Shown here: one piece after another, positions 1 through 64,000 of the stretch
Position numbering within the stretch: position 1 is the first letter of the stretch
How the letters are laid out: each line of letters begins with the position of its first letter
Assembly: GCA_018266335.1 (NCBI GenBank)
Contig: JAFEAR010000039.1
Span: 37,172-101,171, forward strand
DNA: 64,000 nucleotides
Direction of reading: 5' to 3'
Origin: Bdellovibrionales bacterium
Lineage (GTDB): Bacteria > Bdellovibrionota > UBA2428
Position numbers and translations under genes: made by a program
The notes under the pieces: generated by a model
What the model saw: only the letters and a program-made list of their open reading frames with translations
Told to the model about the DNA's origin: nothing
The model's database searches: none

Positions 1-500
1 AGCGCCGGATTGTCGGAGCTCAGCCAGTGGTCCACGATGAACATTTGGGTAGAAATAAAGGGCAAGTATTCGAGCCACTGTCGCTTGCCGCCTTCGGACA
101 AATAGGAAAAGCGAATTTCGTAGTCGCCGTTATCCGTGGGCCGCGCCACGATGGTGCAGGGGCCCGGAGGCAAATCGTTCGCATCGAGCCAGGTCTTCGG
201 CTCCTCTTTAAAGGTCAGAATGAGATCGAGCGTTTTGCGCCCTTTGCACTCGCCGCTTTGACTTTGGGTAGAGCCCACGCTGACCACTGGGGTTGGGGTT
301 GCGGGTCCCTTAAGGCGATAAACGTTGCCCAGTTTATAAACCGTAAATCCAGCGTAACTATTCAAACTTGCAAGGGATAGAAAAAATAACGCGAAGCGGC
401 TATTTAGTTTTGACGCATAGCTCCGATGAGCCCTATATGAGCCGTTCCAAAACCCCAGACTTTCCCTGGAGTCACTGGATTCAACGCGATGATCGCTCAT
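1..500 (-). CDS. Putative secreted protein, 5' part only
   Basis: A continuous minus-strand reading frame enters from the left edge and has no stop inside the window, so the C-terminus is missing. The residues encoded at about 355-400 form a hydrophobic stretch (RFALFFLSLASLNSYAG) typical of a signal peptide, followed by a polar domain with a Cys pair and several Trp. I do not recognise the family. The start is uncertain. The first in-frame ATG (500) gives a 30-residue leader and overlaps the divergent gene's start by 64 bases. The next standard start, a TTG at 365, would cut away the signal peptide. An unusual start codon just before the hydrophobic stretch is also possible. Confidence 0.5.
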   Translation of the reverse strand, partial: MSDHRVESSDSRESLGFWNGSYRAHRSYASKLNSRFALFFLSLASLNSYAGFTVYKLGNVYRLKGPATPTPVVSVGSTQSQSGECKGRKTLDLILTFKEEPKTWLDANDLPPGPCTIVARPTDNGDYEIRFSYLSEGGKRQWLEYLPFISTQMFIVDHWLSSDNPA

Positions 501-1072
501 GGCTGAAGGCCCTTTCCGAACGTCAGTGGTCTACCGAAGAATGTCATAAGTCTTTGGGTTCTATGCTCGAATCCATCGTAACATCCCTTCATTTTAGCTG
601 CCACTCGCGCTGGGGCGTTCAACCGTCAGCCGAGCGTCTCTCGGCCTTAGTTAACGAGTTCCTCCTTTGGATGAAATCTTCTGGCGAATGGACGCACATC
701 GAAAAGCTTTGGCGTGCGCTCGATCACGGTCCATGGTCACTTCCGCTAGCGCTTTCGCGGGCTTACTTTAGATTTCGCGAAGAGCGCCACGGCGAAAAAG
801 AATTTACCCGCTCCGAATCTTCCGCTCGATTTCTGGCAGAACTGCCAGCGCCTCAGGGTGTCGGAGTGTTGACGGATTCGGTGATGGAAGCCTTTTCTTC
901 TCTCAGCCAACAGCTCCCCGAAAACATTCGGTTGAGTTACCAATTGCACCTCGAAGGACTCCTCGATCATGAAATCGCGGTGCTTATCGCAAAGAAACCT
1001 GCGGAAATAGCTGAGCATGTGCGTGAAGCCAAAGCCTGGCTCGGCGGAACTCTAACCAAAAGGAGCGCTTAA
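437..1072 (+). CDS. Hypothetical protein with sigma-region-4-like C-terminus
   Basis: This is a soluble protein of 211 residues. Its last 50 residues (LPENIRLSYQLHLEGLLDHE then IAVLIAKKPAEIAEHVREA) have the pattern of sigma-70 region 4: an LPxxxR lead-in, then a helix-turn-helix in which an acidic DHEIA turn replaces the usual TxxEIA. I cannot see a clear region 2, so this may be a degenerate ECF-like factor or another helix-turn-helix protein. I chose ATG 437; it lacks a clear Shine-Dalgarno sequence. The stop overlaps the next ATG (TAATG), and the next two genes are also coupled, so the three probably form one operon. Role unknown. Confidence 0.55.
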   Translation: MSRSKTPDFPWSHWIQRDDRSWLKALSERQWSTEECHKSLGSMLESIVTSLHFSCHSRWGVQPSAERLSALVNEFLLWMKSSGEWTHIEKLWRALDHGPWSLPLALSRAYFRFREERHGEKEFTRSESSARFLAELPAPQGVGVLTDSVMEAFSSLSQQLPENIRLSYQLHLEGLLDHEIAVLIAKKPAEIAEHVREAKAWLGGTLTKRSA

Positions 1073-1287
1073 TGGCGCGCACCACGACCAAGATTCCTTT
1101 CAGCTCACGCAAACTCGATGCCTATCTAACGGCCTGGCTAGCCGAAGGTCCCGTAGAGTCTGACCGGGAAGATTGGACTCGTCTCCTTACCTACGACGCT
1201 AAAATCCGGGAACAATTCTGCGATTGGATAAAGTCATTGCGGGAACCCGGAGAAACTCATTTCGGAAAACGTGGAGGAAGAACATGA
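1072..1287 (+). CDS. Small hypothetical protein, middle gene of three-gene operon
   Basis: A 71-residue basic protein with no signal peptide or membrane segment. It contains one Cys and several Trp, and its C-terminus is rich in Gly and Arg. The start is supported by AGGAGCG just upstream and by the TAATG junction with the preceding gene. Its own TGA overlaps the next ATG (ATGA). I do not recognise it. Its place between a sigma-region-4-like gene and another unknown gene would suit a small regulator or adaptor such as an anti-sigma-like partner. That is inference from position only, as no anti-sigma motif is visible. Confidence 0.5.
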   Translation: MARTTTKIPFSSRKLDAYLTAWLAEGPVESDREDWTRLLTYDAKIREQFCDWIKSLREPGETHFGKRGGRT

Positions 1288-1874
1288 ACAAGGTGACTTT
1301 CGACGACTTCTGGAAAACCTACGACTTCCTCGCGCAGGAAGGACCCCTCGGTAAGCGCTTTGCGCGCAGCGAAGATCGCACCCGCTCGCAGTGGATTGCG
1401 GGTTACGCAGCACTAGAAGCAACCTTCCAAGACTATTGGCAGAAATGCGTGCGTCCCGAATGGGACGAAACCCGCACGCTCCTCATGGCCGTGCTCGAGA
1501 ATCCAACTGTGATTCGTGAATTTTCGCGAGTCGTGGGCCTATCCCGCCCGCAAGATTTTGCGGAGCGCTTGCAAATGTTGGCCGAAATTGAAGATTGCTC
1601 AGGTTACGCTCCCAATGTGGGCGATGCCGCGACGCTGTTTCTGCTTCTAAATCCACTAAAAATGGTGAACGAAGACTTTGCGGAATGGACCCGCTGTCTA
1701 TTTGAAATTCAATCGGCGCGAGAAATGCGCTTGCTGGACGGACCCAACTTCGATGCGGTAACCGGCCAACGTTTACTGCGTTCAATCCAAAAAGTAAGGG
1801 GCGAAAGCTTGCGCTTTCACCCCTACTTTACGAACGAACTATCGCCGTTCCACGAGGAACGTCGCGCAGCCTAA
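1284..1874 (+). CDS. Hypothetical protein, third gene of operon
   Basis: A soluble, mostly helical protein of 196 residues with many Trp and Phe and no signal peptide. ATG 1284 is chosen over an upstream in-frame start because GGAGGAAGAAC precedes it and it overlaps the preceding stop as ATGA. The product begins [16 protein letters not shown]. It ends tail to tail with ftsZ with a 4-base overlap. I do not recognise the family. Co-translation with the two genes before it suggests the three products act together. Confidence 0.6.
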
Positions 1875-3304
1875 CGGTGATTGCCGCCGTTGTTGCCTTC
1901 GGACAATCCGCGACGCAAGAACGCCGGAATTTCTAGATCATCTTTCTGATTGGTGCGTAGTCCAAGTTCCTGCGCAATTTTTTTGGCCTGATCCATCAGA
2001 CTGAGCTGCTCATTCGGAGACAACAGTGGCTCGGTCGTTTCGGATTCAAAGGTCATTTCGGCGGCCGGAGAGAAGGTCTGCGCCACCGAATTTTTTTGTG
2101 CGCTCACCCAAGCACTTTCCACGCTGGCCGCTGTCGGTGCAACTTCCACGGGAGCGGGAGCCGGCGCGAGGGTTGCCGCCTGCGTAACAAATGCGGGCAC
2201 CGTAGGTTGAGCCTGGAACTGCACCGCTTGCGGCGCCGGCGGGGCCAACGTGGGCGTTTGGTGCTGCACCTTTGCCACTTGGTTACTGACGAATTTGTTC
2301 ACGATCGGAAAGCCGGTCGCGATCACAGTTACTTTAACGGCATCGCCCAACTTGTCGTTGAACACGCTACCAAAAATAACTTCCGCATCGGGATCGGCTT
2401 CTTCCGTGATCAAAGAAACGGCTTCGTTGATTTCGTGGAGGGTCAAATCCTCGGGACCAGTGATATTAATGATGATGCCCGTAGCGCCGCGAATCGAAAC
2501 GTCTTCGAGCAGCGGACTAGAAATGGCCATGTGGGCCGCCGCCACCGCGCGCGTTTCGCCCGTCGACTGACCGGTACCCATAAGGGCCAAACCGCGACCG
2601 GTCATAACGGTGCGCACGTCGGCGAAGTCGAGGTTGATGTGGCCCGAGATGTTGATCAAATCGCTAATGCCCTGGACGGCGTGCAATAAAACTTCATCCG
2701 CTTTAGTGAAAGCTTCCAGCACCGTCGTTTTTTTATCTGCAATGTTCAGCAGGCGCTGGTTCGGAATTTGAATGAGCGTATCGACGCTCTCACGCAAATT
2801 CGACAAACCCTGTTCAGCTACCTTCATACGCTTAGGAGCCTCGAACACGAAGGGCTTCGTAACCACGGCCACAGTAAGAGCGCCCATTTCGCGCGCTACT
2901 TGCGCAATGACCGGAGCCGCGCCAGTACCGGTACCACCGCCCATGCCCGCGGTGATGAAAACCATGTCTGCGCCTTCGAGTGCTTGACGAATTTCTTCGG
3001 CGCTTTCTTCGGCGGCGCTACGACCAACCATCGGGTTAGCCCCCGCGCCCAGACCGCGCGTCAGCTTGCCACCCAATTGAATTTTTTTATTGCCCAGACT
3101 CTTCACGAGTGCCTGGCGGTCGGTGTTCGCGGTGATGAATTCTACGCCCGTTAGTCCAGCGCGCACCATCGCATTGATAGCGTTACAACCGCCACCACCT
3201 ACACCCACAACTTTAATGCGAGCGCCCAGCAAATTTTCATCCATCGACGCATCGTCGCCGGCGAAATCCTGTTCTAGTTGTTCCTCGATCGGTTCAAAAG
3301 CCAT
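1871..3304 (-). CDS. ftsZ: Cell division protein FtsZ
   Basis: Bacterial tubulin GTPase that polymerises into the Z-ring at mid-cell. The 477 residues show the nucleotide-binding loop [13 protein letters not shown] (about 34-46) and the tubulin signature GGGTGTG (122-128). The T7-loop region DFADVRTVM is also present. A Pro/Ala-rich linker of about 120 residues follows the globular domain. Near the end is the conserved tail EIPAFLRRG that binds FtsA and other partners. The gene is 20 bases downstream of ftsA and is the last gene of the ddl-ftsQ-ftsA-ftsZ cluster. It is longer than the usual 380-400 residues because of the linker. Confidence 0.98.
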
Positions 3305-3324
3305 GTCCTACCCTCCCAGGTTTA

Positions 3325-4587
3325 TTAAAACATTTCTCCCAGCCAATGCTTCAGCTGATTCTTCACGCGTTCCACGGCCACCGTGCTTGAACCCGTGTTG
3401 TTTTTGATTTTTTTGCTGCCCACGGGACGACGATCCTGCAATCCCCACTGCACGAGACCCACGACGGTCGAATAGGCCGGCGACGCCACCATATCCGCAA
3501 AACCGGCGAGGCCCTCGGGAGCCGCACGCTTCACGGGCAAGTCGAAGACAAACTCGGCGAGTTCCACGGCGCCCGTCATAAGTGTCGATCCACCCGTGAG
3601 CACCACGCCACCCCCCAGCATATCCGCTGCGCCACTCGCAATAATTTCGCGATTCACGAGCTGAAAAATTTCTTCTAGTCGCGGTTCAATGATATCGCCC
3701 AACAAGCGTCGTTCCACGACGCGTGCCGGACGGCCACCAATACTCGGAACTTCGATGGTTTCATCGGCATTAATGAGCGACTTAAGCGAGCAACCATTCG
3801 TCACTTTAAGCCGTTCGGCCTCGGACTGAGGAGTACGCAGACCAATCGCGAGGTCCTGAGTGATATGTTGTCCACCAATGGGAAGAATGGACGTGTGAAT
3901 GATGCTACCACCGTGGAAGATCGCAATGTCCGTCGTACCGCCACCGATATCGACGAGAACCACGCCAAGCTCCATTTCGTCCTTCGACAACACGGCCTTC
4001 GCCGAAGCGAGGGGCTGCAACACGAGACTCTCGACGTTGAGACCCGTCTTATTGCAGCAACGAATAATGTTTTGAATGGCCGACTGCGCGGCCGTAACGA
4101 TGTGCACCTTGGCTTCCAGGCGCGTGCCCATCATGCCGAGCGGATCGCGAATGCCGTCTTCGCCGTCTAGGGTGTACTCCTGTGGCAATACGTGCAGGGC
4201 CATGCGATCGGCCGGAATCGCCACCGAACGAGCTGCATCAATCACACGCTCAACGTCGGCGCGCTCAATTTCACGACCCTTTACACCTACAACGCCCGTA
4301 GAATTAAATCCTTTGATGTGGGATCCAGCTACGCCCACGATGGCTTTCTTAGCTTCGATGCCCGCCATGAGTTCGGCGTCGCGAACGGACTTGCGGATGC
4401 CCTCGACCGTTTCTTCGATATTTACAACGACACCCTTTTTAATTCCGGTCGACGGCGCCTTGCCGACGGCCAAAATTTTCAGCGCAACGCCGTTTTCTGC
4501 GTTGGTATCTTCAACCACCTGACCCACAACCGTGCAGATTTTTGTGGTGCCAAAATCGAGTCCAACAACGAATTCTTCGTCTCTCAT
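3325..4587 (-). CDS. ftsA: Cell division protein FtsA
   Basis: Actin-like ATPase that tethers FtsZ filaments to the inner membrane. The 420 residues start at ATG 4587, chosen because GGGGGAGG precedes it and the product then begins directly with the nucleotide-binding strand (GLDFGTTK, 9-16). The second phosphate loop DIGGGTTD lies at 213-220, and the adenosine-binding GGGVVLTGGST motif follows near 335. The C-terminal helix KNQLKHWLGEMF fits the amphipathic membrane-targeting peptide. It sits between ftsQ (26-base gap) and ftsZ (20-base gap). Confidence 0.97.
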   Translation of the reverse strand: MRDEEFVVGLDFGTTKICTVVGQVVEDTNAENGVALKILAVGKAPSTGIKKGVVVNIEETVEGIRKSVRDAELMAGIEAKKAIVGVAGSHIKGFNSTGVVGVKGREIERADVERVIDAARSVAIPADRMALHVLPQEYTLDGEDGIRDPLGMMGTRLEAKVHIVTAAQSAIQNIIRCCNKTGLNVESLVLQPLASAKAVLSKDEMELGVVLVDIGGGTTDIAIFHGGSIIHTSILPIGGQHITQDLAIGLRTPQSEAERLKVTNGCSLKSLINADETIEVPSIGGRPARVVERRLLGDIIEPRLEEIFQLVNREIIASGAADMLGGGVVLTGGSTLMTGAVELAEFVFDLPVKRAAPEGLAGFADMVASPAYSTVVGLVQWGLQDRRPVGSKKIKNNTGSSTVAVERVKNQLKHWLGEMF

Positions 4588-4613
4588 CCAGAGGCCCTCC
4601 CCCGTTTTGAGGT

Positions 4614-5411
4614 TCAGCGTGCGTCGACCGCGTCCGTTGTGGTTTGCATGCGGCGCACTAACTCTTTTGAATTTAATCCATTCTGGAAATTCCGCAAGGG
4701 CGGGCGCCCACGCACCACCACACGGTGCCGATAAGTAGCATCCAGATGATTCGCAGCGACACCGCGCGCGTGCAACACCGAAAGTGCGCGATCCGCACGC
4801 GACCACGCTGCCGCAAAATCATGAAAGCCCAGTTCGATTTCTAGATCCGCCGCATAACTGCGCAAAGTGAGCCCACGCTCACTCGTCCAAATCACTTCAT
4901 CCACCGCACCAAAATCCAGCGAACGCGTGTCCACTCCGCGAACATCGTTCAGCCACTGAAACAATTCGGCGATCGTAGCGGGGTCCTGAGGAAGAGATTT
5001 CAGTAAGGGCAATGCGAGCGGCCTGGTGAGCACATCAATGAAGGTGCCGTCAGAAGAAAGAGTCCAAAGTTTACGCCCGCGAAAACTGATCGCCACGGGG
5101 CGTTTTGTTTCTACGGCAATAACTAGTTCCGAAGGCCAGCGCCGCATCAGCGAAAGGCTTTTTACCGTCGGCAACGTGCGCAAGGAGACTTCAATGTCGG
5201 CCAAAGAAAGCCCAAACAGACTCTTGCCTAAATAGGGCATAAGCTTGCGTTGAATTGTGGTGCGCAGCTCGGGATCTTCCGTTCGCACGGTTACATCGGA
5301 TAAACGAAAGAGCAAGTTGCGAGTCGAAGCCCACCCTACGGCAAGCGCGACAACCAGGGCCCCGGGCCCCGCAATCCACAACCACCGACGCCAGCCTGTA
5401 ACCACCATCAT
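4614..5411 (-). CDS. ftsQ: Cell division protein FtsQ
   Basis: Bitopic divisome protein linking cytoplasmic and periplasmic division proteins. The 265 residues have a short basic N-terminus, one membrane segment (about 10-31) and a POTRA domain (about 36-110) containing SLRTLPTVKSLSLMRRWPSE, followed by the beta domain. ATG 5411 lies four bases after the ddl stop. A TTG further upstream would add 12 residues and overlap ddl, and is less likely. Sequence conservation is low, as usual for FtsQ. The call rests on architecture plus position between ddl and ftsA. Confidence 0.9.
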   Translation of the reverse strand: MMVVTGWRRWLWIAGPGALVVALAVGWASTRNLLFRLSDVTVRTEDPELRTTIQRKLMPYLGKSLFGLSLADIEVSLRTLPTVKSLSLMRRWPSELVIAVETKRPVAISFRGRKLWTLSSDGTFIDVLTRPLALPLLKSLPQDPATIAELFQWLNDVRGVDTRSLDFGAVDEVIWTSERGLTLRSYAADLEIELGFHDFAAAWSRADRALSVLHARGVAANHLDATYRHRVVVRGRPPLRNFQNGLNSKELVRRMQTTTDAVDAR

Positions 5412-5415
5412 GACA

Positions 5416-6378
5416 CTAATTTCGCCGCTTTTGTTTCCATCGTTCAAAGGACCCTTTGACCGCGATGTCTACAAAGTTCGCATAATCCATTCCTGCCGCC
5501 GCCGCCGACTTAGGAACGAGCGATGTGGCAGTCATGCCCGGAAGAGTATTCATTTCCAAAAATACCGGACCTCGGGGAGATAGAATAAAGTCAGCGCGGG
5601 CGTAGTCCTCGCACTCCAAAACTTCAAAGGCCTTCTCCGCATAAGCTTGTATTTGTGCCGTGACCTCTGGAGGCAAAGGCGCAGGACAAAGATATTCCGT
5701 TTTACCTGCCGTGTACTTACTTTCGTAGTTATAAAACTGACTTAGCGGACGAATCTCTACCACGGGCAGCGCCTTGCCAAAGAGAACCGTAGCCGTAAGC
5801 TCTGCTCCCTCTACCCACTCTTCGATAAGCACATATTCATCAAATTTCAGCACTGCATTTATGAGCTGTCGAAAGTCCGCCGCCGGATTTGCACGACCGG
5901 CAGGGTCAAATCGTTCAATTCCAATGGTGGATCCTTGTCGTGCGGCCTTGAGATACCATTTGCGCTCAAATACATCGCGAGGACATGACTTCGAAGATAA
6001 GAAACTCTCCAGACCTGCGATCCCTCGCACATCAAAGGAGGCGGGACACGGCACTCCAAACTGCTGCACCAGGCGTTTAGTTTGCCCCTTGTGGAAACAA
6101 ATCGCCGAAGACGCCACGCCACTACCGCTAAAGGGCACCCCGAGCGATGACAAGAAACCCTGAATGGAGCCATCTTCGCCAAAGGTTCCGTGGAGAGCTA
6201 AAAAAACGAAGTCCGGAGGCTGCCGCCAATTTAAGTCCAAAAGAGCCGAACCTGACTTAATGTCGAAGCCCAGGACGTCGTACCCTTTAGACTGAAGAGC
6301 GCTAACGACTCCCTGACCCGTGCGCAAACTTACTTCGCGCTCCGACGAACTGCCCCCGTAAAACACCCAAACTTTCAC
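5416..6378 (-). CDS. ddl: D-alanine--D-alanine ligase
   Basis: ATP-grasp enzyme joining two D-Ala for the peptidoglycan stem peptide (cytoplasm). The 320 residues carry the N-terminal GGxSxERExSL motif (YGGSSSEREVSL), the ATP-grasp lysine segments (SAICFHKGQTKRL and KAARQGSTIGI) and the C-terminal metal and substrate motif EMNTLPGMTATSL. I chose GTG 6378 because GGAGGG lies about eight bases upstream and the first strand KVWVFYGG begins there. An upstream in-frame start would add 20 unlikely residues. It heads the ddl-ftsQ-ftsA-ftsZ operon. The usual murC/murB genes are not next to it. Confidence 0.95.
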   Translation of the reverse strand: MKVWVFYGGSSSEREVSLRTGQGVVSALQSKGYDVLGFDIKSGSALLDLNWRQPPDFVFLALHGTFGEDGSIQGFLSSLGVPFSGSGVASSAICFHKGQTKRLVQQFGVPCPASFDVRGIAGLESFLSSKSCPRDVFERKWYLKAARQGSTIGIERFDPAGRANPAADFRQLINAVLKFDEYVLIEEWVEGAELTATVLFGKALPVVEIRPLSQFYNYESKYTAGKTEYLCPAPLPPEVTAQIQAYAEKAFEVLECEDYARADFILSPRGPVFLEMNTLPGMTATSLVPKSAAAAGMDYANFVDIAVKGSFERWKQKRRN

Positions 6379-6427
6379 GAGCTGGCCCTCCCTGGCTCCG
6401 TCCACTTTAACACGAAAGGCGTGTAAG

Positions 6428-6952
6428 ATGACGCCCATGAGTTTTTTGCGAATGAGTGGAATCGCACTAACGCTGATCTCCTCCCTTGCCCATGCTCAAG
6501 CGGTCGTCGACCCCCTTCACATTGAAAATGTCGAAAAAGAGGGACCTCTGCGCAGCCTAGAGAGCCATTACATCGGGGTGAGCTTTGGTACACCGAGCCC
6601 ATCCTGGTTCGGTGTTACCGTGGGATATCAACCTTCGTCCTATTGGCAACTCATGCTCTCCGCGGGCTATTTTAAAGCCGATGACATACGCGTCGGGTCT
6701 CTCGACGGCAGCGTGCGCTTCTACCTTTTCGATACCAACTTCAGCCCCCTTCTGGGCGTCGGAATCACTTCTTACTTCGTGTCCGGCAGCGGCCAATTTC
6801 AAGGCTTAGAGCCAACGACTTTGTACTTGGGTCACGGCTCCGCTGGTTTGGCCTGGGATTTTCATCACCAGTGGAGAATCGCGGCGGGCGTGAATCTGCA
6901 CGTTCCCGTGAAACTCGTCTTTCCGTTTGTTGATTTGGGAGTTAGGTTTTAG
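6428..6952 (+). CDS. Predicted outer-membrane beta-barrel protein
   Basis: A 174-residue protein with a signal peptide (about 1-23, ending HAQA), then alternating Gly/aromatic strands ending in the C-terminal pattern FVDLGVRF. A terminal aromatic residue is typical of outer-membrane barrels recognised by BamA. A small barrel of about eight strands fits the length. The ATG at 6428 has AAGG eight bases upstream; a second ATG at 6437 is possible. It is divergent from ddl (49-base gap) and two bases before the VKOR-DsbA gene. Specific function unknown. Confidence 0.7.
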   Translation: MTPMSFLRMSGIALTLISSLAHAQAVVDPLHIENVEKEGPLRSLESHYIGVSFGTPSPSWFGVTVGYQPSSYWQLMLSAGYFKADDIRVGSLDGSVRFYLFDTNFSPLLGVGITSYFVSGSGQFQGLEPTTLYLGHGSAGLAWDFHHQWRIAAGVNLHVPVKLVFPFVDLGVRF

Positions 6953-6954
6953 CC

Positions 6955-8163
6955 ATGGATAAGAATTTACGTTCCGCTTTGCGCGGAGTCCTTGCGCTTT
7001 CTATTCTGGGGTGGATCAACGCACTTTTCACCCTTATTCACCGCCAAAAGCTCTTCGCGGGCGGACTCGACGCCCCCTCGTTCTGCAACGTTAGCTCTGC
7101 TTTTAATTGCGATGCCGTAGCTCTTTCGGACTACAGCTCGGTTGCCGGGTTTCCCACGTCGGCCATTGGAATGTTCTTCTATTCGCTCCTTTTTATGTTC
7201 GCCCTTTGGGGAGAATTTTCGGCGCAAGACGGAAAGGAAGCTCCGGCTCGAGCCGCTACCGCACTGGCGTTCATTGCTTCCGCGCTGGCGCTTGTGCCCA
7301 CCTTCGCCTTAGCCGGCATTTCCTTCTTCGTGCTGAAAATGCTGTGTCTTATGTGTCTGGCGACTTACCTTTTAAACATCTTGATCTTCGCCTTCACCGC
7401 TAAGGCCTTCCGTGCGGCGAAGTCCTCCTTTGCAATTCCCGCCGCACTCGGCGAGGCCCCCCAGGCGCTCGTAGTGCTGGCCGTGGTTTCGCTGGCACTC
7501 CACGCACTCGCCCCGCGCATCGTGGAAAATTCCGTGGCCGGCGGAACCATCGACGACAAACAAGTGCGCACCTTCGTGCTCCGTCATCAACAGTCGCCCC
7601 AGCGGAACATTCTGCTCGACGGATACCCCTCGCAGGGCCCCAAAGACGCTCCCATTACTCTGGTGGAATACAGCGATTTGCAGTGTCCCTATTGCCGCCA
7701 CGCCAACATAACGCTGCCGCAGGTGTTGGCGGCCTACGGAAATAAAGTTCGGGTGGTTTTCAAACACTTTCCGCTAGACTCCAATTGCAACCCCACGCCG
7801 GGAATGCACTCGGGCGGGCACCCCTTTGCGTGCGAGGCGGCAAAGACCGGCTACTGCGTGTTCAAAGAAAAGGGTGACCAGGCGTTCTTTGCGTACGTGG
7901 ACGCCGTCTTCGAAAAGCAGAGTTCACTAGGCTCGCAGCTCATTCGAGATTCGGCTCTAGCTCAGGGAATGACGGCAGAAAAAATTCAGGAGTGCGTCAA
8001 CGACCGCCGCACACACGAAGCCATTCTTACTCAAGCCGCCGAAGGCAACGCCGTGGGAGTACAAGGAACACCTTCCATTTACATCAACGGCCGCTCCGCA
8101 GAGGGCGCCATCTATCCGAAAATTCTAAAGGCCGATTTAGATTCCTACCTTAAACACGAATAA
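6955..8163 (+). CDS. VKOR-DsbA fusion, disulfide-bond forming protein
   Basis: A membrane protein of 402 residues joining a vitamin K epoxide reductase-like quinone-dependent oxidase to a periplasmic thioredoxin-fold DsbA domain. The VKOR half has a loop Cys pair (C44, C52) and a membrane CLMC centre (131-134) among about five helices. The DsbA half has CPYC (244-247), the helical insertion with extra Cys, and a cis-Pro segment GTPSIYING. By analogy with known VKOR fusions, electrons would pass from substrate to CPYC, to the loop Cys pair, to CLMC and to quinone. This would replace separate DsbA and DsbB. It starts two bases after the barrel gene and overlaps lysC tail to tail by 14 bases. 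Confidence 0.93.
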   Translation: MDKNLRSALRGVLALSILGWINALFTLIHRQKLFAGGLDAPSFCNVSSAFNCDAVALSDYSSVAGFPTSAIGMFFYSLLFMFALWGEFSAQDGKEAPARAATALAFIASALALVPTFALAGISFFVLKMLCLMCLATYLLNILIFAFTAKAFRAAKSSFAIPAALGEAPQALVVLAVVSLALHALAPRIVENSVAGGTIDDKQVRTFVLRHQQSPQRNILLDGYPSQGPKDAPITLVEYSDLQCPYCRHANITLPQVLAAYGNKVRVVFKHFPLDSNCNPTPGMHSGGHPFACEAAKTGYCVFKEKGDQAFFAYVDAVFEKQSSLGSQLIRDSALAQGMTAEKIQECVNDRRTHEAILTQAAEGNAVGVQGTPSIYINGRSAEGAIYPKILKADLDSYLKHE

Positions 8164-9331
8164 ATTCTTGGTGGGCTCGCGCCACAAGAGAGTTAAGGTC
8201 GGCCGAAGCCGATACAAACGCCGAAAGAAAAGTCGGCTGCAGTTCAATTTTCGTGGCCACGGCCTTTTCGGACGCCAGCAATCCCATAAAGCGCGAATAA
8301 ATTTCGGGCGCATGCATCAATCCCGCCCCCACCAAGGACAAACGCGAGACGCGCTGCTCCCGAACCTGGGCTCCCGGCGCAAGCTGATTCCAAAGGACAC
8401 TTTCCTCCGTGACCACGTCTAAACGGGTTCCTTCGTGCTGCCAGTCCCAAACCTTGACTCCTTGAGCACGCAATTTTTCCAACAACGCCGCGCCTTCGAC
8501 GGAGGTCAGGGGCTGCACTGAGGCGTGCTTTAGTCCCGGCTGGCTGGCCACAGTCATAATGTGGGGACCCTCTAAAGACATAGAATCAACTCCTTCAATG
8601 ATCGTTCCCGATCGAGATTGAAAACTCGAACACAATTCAATCGGCAAAGAATGTTTCCAGGCCAGCTCCACGCAGCGAGGATGCAGCACTTGCGCACCAA
8701 AATGGGCCGCCAAAAGAGCCGTATCCCAGCCAACTCGGTCTAGCTTACGAGCCGACGAAACCTTGCGAGGGTCTGCCGTAAAAAGTCCATCAACATCCGT
8801 GTAGATAACCGCACGCGACGCACCTAAGGCCGCAGCCAACGCCACCGCACTTGTGTCACTTCCGCCGCGTCCCAAGGTGGTGATTTCTTTTTGCAGACTA
8901 ACGCCCTGAAACCCTGCGACAATAACTACGGCGCCTTGATCCAAACTCTCCCGCAAACGGACCGGACGAATATCTGCAATACGTGCCTCGCCGTGAATCG
9001 TGTCCGTAATGATTCCGCTTTGAGATCCCGTGAACGACAAAGCTTTGACGCCCGCATCGTTCAGCGCCAACGCCAGCAGTGCCATGCTGATGCGCTCACC
9101 CGCACTAAGCAGCATGTCCATTTCTCGACGATGATCTGGGTGTTGTGCATTTTTAGAAACCTTAAGTGCAAGATCAATGAGCTCGTCCGTGGTTTCGCCC
9201 ATGGCACTCACCACCACCACCACTCGGGAGGTCTTTGCTCGGTGCTCCGACACAATTTTGGCGACCGCGCGCATTCGCTCGGGCGAACCTACACTAGTGC
9301 CGCCAAATTTAAGGACAACGGTAGAATCCAT
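8150..9331 (-). CDS. lysC: Aspartate kinase
   Basis: Phosphorylates aspartate, the first step toward lysine, diaminopimelate, threonine and methionine. The 393 residues show the N-terminal KFGGTSVGSPERM, the kinase core TTLGRGGSDTSAVALAAALG and the TDVDGLFTADPRKV motif. A C-terminal regulatory region of about 130 residues is in the place of the paired ACT domains. ATG 9331 with GAGG upstream is preferred over a TTG at 9349. It follows the N-acetylmuramidase gene by 14 bases. Diaminopimelate supply fits the cell-wall genes around it. Confidence 0.93.
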   Translation of the reverse strand: MDSTVVLKFGGTSVGSPERMRAVAKIVSEHRAKTSRVVVVVSAMGETTDELIDLALKVSKNAQHPDHRREMDMLLSAGERISMALLALALNDAGVKALSFTGSQSGIITDTIHGEARIADIRPVRLRESLDQGAVVIVAGFQGVSLQKEITTLGRGGSDTSAVALAAALGASRAVIYTDVDGLFTADPRKVSSARKLDRVGWDTALLAAHFGAQVLHPRCVELAWKHSLPIELCSSFQSRSGTIIEGVDSMSLEGPHIMTVASQPGLKHASVQPLTSVEGAALLEKLRAQGVKVWDWQHEGTRLDVVTEESVLWNQLAPGAQVREQRVSRLSLVGAGLMHAPEIYSRFMGLLASEKAVATKIELQPTFLSAFVSASADLNSLVARAHQEFIRV

Positions 9332-9345
9332 TTTCGAATGAGGCC

Positions 9346-10557
9346 TCAACCGTCCTTATATATAAGGAAGGGGGTTCGTTTCGCACGCCATTCTCGCTCA
9401 TCCGGCATAAGAATTTTTTCTAGATCGGCCGAGGAAGATGCAGGGTCATCGACCCAGAGGCGAAGCTGATCGCCGCCGTTAATAATATCAATGGGAAGCT
9501 TCGTGGCCTCGTATTCATAGGGGGGCTCACGCCAGCGGAAAGCCTCGGGCTGCACTTTTTGGGTGGCCTTACAAAAAGAAAGGGCCCATCGATAGGGCCG
9601 ATATTCTTCATGCCGGTAGCCCGCATCGTCGGCATGCAGCTGCACTCCCGAGCAAAGTTCTCCCTTGAACTTATCGAAGGTGGGCTCAAAGTAACAAGCG
9701 CGGTAGTGGCAGCCCCGCATCCAGTGAGCCTCGAAACGCTCCATTTCTTTGAGGATTTTTTCTGCCTCCAGACCCGGGGCCCCAATAATTTCTAAGGGCC
9801 GCGTGGTGCCCCGTCCTTCCGACAAATTTGTTCCTTCAAAAATAACCGTCCCCGAATAACTACGAACCGCAGACAAAGTGGGCATGTTGGGACTGGGATT
9901 CACCCAGGCCAACTGAGAGAGGGGCCAACCGTATCCAGGCGAAGCGTTCGGATCGTACCCCTCCACCGGAATGACCTTGAGTTCGACGTCCAACTTGAAT
10001 TCGGCCACCAACCAACGCGCCAATTCCCCCAAGGTAAGTCCGTGGCGCATAACGATGGAACTAGAACCAACAAAACTCTCCCAGCCCCTTTTTAACAAAC
10101 TGCCCTCAATCACTCGGCCCGCAGGATTGGGTCGGTCAAGCACCCAGATCGCCTTCTTGTGTTGCGCGCAGGCCTCGAGAACGTAGTGCAGCGTCGTCAA
10201 ATAGGTATAAATTCGACAACCCACATCCTGCAGATCCACCAACATCACATCGAAGGAATCCATCATCGCCGCCGTAGGGCGTCGCACTTTGCCGTACAGA
10301 CTAAAAACGGGAATTTTGTGGATGGGATCCACATAGTCATCGCTTTCAATCATGTTGTACTGCTTTTCCCCGCGCATCCCATGCTGAGGGCCAAAGGCTG
10401 AGCTCACACGCAAGGACTGCGCCGTCACCAAGGCATCAAGGCTATGCTCGAGCTTCGAAGTCACCGAGGCAGCATGACCCAAGAGAGAAAGACGTTTGCC
10501 CGACAACTCTCGTTGGAGTTCCGGGTCGGTGAGCAGACGATCGATTCCTAAACGCAT
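9346..10557 (-). CDS. Exo-beta-N-acetylmuramidase family protein (DUF1343, GH171, NamZ-like)
   Basis: A 403-residue protein of the DUF1343 family, whose B. subtilis member NamZ removes terminal N-acetylmuramic acid from peptidoglycan fragments. Visible family motifs are FGPQHGMRG, VDLQDVGCRIYTYLTTLHY, LDRPNPAGR, NPSPNMPTL and FEGTNLSEGRGTTRPLE. I see no signal peptide, so it may act in the cytoplasm on recycled muropeptides. It is divergent from the LysM gene (82-base gap) and is followed by lysC. Assignment to the family is firm; the exact substrate is inferred. Confidence 0.9.
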   Translation of the reverse strand: MRLGIDRLLTDPELQRELSGKRLSLLGHAASVTSKLEHSLDALVTAQSLRVSSAFGPQHGMRGEKQYNMIESDDYVDPIHKIPVFSLYGKVRRPTAAMMDSFDVMLVDLQDVGCRIYTYLTTLHYVLEACAQHKKAIWVLDRPNPAGRVIEGSLLKRGWESFVGSSSIVMRHGLTLGELARWLVAEFKLDVELKVIPVEGYDPNASPGYGWPLSQLAWVNPSPNMPTLSAVRSYSGTVIFEGTNLSEGRGTTRPLEIIGAPGLEAEKILKEMERFEAHWMRGCHYRACYFEPTFDKFKGELCSGVQLHADDAGYRHEEYRPYRWALSFCKATQKVQPEAFRWREPPYEYEATKLPIDIINGGDQLRLWVDDPASSSADLEKILMPDEREWRAKRTPFLIYKDG

Positions 10558-10639
10558 GCCTCAATATATCTCGCTGAGAAAAAATAATCATGTCGGAGGC
10601 CCTCAACTTTCCACAATACAGTCCGATGAAGAGACACGT

Positions 10640-11605
10640 ATGCGTGTTTTGCCGTTTTCTATTTCACTGCTCGCACTCACCGTTGCCCTTGCCACCGCAC
10701 CCGCTGAGGCCGCGCGAAAGGTTCGCCCGCGTCCGCACGTGGTGGAGGCCCCCTTCGAAAAGGGCGGCCACTGGATGAACTCCTACTATTTTGTGCGGAC
10801 CAATCGTGAGTCCTGGAAACTGCTGTCCGAAAAACTCTACGGCCGACCTGACCGCGCCGCCATGCTGCGCAAATGGAACGGCGGAAAACGTCTGCGCATT
10901 GGACAAATTATTTATTACAACTCGCCCACCCGCCCCGAAGACTCTTCAAACTTGCAGGTCTTCGCCGAGGACTTTGGCTACAAACTAGAGGAGGTGGTCG
11001 TTAAAAAAGGCGACTCCCTCTCGCGTATTAGCCAGCAGCTGTACGGCACTCGCGGCGGATGGAAAGAAATTGCTGCGCTCAACCCTCAACTTCAAAACCC
11101 CGACATGGTCGAGGTTGGCGACGTCCTTAAGGTTCAGCCGAAAGACATCATTACCGAGCCCGCGCTCCAGCGAATCATCAAGGAAGTAGCTAAATCGGAA
11201 GAAGAATTTCAGAATAAGCAGAATGGTCAGAATATTCAAAGCCCAACGGATCCCCTAACGGAAAACAAAGCGACTCCGGCCCCCGCTCCGACCCCCGAGG
11301 TTCCCTCACAGGTTAAGAAATCCGACATTCCCGCCTCACCAACGGCGCTTGCTCGTCCCACGACCCCGGGCTTCGCAGCTTCCGTGAAGAACATCGGCAA
11401 AAGTGGTGCCGAAGATTTAAATGCCGTCAAAGACCGCTCGGTGTCCTTCAAAGCTTCCAACTTCCTGGGCCTCTTGGGCGCAGGACTCTTGGTAGTTTCG
11501 GTGGGCATCATGGCGGGTCGTAAGCTTAAAAAGATGCGCTCTTCGCGCGACGATTTGAGCAAGCTGACCAACATTGCGCCCGGCAATCACAAATCGCCCG
11601 TTTGA
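10640..11605 (+). CDS. LysM-domain protein with C-terminal membrane anchor
   Basis: A 321-residue protein with a signal peptide (about 1-24, APAEA), a degenerate LysM-like segment (about 48-92) and a clear LysM domain (about 118-172: VVVKKGDSLSRISQQLYG, ending VEVGDVLKVQP). A Pro/Ala-rich linker leads to one hydrophobic segment near 275-295 followed by basic residues (RKLKKMRSSR). It probably spans the periplasm, held in the inner membrane and binding peptidoglycan. ATG 10640 is chosen because it gives a proper signal peptide with GAAGAGA upstream. Confidence 0.8.
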   Translation: MRVLPFSISLLALTVALATAPAEAARKVRPRPHVVEAPFEKGGHWMNSYYFVRTNRESWKLLSEKLYGRPDRAAMLRKWNGGKRLRIGQIIYYNSPTRPEDSSNLQVFAEDFGYKLEEVVVKKGDSLSRISQQLYGTRGGWKEIAALNPQLQNPDMVEVGDVLKVQPKDIITEPALQRIIKEVAKSEEEFQNKQNGQNIQSPTDPLTENKATPAPAPTPEVPSQVKKSDIPASPTALARPTTPGFAASVKNIGKSGAEDLNAVKDRSVSFKASNFLGLLGAGLLVVSVGIMAGRKLKKMRSSRDDLSKLTNIAPGNHKSPV

Positions 11606-11615
11606 ACGCCTGAAT

Positions 11616-12377
11616 CTAAACTCTCTTCAGAATACTCACTAACTCTTGAATAAATTGCGCAGGCTGTTCGGAGTGAACCCAATGCCCCGCATTCGGAACG
11701 TGCACGGCCTCCGTCACCTTACCGGGCCGACGACGAAGGCATTCTTCTAAACGCACTGCGGGCACATAATCAGAGTTGGCACCCAAGATCATAGAAATCG
11801 GGCCCGAGTACCGCTCCCAATCCGTCCAGAGAGCATGATCCCGCGCATCCAGAAGAAGTTCGCGCAAAGCATCGCGCTGAAATCGCCAGTCATGAACGCC
11901 TTCGCGAATCTCCCGAATATTGCTCAACAAGAATTTTGCCATGGCACTTTCCGCGCCAAAGAGTGAGTCCAACTTGAGTTTGGCGGCCTCTCGCGTAGCA
12001 AAAGGAGTTTCAATGCCATCAAAAATCAAGAGCAACTGAGCAAGACCTGGACCACTCAAAACGGGAGAGGAGTCCTCCGCGATCAATCTTAAAAATTTTT
12101 CCGGGTGACGCCCAGCAATTTTTAGCAACGGACGCAGGCCAAAGGAGTGTCCTACGGCAATCATGGGTCCGTCAGGAAGCTGACGCTCCAGGTCTTCGGC
12201 CACGGCATCCTGGGTTAGAGGACGAGGCAACGCCTCGAGTCCACGACGGCCATGGCCCAAAAGTTCTACCGCCCGGACATCCCAATCACGGGTGAAGGGG
12301 TCTTGCTTGAGGCGACTTACGATCGGCCCCCAATTGATGGCCGACCCCAAGAAGCCATGCACCAAGACCAGCTTCAC
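11616..12377 (-). CDS. Alpha/beta-fold hydrolase
   Basis: A 253-residue alpha/beta hydrolase with the oxyanion motif LVHGFLGSAINW at the N-terminus and the nucleophile elbow GHSFG. An acid loop GANSDY and catalytic His in NAGHWVHSEQP complete the triad. GTG 12377 overlaps the preceding lipoprotein stop by four bases (GTGA), which supports this start and coupling. It is the last gene of the dedA-thiBPQ operon. The YbfF/MenH-like layout suggests an esterase or thioesterase. The substrate is not evident; a link to thiamine or a thiamine ester is only a guess from context. Confidence 0.8.
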   Translation of the reverse strand: MKLVLVHGFLGSAINWGPIVSRLKQDPFTRDWDVRAVELLGHGRRGLEALPRPLTQDAVAEDLERQLPDGPMIAVGHSFGLRPLLKIAGRHPEKFLRLIAEDSSPVLSGPGLAQLLLIFDGIETPFATREAAKLKLDSLFGAESAMAKFLLSNIREIREGVHDWRFQRDALRELLLDARDHALWTDWERYSGPISMILGANSDYVPAVRLEECLRRRPGKVTEAVHVPNAGHWVHSEQPAQFIQELVSILKRV

Positions 12378-13105
12378 GGCGCCAACCCCGGTCGCCCCGC
12401 CAACTCGCTGAGCATGAAATTTTGTTTTGCTTGATCGAAGGCCTTTGCCTCCTCCCCCCGCTCCAGGCCACGCCCTCCGCGCAATTCTACGAAACCCGAA
12501 AAAAAATCGGCCCTTAATTGCTTGGTAACTTGAGCTCGATCGCGCAGCAGGGCGGCAAAAATCTCGCGCCACTTGATGTCTACTTCCACGACTCTGGTCA
12601 TTTTATCTGGGCTCGGCCAGGGAATCTGACTTGCCAAAGAATCGGGAGAAACTGCACAGCCCCGGCCATTCTTGGCACCACAAAAACTAGTTAGAAAGGC
12701 TCGAATGCGACTGCCATCGATTTGCAAAGACAAGCCATCTTCGCCGGCCTCGCCCGCTAAAAAGATTACTTGCCGATTAGCTACTCGCGGAAGTTTTTCT
12801 TCCTGCCATGCGCGCTGGGGAAAGCCCGGCCCTAGAATCAATAAATCTGCCGGACGGCCATTCCACGAGTGCAAAAGTTCCTTCGCCGCCGCTAAATTTG
12901 GAGCCGTCGCCATTTCTACTCGGGCCGAAAGCTGCTCGGTCAACGCGGGAACCGAAGGAAAAGCCCAGAACTGTTCCCGAGGCCGATCGCCGCCAAAGAG
13001 CACATAAAGCTGAGGCACCTTCGCACCACTCGGTGGTTTTGCGCTCGAATTACCGTTGGTACAGGCCGTAAGTGCAAACAAGGCCGCCACTAAAAATTTA
13101 GACAT
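12374..13105 (-). CDS. Putative lipoprotein linked to thiamine transporter
   Basis: A 243-residue protein with a lipoprotein signal (MSKFLVAALFALTAC; lipid-modified Cys about residue 15). The mature part has alternating beta/alpha segments such as ADLLILGPGFPQRAW and QVIFLAGEAGEDG, loosely like BMP-type periplasmic binding proteins. That similarity is weak and read by eye. The start at ATG 13105 overlaps thiQ by 16 bases. Its end overlaps the hydrolase gene by four. The position suggests a second binding component or accessory lipoprotein of the transporter. Confidence 0.65.
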   Translation of the reverse strand: MSKFLVAALFALTACTNGNSSAKPPSGAKVPQLYVLFGGDRPREQFWAFPSVPALTEQLSARVEMATAPNLAAAKELLHSWNGRPADLLILGPGFPQRAWQEEKLPRVANRQVIFLAGEAGEDGLSLQIDGSRIRAFLTSFCGAKNGRGCAVSPDSLASQIPWPSPDKMTRVVEVDIKWREIFAALLRDRAQVTKQLRADFFSGFVELRGGRGLERGEEAKAFDQAKQNFMLSELAGRPGLAP

Positions 13106-13764
13106 GTCGTTCCTTCGTCCCACATCACACGACGCGTCCCCAACCTCGCAGCCTCACGTTCGTCATGAGTAACCACTAAAGTGGGCACGGGGCGCTCACT
13201 CAATCGCGACAAAATCCAATCTTGCAGCTCTTCGCGCCGACCCGGATCAACCGCCGAAAGGGGTTCATCCAACAACAAACATTCGGGCTCGCAAATGAGA
13301 GTGCGCAACAGAGCCACTCTCTGCCTCTCCCCGCCGCTGAGAGAAACCACGTCGCGCGCAGCGAATCCCTCCAACCCTGCATGTACCAAAAAATCCCTCG
13401 CTCGATCCTGTTTTAAGGACAAGCTCCAATCGTTCGCCTTCGGCAAATAGTTTAATCCGAAGCAAATGTTTCCCAGCACATCTAAGTGGGGGAACAAAGC
13501 ACCCGACTGAAAAACCAATCCCACTCGCCGAGCATTCGGAGGCAACGCCGTAAGATTGCGATCGCCCAGCCTTAAGTCTCCCGACGCGGGGGCGCGGAGA
13601 CCCGCAATGGCGCGAAGAAGGGTCGTTTTGCCGCAGCCCGAAGGACCGCTGAGAATCACTCGTTCGGCCGCACCGACCGCGCCCGAAACCTCACGGTTCG
13701 GCTTCCCCGGGATAACCAGTTTAAATTTTTCAAAAACGAGATCCACGAGCGAGGATTCAACCAT
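13090..13764 (-). CDS. thiQ: Thiamine ABC transporter ATP-binding protein ThiQ-like
   Basis: ABC ATPase of 224 residues powering import through the ThiP-like permease. Walker A is GPSGCGKTT (40-48), the Q-loop is GLVFQSGALFPH, the signature LSGGERQR, Walker B LLLDEP, and the switch His is in VTHDE. It is close in length to E. coli ThiQ (232). ATG 13764 overlaps the permease stop by eight bases. The family assignment is by operon context with ThiB- and ThiP-like genes; by itself it could serve any ThiQ/PotA-type importer. Confidence 0.85.
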   Translation of the reverse strand: MVESSLVDLVFEKFKLVIPGKPNREVSGAVGAAERVILSGPSGCGKTTLLRAIAGLRAPASGDLRLGDRNLTALPPNARRVGLVFQSGALFPHLDVLGNICFGLNYLPKANDWSLSLKQDRARDFLVHAGLEGFAARDVVSLSGGERQRVALLRTLICEPECLLLDEPLSAVDPGRREELQDWILSRLSERPVPTLVVTHDEREAARLGTRRVMWDEGTTCLNF

Positions 13765-15322
13765 AGACCCGAGATGATGTCCTTCGCAAACGTGACCGCA
13801 GGCCCAGCGCCGCAAGGGTCGCGAAGGTCAGGAACAAGAGCAAGAGCGAGGCCCCCGAAAAATCGTAGCGTTGCGCCAATCGCCGCGAGAGATGTGCCGC
13901 CAATTCCGTGTCGCGCACCACGAGCCCCGTCAGCGACAATTCCGCTAATGCCAGCGAGAAAGACATCAGAACAATCCGCTCAAAAATATCTCGCGTCAGC
14001 GGTCGCCACAAATCGTGGGGACAGCGATCTGCATCACAACCCAACACCATCGCCGCGCCCGCAACATCCTCCGGCAAAGAAGAAAGGCGCTCTTCAATCC
14101 AAAGCGCCGCAAGAGGCAACTGCAGCAGGGCCAAACCCGCCGCTGCCAACACTAACTCGATGTATTCGTTCGTAGAGGCCAAAAGGTCAAAACCCGCTCC
14201 CACCCAAAAGGCTCCTAGAAGCGTAGAGCTAACTCCACCGACCCCAATGACCCGACGGCGTGTCGAGCTGGTCACATGCAACAAAAGCAAGGCTAACAGG
14301 TAGGAAAATCCGGCGCTAAGCCCAGCCAAGAAGAGAGACTTGGCCATGGCCGGCAAATAGTCAGACCAATCAACCTCGCTCCAGATTCCCCCCCTTAGCC
14401 AGGGAGAAAAAATCATCCACAACACGGGGGCGGCCGCCAAAAACCACAATGGAAAAGTTACTCGCCAGAGACGAGCGAACCCCGCCTGCAAACGAAAGTC
14501 ATTGGCCCCGGCCAAATTCAAGCCATCCGCGAGAGCACCGGAAGAACGAGCCGCCCACCGGAAAAGCACCCAGCCCAAGAGCGCCTGCGTCAGCATCAGA
14601 AAGAGAATGCGGCCCGAATCGGGATCATTTTGCAGCGAATGAAAAAGTAACACTTCGGGATTCACCCATCCCGCGGCACCGCCCAAAATGAGTAGCGTAG
14701 AAAAATTAGAAAAGGACCACAAAAAAACCAACGGCCACCAAACTCGACACTCTCGCCGCCATAAATCGGAAAGTGCCGCCGACCACAAACTCCATCCGCG
14801 TGCACCCAAATTAGCTGCCGCTTCCAATCTGTCTAGGGCCCCCGCGGCCCAGAAAGAGCGAATGCGTCTTTCCGTTTGGGCAGCAATAAACAAAACATTC
14901 ATAAGTAGGTGCGCCACTACAATCGCCACCAAACCCTGACCGGGAAACCAGGACCACTGCGCATTCAAATCGAGCATCAGCAGCGCCATGGCAGTGCCGG
15001 GAACAACGAACACCAACAAACCCAAGAAAGAAGTTAGCCGCGAAAAAACGCGCGGGGCGCCGGCCGCCAATCCGGTTCCCAAAAAAAGTCCCAGCGCCAC
15101 CGACAAAGAGGCGCTCAACGCCGCTTGCACAGAGGCAAGTCCCAAACTTTTTAGCAGAACTGCAAAAAACATGAGACTCAGCCCATCCGTACGAAAGTCA
15201 CTCAACCAAAACTTCAGCGCCAAAAGTGCGGGGATAAAAAAGAAAAGCGAAACGAGAGCCCCTAAAAAAAAGTCCCACCGCTTGCTGGCCGGCGGGGCCG
15301 AAGAAAAGACTACAGGTTCCAC
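13757..15322 (-). CDS. thiP: Thiamine ABC transporter permease ThiP-like
   Basis: Inner-membrane permease of about 521 residues made of two tandem BPD_transp_1 halves, as in ThiP (536 in E. coli) and iron(III) FbpB permeases. Two ATPase-coupling loops are visible: ALDRLEAAANLGARGWSLW in the first half and LPEDVAGAAMVLGCDADRC in the second. About 12 hydrophobic segments are present. The start is uncertain: GTG 15322 overlaps the thiB end by 13 bases, TTG 15334 is close, and a longer form to 15376 is possible. Confidence 0.85.
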   Translation of the reverse strand: MEPVVFSSAPPASKRWDFFLGALVSLFFFIPALLALKFWLSDFRTDGLSLMFFAVLLKSLGLASVQAALSASLSVALGLFLGTGLAAGAPRVFSRLTSFLGLLVFVVPGTAMALLMLDLNAQWSWFPGQGLVAIVVAHLLMNVLFIAAQTERRIRSFWAAGALDRLEAAANLGARGWSLWSAALSDLWRRECRVWWPLVFLWSFSNFSTLLILGGAAGWVNPEVLLFHSLQNDPDSGRILFLMLTQALLGWVLFRWAARSSGALADGLNLAGANDFRLQAGFARLWRVTFPLWFLAAAPVLWMIFSPWLRGGIWSEVDWSDYLPAMAKSLFLAGLSAGFSYLLALLLLHVTSSTRRRVIGVGGVSSTLLGAFWVGAGFDLLASTNEYIELVLAAAGLALLQLPLAALWIEERLSSLPEDVAGAAMVLGCDADRCPHDLWRPLTRDIFERIVLMSFSLALAELSLTGLVVRDTELAAHLSRRLAQRYDFSGASLLLLFLTFATLAALGLRSRLRRTSSRVYG

Positions 15323-16242
15323 TGATCCGACCAACTTCTTAAATCCGCCGCAGAAAACATCGTGTTCTGGCCCCAAACATGAATTTCAGTAACCTGGGAA
15401 TAGCAATTCGGGAGGGGAGTATTAGCACGAACCGGATACATCCAGTTCCGCGGAGCAATTTGGGCCTGAACTTGTTCGGCCACGACAAAATCCAAAAACT
15501 GTTGTGCGCTTCGTTTTAATCCCTCGCGCGACACGGGAGCAACCCACTCCTCCTGCTGGGGATACCCCTCCTTCAGAGGAAGCGCCACATAGCGATCGCT
15601 CCGATCATGGCACCGATGATACGCCTCGCTCGAGCGATAACTCCAAACGGCGACCCCCCGTCCCGCAGTAAAGGCTTCGTAGGCGGCGCTCCATGACGGA
15701 AAAATTGTTTTTGGCAGCGCCTGAGCCTCGACGAGAGTAAGAAGCTTCTGTTCAAAAATAGTACGGAACCAACCTACGCCTTCGCTGGCAAGCCGCGGAT
15801 CTTCAAGCAACAACTTTCCCCGTAATTTGGTCGGCACTTCGCTCCAGCGCGTGGGCCACTCACTCGGAGGAAACTTTTGTTTGTCCACCATGATGGCAAA
15901 GGGACTGGTATCGAAGGGACGCCCGTCACCAAGCAATTTTTCCTGATGAGCGGCACGATACAGGTGAGAACCGATACCGAGAACCACATCGTAACTAAGA
16001 GCTCCTGAGCGCCGACGATCGGCACGAAGTCGGCCCAGCAGCCCTCCCGATTCCCGGCTCACAACAAATTTCACTGAGCAGCCCGCGCAGTAGCGGGGAA
16101 ATTCCTGAGCAATAAACTCACCCAGGGATCCTTTGCCAAGCATGGCATCGTAGGTCAGAACCCGCACTGGATCAGCTCTCCCCACGCTGCCGATCAGTAA
16201 GCAGAGTACGGCAAAACCCCAATTGCTTGGGCGAGCGATCAA
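15310..16242 (-). CDS. thiB: Thiamine ABC transporter substrate-binding protein ThiB-like
   Basis: Periplasmic binding protein of 310 residues with a signal peptide ending near GSVGRA. The pattern VLTYDAMLGKGSLGEF, then FPRYCAGCSVKFV, LLGRLRADRR and YDVVLGIGSHLY matches the thiamine-binding TbpA/ThiB family, in which the C-x-C pair and the VVLGLDNNL segment recur. I chose TTG 16242 because a strong AAAGGAG lies upstream and it overlaps the dedA stop as TTGA. It is followed by permease and ATPase genes in the usual thiB-thiP-thiQ order. Confidence 0.85.
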   Translation of the reverse strand: MIARPSNWGFAVLCLLIGSVGRADPVRVLTYDAMLGKGSLGEFIAQEFPRYCAGCSVKFVVSRESGGLLGRLRADRRRSGALSYDVVLGIGSHLYRAAHQEKLLGDGRPFDTSPFAIMVDKQKFPPSEWPTRWSEVPTKLRGKLLLEDPRLASEGVGWFRTIFEQKLLTLVEAQALPKTIFPSWSAAYEAFTAGRGVAVWSYRSSEAYHRCHDRSDRYVALPLKEGYPQQEEWVAPVSREGLKRSAQQFLDFVVAEQVQAQIAPRNWMYPVRANTPLPNCYSQVTEIHVWGQNTMFSAADLRSWSDQWNL

Positions 16243-16862
16243 GATGCGTTCTCCTTTTTGGCCTTCGAGCGAATGTAAAAGAAAATTCCCAGACCCGCGA
16301 GCAAAGCAACGGGAATAAGAATGGTCTTGGCGGTGCCCAACATTTTGTAGAGCTCGTCGGAGTCCTCGGCAAAGCGCTCGCCCGCCAAGTGCCCCAACCA
16401 AACAAAGAGGGGCGCGCTAACTAGAGCGGCAAAGCCATCAAAAGCCAGAAACTTATAAAAGGGAAAGTGCAGCGAACCCGAGGTAAAGAAAATCGGAGTG
16501 CGAAAGCCCGGCAAAAAGCGGCCCACGAACACCACTCCAGATCCGTACTTCGTGTAGAGTCCTTTGATGCGCGGGAGTTTTTCCGGGGCAATCATGAGCC
16601 GGCCCAGCTTTGTGTCCAAGAACTTTTTCCCGAGCACGCGGCCGGCCGCATAGATGGTTAAATCTCCGCCCATGATTCCCAAGTACATCAACGCCGCCGT
16701 GATCCAAAAAGAGTGTCCGTACTGGGCGGCAAGAAAGCCCGCCGCCACCAGCACCACATCTTCGGGCAAGGGCAAACCAAAACCGCAAAGCAGGAGCAAC
16801 ATGAACGGACCCCAAAGGGCCATAATATTGCCGTCAAAAGCTGCGAGGATGTGGTCTAGCAC
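16239..16862 (-). CDS. DedA family membrane protein
   Basis: A 207-residue inner-membrane protein of the DedA/VTT superfamily, whose members act as lipid scramblases or undecaprenyl-phosphate flippases. Family motifs are LPEDVVLVAAGFLA near the N-terminus, GDLTIYAAGRVLGKK, and FVGRFLPGFRTPIFFTSG. The basic C-terminus (RSKAKKENAS) is cytoplasmic. GTG 16862 is taken as start; ATG 16823 would remove 13 residues. It heads the thi operon by a 4-base overlap with thiB. Any functional link to thiamine is not known. Confidence 0.9.
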   Translation of the reverse strand: MLDHILAAFDGNIMALWGPFMLLLLCGFGLPLPEDVVLVAAGFLAAQYGHSFWITAALMYLGIMGGDLTIYAAGRVLGKKFLDTKLGRLMIAPEKLPRIKGLYTKYGSGVVFVGRFLPGFRTPIFFTSGSLHFPFYKFLAFDGFAALVSAPLFVWLGHLAGERFAEDSDELYKMLGTAKTILIPVALLAGLGIFFYIRSKAKKENAS

Positions 16863-16871
16863 GAGGCGATT

Positions 16872-18503
16872 CTACAGCAGGGAGGCACGCTTAGCGAAGC
16901 GAAGCCACTTTTTCGTTAAAGCAAAGGCCAGGTAAATCGAGGCCAGGAGCGCCAGGGAGTTGCCACCAAGGAATCCTTCCTGATTCTTAATGTCCCGCAG
17001 CGTTCCGCAGCCACCACCACCGTGCGAATCGCTTTGCGAACCTGCATCGGCGCTTTGCACGCTCATGCCGGGAGCGGCCGGACGATCACCGTGAGAAACA
17101 GCCGTACGGGCCGCATTGAAGGCCGCCCGGGCATCCACCATAGCGGAGCTGCGTATTTGGGACATCTTACTGGTCACCGTGGCGCTGTTCACAATGAGCT
17201 GTTTGACTTCGTAATTCGTTAGCGAGCGGTTAATGGCCCGCACCACTCCTGCAATCCCTGCCACCACGGGAGTCGCCATCGAAGTTCCACGTTTGCGAAT
17301 ATAGGGGGAGGAACTCGAATTCGGATAGGCCGCGTTCGTGCTCCACATGCCAATTCCACCTAACCCATCGATGTAATCGCCTGGAGCGGCGATATCGACC
17401 GTGGTTTTTCCGTAGTTGGAAAATGAGGAGAGAGAGAAATCGCGCAAGGTCCCACCCACGGAGTAGGTGGGAGTTAAAGACGCCACGCTCATCAGGCCGG
17501 GAATATTAAAATTAGCGGGAAAGTACGGTGTGGTGTCGTTATTGTTTTGCACCCCGCCTTCGGAATTACCCGCGGCCACCGCAAAGAACACGTCTTGGTT
17601 ATAGAGCGTAACCATGGTGTCGTAGAGTGCGCGGGAGAACGATTCCGTTCCCTTCGCACCCCAACTCGCATTCACCACTTTGGCACCACGAGCAAGCGCA
17701 TAATCCAGCGCATCGATCGCCGCGGAAGTAGATCCCACGCCGCTCGCACTAATAAACCGCACCGGCAAAACTTCTACCGCTACGGCCTCCCCAAAGGAAT
17801 TTGCAATCGCCTGATCGCGCACGGCCTTAACAATGCCGCTTACGTGGGTGCCGTGATCCGTGGTGGTTTCAATCGTATCGCCATTGTGCGAAAGCACGTT
17901 GCCACCGTAAATATCATCTACGTAACCATTGCCATCGTCATCCGTGCCGGCCGCGCCGTTTGCTTCGGCCAGGTTCACAGCTAAACCGGATTGCAGATAC
18001 GGATGCGTCGTTGTCGCGCCCGTATCGATCACCGCCACAATCACGGGGGAGGTGCCACCGTAAACAACATTGGGATCGGGAGCATTGTCATTAAGATTTA
18101 AGAAGTCCGCCATCCAAGGGGCCGAGGCCTGCGAAGCGGGGCTATCCGCCGCCGAGGCCGAGCTCAATTTCCATTCCACATCTTTTTCGTAGTAGTCCAC
18201 GAGCGGATGATCCTTGAGCGTGGCGTCGATGTCGGCCTTTTCACCCGCCACCACCACAATGCCGAAACGACCATACGCGCGCGACTTGATGGCCGAACCG
18301 GACGACAGTTCCGTGCTGAGGGCCCGCGCGTTGGTGGACCCCACCAAACGACGCGAAGTCGAATCCAACGACGAACCAGACTTCATTTTTACGATGTAAC
18401 GAGCGGCCCAAGCGGGCGTTGCGGACCAAAGAAGGGAGCCCAGAGTAAGTGCCAAAACCATGACGCGATTCGAATGACTCGATGCTGTGGACTTCCTGCC
18501 CAT
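16872..18503 (-). CDS. Secreted subtilisin-like serine protease (S8) with C-terminal anchor-like tail
   Basis: A 543-residue secreted protease. A signal peptide (about 1-33, ATPAWA) is followed by an I9-like propeptide (about 36-112) and the S8 catalytic domain: Asp160 (VIDTG), His217 (DHGTHVSGI), oxyanion Asn (AAGNSEGG) and Ser408 (GTSMATP). The C-terminus is unusual: an Asp/Ser-rich linker, GGGGCGT, a hydrophobic segment (LALLASIYLAFAL) and a basic tail (KKWLRFAKR). This resembles tripartite C-terminal sorting signals. ATG 18503 is chosen for the strong GGGGAGGG upstream. Confidence 0.93.
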   Translation of the reverse strand: MGRKSTASSHSNRVMVLALTLGSLLWSATPAWAARYIVKMKSGSSLDSTSRRLVGSTNARALSTELSSGSAIKSRAYGRFGIVVVAGEKADIDATLKDHPLVDYYEKDVEWKLSSASAADSPASQASAPWMADFLNLNDNAPDPNVVYGGTSPVIVAVIDTGATTTHPYLQSGLAVNLAEANGAAGTDDDGNGYVDDIYGGNVLSHNGDTIETTTDHGTHVSGIVKAVRDQAIANSFGEAVAVEVLPVRFISASGVGSTSAAIDALDYALARGAKVVNASWGAKGTESFSRALYDTMVTLYNQDVFFAVAAGNSEGGVQNNNDTTPYFPANFNIPGLMSVASLTPTYSVGGTLRDFSLSSFSNYGKTTVDIAAPGDYIDGLGGIGMWSTNAAYPNSSSSPYIRKRGTSMATPVVAGIAGVVRAINRSLTNYEVKQLIVNSATVTSKMSQIRSSAMVDARAAFNAARTAVSHGDRPAAPGMSVQSADAGSQSDSHGGGGCGTLRDIKNQEGFLGGNSLALLASIYLAFALTKKWLRFAKRASLL

Positions 18504-18668
18504 CTCGCCCTCCCCGTGCCCCATATGACAAATTTTCGACGTTTTCGGGTTAGCGCGTCAGGATTCTTTTTTCGCGACACGAAAGCACTATCAATTTCAG
18601 AGGGTTAAAAATGTGTGCCAACAACATTTGCGCCTCCCAACTGAAATTCCTTGCCTCACAAATAGCTT

Positions 18669-18698
18669 TTGAATTCGGGGGCATTCCCTCCTATTCAA
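18669..18698. promoter_or_regulatory. Inverted repeat just before a start region
   Basis: TTGAAT and ATTCAA form a perfect 6-base inverted repeat enclosing 18 bases with a G-run and C-rich partner. It ends one base before the Shine-Dalgarno AGGGAG of the HEAT-repeat gene. It could fold in the leader mRNA or bind a regulator. No function is shown, and it could be chance. Confidence 0.2.
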
Positions 18699-18705
18699 GG
18701 GAGCC

Positions 18706-19617
18706 ATGAACGAAACGCCAACGAAGACTGTGCTCCCTCCCCAAAAGCCCCAGGCGGTCTCGCACATGCTGTGGTTCTTTGTGTTTCCGTCTCTGTTGTT
18801 CATGGGCTGGGCATCGTACAAATTCGTCGGCACGGTTTTGCATCCCAAACCGCAAGATGCCTTCACGAAACTAGAGGACGTCCGATCGGCCAAGTCCGCG
18901 GGTGATCGCTGGCAAGCGGCGTACGGATTGGCGCAGGCCCTCCAAAACATGTCGCACAGTGGAGAATTAAAAAACTTACCGGACGCCAAAAAAGACGAGC
19001 TCTACAACACGCTCGCGGACGTGCTGAAAAATCACGCATCCGATGCTCGCCTGCGCAAATATCTCTTTCTCACTCTGGGACAGATGGGCGACGCGCGCGC
19101 GTTACCCTCCCTCGAGCTCGGACTTAAAGATCTCTCCCCCGAAAGTCGGTTCTATGCCGCCTGGGGACTCATCGAAATTCTCTCTAAAAACCCTACCGCT
19201 CTCCGGGCAGACCACATCGCCACCGCCCACGAGTGGATGAAAGACGAGGATCCTGCGTTCCGAAAAATTGGCACCACTTTTTTGGCGAACCAGGGCGACG
19301 CCAACTCCCTACGCGATATTGAAGGCATGCTGAATGATCGCGATCGCGAAGTGCGTTGGAACGCGGCGGTCGCACTTGCCTCGAAAGGATCCAGCAAAGC
19401 CGTTCCCGTGCTGACGGAAGTTTTCGATTTGAAAGTTCTTCGCTCCGTGGAGTTCAAGAGTTCCGAGGATCTGACACAAGTCGTAGCTGCCGGCTACGGA
19501 GCCGCGCGGAAATTAAACAATCCGGCGCTGCTCGCCGCGGCCCAAAACCTAAAAGCCACGGTCGATGTAAAAACGCCCGAAGGCCGCGCCATTCACGCGG
19601 CCATTCGGGACAATTAG
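18706..19617 (+). CDS. Membrane-anchored HEAT-repeat protein
   Basis: A 303-residue protein with a short cytoplasmic N-terminus, one membrane segment (about 20-42: MLWFFVFPSLLFMGWASYKF) and then helical HEAT/PBS-lyase-like repeats, for example GDARALPSLELGLKDLSPES and GDANSLRDIEGMLNDRDREV. Such repeats usually bind other proteins. AAGGGAG lies six bases before the ATG. It meets the FadF-like gene tail to tail with a 4-base overlap. No enzyme motif is visible. Confidence 0.8.
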   Translation: MNETPTKTVLPPQKPQAVSHMLWFFVFPSLLFMGWASYKFVGTVLHPKPQDAFTKLEDVRSAKSAGDRWQAAYGLAQALQNMSHSGELKNLPDAKKDELYNTLADVLKNHASDARLRKYLFLTLGQMGDARALPSLELGLKDLSPESRFYAAWGLIEILSKNPTALRADHIATAHEWMKDEDPAFRKIGTTFLANQGDANSLRDIEGMLNDRDREVRWNAAVALASKGSSKAVPVLTEVFDLKVLRSVEFKSSEDLTQVVAAGYGAARKLNNPALLAAAQNLKATVDVKTPEGRAIHAAIRDN

Positions 19618-21617
19618 GTCAGCTGCGCGGCCACTAGCTCCGCCACGTCCAATACCTTAACGGTGTCCTGCACGCCCTTGCCATTCACTCCGTCGGTGAT
19701 CATCACTTGGCAATAGGGACAGCCCGCGGCAATGACGTCGGGTTTCGTGGTGAGTGCTTCTTCCACGCGCTCCACGTTGATGCGCTTGCCAATAGTCTCC
19801 TCCATCCACATGCGCGCGCCACCGGCGCCGCAGCACAGACCCGTCTTGCGATTGCGCGGCATTTCTACGAGTTCTACTCCGGGAATCGCCTTAATGGCCG
19901 AACGCGGAGCTTCGTACACTTCGTTGTAGCGGCCCAAATAGCAAGAGTCGTGAAAAGCCACCTTCCCCTTCGAGGGCGAGAGCGAGAGCTTCTTCTGCTG
20001 GTTCAGTTGGTCAATGAAGTCCGTGTGGTGCAAAACTTCGGCGGTAAAGCCAAAATCCGGATACTCGTTCTTCAGGGTATTGAAACAGTGCGGGCAGGTG
20101 GTGAGAATTTTTTTCACGTTGTAGCGCTTGAGCACTTCAATATTCGCATCGATCATCGTCTTCGCCAAATATTCATTGCCCGCCCGCCGCGCGGTTTCGC
20201 CGTTGCAAAGTTCCTCTTTACCCAGAATCGCAAAATCCACATTGGCGGCCTTCAAAATTTTCACAAAGGCCGTGGAGATTTTTTTGTTCCGATCGTTAAA
20301 GCTGCCGGCACAACCCACGTAAAAAAGATATTCCGCATTGGGATTTTCGGAGTAGCGCTTCACGCCCAAATCCTTAGCCCACTCATCGCGCAAATCGGGC
20401 GAAAAGCCCCAGGGATTGCTCTGCGTTTCCCAGTTCTTCATGGTGTTCTGAAGTTCCGCCGGCATGGAGCCCTGCATGAGAACCAAGTGGCGACGCATGT
20501 CGACGATCTTGTCGACGTGTTCAATCATCACGGGGCAGGCTTCCACGCAGGCCTTGCAAGTGGTGCAGGCCCAGAGGGTGTCGTAGGTCAAGCCGCTCGC
20601 GTCGCCAATCAGGGGCACTGAAGGTTCGGCCGCTTTATCTTTTTCAAATTCATGGCTGAATTGTTTTGAGTAACGCTTGATATCCTCGATGAGCTTCATG
20701 GGTTGCAGCGGCTTGCCCGTCACGGTGGTGGGGCAAAACTCATTGCAACGGCCGCACGACGTGCAGCTGTAGGCATCGAGAATGTCCTTCCACGGCATTT
20801 CGGGCAACTTGCCCACGCCGTAGCTGGTCTGCGTTTCATCCGCAAAGTTCACCGCCGTAAAAGTTCCTCGGGGACGCAACCGAGAGAAGAACACGTTCGG
20901 TCCCGCCGTCATGATGTGCAAATGTTTGGAGTGCGGAATGTAAAGCAGGAATCCGAACACGGTCATCATGTGCACGGCCCAGCCGGCATAGCCGATGATT
21001 TCGCAAACTTCATGCGAAGCACCGCCAGACAAAAGCAGCTGCGCAATGAAGCTAGAAACGGGCCGGAACTCCGGCGAGTAGGCATGTTCGTTAGCGACGG
21101 CAATAAATCCCGCCATGGCAATCATGTTGGCAAACACGTGCCCGAAGGTCAGCGAAAGAACCACCAACGCGTCCCGACGATGGAGCGCGTCCTTGGGCAA
21201 ACGGGCCGGCCCCTTTACGAGTCGACGCCAAAAACCATACAGAGCCGCCAGGGCAACGAGGGGCTGCATGATGTCCTGCAACCAAACCAACCCCAAGGCA
21301 AGGGGCCCTAGAATCATGCGAAAGTTAAAGCCGTGGAAAAAACCTTCGATCACCGACTCGCCGGTTCCGGCCGTGATGATAATGAAACCCGAGAAGATCA
21401 CGAAATGCTGCAGGCCCGAAATCGGGTCCTTCATAAGCTTTCCGTGCCCGAACACGTTCTTCATGACGAGGCCCCAGCGGGCCTCGGGCCGGTCCGTTAG
21501 CTTTTCGTCGCGCCCTAAACGGATCGCCCGGAAAATTTTGGAGAAGTCGCGAAAGGCGATGGCTCCACAGACCAAAACAAGAGTTACGGTAAATAAAAAT
21601 CTTAGATCGAAAGTCAT
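19614..21617 (-). CDS. Iron-sulfur electron-transfer oxidoreductase (FadF/HdrD-like)
   Basis: A 667-residue protein with about six N-terminal membrane helices of the NarI/DUF3483 kind (about 1-245), two 4Fe-4S motifs (CTSCGRCNEFCP and CTTCKACVEACP), and two C-terminal CCG-type cluster domains (CPHCFNTLKNEYPDFG and CCGAGGARMW). This matches FadF-type proteins thought to pass electrons from electron-transfer flavoprotein to membrane quinone, as in fatty-acid oxidation. No etf or fad gene lies nearby, so the partner is inferred from family knowledge. Confidence 0.88.
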   Translation of the reverse strand: MTFDLRFLFTVTLVLVCGAIAFRDFSKIFRAIRLGRDEKLTDRPEARWGLVMKNVFGHGKLMKDPISGLQHFVIFSGFIIITAGTGESVIEGFFHGFNFRMILGPLALGLVWLQDIMQPLVALAALYGFWRRLVKGPARLPKDALHRRDALVVLSLTFGHVFANMIAMAGFIAVANEHAYSPEFRPVSSFIAQLLLSGGASHEVCEIIGYAGWAVHMMTVFGFLLYIPHSKHLHIMTAGPNVFFSRLRPRGTFTAVNFADETQTSYGVGKLPEMPWKDILDAYSCTSCGRCNEFCPTTVTGKPLQPMKLIEDIKRYSKQFSHEFEKDKAAEPSVPLIGDASGLTYDTLWACTTCKACVEACPVMIEHVDKIVDMRRHLVLMQGSMPAELQNTMKNWETQSNPWGFSPDLRDEWAKDLGVKRYSENPNAEYLFYVGCAGSFNDRNKKISTAFVKILKAANVDFAILGKEELCNGETARRAGNEYLAKTMIDANIEVLKRYNVKKILTTCPHCFNTLKNEYPDFGFTAEVLHHTDFIDQLNQQKKLSLSPSKGKVAFHDSCYLGRYNEVYEAPRSAIKAIPGVELVEMPRNRKTGLCCGAGGARMWMEETIGKRINVERVEEALTTKPDVIAAGCPYCQVMITDGVNGKGVQDTVKVLDVAELVAAQLT

Positions 21618-21659
21618 AGGTCGCTGTGCGTCCCCCTTCTTGCTATGTATGAAGGTAAC

Positions 21660-22502
21660 ATGTCGGACCTCGGATTTGAATTGTTCCTCCGTTTCTTATG
21701 GGGTTCTTGCCTCGTCCTCACGCTCATCTCGCGTCGCGAGACCTCAGAGCGCTTCGTTCGCATCGCCGCCTGGATTGTGGCCGGATGTGCAGCGTTCGCT
21801 TTTTGGCTGGGGCGCTCAAGCGCCGTCTTTCCCCAATCACTCGTAGGCGCCAGCCTGACTGCGCTCGTAGCCGGTTCTTTTCTATACGGCTACGGCCAGG
21901 CCCGCTTCGTGCGAACTCTGGGCTTTTTACTCTACGCCCTGGCGCCAATGCCTATTTTTCTTCACGTTGGTGCACGCGCCTCGGTTAACTTCATAACGAG
22001 CGCCCTGTTGTTCGGAACAATTTTTGTTGGTCAGTATCTGGGACACTGGTTTCTCAACGTACCCGGCATTCACATTCGTGAATTCCAGCGCATCGTCAAA
22101 GCTTTGATGGTCGCGCTGGCGCTCCGAAGCGTAGAGGTTATCTATACGCTCTTTTTTGTGGTTGGAATTCATCCGCGCCCGGGCATCGACGTCATGGGAC
22201 GTCCCCTGGGTATTGACGTTAACTCTAGTGCCGCCGTGGCCCAACTCGCCTCGGCCCACTCGCTGCTGAGTCTCGATGGCGAGTCGTGGTTCGGACTAGG
22301 TTTTTTTGGCCTCATTCTCCTCGCCACCCGGCTCCTGTGGGGTCTTTTGGCTCCCTACTTGCTGGTCTACATGGTCAAGCAAACCGTCGACGCACGGTCT
22401 ACCCAATCCGCCACGGGTATTCTGTACGCCTTTAGCGTGATGATTATTTTGGGCGAAGGCACCGCCCTTTACCTGCGCAACTCCCTGGGTTGGTTTTTGT
22501 AG
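21660..22502 (+). CDS. Polytopic membrane protein, unknown
   Basis: A 280-residue integral membrane protein with about eight hydrophobic segments and a periplasmic-type loop containing HPRPGIDVMGRPLGIDVNSS. I do not recognise the family. ATG 21660 has GAAGGT at a good distance; an ATG 15 bases upstream is possible. It is divergent from the FadF-like gene and nine bases before another membrane-protein gene, so the two are probably co-transcribed. Confidence 0.65.
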   Translation: MSDLGFELFLRFLWGSCLVLTLISRRETSERFVRIAAWIVAGCAAFAFWLGRSSAVFPQSLVGASLTALVAGSFLYGYGQARFVRTLGFLLYALAPMPIFLHVGARASVNFITSALLFGTIFVGQYLGHWFLNVPGIHIREFQRIVKALMVALALRSVEVIYTLFFVVGIHPRPGIDVMGRPLGIDVNSSAAVAQLASAHSLLSLDGESWFGLGFFGLILLATRLLWGLLAPYLLVYMVKQTVDARSTQSATGILYAFSVMIILGEGTALYLRNSLGWFL

Positions 22503-22511
22503 GGAGCATCC

Positions 22512-22994
22512 ATGTCGTTCCGCAAATCTTATTATTGGGACACTCGGCGTTTAGCTCTCGACTTGCGTGCCGGCCAAGTGAGCGAAAGTTTCAAGGCCAA
22601 AGCCTTCGCCTTCACGGGCGCATTGCTTTACTTTCAGCCCCTGACCGCTGGACTCGAGGGCCCTCCTAATTTCTGGTCGAATTTATCGGCGGTGCTTTCG
22701 GGTGCCGGATTTATTCTGAGCGTGATTCTTACTTACCGGCTGAATCGCGCGGGCGACGATCGTGACTTTGTGGGTCGTTTTGCCGCCCTCTCCTTACCCC
22801 TCACCATCAAACTTTTCCTGCTGCAATTCCTCGTAGCGGTGCCGCTCTCGCTGGGACTTACGAATCCCGAAGCCACACAGGCCAGCACGGAATTCCAAGT
22901 TTTCGAAGCGGGTTTTTCCCTACTGCTGGACGCCCTGTGGATAGTCAGAATGCGCCAGTATTTTATTTGGATTCGTTCGGAACCGAAGAACTAA
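22512..22994 (+). CDS. Small membrane protein, unknown
   Basis: A 160-residue protein with four predicted membrane segments and an N-terminal soluble part (SFRKSYYWDTRRLALDLRAG). GGGAG lies six bases before the ATG. It follows the preceding membrane-protein gene by nine bases and overlaps the stop of the metallo-hydrolase gene tail to tail by four bases. No family recognised. It could pair with its upstream neighbour in one membrane complex. Confidence 0.6.
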   Translation: MSFRKSYYWDTRRLALDLRAGQVSESFKAKAFAFTGALLYFQPLTAGLEGPPNFWSNLSAVLSGAGFILSVILTYRLNRAGDDRDFVGRFAALSLPLTIKLFLLQFLVAVPLSLGLTNPEATQASTEFQVFEAGFSLLLDALWIVRMRQYFIWIRSEPKN

Positions 22995-23704
22995 CGAAAA
23001 AACGGGTTGCTCTCTTTTTCCTGCCCTACACTGGTAAAGGGACCATGCCCCGGAATCACCAATGTTTCGGGCGGAAGCGAAAACAATTTTGCCTTGATGC
23101 TCGAAAGAATAAGCGGATGATCGCCACCCCACAGGTCCGTGCGACCGATGCTCCCGCGAAACAAAGTATCGCCGCTTATTAAAACTTTCTTTGCGCTCTG
23201 CTCGGCACCGGTGCGAAAGGACCTAGGCGCCTCGGCTCCGGCAAGGCCATCCGCAAAAAGACAACAGGAGCCCGGCGTGTGGCCCGGCGTATGAATGGCT
23301 CGCATTTTCTCGAAACCCTCGTAGCGCTGCCCGTCCTTGATGCCCTCAAAACTGGAGGGAACGGCGAAGGGACGCAGCCCCAACAACGCAGACTGCACAT
23401 CAATGTGTTCGTAGAGCCAGCGGTCACCCTCGTGCAGATAAACTTTTGGCGCTGCCTTACCGGACTCAACATTCTTTTTACTCAACAAATCGTAGAGGAA
23501 AAGCGTGGCTCCCACGTGGTCCAAATGGGCGTGGGTGTGCCAAAGGGCCGTTACGGTCAACTCGGGATCCAACCGCTCCAAAATGGATTCGGCCTCGTCC
23601 CCGGGGTCCACCACGATGGCCTCTTTAGTGTCGCGGTTCACCAGCAAGGTGCAATTGCATTGGAAGGATCCCACGGGAAAGGTGTCGGTTTCGTAAGCGC
23701 TCAT
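22991..23704 (-). CDS. Metallo-beta-lactamase-fold hydrolase (glyoxalase II-like)
   Basis: A 237-residue MBL-fold hydrolase. The zinc motif HTHAHLDHVG (H58, H60, D62, H63) and the later HTPGHTPGSCC, SGDTLFRGSIGRTD and VIPGHGPFTSVGQE motifs are all present. This is the pattern of the small glyoxalase II / YcbL group acting on S-lactoylglutathione or related thioesters. There is no signal peptide, so it is cytoplasmic. The exact substrate cannot be read from the sequence. Confidence 0.88.
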   Translation of the reverse strand: MSAYETDTFPVGSFQCNCTLLVNRDTKEAIVVDPGDEAESILERLDPELTVTALWHTHAHLDHVGATLFLYDLLSKKNVESGKAAPKVYLHEGDRWLYEHIDVQSALLGLRPFAVPSSFEGIKDGQRYEGFEKMRAIHTPGHTPGSCCLFADGLAGAEAPRSFRTGAEQSAKKVLISGDTLFRGSIGRTDLWGGDHPLILSSIKAKLFSLPPETLVIPGHGPFTSVGQEKESNPFFR

Positions 23705-23770
23705 GATGTCAAAATCTTTATCCGAATCGGGCGTCGAGAAAACAAATATCTCGGACTATCTTGGGGATCT

Positions 23771-24631
23771 ATGGCGTCGGTTAAACTTACCCCCTACAGC
23801 GCCCGTGAAATTACGGAGCTCTTGCTAAAAGAGTCGCCCGCGGACGCCCCCTGGGTATTTGATTGCGACGGCACCCTCATCTCCGGCGATGTTGCCTCGC
23901 ATACGGCCTGGGGCCTCGTGCGGGCCGGCATCGCCCATCCGGACGAACTTCCCTCCTACTGGGCCGACCTCAAAAAGCGTCCCTTCACCTACCGCGACTT
24001 TCTCAATCTACGCGAACACATCGGCGAAAAGCGCGGGATCAATGGAGTCTACGAGTGGGAATCGCTCCTGCAGGCCGGCTGCGACGCTAAGACGGTAATG
24101 CACGTCGCAAGCGAAGTGATCGACGAAGGCGTCGCGCAGGGGTCGGTGCACTTCACCGACGTTCTCTCGGGCATCGCCGCCCGACGCAAGGGCTCCGCCT
24201 GGATCGTGAGCGGATCCCCGCAGGCCTGCGTGGCCGCGGTGGGCGCAAAACTCGGCATTCCTGCCGAGCGTGTCATCGGCACACTGCTCGAAACCGTCGA
24301 CGGTATTTACGCGCCTCGCATTCTTCCTCCGGGCGTTATTTGGGAAAAACTCAAGCGCCTCGCCCTCGAGGAAAACGGTGTTTATAAGCCCTGGTTGGTC
24401 GCCGGCGATTCCATTGGCGACTGGCACATGATGGCCATGGCCACGCACTGGTGCTGGTGCGTCGTGTGGGACGAACATCGCCACCGCGGAGAAGAGTTCC
24501 GAAAAATTGTGCAAGAGAACGTTCTCGGTGATCGCGCTCAGCTCCCCAAGGAGGCCGGAATTTACGTTGCCCGCTTGCCGGAAAAAAATTGGATTTTTGA
24601 AGTTCGAGGCTCTAACCAGAAACCGTGGTAA
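23771..24631 (+). CDS. HAD-superfamily phosphatase (IB family, phosphoserine phosphatase-like)
   Basis: A 286-residue HAD hydrolase. Motif I is VFDCDGTLISGD (catalytic Asp31, Asp33), motif II is IVSGSPQACV, and motif IV is VAGDSIGDWHMM. A helical cap with EWESLLQAGCDAKTV lies between motifs I and II, as in the IB subfamily that includes SerB. ATG 23771 places motif I 30 residues in. It starts a tight operon: the permease gene follows by nine bases, then the ATPase, thyA and folA. Substrate unknown. Confidence 0.85.
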   Translation: MASVKLTPYSAREITELLLKESPADAPWVFDCDGTLISGDVASHTAWGLVRAGIAHPDELPSYWADLKKRPFTYRDFLNLREHIGEKRGINGVYEWESLLQAGCDAKTVMHVASEVIDEGVAQGSVHFTDVLSGIAARRKGSAWIVSGSPQACVAAVGAKLGIPAERVIGTLLETVDGIYAPRILPPGVIWEKLKRLALEENGVYKPWLVAGDSIGDWHMMAMATHWCWCVVWDEHRHRGEEFRKIVQENVLGDRAQLPKEAGIYVARLPEKNWIFEVRGSNQKPW

Positions 24632-24640
24632 GAGGCGCCC

Positions 24641-26347
24641 ATGACCGATAAGCAAGCACCAAAGAGCAAAGCCTGGATGGGGTTGCTAATCGGCATTCTG
24701 CTGCTCGCCGTTATTCGCATTCCTTTCCAAGCGGTCAGCCCGACGGCTCGAGGAAGCTCCGACCTTGCGGATCTGCCCCACGATTTGCTCTACAGCTGGC
24801 TCCGCATGCTGTCTGCTTATCTGGCCTCGCTCGTTTGCGCGATTTTCGTAGGCACTCTGGCCGCCACGAATGAACGCCGCGCAAAAATTTTGCTGCCCCT
24901 CGTGGACGTCCTGCAGAGCGTCCCCATTTTTGGATTTTTCCCTGCCGCCATTTATTGGTTCGTGCGTATCGGCGGGCAGCACGTCGGAGTCGAGGCCGCG
25001 GTTATTTTTCTCATCTTTACCTGCCAATCCTGGAACCTCATCTTTGCCGTGTACGATGGAATCAAGAGCGTTCCCGCCGAATCTATGGAGGCTTCGCAAA
25101 GCATGGGACTCGGTGACCTCGCCGTGTTCCGGCGCATTTACATTCCCGCTTCTTTCCCGCGCATTATCGATAACTCAGTTATTTCCTGGGCAAACGGCTG
25201 GTACTTTTTAATGGCCTGCGAAATTATCGCCCTCGGACCCCTCTCTTACAAAGTGCCCGGCATCGGATCGTTTCTTCAGCACGCTATCGAAGATTCAAAG
25301 TGGAGCCACGTTGGCGCGGGCCTCGCCGGCCTCGTGCTCGTCATTGTTCTCATGGATGTATTCCTTTGGAAGCCTCTGCGCTCCCTATCAGCGCAGTACA
25401 AATTTGAATCGAACAAGCAAGAAGCCACCAGCTTCTCCACCGGAGACCGTCTCCTGGCCCTCTACCGCAACTCCTGGCTCTTCGCTCCGCTCCGCAAAGT
25501 TATCGACGTGCTCTACTTGGTGTGGGTTAAGATTGAACAAGCCTTGCAGCCGCCTTCGCAAGAGGGAATTCAAACGACCATCGGCTGGAAGTGGGGATCG
25601 TCCTCTTCCATGGTGCTTTTTTGGGGACTCCTGCTCGGCCTTGGCGCGGTTTCCTTCGTTACCCTGGGCAAAGCCGTCATTCCCCCTTACTCCATTCCCC
25701 CTTCTAAACTTATTTTTTCTATTTTTGTTTCCATGGCGCGCATTGCCGGAGCCTACACCATATCCCTCCTCTGGATTCTTCCCCTCGTCTATTGGGCCCA
25801 CCGCCGCCCCCTCGTTATGCGCGTGCTGCAGTCGTCGGCCCAAGTCCTCGCATCGGTTCCGGCCACAGCCTTTTTTCCCCTCATCATTCTAGCCATCACG
25901 CGTACTTTAGGGTCCGTCGAGTTTGCGGTCATGCTCCTGCTCATGACCGGCATGCAGTGGTACCTGCTCTTCAACGTGCTGGGCGGCGCAAACTCTCTGC
26001 CGAACGACATTCGTGAAGTGTCGCAATCCTTGGGCGTGGGCCGCTGGCTTTACATCAAACGTATTTTCTTGCCCGCCATTGTGCCCGCGCTCGTTACGGG
26101 TTCCATCACGGCCGTGGGCGGAGGCTGGAACGCCCTCGTGATTTCCGAATATTTTAAATCGACCTCCATTTCGTACAAAGTCTTCGGAATCGGCAGCATC
26201 ATTAATATCGCGACCTACGAGAACGGCGACGAGAAGCTTCTTTGTTTCTCTCTCCTCCTGATGGTTGCGTTTATCGTCGTCTTGAACCGCTATTTGTGGC
26301 AACCTCTGTACCACAAGGCCGAAAAGAAATTCCGACTCGAGGGCTGA
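24641..26347 (+). CDS. NitT/TauT-type ABC permease, two fused halves
   Basis: A 568-residue inner-membrane protein made of two homologous BPD_transp_1 permease units. Each has an EAA-type coupling loop: SMEASQSMGLGDLAVFRRIY in half one and IREVSQSLGVGRWLYIKRIF in half two. Each is followed by P(A)xxPxxxxxS and a repeated SYKVxGIGS segment. The internal duplication makes one chain supply the whole channel. No substrate-binding protein gene is adjacent. This fused form usually travels with an ATPase bearing an AAA-associated domain, as here. Substrate unknown. Confidence 0.9.
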   Translation: MTDKQAPKSKAWMGLLIGILLLAVIRIPFQAVSPTARGSSDLADLPHDLLYSWLRMLSAYLASLVCAIFVGTLAATNERRAKILLPLVDVLQSVPIFGFFPAAIYWFVRIGGQHVGVEAAVIFLIFTCQSWNLIFAVYDGIKSVPAESMEASQSMGLGDLAVFRRIYIPASFPRIIDNSVISWANGWYFLMACEIIALGPLSYKVPGIGSFLQHAIEDSKWSHVGAGLAGLVLVIVLMDVFLWKPLRSLSAQYKFESNKQEATSFSTGDRLLALYRNSWLFAPLRKVIDVLYLVWVKIEQALQPPSQEGIQTTIGWKWGSSSSMVLFWGLLLGLGAVSFVTLGKAVIPPYSIPPSKLIFSIFVSMARIAGAYTISLLWILPLVYWAHRRPLVMRVLQSSAQVLASVPATAFFPLIILAITRTLGSVEFAVMLLLMTGMQWYLLFNVLGGANSLPNDIREVSQSLGVGRWLYIKRIFLPAIVPALVTGSITAVGGGWNALVISEYFKSTSISYKVFGIGSIINIATYENGDEKLLCFSLLLMVAFIVVLNRYLWQPLYHKAEKKFRLEG

Positions 26348-26356
26348 GGTCGAAAA

Positions 26357-27118
26357 ATGAGCGACAAAAAAGTTCTAATGGAACTCCAGCACATTTCTAA
26401 AGTCTTTCCGCTTGGAAAGACGGAATACGTGGCCCTCGACGACATCAATTTAACTATTCACGAAGAAGAATTCGTTTCGATCGTTGGCCCCTCGGGCTGC
26501 GGCAAGAGCACGCTTCTGCGCATCATCAATGGACTCATGAATCCGTCCAAAGGCGTTGTGCTCTACAAAGGAAAACCGCAGGTCGGCATCAACATGGAAT
26601 GCGGCATGGTCTTTCAGGCCTTCGGACTCCTTCCCTGGCTCACCGTTTTGGAAAACGTTGAACTCGGCCTCGAGGCCCGCAACATCGCACCCCACCAGGC
26701 CCGCAAAAAAGCCGACCACTACATCGACCAAGTGGGTCTCGATGGCCACGAAGACGCTTATCCGCGCGAACTTTCGGGCGGAATGAAACAACGCGTGGGG
26801 TTCGCACGGGCGCTGGCCATCGAACCCGAAATCTTGCTGATGGACGAACCCTTTTCGGCCCTCGATCCCCTCACCAGCATCAACCTTCGGGAAGAGGTCC
26901 TGGACATCTGGATGAACCCCGATTTGCGCACCAAAACCGTGGTTATGATCACCCACCTAATTGAAGAAGCCGTAGAAATGGCCGACCGGGTTTTGGTGCT
27001 AAGTGCCCGACCTGGAAGGCTTTTGAAGGAAATTAACATCTCATTACCCCGCCCAAGAGACCGAAATTCTGAGGGATTTCAGGCCTATGTTAATGAGATA
27101 TTTGGCCTCATAACGTGA
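26357..27118 (+). CDS. NitT/TauT-type ABC transporter ATPase
   Basis: A 253-residue ABC ATPase of the nitrate/sulfonate/taurine class. Walker [10 protein letters not shown] (44-52), Q-loop [13 protein letters not shown], signature LSGGMKQRV, Walker B LLMDEP and switch His ([10 protein letters not shown]) are intact. The [12 protein letters not shown] motif is typical of TauB/SsuB. It lies nine bases after the fused permease gene and before the detached AAA-associated domain gene. Confidence 0.93.
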
Positions 27119-27133
27119 TATAATAAGAGGTCA

Positions 27134-27661
27134 ATGGAAGCCCATATGAGTCCTAGCGAAGCCGCTAATAACTCACCGATAAGTCATGTAGATCCCATTC
27201 CGGCCGCCGGCATTTCCGAAATTTTGGGACTGCTCGAAGTTTTGGACGATCGCAAAGGACGCGAAAAAGTTTACACTCTCGCCCGCGACCTCAATTTTGA
27301 GTTCGGCAGCCTGCTCCTCGTCATCAAAGCCGCCGAAATGCTCGACCTCGTTTACACGCCCGGCACGGACGTCGTGCTCAAGGCCCTCGGCAAGAAAATG
27401 ATCGAAACGGAAATGAATGAGAAGAAGAAGATTCTCCTCAACCAGCTCCGTAAACTGAGCCTCTTCCAATACCTTCGGGGTGTGCTGATCGATAAAGAAG
27501 ACCACCGCCTGGCAAAAAAAGACTTTGTAGATGTGATTCACTCTGTGCTTCCCAAGGAACGCGTGGACCAAGTTTTTGACACGGTGGTTAACTGGGGCCG
27601 CTGGGGCGAGTTCTTGGGATTCAGCCAGGACGACGACTTCGTGTACCTCGACCAGGGCTAA
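27134..27661 (+). CDS. AAA-associated domain protein, separate subunit of the ABC system
   Basis: A 175-residue soluble protein. The pattern ILGLLEVLDDRKGREKVYTL, then ARDLNFEFGSLLLVIKAAEM and LGKKMIETEMNEKK, matches the AAA-associated C-terminal domain (PF09821-like) that normally ends nitrate/sulfonate/bicarbonate ABC ATPases. Here it is a gene of its own, 15 bases after the ATPase. AAGAGGT precedes ATG 27134; ATG 27146 is an alternative. It probably binds the ATPase and senses or gates transport. It ends three bases before thyA. Confidence 0.8.
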   Translation: MEAHMSPSEAANNSPISHVDPIPAAGISEILGLLEVLDDRKGREKVYTLARDLNFEFGSLLLVIKAAEMLDLVYTPGTDVVLKALGKKMIETEMNEKKKILLNQLRKLSLFQYLRGVLIDKEDHRLAKKDFVDVIHSVLPKERVDQVFDTVVNWGRWGEFLGFSQDDDFVYLDQG

Positions 27662-27664
27662 GCC

Positions 27665-28459
27665 GTGAAGCCGTACCTGGACCTCCTGAAGCTAGTCCTC
27701 GAAACCGGAACTCCCAAGTCAGACCGCACCGGTACCGGCACCCGCAGCCTCTTCGGGCACCAAATGCGCTTCAATCTGAGCGAGGGCTTTCCCCTCGTGA
27801 CCACCAAAAAAGTTCACCTTAAGTCGATCGTGCACGAACTCCTTTGGTTTATTGCCGGCAGCACTAACACCGCCTACCTCAAAGAGAACGGCGTTTCGAT
27901 TTGGGACGAATGGGCCGATGCGCAGGGCGAACTAGGGCCCATTTACGGATACCAATGGCGTTCGTGGCCCAAACCCGACGGCGGGAAAGTCGACCAAATA
28001 GAAAAGGTCGTTCAAGAAATTAAGCGCAATCCCGATTCCCGCCGGCTCATCGTGAGCGCGTGGAACGTGGCTTACCTCGACGAAATGGCCCTGCCTCCCT
28101 GCCACTCGCTTTTTCAGTTCTACGTGGCCAAAGGCAAACTCTCCTGTCAGCTTTACCAACGGAGCGCCGATATTTTTCTGGGCGTCCCCTTCAACATTGC
28201 CAGCTACGCGCTCCTTACCCTCATGATGGCGCAGGTGACCGGCCTCGAGCCCGGTGATTTTGTCCACACCTTCGGCGACGTGCACCTCTACACGAACCAT
28301 ATTGAGCAGGCGCAGCTGCAACTCTCGCGCGAGCCGCGCCCCCTCCCGCGTATGATTCTCAATCCCAACGTGAAGTCGCTCTTCGACTTCCGCTACGAAG
28401 ATTTTAAACTCGAAGGCTACGACCCCCATCCGGGCATCAAAGCCCCGGTGGCCGTGTGA
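27665..28459 (+). CDS. thyA: Thymidylate synthase
   Basis: Makes dTMP from dUMP using methylene-tetrahydrofolate. The 264 residues equal the E. coli length. Visible motifs are [17 protein letters not shown], the catalytic Cys near residue 146 ([10 protein letters not shown]), [20 protein letters not shown] and [12 protein letters not shown]. The start codon is GTG, three bases after the preceding stop. It overlaps folA (GTGTGA), so production of the two enzymes that consume and regenerate folate is linked. Confidence 0.97.
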
Positions 28460-28932
28460 CGATTTCCCTCATCGTCGCGATGACCCGACAGGGCGTCATC
28501 GGACGAGAGAACGCCCTTCCGTGGCATATTCCCGAAGACCTCAAACGCTTTAAGGCCATCACCATGGGCCACCCCATCATCATGGGTCGCAAAACCTACG
28601 ATTCCATCGGGCGCCCGCTCCCCGGCCGCACGAACATTGTGGTTACACGCGACCGCCAGTTAAAAATTCCTGGCGTCACGGTGGTTCATTCCCTGGCCGA
28701 AGCACTGCGCCCCTACGCGCAAAGCAATGAGGAAGTCTTTGTCATTGGCGGATCTAGCCTCTTCACCGAAGCCCAGCCCCTGGCCGATCGTCTCTACGTA
28801 ACGTGGGTGGAACAAACCTTCGAGGGAGACACCTACTTTCCCGTGACGGATTTCGAAAGTTACGTCGTGCACTCGGAATCTACGCCCGAGTCAAAAATCC
28901 CCCTCACCTACGTCACTTACGTACGCAGCTAA
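28456..28932 (+). CDS. folA: Dihydrofolate reductase
   Basis: Reduces dihydrofolate to tetrahydrofolate, recycling the product of ThyA. The 158 residues show the N-terminal [20 protein letters not shown] with the active-site Asp, [17 protein letters not shown] and the [14 protein letters not shown]-binding motif. It starts at GTG overlapping the thyA stop. It is the last gene of the HAD-ABC-thyA-folA operon. Confidence 0.96.
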
Positions 28933-28946
28933 TCTGCCCACTCTAG

Positions 28947-28963
28947 TTGGCACTTCTCACGCC
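28947..28963 (+). promoter_or_regulatory. Candidate sigma-54 promoter for motAB
   Basis: TTGGCACTTCTCACGCC has the -24 element TGGCAC and a GC at the -12 position with the required 10 bases between GG and GC, although the -12 element is ACGC and not TTGC. It lies about 58 bases before motA in the only gap between folA and motA. A second TTGGCACTT copy sits at 28993-29001 with one base too few to its GC. Flagellar motor genes are often sigma-54 dependent. No activator site was identified. Confidence 0.35.
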
Positions 28964-29020
28964 CGTTGAGCCGCAACGCGTTCGCTCAAGTGTTGGCACT
29001 TAGCTGCCGATAAGTTGAAC

Positions 29021-29902
29021 ATGGGATTCGTCGGAATATTATTCCTCTTCGGCACGGTGTTCGGTGGCTTCTTCATGTCCGGGGGCGCCCAGTCCATGGG
29101 CGTCTTCGCCCACGCGGGTGAATACGTAACCATTATCGGTGCTTCCATCGCGTCGATCATCGTATCTACGCCCACTAAATACATCAAAGGCGTCTTCACC
29201 TACGGCATCAAAGCCCTCACGATGAAGGACGTCGGTAAAAACGAAATGCTCGAAGGCCTGCAACTGCTCTACGAACTCTTCCAGGCACAGAAGAAAGAGG
29301 GCGTTCAGGCGATCGAAGGACACATCGAAAACCCGGAACAGTCTAAAATTTTTAGTAAGTATCCCGGCATTCTTAAGAACCACCACGCGCTCGAGTTCAT
29401 TGCGGACTCTATGCGGACATTTATTTCTGGCGGTCCTACGCCCTACGACATGGACGATTTGCTCACGGGCGACTTGGATGCCATGCACGCCGAAGAGCAT
29501 AAAATTCCGAGCACCATTCAAACCACGGCCGACGGCTTTCCGGCCGTAGGTATTGTCGCGGCCGTACTCGGGGTTATCAACACCATGAATAGTATTGCCG
29601 AAGGCCCTACGGTCGTCGGTGAAAAAGTCGCCGCGGCTCTCGTAGGTACCTTCCTGGGGATTTTCGTGGGTTACGGTATGGTGGGTCCCATCGCTCGCCG
29701 CATCGAGCACCACTACGATGCCGAAGGTCGCTTTTACACCATGCTCAAAAACGGGATCCTCGCGAACTGCCGCGGGTTGCCCCCCCAAGTCTCCGTCGAG
29801 TTTGCTCGTCGGAGCATTTACGCTTCGGATCGTCCGAGCTTCAAAGAGCTAGAGGAAATTCTCAAGAACGCAGCGGCAGCGGGCGTTAAGAAAGCGGCGT
29901 AA
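29021..29902 (+). CDS. motA: Flagellar motor stator protein MotA
   Basis: Inner-membrane stator subunit of the flagellar motor, 293 residues, four predicted membrane segments. Visible are the N-terminal GGFFMSGG segment, the cytoplasmic loop, and the conserved helices DGFPAVGIVAAVLGVINTM and AALVGTFLGIFVGYGMVGPI. ATG 29021 is taken; a TTG six bases upstream is an alternative. motB begins three bases after its stop. MotA normally works as five copies around a MotB dimer. Confidence 0.95.
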   Translation: MGFVGILFLFGTVFGGFFMSGGAQSMGVFAHAGEYVTIIGASIASIIVSTPTKYIKGVFTYGIKALTMKDVGKNEMLEGLQLLYELFQAQKKEGVQAIEGHIENPEQSKIFSKYPGILKNHHALEFIADSMRTFISGGPTPYDMDDLLTGDLDAMHAEEHKIPSTIQTTADGFPAVGIVAAVLGVINTMNSIAEGPTVVGEKVAAALVGTFLGIFVGYGMVGPIARRIEHHYDAEGRFYTMLKNGILANCRGLPPQVSVEFARRSIYASDRPSFKELEEILKNAAAAGVKKAA

Positions 29903-29905
29903 TCC

Positions 29906-30730
29906 GTGGCTGACGAACAAGGGACAACCATTGTCATCAAGAAGATCAAGAAGGGCGGCCATGGCCACCATGGTGGCGCCTGGAAGGTGGCTTACGCCGA
30001 CTTCGTGACGGCAATGATGGCCTTTTTCCTGGTGATGTGGATTATCGGCATGTCGCAGGAAACCAAAGAAGGTATTCAGCAGTACTTCAACGATCCGCTG
30101 AAGGCCCTCGATGGTTCGGACAAAATTAGCGCCGGCATTTTTGAAACTACGGTAGGGCAGCAACTTAACAACGCGCCCAAGCGCGGTGGGGTCATGGACT
30201 CCAACCAGTCGGGTGGTCTTACGCGCTTGCACTTGCTCGCGCAAAAAATCGAAGCCGGCATGTCCATGTTCAAGCAGGATATTTCGGGCATTCAGGTGCG
30301 TCCCGATCGCATTCAGTTTGCCATCACTGCGCAATCCTTATTTAGCGCAGGTTCGGATTTGATTAAGCCCGAAGCCGAGCCCCTCCTTGCGCGCATTGCG
30401 AACATTCTGCAGAACACGGAATCTACGATTCTCATTGAAGCCCATACGGACGACATTCCGCCCGAGAATCCGAACTACGAAACGAACTGGGAACTTTCGG
30501 CGGCCCGCGCCACCAAAATTGTGCGCTACTTCGTAGAGGGGCACCACATCGACCCCACTCGCATCACGCCCATGGGCCAAGCGCAGTACCGTCCGATTGC
30601 GGACAACAGCACGCCCGAGGGCCGCGCAAAGAATCGTCGCATTGACGTGTACATCATTCCCGACAAGGACAACCGCTTGGGCTTCCGCTCCACGGCTTCC
30701 GACGGCGTTCCGCCCACAAAATCGGAATAA
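29906..30730 (+). CDS. motB: Flagellar motor stator protein MotB
   Basis: Stator partner of MotA, 274 residues. It has a basic N-terminus (IVIKKIKKGGHGHHGG), one membrane helix with the proton-carrying Asp32 (AYADFVTAMMAFFLVMWI), a plug region and a periplasmic OmpA-like peptidoglycan-binding domain (about 140-255: ILIEAHTDDIPP, NWELSAARA, NRRIDVYI). The start codon is GTG, three bases after motA. It points to proton-driven rotation. Confidence 0.96.
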   Translation: MADEQGTTIVIKKIKKGGHGHHGGAWKVAYADFVTAMMAFFLVMWIIGMSQETKEGIQQYFNDPLKALDGSDKISAGIFETTVGQQLNNAPKRGGVMDSNQSGGLTRLHLLAQKIEAGMSMFKQDISGIQVRPDRIQFAITAQSLFSAGSDLIKPEAEPLLARIANILQNTESTILIEAHTDDIPPENPNYETNWELSAARATKIVRYFVEGHHIDPTRITPMGQAQYRPIADNSTPEGRAKNRRIDVYIIPDKDNRLGFRSTASDGVPPTKSE

Positions 30731-30746
30731 CAAAAATTAGAAATAG

Positions 30747-31634
30747 CTACGCAGGTTGCACCAGCAGGCTGACGCCCGCAACTACCGCACACACCCCCGC
30801 TACCCGCAAGAAGGAGGGCTTTTCCCACCCCATAGCCAGAGCCACGGGCACGGACAGCACCGGAGCCAGGGACGAGAGCGTGGCCGCAATGGCGAGCGGC
30901 GCGTGGGTGAGTCCGTACATAAAAAAGAAAGCTCCTAAAAAACTTTCCGTAACAAAAAAAGGAAGTCCCCGCCGTAAATCGAGCCAACTCAAGAAAACTT
31001 TTTTGGGTCCCAAAAAAATCGTGCCGAAGAAAGGACAAAGCACCAACGCCACGGCCATTCGAATGGCGTTGCCCCAGAAAGCCGAAATATCCGTTCCCAC
31101 TTTGGAAACCGAAAAAGCATTCGCCGCCCAGAAAAGCGAGGTAACGAGTCCCAGACCGATACCAATTATGGGATTACTGAGTGAAGCCGCTCCCGAGCGC
31201 TTCTCGCGATTAGGTTGACTCAAAATAACAAAGATTGTTCCGCCCACCACGGCCACGATGCCGAAGATCTTGGTGTGCGTCATGGGCTCACCATTCACCA
31301 ACCAACTGGCAAGCGATGACCAAAGCGGATAGCTCGATCCAATGGCTAAGGCTCCCGGCAAGCCTAGCGACTTAATGCTGAGCATGAAGAACACATCGCC
31401 CAGGGCGTAACTCGAAACCACGCTGGCCGTAGACCATCCAATATGGTGCCAAGTAATTTGGTGCAAAGCCTCGGGCGAAGTTAGAAGGGCGACCAGAACA
31501 AAGAGGGGCAGAGAAATGAGCGCCCGGCCGAAGTTCACCGCGAAGGGCGACCGGTGCAGCGAAAGTTGTCCGTAGTAAGCGCTCCCGATAGTCCAAGTAA
31601 CCGAAGACAGTAGCGCCAGCAAAGGGCCCAACAT
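30747..31634 (-). CDS. EamA/DMT-family transporter
   Basis: A 295-residue inner-membrane protein with about ten membrane segments in two EamA repeats. The first repeat includes [20 protein letters not shown] and the second [20 protein letters not shown], both ending in the family's Ser/Pro-rich helix. ATG 31634 is chosen; a GTG 18 bases upstream would add six residues. It is convergent with motB. The substrate (metabolite or amino-acid efflux is common in the family) is unknown. Confidence 0.85.
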
Positions 31635-31708
31635 TGGATGAGAGTATCCCACCGAACGTGGTTATCATGGGCCTAGCGCTCTTGGCGATTGACCCCTAAA
31701 ATGATCCC

Positions 31709-32122
31709 ATGATTTTGCTTAGCCTTGCCGCTTTGGCCGCCGCCCTCCCCGCACAACTGAATTGTTTCGGCGACGGAGACAACGGTATCAAGTTTCCTAC
31801 GGCGATTCACTTCACAATCGAGCGGGCTACGCTTCCTTCGGGCGAGGTCGGCCTGCGGTGGACCGAAAGCACGGGGACGGAGCAACACTCCTTCCCTCTC
31901 CCGGTGCAGGAAGTCGTACCTTACGGTGCCGATGGTTTTAAGGTGATTGGCGCGGTACAGGGAACCAAAAACCCAAATCCCATTGTGTATCAGCTCTACG
32001 TCCCTCCCTTTTGCGGAACCAATGACTGCATCTCCGCGATTATGCAAATTACGGATACTATCGAATTCAAACGTAGCTATTTGGCTTCCTGCCACTATGA
32101 AGGCATAACAATAAATCTTTAA
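31709..32122 (+). CDS. Small predicted secreted protein
   Basis: A 137-residue protein with a short signal-like N-terminus (MILLSLAALAAALPA) and four Cys in the mature part, including a FCGTNDC loop, which could form disulfides in the periplasm. I do not recognise the family. It is followed after 49 bases by the YiiX-like peptidase gene. The VKOR-DsbA protein elsewhere in the window could oxidise such Cys pairs; that is inference. Confidence 0.55.
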   Translation: MILLSLAALAAALPAQLNCFGDGDNGIKFPTAIHFTIERATLPSGEVGLRWTESTGTEQHSFPLPVQEVVPYGADGFKVIGAVQGTKNPNPIVYQLYVPPFCGTNDCISAIMQITDTIEFKRSYLASCHYEGITINL

Positions 32123-32171
32123 TCGTCTTTACGTGGTTTGATCTTTCGGAGATTTCTGAAAAAATCATCGG

Positions 32172-32855
32172 ATGTCGAATCAAACCAGGCTCCTTTACCG
32201 CTCCCTGCTTCTATCCATTTCCCTGATCGCCCTAGTCGGACACGCAAAAACCGATGACAGCTGCGACAAATTCAAAGCTATGGTGCAAGAGGGAGACATT
32301 GTGCTGCTCGATGTAGGTGGGGGCGTTTGGGACCACGTAGAAAAAGTTTCGGGAGGCTGGGCCTCTCACGTTTCCGTCGTCGCTAAAGACGAGGCGGGCG
32401 AGTGGGTTGTGTTTGAAAGCACCACGCCCCGCTCCCGCGTGGGCAACTTTTGTGGTCAAATTGCCCACGGACTAAACTCCCACCTGGCTATCCGTCGCTT
32501 AAACCGCACACTGCAACCCAACGAACTCGCGCGACTCCACCGGGCCATGGAGAGCCGCATGAACATCGACTACGACAGCACTTTTAATCTCGACGATCCC
32601 CAAACAGAGTTTTGCTCTAAATTTGTGCACGAAGTGTTTCACGAAGCGTTGGGAGTCGACGTGGGCCGAGCTCAGTCTTTTGGCGAACTTCTCGATTCCG
32701 TTTCTCCGTCCGACCGTGTAGGCGAAGAGCTATTTTGGAATTACTATTTCAAAGGAGCTCTGCCGCGCGAGCAACGCACCCTCACTCCCCACAGCATTTT
32801 TATCGATAAGCAGCTGACGACAATTTACGACAGCTTGCCGTCTAAAAATAACTGA
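32172..32855 (+). CDS. YiiX/YebB-like permuted papain-fold peptidase or amidase
   Basis: A 227-residue secreted protein with a signal peptide (about 1-25). The pattern EGDIVLLDVGGG, then WASHVSVVAKDE (His66) and FCSKFVHEVF (Cys148), is the permuted papain/NlpC-like catalytic layout of the YiiX/YaeF (C92) family. These enzymes may cleave cell-wall peptides or lipids. It ends tail to tail with the NUDIX gene with a 31-base overlap. Activity is inferred from the Cys-His pair. Confidence 0.75.
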   Translation: MSNQTRLLYRSLLLSISLIALVGHAKTDDSCDKFKAMVQEGDIVLLDVGGGVWDHVEKVSGGWASHVSVVAKDEAGEWVVFESTTPRSRVGNFCGQIAHGLNSHLAIRRLNRTLQPNELARLHRAMESRMNIDYDSTFNLDDPQTEFCSKFVHEVFHEALGVDVGRAQSFGELLDSVSPSDRVGEELFWNYYFKGALPREQRTLTPHSIFIDKQLTTIYDSLPSKNN

Positions 32856-33382
32856 TTCCACTTTTCCCACATGCGCAACATCGTGGGCTCGCTGGTGTAA
32901 CTCGGCAGTGCCTCCCGAGGAACCCAAGCGAGCTCACTCGACTCCTCACTAACCACAAAATCCGTGCGCTCAGCACGCAAAAGAAATCTTACGTCGTAGT
33001 GAATGTGGGCGGGCTCTCGCGCGTTGCCGGGAATTTCGTGCACGTCTAAGTCAAAAATTTCATCGGTCACCACCGTGACGTCCATGATTCCCGACTCCTC
33101 TTGGGCCTCTCTTAGCGCAACCCCAAGCGTGAAGGGGTCGCCATCGGAATGCCCGCCCAGCTGCAACCAACGCCCCAGTTTACGGTGATGGGTAAGAAGC
33201 ACTTGCTCTCCTCGCGGGTCAATCAACCAAGCCGAGCCCGTAACGTGGCCCGCCCGATGGGAACGCGAGAAACACTCGTCCGTTGAAAGCACGAAGTTTC
33301 GAATTTGGTCCCGCGCGGCCATATCCGCCGCAGAGAGCCCACGATATTGTTCGAGTTTACTGAGTAGCCATTGCCTGGACAT
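32825..33382 (-). CDS. NUDIX hydrolase
   Basis: A 185-residue protein with a NUDIX fold. The box GHSDGDPFTLGVALREAQEESG keeps the catalytic REAQEESG but has Pro/Asp where the first Glu usually sits. WLQLGGHSDGD precedes it, as in a YfcD/Orf19-like subgroup. It would hydrolyse a nucleoside diphosphate linked to another group; the substrate is unknown. It begins four bases after the neighbouring barrel gene and may be co-transcribed with it only from the opposite order. Confidence 0.85.
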   Translation of the reverse strand: MSRQWLLSKLEQYRGLSAADMAARDQIRNFVLSTDECFSRSHRAGHVTGSAWLIDPRGEQVLLTHHRKLGRWLQLGGHSDGDPFTLGVALREAQEESGIMDVTVVTDEIFDLDVHEIPGNAREPAHIHYDVRFLLRAERTDFVVSEESSELAWVPREALPSYTSEPTMLRMWEKWNQLFLDGKLS

Positions 33383-33386
33383 GCCC

Positions 33387-34172
33387 CTATAGGGCTACTG
33401 CGAAACCTAGAGTGACTCCATATTCTTTACTGGTACTGGCCGGTTCTTGGTAAGCCGTGTCTGGAACCGTTTGACCATTCGCCGTTTGATTCACCCCGGC
33501 GCCTGCTCCAATTTTAAGATACTGGTAAAAAGGCGTCAGCATGAGCGCCCCCAAGCTTCCTACGGGCATAACAATCGGCAAAGCAACTCTCCAACCAATA
33601 GCACTGGTGACGGGCAAGGTCAGGTCATCGTAACCCGCAGCAAAGTTAGAGGTCGTTGCAAGCAAGCTTCCATGAAACATAGGCCGAACAGAAGCATCTA
33701 GGCCAAAGGACATGGTGGATTCCTGAACAACGAACTTCACTCCAATGGGAGCATAATAGAGAGAATAAGTTTCCGTGTAGGACGAAAGATCACGGAACCA
33801 GCGACGGTACTCGAGACCCGCATAGAGAGACAAGGAGGGCCCCAGAGGGAGTTCCACGTTGCCCTCCGCAAAATAAAAGTGATGATTGTTCGTCCTCGTG
33901 ACGGGCTGGTGTCCCACAAGGGTGGTCCCCCCGTATTGTAGAGACCCAAAAGAATAGGCCAAGCGCTCGGTCAGTCGAAAGGTCCCCAGATTCTGCTGCG
34001 CTCGCGCACCAATAAGTTTTAACCATCCCAACTCCGTGCTTTTGTCCGGCTCCGCGAGGGTTTCTTTATAATCGTAGTGATAGAACCCCGCCTCGGGGGC
34101 AATATAGTCTGCGCGGGCTACACCCACGGAACAAGCCAGCGCCAAAAAACCCAAAAAAGCTGAGCGATTCAT
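33387..34172 (-). CDS. Predicted outer-membrane beta-barrel protein
   Basis: A 261-residue protein with a signal peptide (about 1-21, GVARA) and repeated amphipathic strands rich in Tyr and Gly, such as LSLYAGLEYRRWF and YGVTLGFAVAL at the end. About ten to twelve strands fit the length. No specific porin or enzyme motif is visible. It is followed downstream by the NUDIX gene after four bases. Confidence 0.7.
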   Translation of the reverse strand: MNRSAFLGFLALACSVGVARADYIAPEAGFYHYDYKETLAEPDKSTELGWLKLIGARAQQNLGTFRLTERLAYSFGSLQYGGTTLVGHQPVTRTNNHHFYFAEGNVELPLGPSLSLYAGLEYRRWFRDLSSYTETYSLYYAPIGVKFVVQESTMSFGLDASVRPMFHGSLLATTSNFAAGYDDLTLPVTSAIGWRVALPIVMPVGSLGALMLTPFYQYLKIGAGAGVNQTANGQTVPDTAYQEPASTSKEYGVTLGFAVAL

Positions 34173-34225
34173 TCTTCTAGTCTAAAGGCGAAGCGGTCCG
34201 CCTCCGCGCTAATAAAATGACGCCC

Positions 34226-34774
34226 CTAAATAGTTACTGCCGGAGCGGCGCTTTGCTCGAGAGTTTCGAGGTCGGCTTTGAAGTGTCGCAAAACCCAATC
34301 GGGAGCCGCCAAAGGATTTGCGCGGCCCATGGCCGCGAAGACTCGTTGGGGATCGACCAGTTTTCCCTTAGCCCGCAGCCCGATTTTGGCCAGGCAAACA
34401 CATTTGCTTTCTCCGCCCTACGAAAAAACATGGGTCGCATAAATCCATTTGTCGTCCCAACCAACGAATTGCATAGTCAGGCTAAAGCGACGAAAAATTC
34501 TTACCGGACGGCGATAAATAATTTTCTGCCCGCCCAGAATAACGACCCACCGATTTTTAATTGCAGGCCCCAAAAACCCCGAACGAACGGCGAGCTCCCA
34601 GCGAGCCGCATCGGTGTAGGTAAAAAACTTGCCCGCCTGAATTGAGTGCAACCAATCCGAATCGAAAGGGTTGGCCCAGAAATGTTTAGTAACGGGCAAG
34701 GTAGGCGCCGCAATCTTTGGCTTGAAGAGCGCTACCAACAAACACTGCCAATTGCGAAAATGCCAATAGAGCAT
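34226..34774 (-). pseudogene. Acyl-CoA thioesterase-like (THEM6/4HBT type) gene broken by an in-frame TAG
   Basis: One minus-strand frame runs 183 codons with a single TAG at 34418-34420. Before it lies a 4HBT-like protein: FWANPFDSDWLHSIQAGKFF, TDAARWELAVRSGFLG, IIYRRPVRIFRRFSL and FVGWDDKWIYATHVFS, as in THEM6-type hotdog thioesterases. The same frame resumes after the TAG with GGESKCVCLAKIGLRAKGKL, VDPQRVFAAMG, and ends normally at 34226. The expected C-terminal strand therefore follows the stop without a frameshift. This looks like a point nonsense mutation, a sequencing error or read-through. Start ATG 34774 is tentative. Confidence 0.75.
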
Positions 34775-34838
34775 GCTTCGCTTGTAGCGTTGCCTATAAA
34801 CAGAAACAATGGATGGGGGATTTAGCTTAAGGCTAGAA

Positions 34839-34915
34839 TGGCGCACCCAGCTGGGATCGAACCAACAACCCTCAGATTCGTAGTCTGATACTCTATCCAA
34901 TTGAGCTATGGGTGC
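34839..34915 (-). tRNA. tRNA-Arg, anticodon ACG
   Basis: A full cloverleaf is visible on the minus strand: acceptor GCACCCA paired with TGGGTGC, D-arm AGCTCAATTGGATAGAGT, anticodon arm TCAGA-CTACGAA-TCTGA, T-arm GGTTCGATCC, discriminator G and encoded CCA. The anticodon ACG reads CGN arginine codons only after A34 is changed to inosine by TadA, whose gene lies 62 bases upstream on the same strand. Confidence 0.97.
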
Positions 34916-34977
34916 GCGCCGAAGGACACCTCTCCTTAGCCAAAGCTGGCCCCGAAGATCAAGAAAAACCGTAAAAT

Positions 34978-35460
34978 TCAGCCCTTATCCCGCTTAGCGC
35001 GGAAAAATCCTACCAGCTGGGTCCGGCATTCCTCCTCCAGAACACCAGGAATAACGACCATTTGGTGATTCAGCCGTACGTCCTCGTGGACCTGGTAAAG
35101 GGACCCCGTGGCCCCGGCCTTGGGGTCGCGGGCCCCATAAACAATCCGGTCTATACGCGAAAGGGACAGGGCCCCGGCGCACATCACACAGGGCTCCAAG
35201 GTCACCACTAGAGTATGCCCCGTCAGACGCCAAGACTGCGCCGCCGCAGCGGCCTTACGAAGCGCTAGGACCTCGGCGTGAGCCGTGGGGTCTTTCATGA
35301 GCTCTCGTTCGTTATGAGCCTCCGCAATGATCTTGCCGTCGATGTCGACAACCAGCGCGCCCACTGGAATATCGCCTTTGGCTTGCGACTCCGCCGCAAG
35401 CTCGATGGCCCGGCGCATGTAGGGAGTCCAATCCCTCTCCCGAGAGTTTTTGGGTTTCAC
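34978..35460 (-). CDS. tadA: tRNA-specific adenosine deaminase TadA
   Basis: Zinc deaminase converting A34 to inosine in tRNA-Arg(ACG). The 160 residues show HAE (61-63), the zinc Cys pair PCVMC (90-94) and the C-terminal helices with CRTQLVGFF. GTG 35460 directly follows the serS stop, with no base between, suggesting coupling. Its substrate tRNA gene is immediately downstream. Confidence 0.96.
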   Translation of the reverse strand: MKPKNSRERDWTPYMRRAIELAAESQAKGDIPVGALVVDIDGKIIAEAHNERELMKDPTAHAEVLALRKAAAAAQSWRLTGHTLVVTLEPCVMCAGALSLSRIDRIVYGARDPKAGATGSLYQVHEDVRLNHQMVVIPGVLEEECRTQLVGFFRAKRDKG

Positions 35461-36801
<1,341 letters not shown>

Positions 36802-39732
36802 TTAATTGGAGAAGGGGGGGGCAGACAACTTCATTCGAAGATTGTTCGCGTCGGGGGCCTGGGGGAAAAGCTGAAGGTACCGTTCATATTCCGACTTCGA
36901 AGAGGCATAAATGCCCTGCAATTCAAACACGGCCCCCAAAATTCGGTGGGGCTCGGCCAGATGGGTATCTTTGGCCGCGGCGGCGGCCGCCGAAACCCGG
37001 GCATTATCGAGTTCCCGCAGTGCCAAATACGCTTGGGCCAAGCGAGTTAACACGCGCGGATCGTCACCGTAATTTTGTTTATATTTTTGGAAAATCTTAG
37101 GTACTTCCTGGGGCGAGTTGTTTTTAAGCATATACTCGGCCGCCTCTACAAAACTTCCCAGCACGGAGGGACGCGCCTCAATTTCGCGAATATACAATCG
37201 TACGGCTTGATCCTCTCGTCCGGCCGCCGCATAGGCTCGCGCCGCTCGAATCCACGCTTCCGGATAATCCGGATTCATATACCCCGCAGTTTCGTAGTTC
37301 GTTGCCGCTTCCAGGGGTTTTTCTTGTATTTCATAGACGTGTGCAATGTGAACAAGCGCCTCGGCCGAGTCGCGCTTTTGTGTGGCCGCACGAGAATAAA
37401 AGGCTACAGCCTTATCGTAGTCCTTCCTCCGCTCGTGAACCTCGCCCAACCTCAAGCGCAAACGAAAGGAGCTCGGAAACCGATGCAGAGCCTCCTCGGC
37501 CACTTTTAAAGCATCAGAAGAAAGATCCAAATACATCTGCGCTTCCGTCAGAGTGAGTGCCAGGGGAATGCTGCGCGGAGATTTTGCGTACAAACTCTTC
37601 AGTTCCTCGAGGGCCTGGGTGGCTCCCAGTCCGCCCAGCACGCGACACTTAAGATAAAGCAAATTGGCACGGAATTTTAGTTCGCCCGTTCCATGGACCG
37701 AAGCCAGGTTGGCGGACTTTGCGCAATTCACATTCTTCTCCGTACGGAGCCCCATGAGGGCGAAGAAGTAGTGTCCCCAGGCATCCGTCGGCGCGGCCTG
37801 CTGATACTGCAAAAAATCTCGACCGGCCTCGTCGTAGTCGCGGCCGTACATGTGAATGAGCGCATTGTACTTCAAGGACTCCGGAGTGTTGGATACCGAA
37901 AGACCAAGTTTATCGAAGGCCGCAAATGCGCGATCAAATTTATAGAGCGCGGATTCGCTCCAAATTTCGCCGCCCAGCGCAGGCACAGAGTCGCCCTTAA
38001 TTTGCAGCGCGCCACGGAACAACTCCAGCGCCCTTACCCAGTCTTCCTCAAAGGCCAAATGGTAACCCGCGGAAGTGAGCGCTTCGTCGCCTTGGGGCAT
38101 AACCCAACCCGCCACCTGCAGGCCGGCCATATCGGACTCCACAATCGGCCCCGAAGACGCGCGCCCTAAAATATCGGAAGCGATGTGAGGAAGATCCAAT
38201 CCTTCCTGATTCAAGTCCCACCAGGAGGAACCCGAAGGAGTTTTTCCCTTTTCAAAAAACTCTAGGTTCGTCGCTGCGCGCTGGGCGGTGCTTTGCCGAC
38301 CGAAGGTCGTTAGAAAATCGAGGTACTGCTTCCAAAAAATTCTTTGGTAGGGTTTGGGGAGCAGCGCAAAAGTAGAGGCGCCCATGACAAAGCGTCCATT
38401 CGCGCGCTGCACCTGATCGCTTTGAATTCGCCAATAAAACTCTGCCCCCGCAAACCAGAGTAAGGGTGAGCGCGGATCCAAATGCGAAAGCTCCTCAATT
38501 CGTTCTGGATAGTCTTTGTCCTTCGCGGCCAAACCCGTGCGAATGCTTGAGCTTAAATCTAAGTAAGTTGAAGAATAAGTATCCTTAACGGCAACGGGAG
38601 AATTGCCCGATGCCCCCTTCTCCCAAAATAGCCACCACTGCAAATCTTCCAAGAACCAAGCCACTAAATCGTTGTCCTTGGAGGGCTGCAATTTGGTTTG
38701 GGCCTCCTCCCATTTGCCTTCAAAAATTAGGGGAAGCGAATCGAAGAGCAGGGATTCTGCCGGAGGAACAACTTTAAGTTTTTCCAATTTGCGAAAAATG
38801 CGCTCGCCCTCGCTGCGCAAATTCGCACCTTGTGTTCGGTCGAACACCGCAACGGTTTCACCGAGCCACATGAGATCCCAGGCCCAGCGTCCCCAGTAAG
38901 AGGCATTCAGGCGAGCCTCAACATTTTCTTCATTGGCTAGACGCTGAATATCGTCGGCCCAAATATGTGCGCCCAATCCCTCCGGTAAAGCCCAAGTGGG
39001 GCTAAGGGCAACTTGATCGGGCGCCGCCGGCACGGCCACCTTGAGATTGGCCAACAATAAACTCAGGGGACGAGCATAGAGCAATTCACTCTGCAGCGGA
39101 GCAAACAGTTGTTTGCCGGGGCTAACGGGCGAGGTCTTATTCTGAGAATCGCGACCAAAAATCATCCAGCCCAGGCCGGCCAGAACGACCAGCAGCAAGA
39201 GCGGAGAAGTTTTACGTGCCAATTGTTTCGGGGGCGGAGGGTTCGCCGCAGGAGCGGCCAGCGGGGAGGAGGCCGGATTCACCGAGGCCTTTGCTACCAC
39301 CAGTTCCTCCGCGGGCAAGCGGAGCATTTCGGGGGGAAGCGAACGTTCGGGCTCGCGCTTCTTTTTTTTATTTACCGCTGGCGGAGGAGCCGAGGGGCGA
39401 ACGCTGCTTTTCTGCGATTCCGAGAACTGTCCCGGAGGGTTCGCTTTTTCGGCAGAATCTGGTGACTCTTCTCCGAATTGAGCCACCTGAATGGCATCAA
39501 AAAACTCCGGATCCGAAGCAATGGGCTGCCATTCGCTGGTCCCTTCGAAGAGGATAAATTCCTCTCCGGTAATTTTTTTGGCCGTAATGAAACTTAGAAC
39601 TTCCGGACGCTGATAAGGCCCGTATATTTTTCCGGAAGGCATGCGCACCTGAATCCGGCGCGACCCCATTTGCGTGTTTTCGGGATTCAACCCTCTTCCT
39701 ATAGTGGAGGATCGGGTTGAATCATCACTCAT
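36802..39732 (-). CDS. Large TPR membrane protein with N-terminal GYF-2-like domain
   Basis: A 976-residue protein. An N-terminal domain (about 26-80, IYGPYQRPEVLSFITAKKIT) resembles GYF_2/DUF4339 modules. Then come a disordered Pro/Lys-rich stretch (95-172), one membrane segment (176-193), and a long helical region. At least five tetratricopeptide repeats fill about 690-960, for example YDKAVAFYSRAATQKRDSAE and PLEAATNYETAGYMNPDYPE. The TPR part would lie in the periplasm. The ATG overlaps the nuoN stop by four bases. Similar layouts occur in gliding-motility-type proteins of delta-like bacteria; function here is unknown. Confidence 0.75.
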   Translation of the reverse strand: MSDDSTRSSTIGRGLNPENTQMGSRRIQVRMPSGKIYGPYQRPEVLSFITAKKITGEEFILFEGTSEWQPIASDPEFFDAIQVAQFGEESPDSAEKANPPGQFSESQKSSVRPSAPPPAVNKKKKREPERSLPPEMLRLPAEELVVAKASVNPASSPLAAPAANPPPPKQLARKTSPLLLLVVLAGLGWMIFGRDSQNKTSPVSPGKQLFAPLQSELLYARPLSLLLANLKVAVPAAPDQVALSPTWALPEGLGAHIWADDIQRLANEENVEARLNASYWGRWAWDLMWLGETVAVFDRTQGANLRSEGERIFRKLEKLKVVPPAESLLFDSLPLIFEGKWEEAQTKLQPSKDNDLVAWFLEDLQWWLFWEKGASGNSPVAVKDTYSSTYLDLSSSIRTGLAAKDKDYPERIEELSHLDPRSPLLWFAGAEFYWRIQSDQVQRANGRFVMGASTFALLPKPYQRIFWKQYLDFLTTFGRQSTAQRAATNLEFFEKGKTPSGSSWWDLNQEGLDLPHIASDILGRASSGPIVESDMAGLQVAGWVMPQGDEALTSAGYHLAFEEDWVRALELFRGALQIKGDSVPALGGEIWSESALYKFDRAFAAFDKLGLSVSNTPESLKYNALIHMYGRDYDEAGRDFLQYQQAAPTDAWGHYFFALMGLRTEKNVNCAKSANLASVHGTGELKFRANLLYLKCRVLGGLGATQALEELKSLYAKSPRSIPLALTLTEAQMYLDLSSDALKVAEEALHRFPSSFRLRLRLGEVHERRKDYDKAVAFYSRAATQKRDSAEALVHIAHVYEIQEKPLEAATNYETAGYMNPDYPEAWIRAARAYAAAGREDQAVRLYIREIEARPSVLGSFVEAAEYMLKNNSPQEVPKIFQKYKQNYGDDPRVLTRLAQAYLALRELDNARVSAAAAAAKDTHLAEPHRILGAVFELQGIYASSKSEYERYLQLFPQAPDANNLRMKLSAPPFSN

Positions 39733-41192
39733 CTTGCAAAGACCTCAACGAGCTGCACCCAGTGATGAAAGCGACTGAATCCCGTCAAGCAAAGGATAAG
39801 TGCCAATGTGGCCACGGTGCCGGAAAAAACTGCGCCCGAAAAGACTCGGCGCTTAGTCCAGCTCGTCGGCTCCGTCTTCTCCAGGTAAAGGGGTACAAGC
39901 GCCTTAAGGTAGTAAGCCAATCCCAACATTGTTCCCAAAAGCATAAAGGCCGCGCCGCACGTAAATCCGGAAGTCCACACTTCAGAAAGAACTAGGTATT
40001 TACCCAAGAAGCCTGGAAAGGGAGGAATCCCGGCGAGCGAAAACAAGCTGAGAGAAAATACAATAACCGCTGCCTTGGGTGCCCGAGAAGCAAGGACCCC
40101 CAACTCCGACAGGTCCACGTCATATTTTTCCGGCTGTCCGCTGCTGCGACAAAAAGAATCCACAGCCGAAAAGGCCGCAATCACCGCAAAACCATAAACA
40201 ATCAAGGTAAGCAGCATCGCGGGAGTGGCCACGGGACCGACCGCCAAAGCAAGGGCCGCATAACCTGCGTTGGCCACACTCGAATAAGCTAGCATGCGAC
40301 GCAGTTTTCGCTGCGCAACCGCGGCCAAATTTCCCCAAACGATCGAAACGATGGCCAAAGTTTGCACCACCAGAACGAAAGATTTTAAGGACCAAAAGCC
40401 CGACAGACTAAAGGCCACCGCCGCCGCACCAAAAACAGAAACTTTCGTCGCCGTAGCCAAAAAGGATGCACTCGACGAGGGCGCCGCCTGATAAACGTCG
40501 GGCGCCCAAAGATGAAAGGGAGCCAAGGCAACTTTGAACGCCAAACTCGCCGCAATCAGCAACGCGCCAGCAACCGCAAAGGCACTCGGTCCGGATTCAA
40601 AAATCTTTTTAATGAGGCCAAAATCGAAGGATCCCGCTTCGCCATACAAAAGAGTCATTCCCATGAGCAGCAACGAAGAAGCAAAGGCTCCCATCAGAAG
40701 ATATTTAATGGCGGCTTCGAGCGAGCTTTCACGGTGAATATCGAGGGCCACCAGCAAATACCCCGGGATAGCCAAAGTTTCGAGAAACACAAAGAAGGCA
40801 ATCCAATCTCGTGCACCCGGAAGAAGCGACATGCCAATAACTGCTGTAAGCGTAAGCGGCGACCACTCCGAGTGTCCGTGCACCGTTTCGCGAGCAAAGA
40901 ATCCAGCCAACAGACCAAAACACGCGGCCGCCATGCCCACCGCACGAGTAAAGGCATTAATTTCCAACGAAGTTCCAAAGATGGATTGCGAGCCGTCGTT
41001 ATAGGAGCAAGCCAAAAGCGCAATGAAGGGAATCAGCGCCAGCGCGTGCAGGGCTCGCACAACATTGTTGCTTAAGCGCAGCCCCACTCCAATCGTCGAC
41101 AGCGCCAGGCCCCCGCACAACCACAAGTAGGGAAGGAAGGCGTGAATTTGTTCCGGACTCAAGTTGAAGAGCGCAACATCCAATTGGTTCAT
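39729..41192 (-). CDS. nuoN: NADH-quinone oxidoreductase subunit N, copy 1
   Basis: Antiporter-like proton-pumping subunit of complex I, 487 residues, about 14 membrane helices. It has the conserved Glu segment FFVFLETLAIPGYLLVALD and the Lys-containing helix LAFKVALAPFHLWAPDVYQ, with RKLRRMLAYSSVANAG after it. It ends the downstream set (A-C-E-F-H-J-K-L-M-N). Its TGA overlaps the ATG of the TPR gene by four bases. Confidence 0.93.
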   Translation of the reverse strand: MNQLDVALFNLSPEQIHAFLPYLWLCGGLALSTIGVGLRLSNNVVRALHALALIPFIALLACSYNDGSQSIFGTSLEINAFTRAVGMAAACFGLLAGFFARETVHGHSEWSPLTLTAVIGMSLLPGARDWIAFFVFLETLAIPGYLLVALDIHRESSLEAAIKYLLMGAFASSLLLMGMTLLYGEAGSFDFGLIKKIFESGPSAFAVAGALLIAASLAFKVALAPFHLWAPDVYQAAPSSSASFLATATKVSVFGAAAVAFSLSGFWSLKSFVLVVQTLAIVSIVWGNLAAVAQRKLRRMLAYSSVANAGYAALALAVGPVATPAMLLTLIVYGFAVIAAFSAVDSFCRSSGQPEKYDVDLSELGVLASRAPKAAVIVFSLSLFSLAGIPPFPGFLGKYLVLSEVWTSGFTCGAAFMLLGTMLGLAYYLKALVPLYLEKTEPTSWTKRRVFSGAVFSGTVATLALILCLTGFSRFHHWVQLVEVFAR

Positions 41193-41194
41193 GA

Positions 41195-42664
41195 TTACCT
41201 CAAAGCCGCCATTAGCGTTTCAACGGCTTTATCCGCCTGATTAAGAATTCCCTGGGGACGCAAGCCGAAGTACAACATAGCGAATACGAACGGCACCACG
41301 GCCGCCCACTCATTCCAGCGCAAAGAAAACTCATGAGAAACAACCGTCGGCCCCTGCGGGCCAAACATCGTGCGACGAACCAGCGAGAGCATATAAACGG
41401 CCCCCAACAGCACGCCGGACGATGCCACCATTGCCGCAACCGGGTGATTCACGAACGAACCCGAGAGCACCAAGAACTCTCCCACGAAGCCCGGGAGGCC
41501 CGGCAATCCAATGCTCGCCATGACGGCAAAAACAAAGAGGGAGGCCAACACGGGTGCCTTCGAAGCTAATCCGCCGTACTGCGCAATCTCCCGCGTATGA
41601 GTGCGATCGTAAATAATTCCGAAAATCAAAAAGAGCGCTCCCGTGCTCAGCCCGTGCGCAATGTTTTGAAACATCGCTCCCTGGATTGATTCCGTTTGGG
41701 CACCAAACAGTCCAATCACCATGAATCCCAAGTGAGCCACGGAGGAATAGGCGATCATTTTTTTTACGTCGCTCTGGCGCCAAGCCGCCAAACTACCAAA
41801 CACGACACCCACGCAACCCAGAATCATCATGCAAGGAGCGGCCGCCAGGCTAGCCTGCGGGAAAAGGGGCAAACACCACCGGGCCATGCCGTAAACGCCG
41901 AGCTTGAGCAAAATACCGGCCAGAATAACGGAGGCGCCCGTGGGCGCTTCGGTGTGCGCATCGGGCAACCAGGCGTGAACGGGCCACACCGGTACCTTCA
42001 CGGCAAAGGCAATCACGAAGGCCAGGAAGAGCAATCCTCCCGAGGAACCCCAACCCGCAAAGGGAATTTGCATGTGCACAAGATCATGCCAACCCAAGCT
42101 CGGAACGCTCGACATCAGCGCAAGGGCAACAATCGCCAGCAACATGAGCAATGAACCAGCCATGGTGAACGCAAAAAATTTGAGCGCCGCATAGACGCGG
42201 TTCTTCGATCCCCAGCGTCCAATCAGGAAATACATGGGAATAAGCATGAATTCCCAGAAGAAATAAAAGCAAAGTGCGTCGGCCGCCAGCAACGAACCCA
42301 CGCTAGCTCCGTTCAGAATGGCGAAGAGGCCCAAATATCCCGAGCCAAGAGACTCTTTGCCCAACGAGTAAAGTGCCAAAACAACCGCCAAAAATACGTT
42401 CAGAATAACGAGTGGACCGCTCAGCCCATCCACGCCCAAACTAAAGCGACTCTTCAGCTCCGGCAGCCAGTCCCACGAAAAGGAAATCGGCATTTGGGTT
42501 GCAGAAAAATCTACTGTCCCCGAACTCCAAATGGCGACGAGAATTCCCACCCAAACCAATTGAAAGACCAAGTTCGCCCACTGGGCCGCACCCTTATTTT
42601 TACCGAAAAGAAAGAGAATAAGTCCCGCAAGAAAGGGCCAAGCTACAATCCAAATAAGGTTCAT
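41195..42664 (-). CDS. nuoM: NADH-quinone oxidoreductase subunit M, copy 1
   Basis: Antiporter-like pumping subunit, 489 residues. Key segments: LCFYFFWEFMLIPMYFLIGR (proton-channel Glu), FVIAFAVKVPVWPVHAWLPD with the central Lys, and DVKKMIAYSSVAHLGFMVIG. ATG 42664 is chosen over an upstream start because it overlaps the nuoL stop by four bases. It is somewhat shorter than the E. coli subunit (509) and than copy 2 (518). Confidence 0.95.
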   Translation of the reverse strand: MNLIWIVAWPFLAGLILFLFGKNKGAAQWANLVFQLVWVGILVAIWSSGTVDFSATQMPISFSWDWLPELKSRFSLGVDGLSGPLVILNVFLAVVLALYSLGKESLGSGYLGLFAILNGASVGSLLAADALCFYFFWEFMLIPMYFLIGRWGSKNRVYAALKFFAFTMAGSLLMLLAIVALALMSSVPSLGWHDLVHMQIPFAGWGSSGGLLFLAFVIAFAVKVPVWPVHAWLPDAHTEAPTGASVILAGILLKLGVYGMARWCLPLFPQASLAAAPCMMILGCVGVVFGSLAAWRQSDVKKMIAYSSVAHLGFMVIGLFGAQTESIQGAMFQNIAHGLSTGALFLIFGIIYDRTHTREIAQYGGLASKAPVLASLFVFAVMASIGLPGLPGFVGEFLVLSGSFVNHPVAAMVASSGVLLGAVYMLSLVRRTMFGPQGPTVVSHEFSLRWNEWAAVVPFVFAMLYFGLRPQGILNQADKAVETLMAALR

Positions 42665-44550
42665 CGACTCAACACCATCACCGCAAAAATAATGGCCGCA
42701 CCGGTGCCGGCCGCCAAATACCACACGTACGTTTGCAAGTTACCTACCTGCAACACCGACATAGCCTGCCCACCCCAGCGCACCGATGCGCCCAGGGAGT
42801 TCGCAATGCCATTGATAACTCGACCATCGATAATCTGCGTTACGAAGGCGGCGATCATGGCGAGCGGACGAATAATGACCATTTGGTACAACTCGTCCAC
42901 GTAGAATTTGTTTTCCGATAGGCGCGTAAAGAAATCGGTTCCGGGCACCGACACTTTGCCACCAAATTTTTTGAAGGAGAACCAGGCCACCGAAAGCGAA
43001 AGCACCGTAGTGAGCGCCATCAGACCCAGCTCCGTACCGTGGGACATTTCGGCGCCGTGTTCTGCCACGGCCTTCCAGCCGTACCAACCCGCCTCAACCC
43101 AGTGTTCTAACTTGTGGATACCGCCGATTGTCTCGGGGGTCTCCATCCAGCCAACCACCAGGGAGAGCACTCCGAGCACGGCCAAAGGCAACGTCATCAC
43201 GGCCGGACTTTCGTGGGCATGCGAGGCTTCTTTGGTGCGCGCTTCGCCCCAGAAGGCCAAAGCGTACAGACGGAACATGTAGAAGGCCGTCATGAGCGCC
43301 GCGCTCAACATCAAGACAAAGTAGAGGGGCCCCACTTCGAAGGCCTTCGCCAAAATCATGTCCTTGGAGAAAAAGCCCGAGGTCATCGGAAAGCCGATGA
43401 TCGCCAGCGTCGCAATCAAAAACAGAATGTGAGTAACGGGCATGTGCTTGCGCAAATTGCCCATGTCGAACAAATCTTGTTTTTCGTGCATGCCATGAAT
43501 GACGGAGCCGGCGCCCAAGAAGAGCAGTGCCTTAAAGCAGGCGTGAGTAACAACATGAAACAACGCCGCCGTGGGACTTCCACAGCCGAGAGCCACGAAC
43601 ATAAAGCCCAGCTGAGAAACGGTGGAGTAAGCCAAAACTTTTTTGATGTCCCGCTGGGTGAGGGCAATGAGCGCCGCCAGCCAGGCCGTAGCAATCCCGC
43701 CCCACATCATAACGTGGAGAACTTCCTCCTGCCCCGCAAAGATGGGCCACAAACGCACCGTAAGGAAAATACCGGAGGTCACCATGGTCGCGGCGTGAAT
43801 AAGTGCCGAGACCGGAGTCGGGCCCGCCATGGCATCGGGCAACCAGATATACAAAGGAATCTGCGCCGATTTGCCGGTCGACGCCCAAAAGAGTCCGCCG
43901 GCTACAGCCGCCGCAAGGCCCAGGGGCAACGCGGTGTTACCTCCGTTAAAGGCCGCGATGATCTCGCGAATTTGCGTGGAGCCCACGTGGCTCACCAGCA
44001 TCAATAAAGCAAAAATAAATCCCAAGTCCCCCACGCGGTTGGTGATAAAGGCCTTCATGCCCGCCGCCGCATTTTTATCGTCCGTGTACCAGTAGCCAAT
44101 GAGAAGGTATGAGCACAGGCCCACGCCTTCCCAGCCCGTAAACACGCCCACTAAATCGCCCGACAATACAAGGGTAAGCATCGCGGCCAGGAAAAGGTTC
44201 AAATAGGCAAAGAATCTCCAGGGGCTCTTGTCGTGCGACATATAGCCAATGGAATAGAGGTGAATCAGCGATCCAATGCCGGTCACCACAAGCAGCATAA
44301 TGCCCGTGACCGGAGTCGCCTCCAGAAGGAAGTCCACCTTCAGGCGACCCACATGAAACCACGTTGCGGCTAATTCAACCAGACTGGCGCCTTCGGGAAT
44401 ACGCCCAGGAACCGTGCAAGAAATAAGGAATGCGCCCAGCGCCGCCAAAGTGGCAATGGAACCCGACAACACCGCATTCTTCGAACGCAAAATCACGCCG
44501 TTGAGCAGCGCACCGAACAGCGGCAACAGAATGATCCACTTCAAGTCCAT
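42661..44550 (-). CDS. nuoL: NADH-quinone oxidoreductase subunit L, copy 1
   Basis: The largest antiporter-like subunit, 629 residues, with the lateral amphipathic helix at the C-terminal end. GDLVGVFTGWEGVGLCSYLL holds the conserved Glu, followed by AFITNRVGDLGFIFALLM and KSAQIPLYIWLPDAMAGPTP with the Lys. It lies four bases after nuoK and overlaps nuoM. The length matches E. coli NuoL (613), unlike the longer copy 2. Confidence 0.96.
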   Translation of the reverse strand: MDLKWIILLPLFGALLNGVILRSKNAVLSGSIATLAALGAFLISCTVPGRIPEGASLVELAATWFHVGRLKVDFLLEATPVTGIMLLVVTGIGSLIHLYSIGYMSHDKSPWRFFAYLNLFLAAMLTLVLSGDLVGVFTGWEGVGLCSYLLIGYWYTDDKNAAAGMKAFITNRVGDLGFIFALLMLVSHVGSTQIREIIAAFNGGNTALPLGLAAAVAGGLFWASTGKSAQIPLYIWLPDAMAGPTPVSALIHAATMVTSGIFLTVRLWPIFAGQEEVLHVMMWGGIATAWLAALIALTQRDIKKVLAYSTVSQLGFMFVALGCGSPTAALFHVVTHACFKALLFLGAGSVIHGMHEKQDLFDMGNLRKHMPVTHILFLIATLAIIGFPMTSGFFSKDMILAKAFEVGPLYFVLMLSAALMTAFYMFRLYALAFWGEARTKEASHAHESPAVMTLPLAVLGVLSLVVGWMETPETIGGIHKLEHWVEAGWYGWKAVAEHGAEMSHGTELGLMALTTVLSLSVAWFSFKKFGGKVSVPGTDFFTRLSENKFYVDELYQMVIIRPLAMIAAFVTQIIDGRVINGIANSLGASVRWGGQAMSVLQVGNLQTYVWYLAAGTGAAIIFAVMVLSR

Positions 44551-44554
44551 CGGC

Positions 44555-44851
44555 TCAACCTCTCAGCTCGCGATAATCATCCAAGAACACGCTGCCCGTT
44601 TTGCGGAACAAAGCGACCAGCAACGAAAGCGCCACGGCCGCTTCCGCCGCCGCCACCAGAACGATAAAGAGCACCAGGGCCGATCCGTCGGCATTGCCCT
44701 TGGCGTGCGCAAAGCTAACCAGGCAAAGGTTTACGCCGTTAAGCATAAGTTCCAAACACATGAGCGAAATGATGGCATTGCGCCGAACCAAAAAACCGAT
44801 GCCACCAATGGCAAAGAGGAACGATCCCAACAGAACATGAAACTCAGTCAT
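44555..44851 (-). CDS. nuoK: NADH-quinone oxidoreductase subunit K, copy 1
   Basis: A small three-helix subunit of 98 residues. The two membrane Glu used in proton transfer are present (E34 in ISLMCLELMLNGVNL, E70 in VAAAEAAVALSLLVAL). It abuts nuoJ with no gap and precedes nuoL by four bases. Confidence 0.95.
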   Translation of the reverse strand: MTEFHVLLGSFLFAIGGIGFLVRRNAIISLMCLELMLNGVNLCLVSFAHAKGNADGSALVLFIVLVAAAEAAVALSLLVALFRKTGSVFLDDYRELRG

Positions 44852-45370
44852 TTAGGAAGCTCCCTGCGATTTTGCCGGACGCCCAACAAAGATAACTCCA
44901 ATCACGGCCGCAAATATAAGCAGTCCCGTTACTTGGAAAGGAATCATGTATTTGGTCAACAAACGTACGGAGATCTCCGTCGCGCCCGCACTCTGTCCCG
45001 CGGTTTCGAGCATGGCGGCAACCGGACTGCGAAGATAAGGGATCAGCAGGCCCATTGCCAAAACCAGCCCCCCCACGGACAACAAGGCGCCCTTGGCCAG
45101 GGAGCCCGGAATGCGCACTCGTGACGGACGAAGGTCCAATAGCATGACAATAAAAACAAAGAGCACGGAGATCGCGCCCGCATAAATTAAAATTTGCACC
45201 GCGCCGATAAAAAATTGTCCAAGCCCAAAGTACAGCGCGCCCGTAGTAAAGAGCGTCGCCATCAGCGACATGGCGCTGACGATGGGATTTTTTGCCATCA
45301 CCACGTTAAGCGCCGCACACAGAGTCAAAAGTCCCAGCACAATTTGAAAAGTGGATACGTCCGCAAGCAT
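44852..45370 (-). CDS. nuoJ: NADH-quinone oxidoreductase subunit J, copy 1
   Basis: A five-helix membrane subunit of 172 residues. The conserved helix with LFTTGALYFGLGQFFIGAVQ, then ILIYAGAISVLFVFIVML is present, containing the pi-bulge region. ATG 45370 lies two bases after the nuoH stop; longer forms overlapping nuoH are unlikely. nuoI, which usually lies between H and J, is missing. Confidence 0.93.
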   Translation of the reverse strand: MLADVSTFQIVLGLLTLCAALNVVMAKNPIVSAMSLMATLFTTGALYFGLGQFFIGAVQILIYAGAISVLFVFIVMLLDLRPSRVRIPGSLAKGALLSVGGLVLAMGLLIPYLRSPVAAMLETAGQSAGATEISVRLLTKYMIPFQVTGLLIFAAVIGVIFVGRPAKSQGAS

Positions 45371-45372
45371 GA

Positions 45373-46452
45373 TCAAGCACCTCTCCGCATAAAGAACGTA
45401 ACGAGCATCGTGACCATCACGTTCAAAACTCCCAGCGGAAGCATAATTTTCCAACCCAAATCCATGAGCTGGTCGTAGCGGAAGCGTGGAAGCGTCCAGC
45501 GCACCCACACGAAAATCCACATGAAGAGCCACATCTTGGCCAAAAAGCTAACGAACTGAATAGCTACCGTCGCAAGCGCCGCCATTTCCAGAGTCAATCC
45601 GTGGCCCACAAAGAACTCGCGCAGCCCCGCCTCGGAAATAAAGGGCACATTGTACCCTCCCAAAAACAGCGTCGTCATAAAGGCCGAAGCCAAAAACATG
45701 GAGGCGTATTCCGCCAAAAAGAACAGAGCAAACTTCAGTCCCGAATATTCGGTGTGGTAACCGGCGACCAACTCGCTCTCGCCTTCGGGGAGGTCAAAGG
45801 GCAGGCGGTTGGTTTCGGCAAAGGAAGAAATCCAAATTAGCAAGAACCCCAGCGGCTGCATCAAAATTCCCCAGAAGGGCAAGCTGCTGCCGGCTTCTTG
45901 GAGTTTTACAATTTGACGCAAGTCGAGAGTGCCGTAGGTCATCACCATCGACACGATCGTAATTCCGATCGCAATTTCGTAGCTGATCATCTGCGAGCTC
46001 GAGCGCAACGCGCCCATGAGCGAAAACTTGTTGTTCGACGACCAGCCCGCAGCCAGCACCGAGTAAACGTGCAAGCTAGTAATCGCCAGGAGGAACAACA
46101 GCCCCACACTCAGATTAGAAACTTGCAAGGGATAATCTTGTCCGCCGAGGTGAATCGATCCCGAAAGCGGAATAACGGCGAAGGCCAAAAAAGGCGGCAG
46201 CACGGCCAGAGCCGGAGCCAAAATGAAGAGCGGCTTGTGGGCCGCGGAGGGAATATTTTCTTCTTTGAACACAAGCTTCAGTGCATCCGCCATGGGCTGC
46301 ATAAGTCCCCACGGCCCCACACGGTTAGGCCCCGAACGACGCTGCATCCAGGCCGAGCCACGGCGCTCCACCATGAGCACAACCGGAACCGATCCCAGAA
46401 TAATAATTCCCACCAGGGGAACCATCAGGAAAGACCAATAGAGCGCGTTCAT
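45373..46452 (-). CDS. nuoH: NADH-quinone oxidoreductase subunit H, copy 1
   Basis: The eight-helix subunit forming the quinone tunnel beside NuoB and NuoD, 359 residues. Motifs: RRSGPNRVGPWGLMQPMADA, ETNRLPFDLPEGESELVAGY and FLAKMWLFMWIFVWVRWTLP. ATG 46452 overlaps the nuoF stop by four bases (ATGA). nuoG, which normally lies between F and H, is missing. Confidence 0.95.
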   Translation of the reverse strand: MNALYWSFLMVPLVGIIILGSVPVVLMVERRGSAWMQRRSGPNRVGPWGLMQPMADALKLVFKEENIPSAAHKPLFILAPALAVLPPFLAFAVIPLSGSIHLGGQDYPLQVSNLSVGLLFLLAITSLHVYSVLAAGWSSNNKFSLMGALRSSSQMISYEIAIGITIVSMVMTYGTLDLRQIVKLQEAGSSLPFWGILMQPLGFLLIWISSFAETNRLPFDLPEGESELVAGYHTEYSGLKFALFFLAEYASMFLASAFMTTLFLGGYNVPFISEAGLREFFVGHGLTLEMAALATVAIQFVSFLAKMWLFMWIFVWVRWTLPRFRYDQLMDLGWKIMLPLGVLNVMVTMLVTFFMRRGA

Positions 46453-47819
46453 GCCTTGTTTTGCCTTTCGCGGATCGCCGCCATCAAACCGCCCATCTGT
46501 CCCGAAACCTTCGGCAGAGCAGGCGTTACTTCGTTTTCGTTCTTCGCAATCGCTTCGAACTCGCCGCGGAATTTTTTGAGCATAGAGGTTACGGGCATCG
46601 CACACGCATCCGACAGCACACAGATTGTTTTGCCGGCCATGTTGTTACAGGCGTCCAAAATGTTCTGAATGTCTTTCTTCGTTCCCTCGCCCTTACAGAG
46701 GCGCTTGGTCATGGAGTAAACCCATTTGGTTCCTTCTCGACAGGGCACGCACTGACCGCAGGACTCGTGCGCATAAAAGCGCGCCGTCCGCATGGCCATT
46801 TCGGGAATAGAGCGGCGATCGTCCATTACGATGATCGCCCCGCTTCCGGCCATGGTTCCCTTGGCAGCAAGCGAATCGAAATCCATAGCGACATCAAACT
46901 CGTCCGCCGTAAGGAGCGGCGAAGACGAACCCCCCGGATAGCAGGCCTTAAAGCTGCGGCCCGGAAGCGGTCCGCCGCAAACATCATTGAGCACCGTCTT
47001 GAGATTGATGCCCACCGGCAGTTCATAAAAGCCGGGACGTTGCACGTCGCCCGAAATACAGAGCAAGTGCGAACCTCCCCCGCGGGGCGTTCCGTTGCCT
47101 AGCTTAATGAACCAGTCGGCACCGTTGTTCAAAATGCCGGGCACATGTGACAAAGTTTCTACGTTGTTTACAATCGTCGGTCCGCCGAAAGCCCCGCTGA
47201 TTGCAGGAAAGGGCGGCTTCAATCGCGGCTGACCACGATCGCCCTCGAGCGACTCGATCAAACCCGTTTCTTCGCCGCAAATATAGGCGCCCGCACCAGG
47301 ATGAACCGTCAAATCGAAGTTGCGGCCCGAGCCGAAAATATTTTTGCCCAGGTACCCGGCCTTGTAAGCCTCGGCCACGGCGGCCTTCATGCGTTCAATC
47401 GCTAAACGCAATTCGCCGCGAATATAAATGTAACCCGTTTCGCTCCGAATAGCCGAAGCTGCACAGATCATGCCTTCCACCAAGCGATGGGGCATATGCT
47501 CCATAATTTGCCGATCTTTAAAGGTGCCGGGCTCGCCCTCATCCGCATTGCAAACCAGATAAACCGGCTTAGTGGGATTTTTAGGAATAAAGCTCCACTT
47601 CACGCCCGTCGCAAAGCCGGCGCCGCCGAGTCCACGTAGGCCCGAAGCTTTGACTTCTCCCACAATCGCGTCGGGTTCCATGCCCACGGCTTTGCGCGAA
47701 GCTTTGTACCCGCCGAGCTTATTTTCGAAGACCGCAAGGGTCCACGATTGCGGCTCTTCAACTCCGGCCAGAATAACGCGCTTTTCCAGCGGATGGGCCG
47801 GTTGCAACTGCTGACTCAT
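46449..47819 (-). CDS. nuoF: NADH-quinone oxidoreductase subunit F
   Basis: Holds the NADH site, FMN and one 4Fe-4S cluster, 456 residues. Visible are the Gly-rich loop GLRGLGGAGFATGVKW, VCNADEGEPGTFKDR, YICGEETGLIESLEG, and the cluster ligands ESCGQCVPCREGTKW (about 350-364) plus the later Cys in CVLSDACAMPV. Its start overlaps nuoE by four bases. It is the only copy in the window. With NuoE it forms most of the NADH-dehydrogenase module; the third part, NuoG, is not here. Confidence 0.97.
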   Translation of the reverse strand: MSQQLQPAHPLEKRVILAGVEEPQSWTLAVFENKLGGYKASRKAVGMEPDAIVGEVKASGLRGLGGAGFATGVKWSFIPKNPTKPVYLVCNADEGEPGTFKDRQIMEHMPHRLVEGMICAASAIRSETGYIYIRGELRLAIERMKAAVAEAYKAGYLGKNIFGSGRNFDLTVHPGAGAYICGEETGLIESLEGDRGQPRLKPPFPAISGAFGGPTIVNNVETLSHVPGILNNGADWFIKLGNGTPRGGGSHLLCISGDVQRPGFYELPVGINLKTVLNDVCGGPLPGRSFKACYPGGSSSPLLTADEFDVAMDFDSLAAKGTMAGSGAIIVMDDRRSIPEMAMRTARFYAHESCGQCVPCREGTKWVYSMTKRLCKGEGTKKDIQNILDACNNMAGKTICVLSDACAMPVTSMLKKFRGEFEAIAKNENEVTPALPKVSGQMGGLMAAIRERQNKA

Positions 47820-48349
47820 GCGATACCGCCTTCTTTAATGCGATCTTCGTAGCTAGGCTTCGCCGCTTTGTTTTCCTTCAGCGCCGCAATAATTTTTTCA
47901 ATTCGATCGAGAGACAAGTTCTCGTGGAAGTCCCAGTTGTTTACCTGCATCACCGGAGCCGTTCCGCAAGAAGCCAGGCACTCTACGCGCTCCAGCGTGA
48001 ACTTGCCGTCCGGAGTCGTCTCGCCCTCTTTAATTCCCAAAATGTTTTTGCATTTTTGGAGGAGTTCGTCAGAACCGCGCAGGTAGCAGCTCAAGTTATG
48101 GCAAATCTGTAGAACGTATTGTCCCTTCTTGTTCAGCCGGAACATAGAATAGAACGAGGCCACTTCGCGAATGCGGCCCGGGCTTAATCCCATTCGCTCG
48201 GCCACGTAATCAATCGCGTCCGGAGTCAGATACCCAGCTTCTTCTTGGACCAGATGCAAAAGGGGCAAGAGCACCGCATCCTTTTTTGGATAGCGAGTCA
48301 GCAGCCACTGAAATTGTTCTTCGGTTGATTTAGAAAAAGAGTAAGCCAT
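47816..48349 (-). CDS. nuoE: NADH-quinone oxidoreductase subunit E
   Basis: The 24-kDa thioredoxin-fold subunit with a 2Fe-2S cluster, 177 residues. Ligands C83 and C88 (ICHNLSC) and C124 and C128 (CLASCGT) are all present. It lies two bases after nuoC; nuoD would normally come between. Only one copy occurs in the window. Confidence 0.96.
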   Translation of the reverse strand: MAYSFSKSTEEQFQWLLTRYPKKDAVLLPLLHLVQEEAGYLTPDAIDYVAERMGLSPGRIREVASFYSMFRLNKKGQYVLQICHNLSCYLRGSDELLQKCKNILGIKEGETTPDGKFTLERVECLASCGTAPVMQVNNWDFHENLSLDRIEKIIAALKENKAAKPSYEDRIKEGGIA

Positions 48350-48351
48350 CT

Positions 48352-48891
48352 TTAGATTTTCTCAACGTTCACGACGGTATTGCCGAAGGGATCAAAAAGT
48401 CCCTTGTCGATCGTCTGGGGAAACTTTTGTCGGTAGTCCGAAATAAAGTCTTTGCGTAGCGGATGGCCCACAAAAGCGTCGGGCAACAAAATGCGCCGTT
48501 CGTCCGGGTGCCCGACAAAATGAATTCCCAACATGTCGAAAGTTTCGCGCTCTAACCAATTGGCGCCCGACCACAGCGAAGTTACGGAGGCGATCGAAGG
48601 TTTTTCGTTATCTTCGATCGGGCAAATCACGGACACGCGCATTTTCCTGCGCATCGAGATAAGTTCGTAGACAGCGTGAAAGCGGGGCGAAGCCGGATGG
48701 GCATCGTAACCGGTCAAATCGGCCAGGTGGTCGAAGCCGCCGCCTTCCAAATTTTTTAACGCTTCCAGCACGCGCACCACATCAACGGGCCGTACGGTAA
48801 ACTCTGGTTCTCCCGGAGCAGACTCGCGCACACTCAACAAAGAGCCAGCAAACTTCGTCTTAAATCCTTCGACCCACGATGTGTCGGACAT
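48352..48891 (-). CDS. nuoC: NADH-quinone oxidoreductase subunit C
   Basis: The 30-kDa peripheral-arm subunit, 179 residues, not fused to NuoD. The signature LERETFDMLGIHFVGHPDER, then ILLPDAFVGHPLRKDF is clear. It follows nuoA by three bases, with nuoB missing from the usual A-B-C-D order. It is the sole copy in the window. Confidence 0.95.
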   Translation of the reverse strand: MSDTSWVEGFKTKFAGSLLSVRESAPGEPEFTVRPVDVVRVLEALKNLEGGGFDHLADLTGYDAHPASPRFHAVYELISMRRKMRVSVICPIEDNEKPSIASVTSLWSGANWLERETFDMLGIHFVGHPDERRILLPDAFVGHPLRKDFISDYRQKFPQTIDKGLFDPFGNTVVNVEKI

Positions 48892-48894
48892 AGA

Positions 48895-49275
48895 TCATCG
48901 CTCCCATTCCAAGGCTTTGACTTTAAATTCGTACCAAAGCCCGAGCACAAAGAAGAACATAAAGAAACCCATCAGCACGAGCAGAACAATCCCGAGGGCG
49001 GAGAGCTCCTTCCAGGCCAAGGCCACGGGCAACAAAAACGCGGCCTCAAGATCGAACAAGAGAAAGAGAATCGCAACGAGATAATACTTTACGCTAATGC
49101 GATCGCGGGCAGCGCCCACCGGCGGCATTCCACACTCGTAGGGTGAAATTTTAACTGCTTCGTATTTCAAGGGCCCCAGAAAGCGCCCCAGAAAAAGCGC
49201 GCCGCCGGCCACCAGAACCGCAAAGCCAAACATCGCGAAGAGAGGAAAAATGATGTTGCTAGCGGATCCGATCAT
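48895..49275 (-). CDS. nuoA: NADH-quinone oxidoreductase subunit A, copy 1
   Basis: A three-helix membrane subunit of 126 residues with the conserved loop SPYECGMPPVGAARDRISVK and FLLFDLEAAFLLP. ATG 49275 has CGGAGTG upstream and is 11 bases after the upstream nuoN stop, so both complex I sets are in one run. An N-terminally longer frame overlapping nuoN is rejected. Confidence 0.94.
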   Translation of the reverse strand: MIGSASNIIFPLFAMFGFAVLVAGGALFLGRFLGPLKYEAVKISPYECGMPPVGAARDRISVKYYLVAILFLLFDLEAAFLLPVALAWKELSALGIVLLVLMGFFMFFFVLGLWYEFKVKALEWER

Positions 49276-49286
49276 TGCACTCCGAT

Positions 49287-50798
49287 TCAGCGGCCGGTGA
49301 AGAACACCACCGCCCCTTTCGCGATTTTTAAAACGGGCTCCCAATAAATGCCCAACACAAAGTTAGGGACCATCAAAAGACAAAGGAAAACGAAGGACGA
49401 TTTAGATTCAAAAGCGACCAGATTGGCCGGAGCAGCCCCTTCGGGTTGCTCGAGGAACATGGCCTTAATAATTTTCACGTAATAGTAGAGCGAAATAACC
49501 GAGTTAATGGCCGCCAAAATGGCGAAGCCATACATTTCCCGCGCAATAATCGCCGAGAACAAATAGAGCTTGCCGATGAATCCCGCAAAGGGGGGCAACC
49601 CTACCAACGAAAACAAAAACACGGCCATCGCTACGGCATAGAAAGGCTTGCGCTGGGCGAGTCCGCGGAAGTGACGAAGCTCATCGCCGCCGAAACCATC
49701 TTCAACCTTCGAAGCTACCCAGAAAGCGCCCAGGTTCATGAAGCAGTAGAGTAGAATGTAGAACACCATTCCGTAGAGACCGGCGTAGGTTTGAGTAGTC
49801 GAACCCATAAGAATGTATCCGGCATGCGCAATGCTGGAATAGGCCAAGATCCGCTTCACCGAAACCTGCCCGAGGGCCGCCAGGTTGCCCATGAACATGG
49901 TGAAGACGCTGGAGATCATCAAAAACTTGGGCCAATTGAAGGCGCCAACCAAGTGAAAGCTAATAGCCGAAGCTCCCGTGTGGGCTACGATTTCGCCGGG
50001 ACTCAGGGGAAGAGTAAAGGCCGTGACAAAGAAACGAATGAGCAGGGCAAAGCCCGCCGCCTTCGGCGCTACCGAGAGCAGGGCCGATACCGGAGTGGGC
50101 GCGCCTTCGTAAACGTCGGGCGTCCACATGTGCATGGGGGCGGCCGAAACTTTGTAGCCAATGCCCGCAAAAATAAAGAGCACCGAAACCCACAACAGCA
50201 TGGGAATTTGATCGGCCGGCGTGTGGGCAACATATTCGCGGAGACCTAAAAGCGTCACTTGTCCGGTAGCACCAAACAGCAAGCTCATGCCATAAACCAT
50301 GATGGCCGAAGCCATGGATCCGTAAACGACGTACTTCATCGAGGCTTCCACTGAAGCGCTATTTTCGCGGTGAAAACCCGCTAGCGTGTAACTCAGAATG
50401 GAAACCGTCTCGATCGCCAAGTAAATCATGAGCAGGTGGTTAGCGTTGCCCATGAAAATCAAGCCCGAGCAAAGCGCGAGCAGAATGGAGTAATATTCCG
50501 AGCGGCGCTCCGACTTGATTTCATTGGAGCGGGAGCTCATCACTACCGCCATCACCGTTACTAGCACGGCGAAGATGGAGAAAAAATTACCGAACTTGTC
50601 GTGCACCAACAGTCCCGCAAAGGCGTCCTGCGAAGCATGGTGTCCCATGGCCAGGTATCCGGCAGCAGCGCCGAGCAAAGCAACGAGCGAAGAGCCCAAC
50701 AAAAACGCGTGCGTCTGGCACCATAGCCCTACGGTTAGGACAAAAATGCTCCCAAAGCAGAGGAGCATGACGGGGCTGACAAACACGAGTGAGCGCAT
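49287..50798 (-). CDS. nuoN: NADH-quinone oxidoreductase subunit N, copy 2
   Basis: A second NuoN, 503 residues, clearly diverged from copy 1. LMIYLAIETVSILSYTLAGF has the conserved Glu, and GIGYKVSAAPMHMWTPDVYE has the Lys helix, followed by VKRILAYSSIAHAGYILMG. It ends the upstream set A-H-J-K-L-M-N. The copy number (1 or 2) is my own labelling. Confidence 0.94.
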   Translation of the reverse strand: MRSLVFVSPVMLLCFGSIFVLTVGLWCQTHAFLLGSSLVALLGAAAGYLAMGHHASQDAFAGLLVHDKFGNFFSIFAVLVTVMAVVMSSRSNEIKSERRSEYYSILLALCSGLIFMGNANHLLMIYLAIETVSILSYTLAGFHRENSASVEASMKYVVYGSMASAIMVYGMSLLFGATGQVTLLGLREYVAHTPADQIPMLLWVSVLFIFAGIGYKVSAAPMHMWTPDVYEGAPTPVSALLSVAPKAAGFALLIRFFVTAFTLPLSPGEIVAHTGASAISFHLVGAFNWPKFLMISSVFTMFMGNLAALGQVSVKRILAYSSIAHAGYILMGSTTQTYAGLYGMVFYILLYCFMNLGAFWVASKVEDGFGGDELRHFRGLAQRKPFYAVAMAVFLFSLVGLPPFAGFIGKLYLFSAIIAREMYGFAILAAINSVISLYYYVKIIKAMFLEQPEGAAPANLVAFESKSSFVFLCLLMVPNFVLGIYWEPVLKIAKGAVVFFTGR

Positions 50799-50799
50799 A

Positions 50800-52356
50800 T
50801 TAATGCATGACCTCGATGAGTTGGTTCAAGCTAACTTTAATCAGGTTGATGATGGGCTGAGGGTAAACACCAATCCAAAGGCACAGACTAGCGAGCGGAA
50901 CGAGAACGAACCATTCGCGGGCCGTAACTTCGGGAATGTCGTGCGCGTGGTGGAGAACTCCCGTTTCCACGTCCTTATGAAGTGCCGTGAAGGGCCCCAA
51001 GAACACCCGCTGAACCATCCACAACAAGTAGGCGGCAGTGAGCACGATACCGGCGGCAGCCACAATTGTAAGCGTTTTGTAGACCGGGAAAGATCCCAGG
51101 AAAACGAGGGCTTCAGAAATGAAGCCGTTCAATCCGGGCAATCCCAAACTTGCAAACACGGCCACCACCCAAATCGCCGTTAGCCAGGGCGCCTTTTGCG
51201 CAATCCCGCCAAAGCCGAGACGGCCATCGGGCGTAACCAAATAACGGTGGTGGAGGCGGTCGTACAGCACTCCCACCAACATGAACATCATGGCGGCGGA
51301 AATGCCGTGGTTAAACATTTGGAGCACGGCGCCCTGGATGCCGGCCGGAGTGAACACCGACATGCCCAACAGGCAGTAGCCCATGTGGCTCACGGAAGAA
51401 TAAGCGACGAGCTTCTTCAAATCCTTCTGCGCCATAGCGCAGAACGCTCCGTAAATAATGTTGATCACTCCCAAAATTGCCAGCACGTGCGCGAAAGACT
51501 CCGTGGCTTGGGGAAGAACCGTAAAGTTCAAGCGCAGCAAACCGTAAGTGCCCATTTTCAGGAGCACGCCGGCCAGAATAACGGACACGGCCGTGGGAGC
51601 TTGCACGTGCGCCCAAGGAAGCCAGGTATGGAACGGAAAGATGGGAACCTTAACCGCGAAGCCCACAAAGAGGAGCCACCAAACCGTCTTATCGAAGGGC
51701 AACTCCCAACCGAAGAGGGCGATTTTGTATTGGGTCCAGTCCATCTTTGCGAGCGTCAGAATGTTGAAGGTAGGAATGCCCTGTCCGTCGGGACCGCGGC
51801 TGTAGAAGTACAGCGCCAGCATGCCAACGAGCATGAGCACGGAACCCGCCAGGGTGTAGAGGAAGAATTTGATCGCAGCGTATTCTTTCTTTTCGCCACC
51901 CCAAATACCTACCAAGAAGTACATCGGGAGCAGCATGACTTCCCAGAAAATATAGAACAGGAAAAAGTCGAGGGAGCAAAACACGCCCATCATGCCCACA
52001 TGGAGCATCATGTACATGAGGAAGTATCCCTTCACCATTTTCTTGGTGGTCCAGCTGGCGAATACGCCCAAGAAACTCAACATGGCCGTCAAAAGCACTA
52101 GCAACACGCTAATGCCATCGATGCCCAGAAAGTACTGAACATTCAGCGAGGGAATCCAGTCCCACTGTTCCTGAAATTGAATCTGCGCCGAGCTGGAGTC
52201 GTAGCTCCGAAGCAGCACAATCGCGAGGAGTAAGGGCACCAGGGTGGAAGCCGCCGCAATCCACTTAATAAGCGTTTCCTTGGTGGCCGGGGTGAGCGCA
52301 ATGACCAAGGCTCCGATCGCCGGGAAGAAAATCATCCAACTGAGAAGATGTTCCAT
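50800..52356 (-). CDS. nuoM: NADH-quinone oxidoreductase subunit M, copy 2
   Basis: A second NuoM, 518 residues. FFLFYIFWEVMLLPMYFLVG contains the channel Glu, and GFAVKVPIFPFHTWLPWAHV the Lys helix, followed by KDLKKLVAYSSVSHMGYCLL. Its ATG overlaps the nuoL stop by one base (TAATG), and nuoN follows after one base. Confidence 0.95.
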   Translation of the reverse strand: MEHLLSWMIFFPAIGALVIALTPATKETLIKWIAAASTLVPLLLAIVLLRSYDSSSAQIQFQEQWDWIPSLNVQYFLGIDGISVLLVLLTAMLSFLGVFASWTTKKMVKGYFLMYMMLHVGMMGVFCSLDFFLFYIFWEVMLLPMYFLVGIWGGEKKEYAAIKFFLYTLAGSVLMLVGMLALYFYSRGPDGQGIPTFNILTLAKMDWTQYKIALFGWELPFDKTVWWLLFVGFAVKVPIFPFHTWLPWAHVQAPTAVSVILAGVLLKMGTYGLLRLNFTVLPQATESFAHVLAILGVINIIYGAFCAMAQKDLKKLVAYSSVSHMGYCLLGMSVFTPAGIQGAVLQMFNHGISAAMMFMLVGVLYDRLHHRYLVTPDGRLGFGGIAQKAPWLTAIWVVAVFASLGLPGLNGFISEALVFLGSFPVYKTLTIVAAAGIVLTAAYLLWMVQRVFLGPFTALHKDVETGVLHHAHDIPEVTAREWFVLVPLASLCLWIGVYPQPIINLIKVSLNQLIEVMH

Positions 52357-54488
52357 TACAATGTACCCCTTAACAAAAAGAAGAGAATCAGTGCGCCTAC
52401 AGCGACCATCAGGTACCGCTGTACTTTTCCGTTCTGTAAACTACGCAGGCTGGAACCAAAAAGATTCGGCATTCCGCCGCCCAAACCATCTACCAGCAAA
52501 CCATCAACGACCACGTCATCAAAGGCGCCGGCCGATTGCTGGGTGACCATCGCCACATCTTTCCAGCCGTCCACCACCACGCGGTCGATAACCCCGTCAT
52601 CAAACTTCGCCAAGATGGCCGAGAAGGGCATGAAAAGCTTTTGGATAACAATCTTGATGTAGAAAAAGTCGAAGTAATAAAGGTTATCGACTGCTTTCTG
52701 CACAAAGGAGGGCCACAGCTTCGAAAGTTTTTCGGCCGAAATTTTATGGGAGCCGTAAACCAGATAGCTAAACAAAATACCGAATCCCGCCAGCACAACG
52801 GAAAGCGCCATCGCCGGAATATGCGCCAAATGTTCGTAGTGCTCCAATCCTTCGTGAGCTTCGCTCGCTGCTTCCGTGGCGTGTTCCGCTACGGCTCCGA
52901 TATGGGGAGGAACAACAAGGTGTTGGAACCATTCATTGGCCGACCCCAGCACAAAGTCTCCGTGCCCCACCAGTCCGCCCGTCACCGACCCCGTATACAG
53001 CAGAGCAAATGAGAGTCCGGCCAGAACGACGAGAGGGAGCCACATGTTCCAGCTCACTTCGTGGGCTTCGTCGTAGTGGTGATGATCATGGGGATGACCA
53101 AAGAAGGTCACGAAAATAAGGCGGAACATATAAAAGGCGGTGAGTCCCGCCGTAATGAATCCGAAGATCGGAAGCAGAATATGCTTGGAATCCATGAAGT
53201 AGCCGTAGCCCAACGCCGCCGCAAGAATCTTGTCCTTCGACACAAAGCCGCTAAAGCCCGGCACGCCCGAAATAGCGAGTGTGGTAATGAGCATAGCCGC
53301 AAAGGTGATAGGAATTTTTTTACGCAAACCGCCCATGTGGAAAATGTTCTGTTCGTGGTGCATGGCATAGATCACCGCACCCGAGGACATAAACAAACAG
53401 GCCTTGAAAACGGCATGCGTAATGAGGTGCATGAAGGAGGCCGAATATGCGCCCACGCCCACCGCCAGAACCATGTAGCCCAGCTGAGAAAGCGTCGAGT
53501 AGGCCAGAATCTTTTTAATGTCCGTTTGCTTGATCGCCAGAATAGCCGCCGCGAGCGAAGTAAACGCGCCCACGTAAGCCACAATCGGCAGCACGTGCCC
53601 CACTTCCAAAAGCGGGAACATCCGCAGAATCAAATAAACGCCGGCCGCCACCATCGTTGCGGCGTGAATGAGCGCCGACACGGGCGTAGGGCCCTCCATC
53701 GCGTCCGGCAACCAAACCTGCAAGGGAAACTGCGCGGACTTGCCCACGGTGCCCATAAAAATCAGAAGGCCAATGAGGAACGAGGCTGAAGCGCCCAGGA
53801 GCTGTCCATTAAAGGCCCCCTCGCCGATGGCGCGGTAAATGTCTTCAAAACGAAAGGATCCGGTAATGCCAAAGAGGGCCAGCATTCCTAGAAAGAGGCC
53901 CGTGTCTCCCACCCGCGTGGTCATGAATGCTTTGAGCGAAGCATTCGCCGCCGAAACCTTGTGCCGGTAAAAACCGATCAAGAGGTAGGAGCAAAGACCC
54001 ATGAGCTCCCAGCACATAAACAAGGTTAGCAGGTTGTCCGAAATCACCAGCCCCAACATGGCCGAGGTAAAGAGGGACAAGTAGGAGAAGAACGAAGCGT
54101 AGCGATAGCCGTCTTCGGGCTTGCCGTGGTGATCGCGCATGTAGCCCGTCGAGAACAAATGAATCAGAGTCGCGCAAAGGGTGACCATGAGAAGCATAAT
54201 CGCCCCGAGGTTATCAATGCGAACGCCGACTTCGAATTTAAAGGGCATGCGCGCCGAACCTAAATCCAGCCACGTCCACTTCTGCGCCACAACCCAGCTA
54301 GGATCATAAGCGCCCCACATCGCACCAAAGATTTTGCAAGCACACAGAAAAGATCCAAAAATCGCGCCCGTCGAAACCCAGTCGCCCATGCGCGGCAGCT
54401 TGGTGCCCATCGCGGACTGAATGAAATAGGCCGCCAGGGGCAGCAACGGAATAAGGAGAGCGTAAGTAATAAGGGATGACTGTTCCAT
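52356..54488 (-). CDS. nuoL: NADH-quinone oxidoreductase subunit L, copy 2 (long form)
   Basis: A second NuoL, 710 residues, about 80 longer than copy 1. LTLFMCWELMGLCSYLLIGF and KSAQFPLQVWLPDAMEGPTP carry the conserved Glu and Lys. A His-rich loop (GHPHDHHHYDEAHE, near residue 464) and a second acidic and His-containing stretch (SEAHEGLEHYEHL) lie in the C-terminal third, which explains much of the extra length. Its start overlaps the nuoK stop by one base. Confidence 0.95.
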   Translation of the reverse strand: MEQSSLITYALLIPLLPLAAYFIQSAMGTKLPRMGDWVSTGAIFGSFLCACKIFGAMWGAYDPSWVVAQKWTWLDLGSARMPFKFEVGVRIDNLGAIMLLMVTLCATLIHLFSTGYMRDHHGKPEDGYRYASFFSYLSLFTSAMLGLVISDNLLTLFMCWELMGLCSYLLIGFYRHKVSAANASLKAFMTTRVGDTGLFLGMLALFGITGSFRFEDIYRAIGEGAFNGQLLGASASFLIGLLIFMGTVGKSAQFPLQVWLPDAMEGPTPVSALIHAATMVAAGVYLILRMFPLLEVGHVLPIVAYVGAFTSLAAAILAIKQTDIKKILAYSTLSQLGYMVLAVGVGAYSASFMHLITHAVFKACLFMSSGAVIYAMHHEQNIFHMGGLRKKIPITFAAMLITTLAISGVPGFSGFVSKDKILAAALGYGYFMDSKHILLPIFGFITAGLTAFYMFRLIFVTFFGHPHDHHHYDEAHEVSWNMWLPLVVLAGLSFALLYTGSVTGGLVGHGDFVLGSANEWFQHLVVPPHIGAVAEHATEAASEAHEGLEHYEHLAHIPAMALSVVLAGFGILFSYLVYGSHKISAEKLSKLWPSFVQKAVDNLYYFDFFYIKIVIQKLFMPFSAILAKFDDGVIDRVVVDGWKDVAMVTQQSAGAFDDVVVDGLLVDGLGGGMPNLFGSSLRSLQNGKVQRYLMVAVGALILFFLLRGTL

Positions 54489-54820
54489 TAGCCCTTCAAC
54501 TCCGTAGCCTGATCCGGATCGATCGACTGTTTGACGTTAAAGATTCGCAGCACAATCGCCAGTGCCACGGCCGCTTCAATGGCCGCTAGAATAATAATGA
54601 AGAGCGAAAAAATATGTCCGTGCAACCAATTGTCGGCGCCCGGCTTACGAAAAGCCTGGAAGGCCACAAAGTTCAGGGCCGCAGCATTAAGCATAAGCTC
54701 AACGCCCATAAAAATTCCCACGGCGTTCTTCCGCGACAGCACGGCCATTACGCCGAACGCAAAGAAGATTGCGGAGAGGCTAAGATAGATTTGTATGTTC
54801 TGGGCGATACCTTGAAACAT
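54488..54820 (-). CDS. nuoK: NADH-quinone oxidoreductase subunit K, copy 2
   Basis: A second NuoK, 110 residues. The membrane Glu residues E41 (FMGVELMLNAAALN) and E82 (AAIEAAVALAIVL) are kept. ATG 54820 with GGGAG upstream is preferred; a TTG at 54829 overlapping the nuoJ stop would add three residues. An added loop (FRKPGADNWLHGH) distinguishes it from copy 1. Confidence 0.93.
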   Translation of the reverse strand: MFQGIAQNIQIYLSLSAIFFAFGVMAVLSRKNAVGIFMGVELMLNAAALNFVAFQAFRKPGADNWLHGHIFSLFIIILAAIEAAVALAIVLRIFNVKQSIDPDQATELKG

Positions 54821-54825
54821 CTGAA

Positions 54826-55350
54826 TCAACTCCCGCGACGATGGTTTTTATCTTCATGGTAGTGCGGACGCGCCACAACCACGGCGCCAATCAGGCCCGC
54901 CAGCAACACGATCGACACGTATTGAAACACCAGGGCGTAGGGCCCCACCAAAGCTCGTCCCATGGCTTCCGACACGGGGGCCGGAACCATCTTTTCCACC
55001 ACATCAAAGGGCGTCCGCTGCAGAAGCTTAGTAAGTCCAATCAAAATCAACAGCGACGCAATGAAGGGAGCAAAGAAACGATTCGCCCCATCCAGAAACT
55101 TTGTCCGGTACACATTCTCGGACATCATGATTGCGAACAAAATCACCACGATGATACCGCCCACGTAAATAATGAGCTGGGCGCCCGCTAAAAAGTCCGC
55201 GCCCAATACGGCGTAAAGCCCGCCGACCGAGAGCAACGAAAAAACCAACGCAATGGCCGCATAAAGAATGTTCGGATGCAGAGCCACCAGCGCCGCGCTC
55301 ACGGCCCCCACCAAGAAACAAATAAGAACGAACAAATCCGCTAGGCTCAT
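54826..55350 (-). CDS. nuoJ: NADH-quinone oxidoreductase subunit J, copy 2
   Basis: A second NuoJ, 174 residues, with VGGLYAVLGADFLAGAQLII, then YVGGIIVVILFAIMMSENVY as the conserved core. ATG 55350 overlaps the nuoH stop by four bases (ATGA). As in set 1, nuoI is missing between H and J. The C-terminal tail is His-rich (ARPHYHEDKNHRR). Confidence 0.93.
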   Translation of the reverse strand: MSLADLFVLICFLVGAVSAALVALHPNILYAAIALVFSLLSVGGLYAVLGADFLAGAQLIIYVGGIIVVILFAIMMSENVYRTKFLDGANRFFAPFIASLLILIGLTKLLQRTPFDVVEKMVPAPVSEAMGRALVGPYALVFQYVSIVLLAGLIGAVVVARPHYHEDKNHRRGS

Positions 55351-56504
55351 GCGTAAACCCCCAACAACTTGCCAACGATTTGCAGCAGCCCCTGGCCCTT
55401 GAAAAGCCAAACCCACAACGCGGAACCCACCAGGTTAAAGAACGCGATGGGAATTAAATATTTCCAGCAGAGGTTCATAAGTTGGTCGACACGCAAGCGC
55501 GGGAGCGTCCAACGAATCCACATAACGATGAAAACCAGCACCGAGACCTTGGCCAAAAACACGGCCAGCATCAGCAGCGTCTGGATGAGCGGATTGAGGC
55601 TCATGCCCCCAACCTTCATTCCGATATCAAAATTAGAAATGTTGATGAAGGGCAAATGCCATCCACCCAAGAAGATTGCGCTCGCCACGCAGGCAAACAA
55701 GATAACGTCCGCAAATTCAGCCAGCGCGTAGAGACCGAAGCGCATACCCGAGAACTCGGTGTTGAATCCGGACACGAGTTCCGACTCAGCTTCCGCCAAA
55801 TCGAAAGGAACGCGGTTACATTCGGCCAGGGCCGAAATGAAATAGATAAAGAAGTTCAAAAACAGAAAGGGGTTGTAGAAGATGTTCCAAAAGTGGCCCG
55901 CCGAACCATCGCTAGGCCACGCCTGCCCGTCCACAATGCCGAACATGCTCATGGTGCCCGAAACCGTCACCACACTCAAAACGGCCAGACCCAAGGGAAT
56001 TTCGTAGGAAACGATTTGGGCCGCGGCGCGCATGCCGCCAATGAGTGACCACTTGTTATCGGAAGCCCAGGCGCCCAACAAAATGCCGAGCGAAACGAGA
56101 GACCCTAGCGCCATGACGTAGAAAATGCCGATGTCGAGGTCAGCACCAATGACATATTTACCGAAAGGCACCAGGGCAAAAGCGCCCATCGAGCCCGCCA
56201 GCACCAAACTCGGAGCCAAATTATAAATAAAGTGATCGGCACCGCGGGGCGCCGTGTCTTCCTTAAGGAACATTTTGATGCCGTCCGCAAAGAACTGCAG
56301 CAAGCCAATCGGACCTACGCGGTTGGGTCCGATACGCTCCTGAAAGTCGGCAGCAACCTTCCGTTCAAGGTAGGTGCAAACTCCGCCCAGGGGCATGGCA
56401 AAAAGGAGAATAACGATAACGGCCGCGAGGACCGAAAAAACGACCATCGGAATTTGGGTACCGAAAAGACCGTTCAAACCACTCAGAAATTCTGGAAAGC
56501 TCAC
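55347..56504 (-). CDS. nuoH: NADH-quinone oxidoreductase subunit H, copy 2
   Basis: A second NuoH, 385 residues. QERIGPNRVGPIGLLQFFAD, ECNRVPFDLAEAESELVSGF and LVFIVMWIRWTLPRLRVDQL are conserved. It starts at GTG with GGAAAGGG upstream, seven bases after nuoA. It follows nuoA directly, with B, C, D, E, F and G all absent from this set. Confidence 0.95.
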   Translation of the reverse strand: MSFPEFLSGLNGLFGTQIPMVVFSVLAAVIVILLFAMPLGGVCTYLERKVAADFQERIGPNRVGPIGLLQFFADGIKMFLKEDTAPRGADHFIYNLAPSLVLAGSMGAFALVPFGKYVIGADLDIGIFYVMALGSLVSLGILLGAWASDNKWSLIGGMRAAAQIVSYEIPLGLAVLSVVTVSGTMSMFGIVDGQAWPSDGSAGHFWNIFYNPFLFLNFFIYFISALAECNRVPFDLAEAESELVSGFNTEFSGMRFGLYALAEFADVILFACVASAIFLGGWHLPFINISNFDIGMKVGGMSLNPLIQTLLMLAVFLAKVSVLVFIVMWIRWTLPRLRVDQLMNLCWKYLIPIAFFNLVGSALWVWLFKGQGLLQIVGKLLGVYA

Positions 56505-56511
56505 TCTTCGC

Positions 56512-56958
56512 TTACCCTTTCCGCTCCGAAGAAACTCCGAACACGCCCTGGCGAGTCAAAGCCTCTTTGCGATCCATGAAATCCTTCACCCAATCGATGT
56601 CGCCTTTTTTCCACTCGTAAATAAGGCCGATCAAAAGAACAAACAGGAACGCGAAGGCCAGCAAAAACACCGGGGCCGCGCCGGAGCCGCTTTCAACGGC
56701 ACCGCGGAAAAGTCGAAGAACGGGGAAAAGAAGCGCCACTTCCACGTCAAAAACCAGGAAGGCAATGGCCACGAGATAAAAACGGTTGTTGAACATGACG
56801 TAAGCGGAGCCCTTGGGCAACTCACCGCATTCGTAAGTTTCGAGTTTTCCTGAATGGGGATACGAAGGCCGGAAAAACTTCGATATAAATAGAATAAGAG
56901 GCGGAAGAATAGCGGCTAGAATGACAAAACAAAGTGCATTCCCGAATTCTTGAAGCAT
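56512..56958 (-). CDS. nuoA: NADH-quinone oxidoreductase subunit A, copy 2
   Basis: A second NuoA, 148 residues, with the loop LETYECGELPKGSAYVMFNN and the acidic helix LVFDVEVALLFPVLR. The C-terminus is extended (WKKGDIDWVKDFMDRKEALT) compared with copy 1. It is the first gene of the complex I array and is divergent from mfd across 52 bases, where the array's promoter should lie. Confidence 0.95.
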   Translation of the reverse strand: MLQEFGNALCFVILAAILPPLILFISKFFRPSYPHSGKLETYECGELPKGSAYVMFNNRFYLVAIAFLVFDVEVALLFPVLRLFRGAVESGSGAAPVFLLAFAFLFVLLIGLIYEWKKGDIDWVKDFMDRKEALTRQGVFGVSSERKG

Positions 56959-57010
56959 TACGCAGTTTTTACCATAGCTTTCTTCTCTTACAACTACTTG
57001 CGAAGGAATA

Positions 57011-60000
57011 ATGAAAGAATTTCGGCAGCTTTGCTCTTCCCGAGTGTTCGTTACGAGCCTCCCTCAGGGAACTGCCGCGGCCTGGGAAATTGCCAAAAGG
57101 GTCCGCTCCTCCGCCCAAAGCTTTTTCTTTATTTTGGTTCCCGACAACGTTTGGGCGTTGGGAATTAAAGACGACCTTGCCTACCTCGCGCCCGACTTTC
57201 AGGTGGAATTTCTACCGGGTCTCGAAAGTGATCTTTTGCGCAATCGGGGGCCCTCTGTTGTTCGTCGCGGAGAAAGAATTCGCGCCTTCCAAACTATTTG
57301 CGCGAACAAAAACGGCGGCGGTTCGCACAAGGTGCTGGTCCTTATTACGCCCGAAGCCCTCTGCCAAAGGGCGCCGTCCTTAGATTACTGGGAAAAAAAC
57401 TCCCTCGTGATTAAGAAAAATCAGGAACTTGATCGGAGTTCGCTCACAAGTTCGCTGGCTGACTTAGGATACATTCCCGCCGAGTTGGTCGAAACGCCCA
57501 CGGAATACGCTGTACGGGGATCGATCGTGGATGTCTTTCCTCCGGGACTGCAGTTTCCGGTCCGCATTGAACTCTTTGACGACGCCGTTCAGTCCATAAG
57601 ATCTTTTCATCCGGACTCTCAGCGCCGCATAGAAGACCTCGACCAAATCACCATTCCGCCGAGTCACGAGTTTTTCTATCCCGCCTCCGACGCCGCTCTC
57701 GGCGAACTCAAAAGTTCGCTCCGCAATTATTTAGACCAATACGACTGGGCCAAAAACAATCGGGAGGCCCTCCTAGAACGAATTCAACAGCGAAGTTTTT
57801 TTGCTTCCGTCGATTTCTGGGGAGCCCTCCTTTCTCCCTCTAACTTTGTCCACAGTCCCTGGGAAAATCTCCCCGACGCTCCACTTTACGTCGTTGAACC
57901 GGGCCAGGTGAACACCGAAATCCGCGCCATTTACAAAGCCATCGAGCGAAACCTGGAGAACGCTCGGATTGATGAAGAATGGGTCCCCGCTCCCCAAGAC
58001 TTTCTCGTTCCCCTCGATCGCGCGTTGAGTTGGGTGGACGCGTTCATGGAAAGCGCAGAGCTGTGGGTATCTCTTCGCCAAAGCACGGGCCTGTCTACGG
58101 AGCCCCCCAACAAAACGGTGTCTTCCGTTCGGGGTCACGAGGCGCTCAGCGCAAAACTAAGCGCGGCCCGGCACTCGAATGAGCCCGCCCTCCAACCCCT
58201 CATCGAACAAATACGGGAATGGTCCGCCCAAAATGCCTTCACGGTTTTTATCTCCCCCACTCCATCCCAACTGGAGCGACTGCAGTTTCTTTTGGGCCAG
58301 GATCACATTCGCTTTAAAATTTACGATTCGCTGGCGGACATTTTAAGGGAGCGCCCACCGCTCGCCGGTTGTATTGGATCCTTACAACAGGGTTTTACGG
58401 ACCCGGAATCTTCTCTCTCTCTCCTGCTCGATGAAGATATTTTTGGGACCAAAAAAAAGCGGGTCGCCAATCTCCGCTTCGCGCGTAAAAACGACGTCCG
58501 CGAAGTTTTTACGGCGGGCGATTTTTCCCTGCTGGATCTTAAAGTTGGAGACTTCGTTGTCCATGCCGAGCACGGCATTGGGCGCTACCTAGGACTCAAG
58601 ATGATCAACTTCCACGGCATCCCGTCGGAGTTGCTCGAAATCGAATACCGCGACGGCAGTAAACTTCTCGTTCCCGTCACGCGCCTCGATGCCATTCATA
58701 AACATTCGGGCTCCGGCGATGATAGCCAGCTCGATAAACTGGGCGGCCAAACCTGGGAATCCAAAAAGTCTAAGGTTAAGCGGGACATTCAAAACCTCGC
58801 GGGAGAGTTGTTGCACCTCTATTCCAAGCGCGAGCTAGCCAAGGGGCCCGAAATTCACCCCGACAAAAAATTAATCGATGAATTTGCCGAAACCTTCCCT
58901 TACGTAGAAACTCCGGACCAGGCCGCGGCGATTGAAAAAACTTTAGGCGATCTGCGCGGACCCAAACCCATGGATCGCCTCGTGTGCGGCGACGTCGGTT
59001 ACGGAAAAACGGAGGTCGCCATGCGGGCCGCCCACGCGGCCGTCGCGGCGGGCTGGCAAGTTGCCGTGCTGGTTCCCACCACCATTCTGGCCGCCCAGCA
59101 CGAAAGCACTTTTCACCGGAGACTCGAGCCCCTCGGATTCAAAGTCGCAGGACTTTCGCGCTTTAAGTCCGCGAAAGAATCCAAACAAACCATGGCCCAA
59201 GTCGCCAGCGGAGAAATTCAGGTTCTCGTGGGAACCCACCGACTGCTCTCCAATGACGTTAAGTTTAAACATTTGGGGCTGCTCATCATCGACGAGGAGC
59301 AACGCTTCGGGGTGGCCCACAAAGAGCGCATTAAAAAATTGCGGGCCAACGTGCACGTGCTCACGCTCACCGCAACGCCCATTCCCCGCACGCTGAATTT
59401 GGCCCTCTCGGGCCTCAAAGAAATTTCTATCATCACCACGCCGCCCGCCGACCGTTTGAGTGTGCGCACACACGTGGCCAAGAAAAAGCTCTCCCTCATT
59501 CAAGACGCCGTACAGACGGAACTTAAACGGGGCGGGCAAGTTTTTTATGTGCACAATCGAATTCAAACCATGCCTAAAGAACTCGAAGAAATTCAGTCGG
59601 TGCTTCCCGGAGTTTCCATCGAAACGACCCACGGACAGATGGAAGAGGAAGAGCTTGAGCGCCGCATGCTGAATTTTTACGAGGGGCGCACGCAGGTTCT
59701 GCTGACCACGGCCATTATCGAATCGGGGCTCGATATTCCGAATGCCAACACCCTCATCGTTGATCGCGCCGATGCTTTTGGGTTGGCCCAACTGTACCAA
59801 ATTCGTGGACGAGTGGGCCGGTCCACCCAACGCGCCTACGCCTATTTTATGCTCCCCGAGCACGCTCCCATCTCGCAGGACGCCGAAGAACGATTGGCCG
59901 TGCTCGAGAGCTATCAGGAACTGGGATCCGGCTTTCACATCGCGAGTCACGATCTCGAACTGCGCGGATCGGGCGACGTGTTGGGAGGATCACAAAGCGG

Positions 60001-60544
60001 TCACATGTTGTCCATCGGCATCGACGCCTACATGGAATTGCTGCAAGAATCTGTGGCGGAGCTCAAAGGCGAAACCATCGAACGCGTCACCGAGCCCGAG
60101 CTGAGTCTTGGACTCGACACCACGATTCCCGAAAATTACGTGCCCGAAATTGGCCTGCGTCTCGTCTTCTACCGTCGTTTGGCCGCAGCCACATCTGAAG
60201 ATGAAATTGATCCGCTCGAGGCCGATCTTGCCGATCGATTTGGTCCGCTTCCCGAAAGCGTCAAAAACTTGATTGCGACAATGAAGGTGAAGTGTCAGTT
60301 GCGCCGACTCGGAGTGAAAAGCCTCACGGCAGGCAAAGCCGGGTACTCCCTCACCTTCGATACCTCCACCCCGGTTAATCCGGCGAAAGTGGTGGAGTCC
60401 ATCAAGCGCTATCCCACGCTGTTCTCCATGTTTCCGGACGGAAGACTGCTCCTCAAAAAGCCGGTCGAGGGACAGACCCAAAATTCCGACGTAATGCGGG
60501 GCATTGAAAACGCTTTAGCTCTGCTCGAATCCTGGTGCGGGTAG
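57011..60544 (+). CDS. mfd: Transcription-repair coupling factor Mfd
   Basis: Removes RNA polymerase stalled at DNA damage and recruits UvrA. The 1177 residues have an N-terminal UvrB-like part, the CarD-like RNA-polymerase-interacting domain (about 500-575, KVGDFVVHAEHGIGRYLGLK) and RecG-like helicase motifs: GDVGYGKTE (about 659), DEEQRFGVAHKE (about 760), LTLTATPIPRTL and QIRGRVGRS. The C-terminal TRCF domain spans roughly 1010-1110. GAAGGA precedes the ATG. Its partner gene uvrA begins at the right end of the window. Confidence 0.98.
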   Translation: MKEFRQLCSSRVFVTSLPQGTAAAWEIAKRVRSSAQSFFFILVPDNVWALGIKDDLAYLAPDFQVEFLPGLESDLLRNRGPSVVRRGERIRAFQTICANKNGGGSHKVLVLITPEALCQRAPSLDYWEKNSLVIKKNQELDRSSLTSSLADLGYIPAELVETPTEYAVRGSIVDVFPPGLQFPVRIELFDDAVQSIRSFHPDSQRRIEDLDQITIPPSHEFFYPASDAALGELKSSLRNYLDQYDWAKNNREALLERIQQRSFFASVDFWGALLSPSNFVHSPWENLPDAPLYVVEPGQVNTEIRAIYKAIERNLENARIDEEWVPAPQDFLVPLDRALSWVDAFMESAELWVSLRQSTGLSTEPPNKTVSSVRGHEALSAKLSAARHSNEPALQPLIEQIREWSAQNAFTVFISPTPSQLERLQFLLGQDHIRFKIYDSLADILRERPPLAGCIGSLQQGFTDPESSLSLLLDEDIFGTKKKRVANLRFARKNDVREVFTAGDFSLLDLKVGDFVVHAEHGIGRYLGLKMINFHGIPSELLEIEYRDGSKLLVPVTRLDAIHKHSGSGDDSQLDKLGGQTWESKKSKVKRDIQNLAGELLHLYSKRELAKGPEIHPDKKLIDEFAETFPYVETPDQAAAIEKTLGDLRGPKPMDRLVCGDVGYGKTEVAMRAAHAAVAAGWQVAVLVPTTILAAQHESTFHRRLEPLGFKVAGLSRFKSAKESKQTMAQVASGEIQVLVGTHRLLSNDVKFKHLGLLIIDEEQRFGVAHKERIKKLRANVHVLTLTATPIPRTLNLALSGLKEISIITTPPADRLSVRTHVAKKKLSLIQDAVQTELKRGGQVFYVHNRIQTMPKELEEIQSVLPGVSIETTHGQMEEEELERRMLNFYEGRTQVLLTTAIIESGLDIPNANTLIVDRADAFGLAQLYQIRGRVGRSTQRAYAYFMLPEHAPISQDAEERLAVLESYQELGSGFHIASHDLELRGSGDVLGGSQSGHMLSIGIDAYMELLQESVAELKGETIERVTEPELSLGLDTTIPENYVPEIGLRLVFYRRLAAATSEDEIDPLEADLADRFGPLPESVKNLIATMKVKCQLRRLGVKSLTAGKAGYSLTFDTSTPVNPAKVVESIKRYPTLFSMFPDGRLLLKKPVEGQTQNSDVMRGIENALALLESWCG

Positions 60545-60561
60545 CGCGCGCTTCGCCCCTC

Positions 60562-60577
60562 TGTTACATTGATAACA
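60562..60577. promoter_or_regulatory. Inverted repeat upstream of parvulin gene
   Basis: TGTTACATTGATAACA (TGTTA, six bases, TAACA) sits in the 56-base gap between mfd and the foldase gene, about 24 bases before a strong TTGGAGG ribosome site. The right half may overlap a -10-like TAACAT. It could be an operator or part of a promoter; no regulator is identified. Confidence 0.3.
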
Positions 60578-60600
60578 TAAAGATATTTGGAGGTTTTTGA

Positions 60601-61440
60601 ATGAGTCGTTTCAATGTCATCGTCGGTCTTTTGGTCGCGGCCATCGCTGCGCCCTCGTTTGCACAGAACGCCAATCTCAAGGCTCCGCTCGTGAAAGTAA
60701 ACGATCGGGTGATCACCGTCGAAGAATTCAACAAGCGCTACGAGCAAAACTCTCAGCTCATGCCCGGCAAGGCCCCCGCGAAAGCCGATGTACTCAAAAA
60801 TATCGTCTACTTTGAACTCGCCACGCAAGAAGCGCGGCGCTTAGGCCTCCATAAAGACCAGGCGCTCAAGGAACAGTTCGATATTTTGTTGTACCAGGCC
60901 ATCGTTCGTCGTTTCATTCAACCAAAAGTTGATGGGCTAGAAGTTTCGGAATCCGAAGTGCGTAAGTACTACGAGGAAAATCCCCTCATCCGCACCAGTC
61001 ACATCATTTTGCTGAGCCGTCCCGGCATGACCGAAAACGAAGTAAAGGACCTGCGGGATCGCGCTTCCAAAATTCTGGACCAAGTGCGCGCCGGCAAGAA
61101 AAACTTCGAAGAACTTGCGCGTGAATACTCGGAAGGTCCCACCGCACGTACGGGTGGTGACGTTGATTGGGGTGCTCGCCACAAGCTCTTGCCCGAATAC
61201 TACGACGCGGCTTTGGCGCTTAAGAACGTGGGCGACGTCAGCGGCCTCGTGGAAACGCCCTACGGCGTGCACATCATTAAGTTAACGGGCAAGCGCCCTT
61301 TCTCGGAAATCGACTCCGTTTACAAGGACTTCATCATTCGAAGCCTGCGCGAAAGCAAAGGTCAGAACATCTACAATGCCTACTTTGAAGACCTTAAAAA
61401 GAAGGCCCACGTGACCATTAACGACAAGCTACTGAAGTAG
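60601..61440 (+). CDS. Periplasmic peptidyl-prolyl isomerase, parvulin (PpiC/PrsA) type
   Basis: A 279-residue secreted foldase with a signal peptide (about 1-21, APSFA), an N-terminal chaperone-like helical part and one parvulin domain (about 133-238: RTSHIILLSRPG, FEELAREYSEGPTARTGGDV, GLVETPYGVHIIKL). It would help fold exported and outer-membrane proteins. It has a strong ribosome site and its own upstream gap. The SurA-like gene follows after 68 bases containing a hairpin. Confidence 0.92.
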   Translation: MSRFNVIVGLLVAAIAAPSFAQNANLKAPLVKVNDRVITVEEFNKRYEQNSQLMPGKAPAKADVLKNIVYFELATQEARRLGLHKDQALKEQFDILLYQAIVRRFIQPKVDGLEVSESEVRKYYEENPLIRTSHIILLSRPGMTENEVKDLRDRASKILDQVRAGKKNFEELAREYSEGPTARTGGDVDWGARHKLLPEYYDAALALKNVGDVSGLVETPYGVHIIKLTGKRPFSEIDSVYKDFIIRSLRESKGQNIYNAYFEDLKKKAHVTINDKLLK

Positions 61441-61450
61441 ATTTTCTCCT

Positions 61451-61473
61451 GGGCAGGTCCTCCGGGGCCTGCC
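61451..61473 (+). terminator. G+C-rich hairpin between foldase genes
   Basis: GGCAGG and CCTGCC form the base of a stem with further inner pairs around a TCC loop. The run TTTTTA comes about 20 bases later, too far for a classic terminator. It may be a weak terminator or an attenuator that lowers expression of the downstream SurA-like gene. Confidence 0.35.
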
Positions 61474-61508
61474 TCGCCTTCACTCCCTTTTTAGTGTAGT
61501 TTTTGCCC

Positions 61509-62399
61509 GTGAAGTCGTTCAAAAAAACACTGAGTATCCTTCTCGCGCTGAGCGCGTCTCCTTCCTTCTCCAAGACGGTCATTGATCGCATCGCCGCCGT
61601 AGTGGGCGACGAACCCATACTCCAGTCCGAGGTTTCTGAGCTCGAAACGAAGCTGAAAAAAAATTCCTCACTCGCCGGGCTCTACAATCTACAATCTTCA
61701 ACGGTTACCTTCGATGCGGTTCTCCAAAAAATGATCGAGGAAAAGGTGGTTCATTTTGCCCTCAAGGAAATGGATGCTTCCGTTGCGGATTCCGAAGTTG
61801 ATTCTCGCCTGGCGGGTATCGCGAAGAAAAACAACCTCACGCTCGCCCAGCTCGAAACATCCGTTCAGGGCGAAGGAATTCCCTTTGATTTTTACAAGAA
61901 AAACATTCGGGCCCAGCTTGAGCGCCAAACTGTTTTCGAGCGCGAACTTCGCAAGGGCGGAGGCATCGGCGAAAACGAACTTAAGGAACTGTACGCAAAA
62001 CGGGCCAAGACCGAAGTCAGTCTGGAGATGATTTCTTCCGAAGCCGCGAAGGACCTTCCCAAAATTAAGGAAACCATCGTCAGCAAAAAAATGTCCCTCG
62101 CGGATATCGAAAGTTCTTTTCCGGCGGAAGATTTTGGCTGGGTAACGCCCGACTCCCTCGACAATAAAATTGAGAAAATGATCGACAACGCCAAAGTAGG
62201 CGACGTGCTCGGCCCGGTGAAGGTTGGCGGAAAATCTTGTTTGCTTATTTTGAAGGCCCGTCGCAAAGGTTCCGACGAAGACTTTCAAAAAGTTAAGGGC
62301 GAACTCATGCAGGAGGCCCAATCGGCTGACTACGAGAAGCGCTTCGGTAGCTGGTTGGATCGCAAAAAATCTGAAATTCACATTGTGGTCAATAAGTAG
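61509..62399 (+). CDS. SurA-like periplasmic chaperone with degenerate parvulin domain
   Basis: A 296-residue secreted protein. After the signal peptide (about 1-21, ASPSFS), TVIDRIAAVVGDEPILQSEV is the SurA N-terminal signature, followed by a helical chaperone core. The single later domain (about 180-260) has only a trace of parvulin: DFGWVTPDSLDNKIEK and VGDVLGPVKVGGKSCLLIL remain, while the usual HIL and GG motifs are gone. It is probably a chaperone without isomerase activity. GTG 61509 is preferred to a TTG two codons upstream. Confidence 0.82.
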   Translation: MKSFKKTLSILLALSASPSFSKTVIDRIAAVVGDEPILQSEVSELETKLKKNSSLAGLYNLQSSTVTFDAVLQKMIEEKVVHFALKEMDASVADSEVDSRLAGIAKKNNLTLAQLETSVQGEGIPFDFYKKNIRAQLERQTVFERELRKGGGIGENELKELYAKRAKTEVSLEMISSEAAKDLPKIKETIVSKKMSLADIESSFPAEDFGWVTPDSLDNKIEKMIDNAKVGDVLGPVKVGGKSCLLILKARRKGSDEDFQKVKGELMQEAQSADYEKRFGSWLDRKKSEIHIVVNK

Positions 62400-62401
62400 C
62401 C

Positions 62402-63796
62402 ATGGGCATCTTTAGAGAATACGACATTCGCGGAATCGCGGACCAAGATCTTCCGGACTCCTTGGCGTGGGCTCTGGGCCGAGTGCTGGCCGAGAAAATC
62501 CTGCGCGCCGGCGACACGGCAGCCTACGTGGGTCGGGACGTGCGCGTTTCTTCTCCTCGGCTCACCATCGCGTTGAGCTGTGGACTAGAAGCGGGGGGCG
62601 TTCTGGTGCGCCGACTTACTCCGGGACCGACTCCGCTTTTGTACTTCGCCGCTCACCAGTCTCTAGGGGAATTTCCCACCCATTCCGGAATTATGGTCAC
62701 AGCCAGCCACAATCCCGCCGAATACAATGGATTTAAAATGGTTATTGCCGGCACGACTTTGCACGGCGAAGAGATTCAGGCCCTCGAAGCCGAAGTCATG
62801 AAATGGATGCCTAAGGCACCCACAACTTTTTCTACTCGCTCGCCCGAAGTAAATCGGGAGTCCGATTACGTCGCCAACGTTAAAAAAAGCATTCGTCCCG
62901 GAAGAAAGCTGCGCGTTGTCCTCGATGGCGGCAATGGTGCCGGCGGCCCGCTGGGCATTGCAAGTTACGAAGCCATCGGCTGCGAAGTAATTCCCCTTTA
63001 CTGTGACCCCGACGGACGCTTTCCTAACCATCACCCCGACCCCACGGTTCCCGAAAACTTGCGCGATCTCGTCGCGCTGGTGAAAAAAGAGAAAGCCGAC
63101 GTTGGCATCGCCTACGATGGCGACGCAGATCGCGTAGGCGCCGTAACCTCCTCCGGCCGTATTTTGTTTGGCGATCAACTGGTCCTCTTCTTCTCCAAAC
63201 AAATTCTCAAGGAAGTGCCCGGCGCTACGATCATCTCGGAAGTAAAAAGTAGCCAAATTCTTTATGACACCCTCGCAAAATGGGGCGCCAATCCCATTAT
63301 TTGGAAAACGGGCCACAGCCTCATCAAGGCCAAGCTTAAGGAAACCAAAGCGGCCCTCGCCGGCGAAATGTCCGGGCACATGTTTTTTGCCCATGGATAT
63401 TTTGGTTTTGATGACGCCATTTTCGCGGGCGCCAAGCTCATCGAAGGCATTCGCCAAGAAAGCGAAAGTCTCGATCAATTCATAGAGTCTCTGCCTAAGG
63501 CGGTGAGCACGCCCGAGTTACGCGTTGAATGTCGCGACGACCTTAAGTTCACTCTCGTAAAAAAATTCGTCGAGCTAGCGCGTCAAAAATATCCCTCCTC
63601 CGATATCCTAGATATCGACGGCGCACGAATCAAAGCTCATGGCGGATGGGGGCTTATCCGCGCTTCGAACACCGGACCCTTGCTAGTGCTCCGATTTGAA
63701 GCTCCGTCCCAAAGTCAGCTAAAGCAAATACGCGACGAATTCGCTGAGCTTATCGGAAAAATAGATTCCTCGGTCAAGGTACCGGTGTTAGCCTAA
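62402..63796 (+). CDS. Phosphomannomutase/phosphoglucomutase
   Basis: Interconverts hexose 1- and 6-phosphates for lipopolysaccharide or polysaccharide precursors. The 464 residues match AlgC-type alpha-D-phosphohexomutases: [11 protein letters not shown] at the start, the phosphoserine loop [14 protein letters not shown], the metal loop DGDADRVG, the sugar loop GEMSGHMFF and the phosphate-binding RASNTGP. It starts two bases after the SurA-like gene and precedes uvrA by seven. Confidence 0.94.
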
Positions 63797-63803
63797 GGGG
63801 TCG

Positions 63804-64000
63804 ATGGAGACCCCTAGCCCAATCATCATTCGCGGAGCCCGGGAACACAATCTCAAGAACGTTTCCGTCGAAATTCCCGCCCAAAAGATGACCGTTATTA
63901 CCGGTCCTTCCGGGTCCGGAAAATCCAGCCTAGCCTTCGACACCCTCTTTGCCGAAGGACAGCGGAGATATTTAGAAAGCCTCTCCTCCTACGCGCGCCA
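63804..64000 (+). CDS. uvrA: Excinuclease ABC subunit A, 5' end only
   Basis: The first 65 codons of UvrA, the damage-recognition ATPase of nucleotide excision repair; the rest lies outside the window. [19 protein letters not shown] and Walker [21 protein letters not shown], then [12 protein letters not shown] are diagnostic. ATG 63804 has AAGGGG upstream. UvrA is the protein that Mfd, encoded a few genes upstream, recruits. Confidence 0.97.

Follow-up and report, generated by a model that had tools for sequence, protein, structure and literature searches.

Tandem membrane arms of probably two different complex I enzymes in a Bdellovibrionota gene cluster

The window analysed here, a stretch of 64,000 nucleotides from a Bdellovibrionales bacterium, holds two complex I membrane arms side by side, raising the question of whether they serve one enzyme or two. 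Protein similarity likewise places the window in the Bdellovibrionota. On the minus strand, 17 nuo genes lie head to tail (56958 to 39729) in the order A-H-J-K-L-M-N (set 2) followed by A-C-E-F-H-J-K-L-M-N (set 1). All 17 ORFs matched NCBIfam nuo families, and NuoB, D, G and I were not among the cluster's genes when searched with these profiles. After six starts (A1, H1, J1, M1, J2 and K2) had been moved to likelier ones by our choice, the intergenic gaps were only −4 to +11 bp, leaving no room for B, D, G or I. The gene count, the order and the four absences given in a preliminary description of this DNA were thus borne out.

Genes of the cluster

56512..56958, minus strand: nuoA2 (set 2), NCBIfam match, YECG motif
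55347..56504, minus strand: nuoH2 (set 2), NCBIfam match, in the H2-type clade (16 rows, SH-aLRT 100)
54826..55350, minus strand: nuoJ2 (set 2), NCBIfam match, likelier start chosen
54488..54820, minus strand: nuoK2 (set 2), NCBIfam match, likelier start chosen
52356..54488, minus strand: nuoL2 (set 2), 710 aa, lateral-helix region 89 aa
50800..52356, minus strand: nuoM2 (set 2), NCBIfam match, motifs present
49287..50798, minus strand: nuoN2 (set 2), NCBIfam match, motifs present
48895..49275, minus strand: nuoA1 (set 1), NCBIfam match, likelier start chosen
48352..48891, minus strand: nuoC (set 1), NCBIfam match
47816..48349, minus strand: nuoE (set 1), above the TIGR01958 cut-off
46449..47819, minus strand: nuoF (set 1), above the TIGR01959 cut-off
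45373..46452, minus strand: nuoH1 (set 1), NCBIfam match, placed in the H tree, likelier start chosen
44852..45370, minus strand: nuoJ1 (set 1), NCBIfam match, likelier start chosen
44555..44851, minus strand: nuoK1 (set 1), NCBIfam match, motifs present
42661..44550, minus strand: nuoL1 (set 1), 629 aa, lateral-helix region 60 aa
41195..42664, minus strand: nuoM1 (set 1), NCBIfam match, likelier start chosen
39729..41192, minus strand: nuoN1 (set 1), diverged, under the TIGR01770 cut-off
57011..60544, plus strand: mfd, divergent neighbour of the cluster

Each set contains all seven membrane subunits, and both carry the charged-residue motifs of L, M, N and K and the YECG of A (patterns adjusted by eye for each sequence), which we take to be important for function. 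NuoE and NuoF of set 1 carry NADH/FMN and Fe-S motifs. Many relatives have an ORF of roughly mfd size, judged by size and position only, beside the cluster. Scanned for Rfam families and tRNA genes, the window yielded one tRNA-Arg and nothing relevant to the cluster.

The tandem was found, as far as contigs or retrieved stretches extend, in four close relatives with C-E-F in set 1 (G369–G372; loci L180, L184, L185 and L188, 71–73% identical in NuoL2) and in eight more distant ones without C-E-F (G278, G284, G286, G287, G288, G291, G010 and G013). This recurrence makes an accident of assembly an unlikely source of the order. A misjoining of two loci, which the preliminary description had allowed for, was rejected on these grounds as extremely improbable; support for it was looked for and none was found. 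Among the best 80 loci of a NuoF scan over genome contigs from many phyla, no tandem was seen within the stretches covered.

Set 2 could also be a decaying, functionless duplicate of set 1, and corresponding subunits have indeed drifted far apart, with cross-matches of about 25–42% identity. Yet the key charged residues are kept in the window's set 2, and most of the loci read have this set in full, the single broken frames in G286 and G291 being possibly sequencing errors. Of the subunit trees proposed earlier, that of NuoH was built, and it placed set 2 in a clade of its own (16 of 44 rows, SH-aLRT 100). In addition, the only arm found in one genome, G053, is set 2, which already largely refutes decay and leaves it with next to no probability.

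Peripheral-arm genes in relatives

We consider it very likely that the two membrane arms in this cluster belong to distinct complex I enzymes, that of set 1 to a 14-subunit and that of set 2 to an 11-subunit form. Together with B, D, G and I from elsewhere, set 1 (A1-C-E-F-H1-J1-K1-L1-M1-N1) would form a standard 14-subunit NADH:quinone oxidoreductase, and set 2 (A2-H2-J2-K2-L2-M2-N2) with diverged B-C-D-I, also from elsewhere, an 11-subunit complex without the NADH module NuoE/F/G. The organism's own genome would hold the missing genes. Gene content in relatives points to this pairing of sets with peripheral modules.

The missing B, D, G and I were sought in relatives' genomes, where a second, diverged type of NuoB, C, D and I (Bx, Cx, Dx and Ix) turned up without NuoE/F/G. 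The suggestion that the missing genes lie elsewhere was thereby supported indirectly: in G369 one NuoB stands alone, NuoC, D and I form a cluster, and a 568-aa NuoB-D fusion without a NuoC domain adjoins NuoG on another contig than the window-type cluster; G371 has a canonical NuoI on a separate contig, so that the fusion, G and I were not all found in one close relative. Counting against the two-enzyme reading, neither a second NuoB nor the fusion was found in G370 and G371, and the fusion ORF of G372 continues into a DnaJ domain, so that one of these four relatives shows canonical B and D whole. The idea that the fusion is unique to this clade was rejected, both domains occurring in 118 of the 120 relatives listed, some of them named from other phyla. 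By alignment, the conserved cysteines are retained in Bx, the His and Tyr of the quinone site in Dx, and both CxxCxxCxxxCP motifs in Ix, residues and motifs whose roles we assume to be the usual ones. In the NuoD tree, Dx forms a clade of 11 of 34 rows (SH-aLRT 100).

The window itself has C, E and F once and every membrane subunit twice, as would be expected if one peripheral arm served two interchangeable membrane arms, and two relatives could be read likewise: G013 has twin arms with one NuoD type, and in G304, with both arms, Dx is the sole NuoD found. Against this proposal of the preliminary description, G369, G278 and G010 combine twin arms with two distinct versions of each of NuoB, C and D. 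G010 carries B-CD-E-F-G-I as well as Bx-Cx-Dx-Ix, and the drafts of G278 and G010 fit twin arms with two complete Q-modules. A complete A-N operon elsewhere, named in the preliminary description as a counter-finding, does exist in a relative: G111, a single contig, has one (L242), but set 2 stands apart there (L243), with its own Bx-Cx-Dx-Ix at a third place (L244). Some genomes speak against two separate enzymes. G013 has both arms in tandem and NuoF was not found; both neighbours of the canonical peripheral operon were looked for there without success, which fits an assembly gap. Two further genomes (G018 and G023) have two NuoH and one NuoD type with NuoF not found, set 2 reaching the end of the retrieved pieces; flank tests in these and G013 fit assembly gaps without proving them. 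In G296 and G304, small assemblies of 1.2 and 1.4 Mb, both arms lie on separate contigs and NuoF was not found. Overall we regard a shared peripheral arm as very unlikely, and the other suggestion made earlier, that one of the sets is part of another respiratory complex, is supported by the pairing of set 2 seen in relatives.

The two-enzyme reading is supported by a census of 368 Bdellovibrionota genomes. Set-2-type NuoL was found in 121 and Dx-type NuoD in 123, with both in 113 (Fisher p 6e-72, relatedness ignored); the exceptions, set-2 NuoL without Dx in 8 and Dx without set-2 NuoL in 10, speak against it. In a tally made by hand from the searches for NuoF, Dx and set 2, with the NADH module judged by NuoF only, 51 of the 121 set-2 genomes had no match better than 1e-15, and 50 of these 51 had Dx, which again argues against a shared peripheral arm; Dx occurred in 2 of 189 genomes with strong NuoF but without set-2 NuoL. 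NuoH was found once in 37 of the 51 genomes, twice in 12, which counts against the reading, and not at all in 2; the 56 genomes with set 2 and strong NuoF had two copies (48) or three (8). One of the genomes absent from the NuoF matches, G053, has set 2 with Bx-Cx-Dx-Ix, one NuoH and exactly three pump proteins. G063 and G084 have B-CD-I without E-F-G in between, so the lack of a NuoF match does not by itself mark a genome as having set 2 alone.

The set-2 enzyme might instead be a group 4 hydrogenase or another enzyme that does not use quinone, and Dx of G371 gave a weak match to PF00374 (E 1.8e-4, under the cut-off). However, Dx of G369 scored 352 bits against mammalian NDUFS2 and 150 against the membrane-bound hydrogenase subunit 6cfw_L, and Dx keeps the GPQHPSTHG loop with a Tyr 49 residues later; nickel-binding cysteine pairs were not seen by eye in the Dx alignment. 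Dx as a group 4 [NiFe] hydrogenase large subunit was rejected, being closer to NuoD than to hydrogenases, and we regard a non-quinone role of set 2 as very improbable.

In the 11-subunit enzyme, electrons would pass through N6a, N6b and N2 to quinone with proton pumping. Its electron donor is probably not NADH, since the NADH-reading part seems to be missing; ferredoxin or a similar low-potential carrier may deliver the electrons, or receive them in reverse. The extra D-I genes of the four closest relatives lie before genes for a Rieske protein and a split cytochrome b, and an octahaem cytochrome c accompanies this complex. The linkage of NuoC-D-I to these genes hints at a connection of complex I with a bc-type complex, the adjacency suggesting that the two enzymes share one quinone pool. 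Both forms of complex I, lying in tandem, may be co-expressed. By NuoL type (121/368), roughly one in three of the Bdellovibrionota genomes searched has an apparently NADH-independent complex I; in 37 of these, a single NuoH copy and no NuoF were found, and what feeds the 11-subunit form becomes testable in organisms keeping only that form.

NuoL lateral helix and pump number

At 89 aa (60 aa in nuoL1), the lateral-helix region of nuoL2 is some 28 residues longer than usual, as in four-pump '2M' complexes. It measured 86–90 aa in 33 of 35 distinct set-2-type segments, the other two (59 and 69) being cut by contig ends, compared with 60 aa in 24/24 other Bdellovibrionota NuoL and 59–62 aa in 56/56 from other phyla. 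A second sample added two NuoL of other phyla at 55–56 aa (L311 and L312) and three four-pump loci at 85 aa (L309, L310 and L313). Of the 19 proteins retrieved with the NuoL2 lateral helix, in a search too insensitive for mapping this helix in nature, 17 were of the window's kind; in the other two, both distant (P0241 and P0242), the region is also long, at 85 aa. Exactly three PF00361 proteins were found in 8 of 10 genomes without NuoF (G027, G036, G049–G053 and G072), with four in G042 and five in G054.

It is conceivable, if rather doubtful, that the set-2 helix spans four antiporter-like positions, with NuoM used twice or a spacer in the fourth; in twin-arm species the set-2 enzyme might borrow a set-1 pump. 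If true, protein stoichiometry and not gene number would determine how many pumps this complex I has. A four-pump-length helix in three-pump genomes offers a test case for helix length as a measure of pump number.

Comparison with known enzymes

The enzymes are of known kinds; the arrangement and the variant are new. Set 1 has the membrane subunits of 14-subunit complex I (NDH-1, NuoA-N) plus C, E and F, with B, D, G and I in relatives, but its genes are scattered, as with the fusion and NuoG in G369 and NuoI in G371. The set-2 enzyme, as seen in relatives (A-B-C-D-H-I-J-K-L-M-N), resembles cyanobacterial NDH-1 in the absence of the N-module. It differs in that the membrane arm and B-C-D-I lie at separate loci instead of one operon, in that this arm adjoins that of the 14-subunit enzyme, and in its long NuoL lateral helix. 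The 2M complex I of Nitrospira was reportedly described by Chadwick in 2018. The 2M NuoL has a lateral helix longer by about 25–28 residues (PMC6606698, PMC9040806), and the clade 3 cluster has no NuoE or NuoF (PMC6606698). The set-2 helix is lengthened similarly, but the second NuoM gene is missing, with three antiporter-like proteins in 8 of the 10 no-NuoF genomes examined.

Earlier work describes phylogenetically distinct isozymes IA and IE in Rhodobacter sphaeroides (PMC4859585) and distinct complex I enzymes in back-to-back clusters of one Anaeromyxobacter genome (PMC2330069). Unlike in these pairs, the arms here are in tandem and the NADH module apparently belongs to one enzyme only. No paper on this arrangement was recognised among titles and abstract openings of mainly open-access literature, and the main text of a Bdellovibrio metabolic model (PMC7529429) does not contain NADH, respiratory, quinone or electron transport.

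A third kind of locus, a contiguous A-B-C-D-H-I-J-K-L-M-N operon without E-F-G, was observed in four genomes (G004, G165, G332 and G353).

The tandem nuo cluster and its conservation

The nuo genes of the window run head to tail, with mfd as their divergent neighbour:

56958 to 39729, minus strand: 17 nuo genes, transcribed as set 2 (A2-H2-J2-K2-L2-M2-N2) and next set 1 (A1-C-E-F-H1-J1-K1-L1-M1-N1)

When six starts had been shifted to likelier positions, the intergenic gaps measured −4 to +11 bp. The run therefore looks like a single transcription unit and leaves no space for B, D, G or I, bearing out the preliminary description of tandem membrane arms from which these four genes are missing. 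Motifs carrying key charged residues, which we take to be important in both sets, were present in set 1 and set 2 (patterns fitted by eye to each sequence). NuoL2 shared 69% identity with a protein labelled 'Bdellovibrionota bacterium'; other matches carried the names Deltaproteobacteria and Bdellovibrionaceae.

We searched 368 genomes from the phylum of a Bdellovibrio MAG. By NuoL2 identity, the closest relatives among them were G369–G372 (71–73%), followed by most of G277–G290 (55–58%). Within the limits of the contigs or retrieved stretches, the tandem has C-E-F within set 1 in G369, G370, G371 and G372, and is found without C-E-F in G278, G284, G286, G287, G288, G291, G010 and G013. Set 2 alone was seen in stretches read from G027, G069, G042 and G053, and set 1 alone in those from G178, G213 and G250. 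Many of the relatives' nuo clusters were flanked by a divergent ORF of mfd size.

The reading that best accounts for the window cluster assigns its membrane arms to two enzymes. One would be a 14-subunit NADH:quinone oxidoreductase, and the other an 11-subunit complex that would require an electron donor other than NADH. Ferredoxin has been proposed as the donor for the 11-subunit enzyme of Desulfitobacterium (PMC11238625), and we infer a similar donor by analogy.

Peripheral-arm genes in relatives

Two peripheral operons were found in G278 (B-C-D-E-F-G-I and Bx-Cx-Dx-Ix, the latter encoding a second, diverged type of NuoB, C, D and I) and in G010 (B-CD-E-F-G-I and Bx-Cx-Dx-Ix). The clearest case is G111, a single 4.15-Mb contig on which a full A-N operon, set 2 by itself and an isolated Bx-Cx-Dx-Ix occupy three separate places. 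G053 has set 2, Bx-Cx-Dx-Ix and one NuoH, and gave no match in the NuoF search of the 368 genomes. Peripheral genes are more dispersed in the window's clade than in G278 and G010; G371 has a canonical NuoI, and G369 has a solo Bx, Cx-Dx-Ix and the following fusion:

L182:10543-12249 (G369): NuoB-D fusion, 568 aa, without a NuoC domain, adjoining NuoG

NuoB and NuoD domains were both present in 118 of the 120 listed relatives of this fusion, some of them named from other phyla. Among the four close relatives the fusion is whole in one (G369), interrupted by a DnaJ domain in another (G372), and not found in the remaining two, a patchiness that counts against the two-enzyme reading. The ORF in G372 (L193:5318-7180) begins as the NuoB-D fusion and runs on into a DnaJ protein, perhaps reflecting a chimeric contig.

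The pairing of set 2 with Dx was examined by a census, whose counts are of assemblies of ungraded completeness. Set-2-type NuoL (best E ≤ 1e-120) was found in 121 of the 368 genomes and Dx-type NuoD (best E ≤ 1e-118, plus three partial matches, identity ≥ 52%) in 123; both were present in 113, NuoL only in 8 and Dx only in 10 (Fisher p 6e-72, ignoring kinship and, because the genomes are related, no test of independent events). NuoF was matched in 287 of 368 genomes, with 245 matches strong (E ≤ 1e-165), 38 intermediate and 4 weaker than 1e-15. Dx was found in 50 of the 51 set-2 genomes lacking a NuoF match better than 1e-15 (NuoH copies: one in 37, two in 12, none in 2), in 49 of the 56 that combine set 2 with strong NuoF (two in 48, three in 8), and in 2 of the 189 in which strong NuoF occurs without set-2 NuoL. 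Fourteen set-2 genomes with an intermediate NuoF match were counted in neither the 51 nor the 56.

Several genomes count against the two-enzyme reading. G013 has only one NuoD type, and no NuoF was found there despite its twin arms. In the small assemblies G296 and G304 (1.2 and 1.4 Mb) the two arms lie on different contigs, and NuoF was found in neither; G304 shows two NuoB, with Dx the only NuoD type seen. G018 and G023 have two NuoH and one NuoD type, NuoF was again not found, and the stretches retrieved from them contain set 2 and break off after it. In G013 neither gene flanking the canonical peripheral operon could be matched at better than 31%. In G018 one neighbour was found and the other gave a 33% match only; in G023 one lay within 630 bases of its contig's low end, with the second missing. 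These flank results fit assembly gaps but are not proof of them.

Runs of B-CD-I without E-F-G between them, which also weigh against that reading, occur at L354 (G063) and L355 (G084, much diverged); the NADH module (NuoE, F and G) has thus apparently been lost from the canonical type in some cases. A third kind of complex I is encoded by an uninterrupted A-B-C-D-H-I-J-K-L-M-N operon that lacks E, F and G, in L247 (G004), L248 (G165), L249 (G332) and L250 (G353); its NuoL lateral-helix region was 60 residues in all four.

Trees and features of the proposed set-2 enzyme

In the NuoH tree (44 rows) the set-2 type formed one clade of 16 rows (SH-aLRT 100), with the set-1 type among the remaining 28. 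H1 of the window belonged to a ten-row group (support 85, with its fork drawn open) that includes the NuoH of L020, an A-N operon with NuoF. The NuoD tree (34 rows) placed Dx in one clade of 11 rows (support 100), apart from canonical Bdellovibrionota D. A motif filter had excluded ten hits from this tree: the Dx of G372, a hydrogenase-like D of G069, and eight pieces whose label came from the NuoB portion of the fusion query. Short NuoL rows were also discarded. Alignment showed that Bx retains the conserved cysteines and Ix both four-cysteine motifs, and that Dx, like known NuoD, retains the GPQHPSTHG loop as well as a Tyr 49 residues past its His. Dx is without a stretch of ~25 residues (MEALIHHFK region) present in the other aligned NuoD. 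Its best match among solved structures was mammalian NDUFS2 (352 bits; cyanobacterial NdhH, 307). NuoL2 was best matched by cyanobacterial NdhF, both by sequence and by fold (ranked by E-value).

The lateral-helix segment of NuoL, counted between two conserved points, was 86–90 residues in 33 of 35 distinct set-2-type NuoL, the other two being cut by contig ends. It was 60 in 24/24 other Bdellovibrionota NuoL (set-1 type and third-kind operons) and 59–62 in 56/56 from a first sample of other phyla. Among 120 listed NuoL2 relatives, 119 had the long segment and one was a fragment. As a positive control we used clusters encoding NuoL and three further antiporter-like proteins:

L310 (G373:C12): four-pump (2M-like) cluster, 85-residue segment
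L309 (G374:C29): four-pump (2M-like) cluster, 85-residue segment
L313 (G388:C30): four-pump (2M-like) cluster, 85-residue segment

The three-pump NuoL of G373 had 60 residues. Most remaining NuoL of the control sample had 59–62, two had 55–56 (L311, L312), three segments were unreadable, and loci in G384 and G003, where pump number was not settled, also had 85. In PMC9040806 and PMC6606698 an insert of this kind is tied to a fourth pump, and is also described from Manganitrophaceae complexes with canonical gene content. Exactly three PF00361 (antiporter-like) proteins were counted in G027, G036, G049, G050, G051, G052, G053 and G072, four in G042 and five in G054. The long region was present in 9 of these 10 genomes, the pattern having missed G054; in G072 the pattern set in early, and the counted part was long by eye. 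AlphaFold models agree with a longer lateral helix in NuoL2 (83 residues vs 57 in NuoL1, from helix start to last helix), at low confidence in that part of NuoL2 (block means 40–75).

Genes downstream of Dx-Ix and elsewhere in the window

Downstream of Dx-Ix, all four close relatives encode in turn a 279–330 aa protein, a Rieske protein, a cytochrome b split into two parts and a long final protein, a gene order that suggests a tie to a bc-type complex. HEAT repeats were called in the 279–330 aa protein of G369, G371 and G372, and not in that of G370. Pfam called all parts in G371; similarity was the sole basis for assigning the first cytochrome b part in G369, the second in G370 and both in G372. 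In G369, G371 and G372 the final protein proved to be a cytochrome c carrying eight CXXCH motifs, the G370 protein being cut by a contig end. These cytochromes c, each with a cbb3/FixO-like part, follow NuoC-D-I, Rieske and split cytochrome b genes:

L183:1765-4728: cytochrome c, eight CXXCH
L187:1847-4753: cytochrome c, eight CXXCH
L190:7180-10116: cytochrome c, eight CXXCH

The gene after Ix was unrelated in both genomes checked outside the close clade (G013 and G027).

Elsewhere in the window, 16872-18524 (minus strand) encodes a 550-aa protein whose match to a mycosin-like serine protease is far under the family cut-off. A 667-aa protein at 19614-21617 (minus strand) has 4Fe-4S and two cysteine-rich (CCG) stretches, and scores under the cut-offs of TfrB/LdhH/GlpC-type families.
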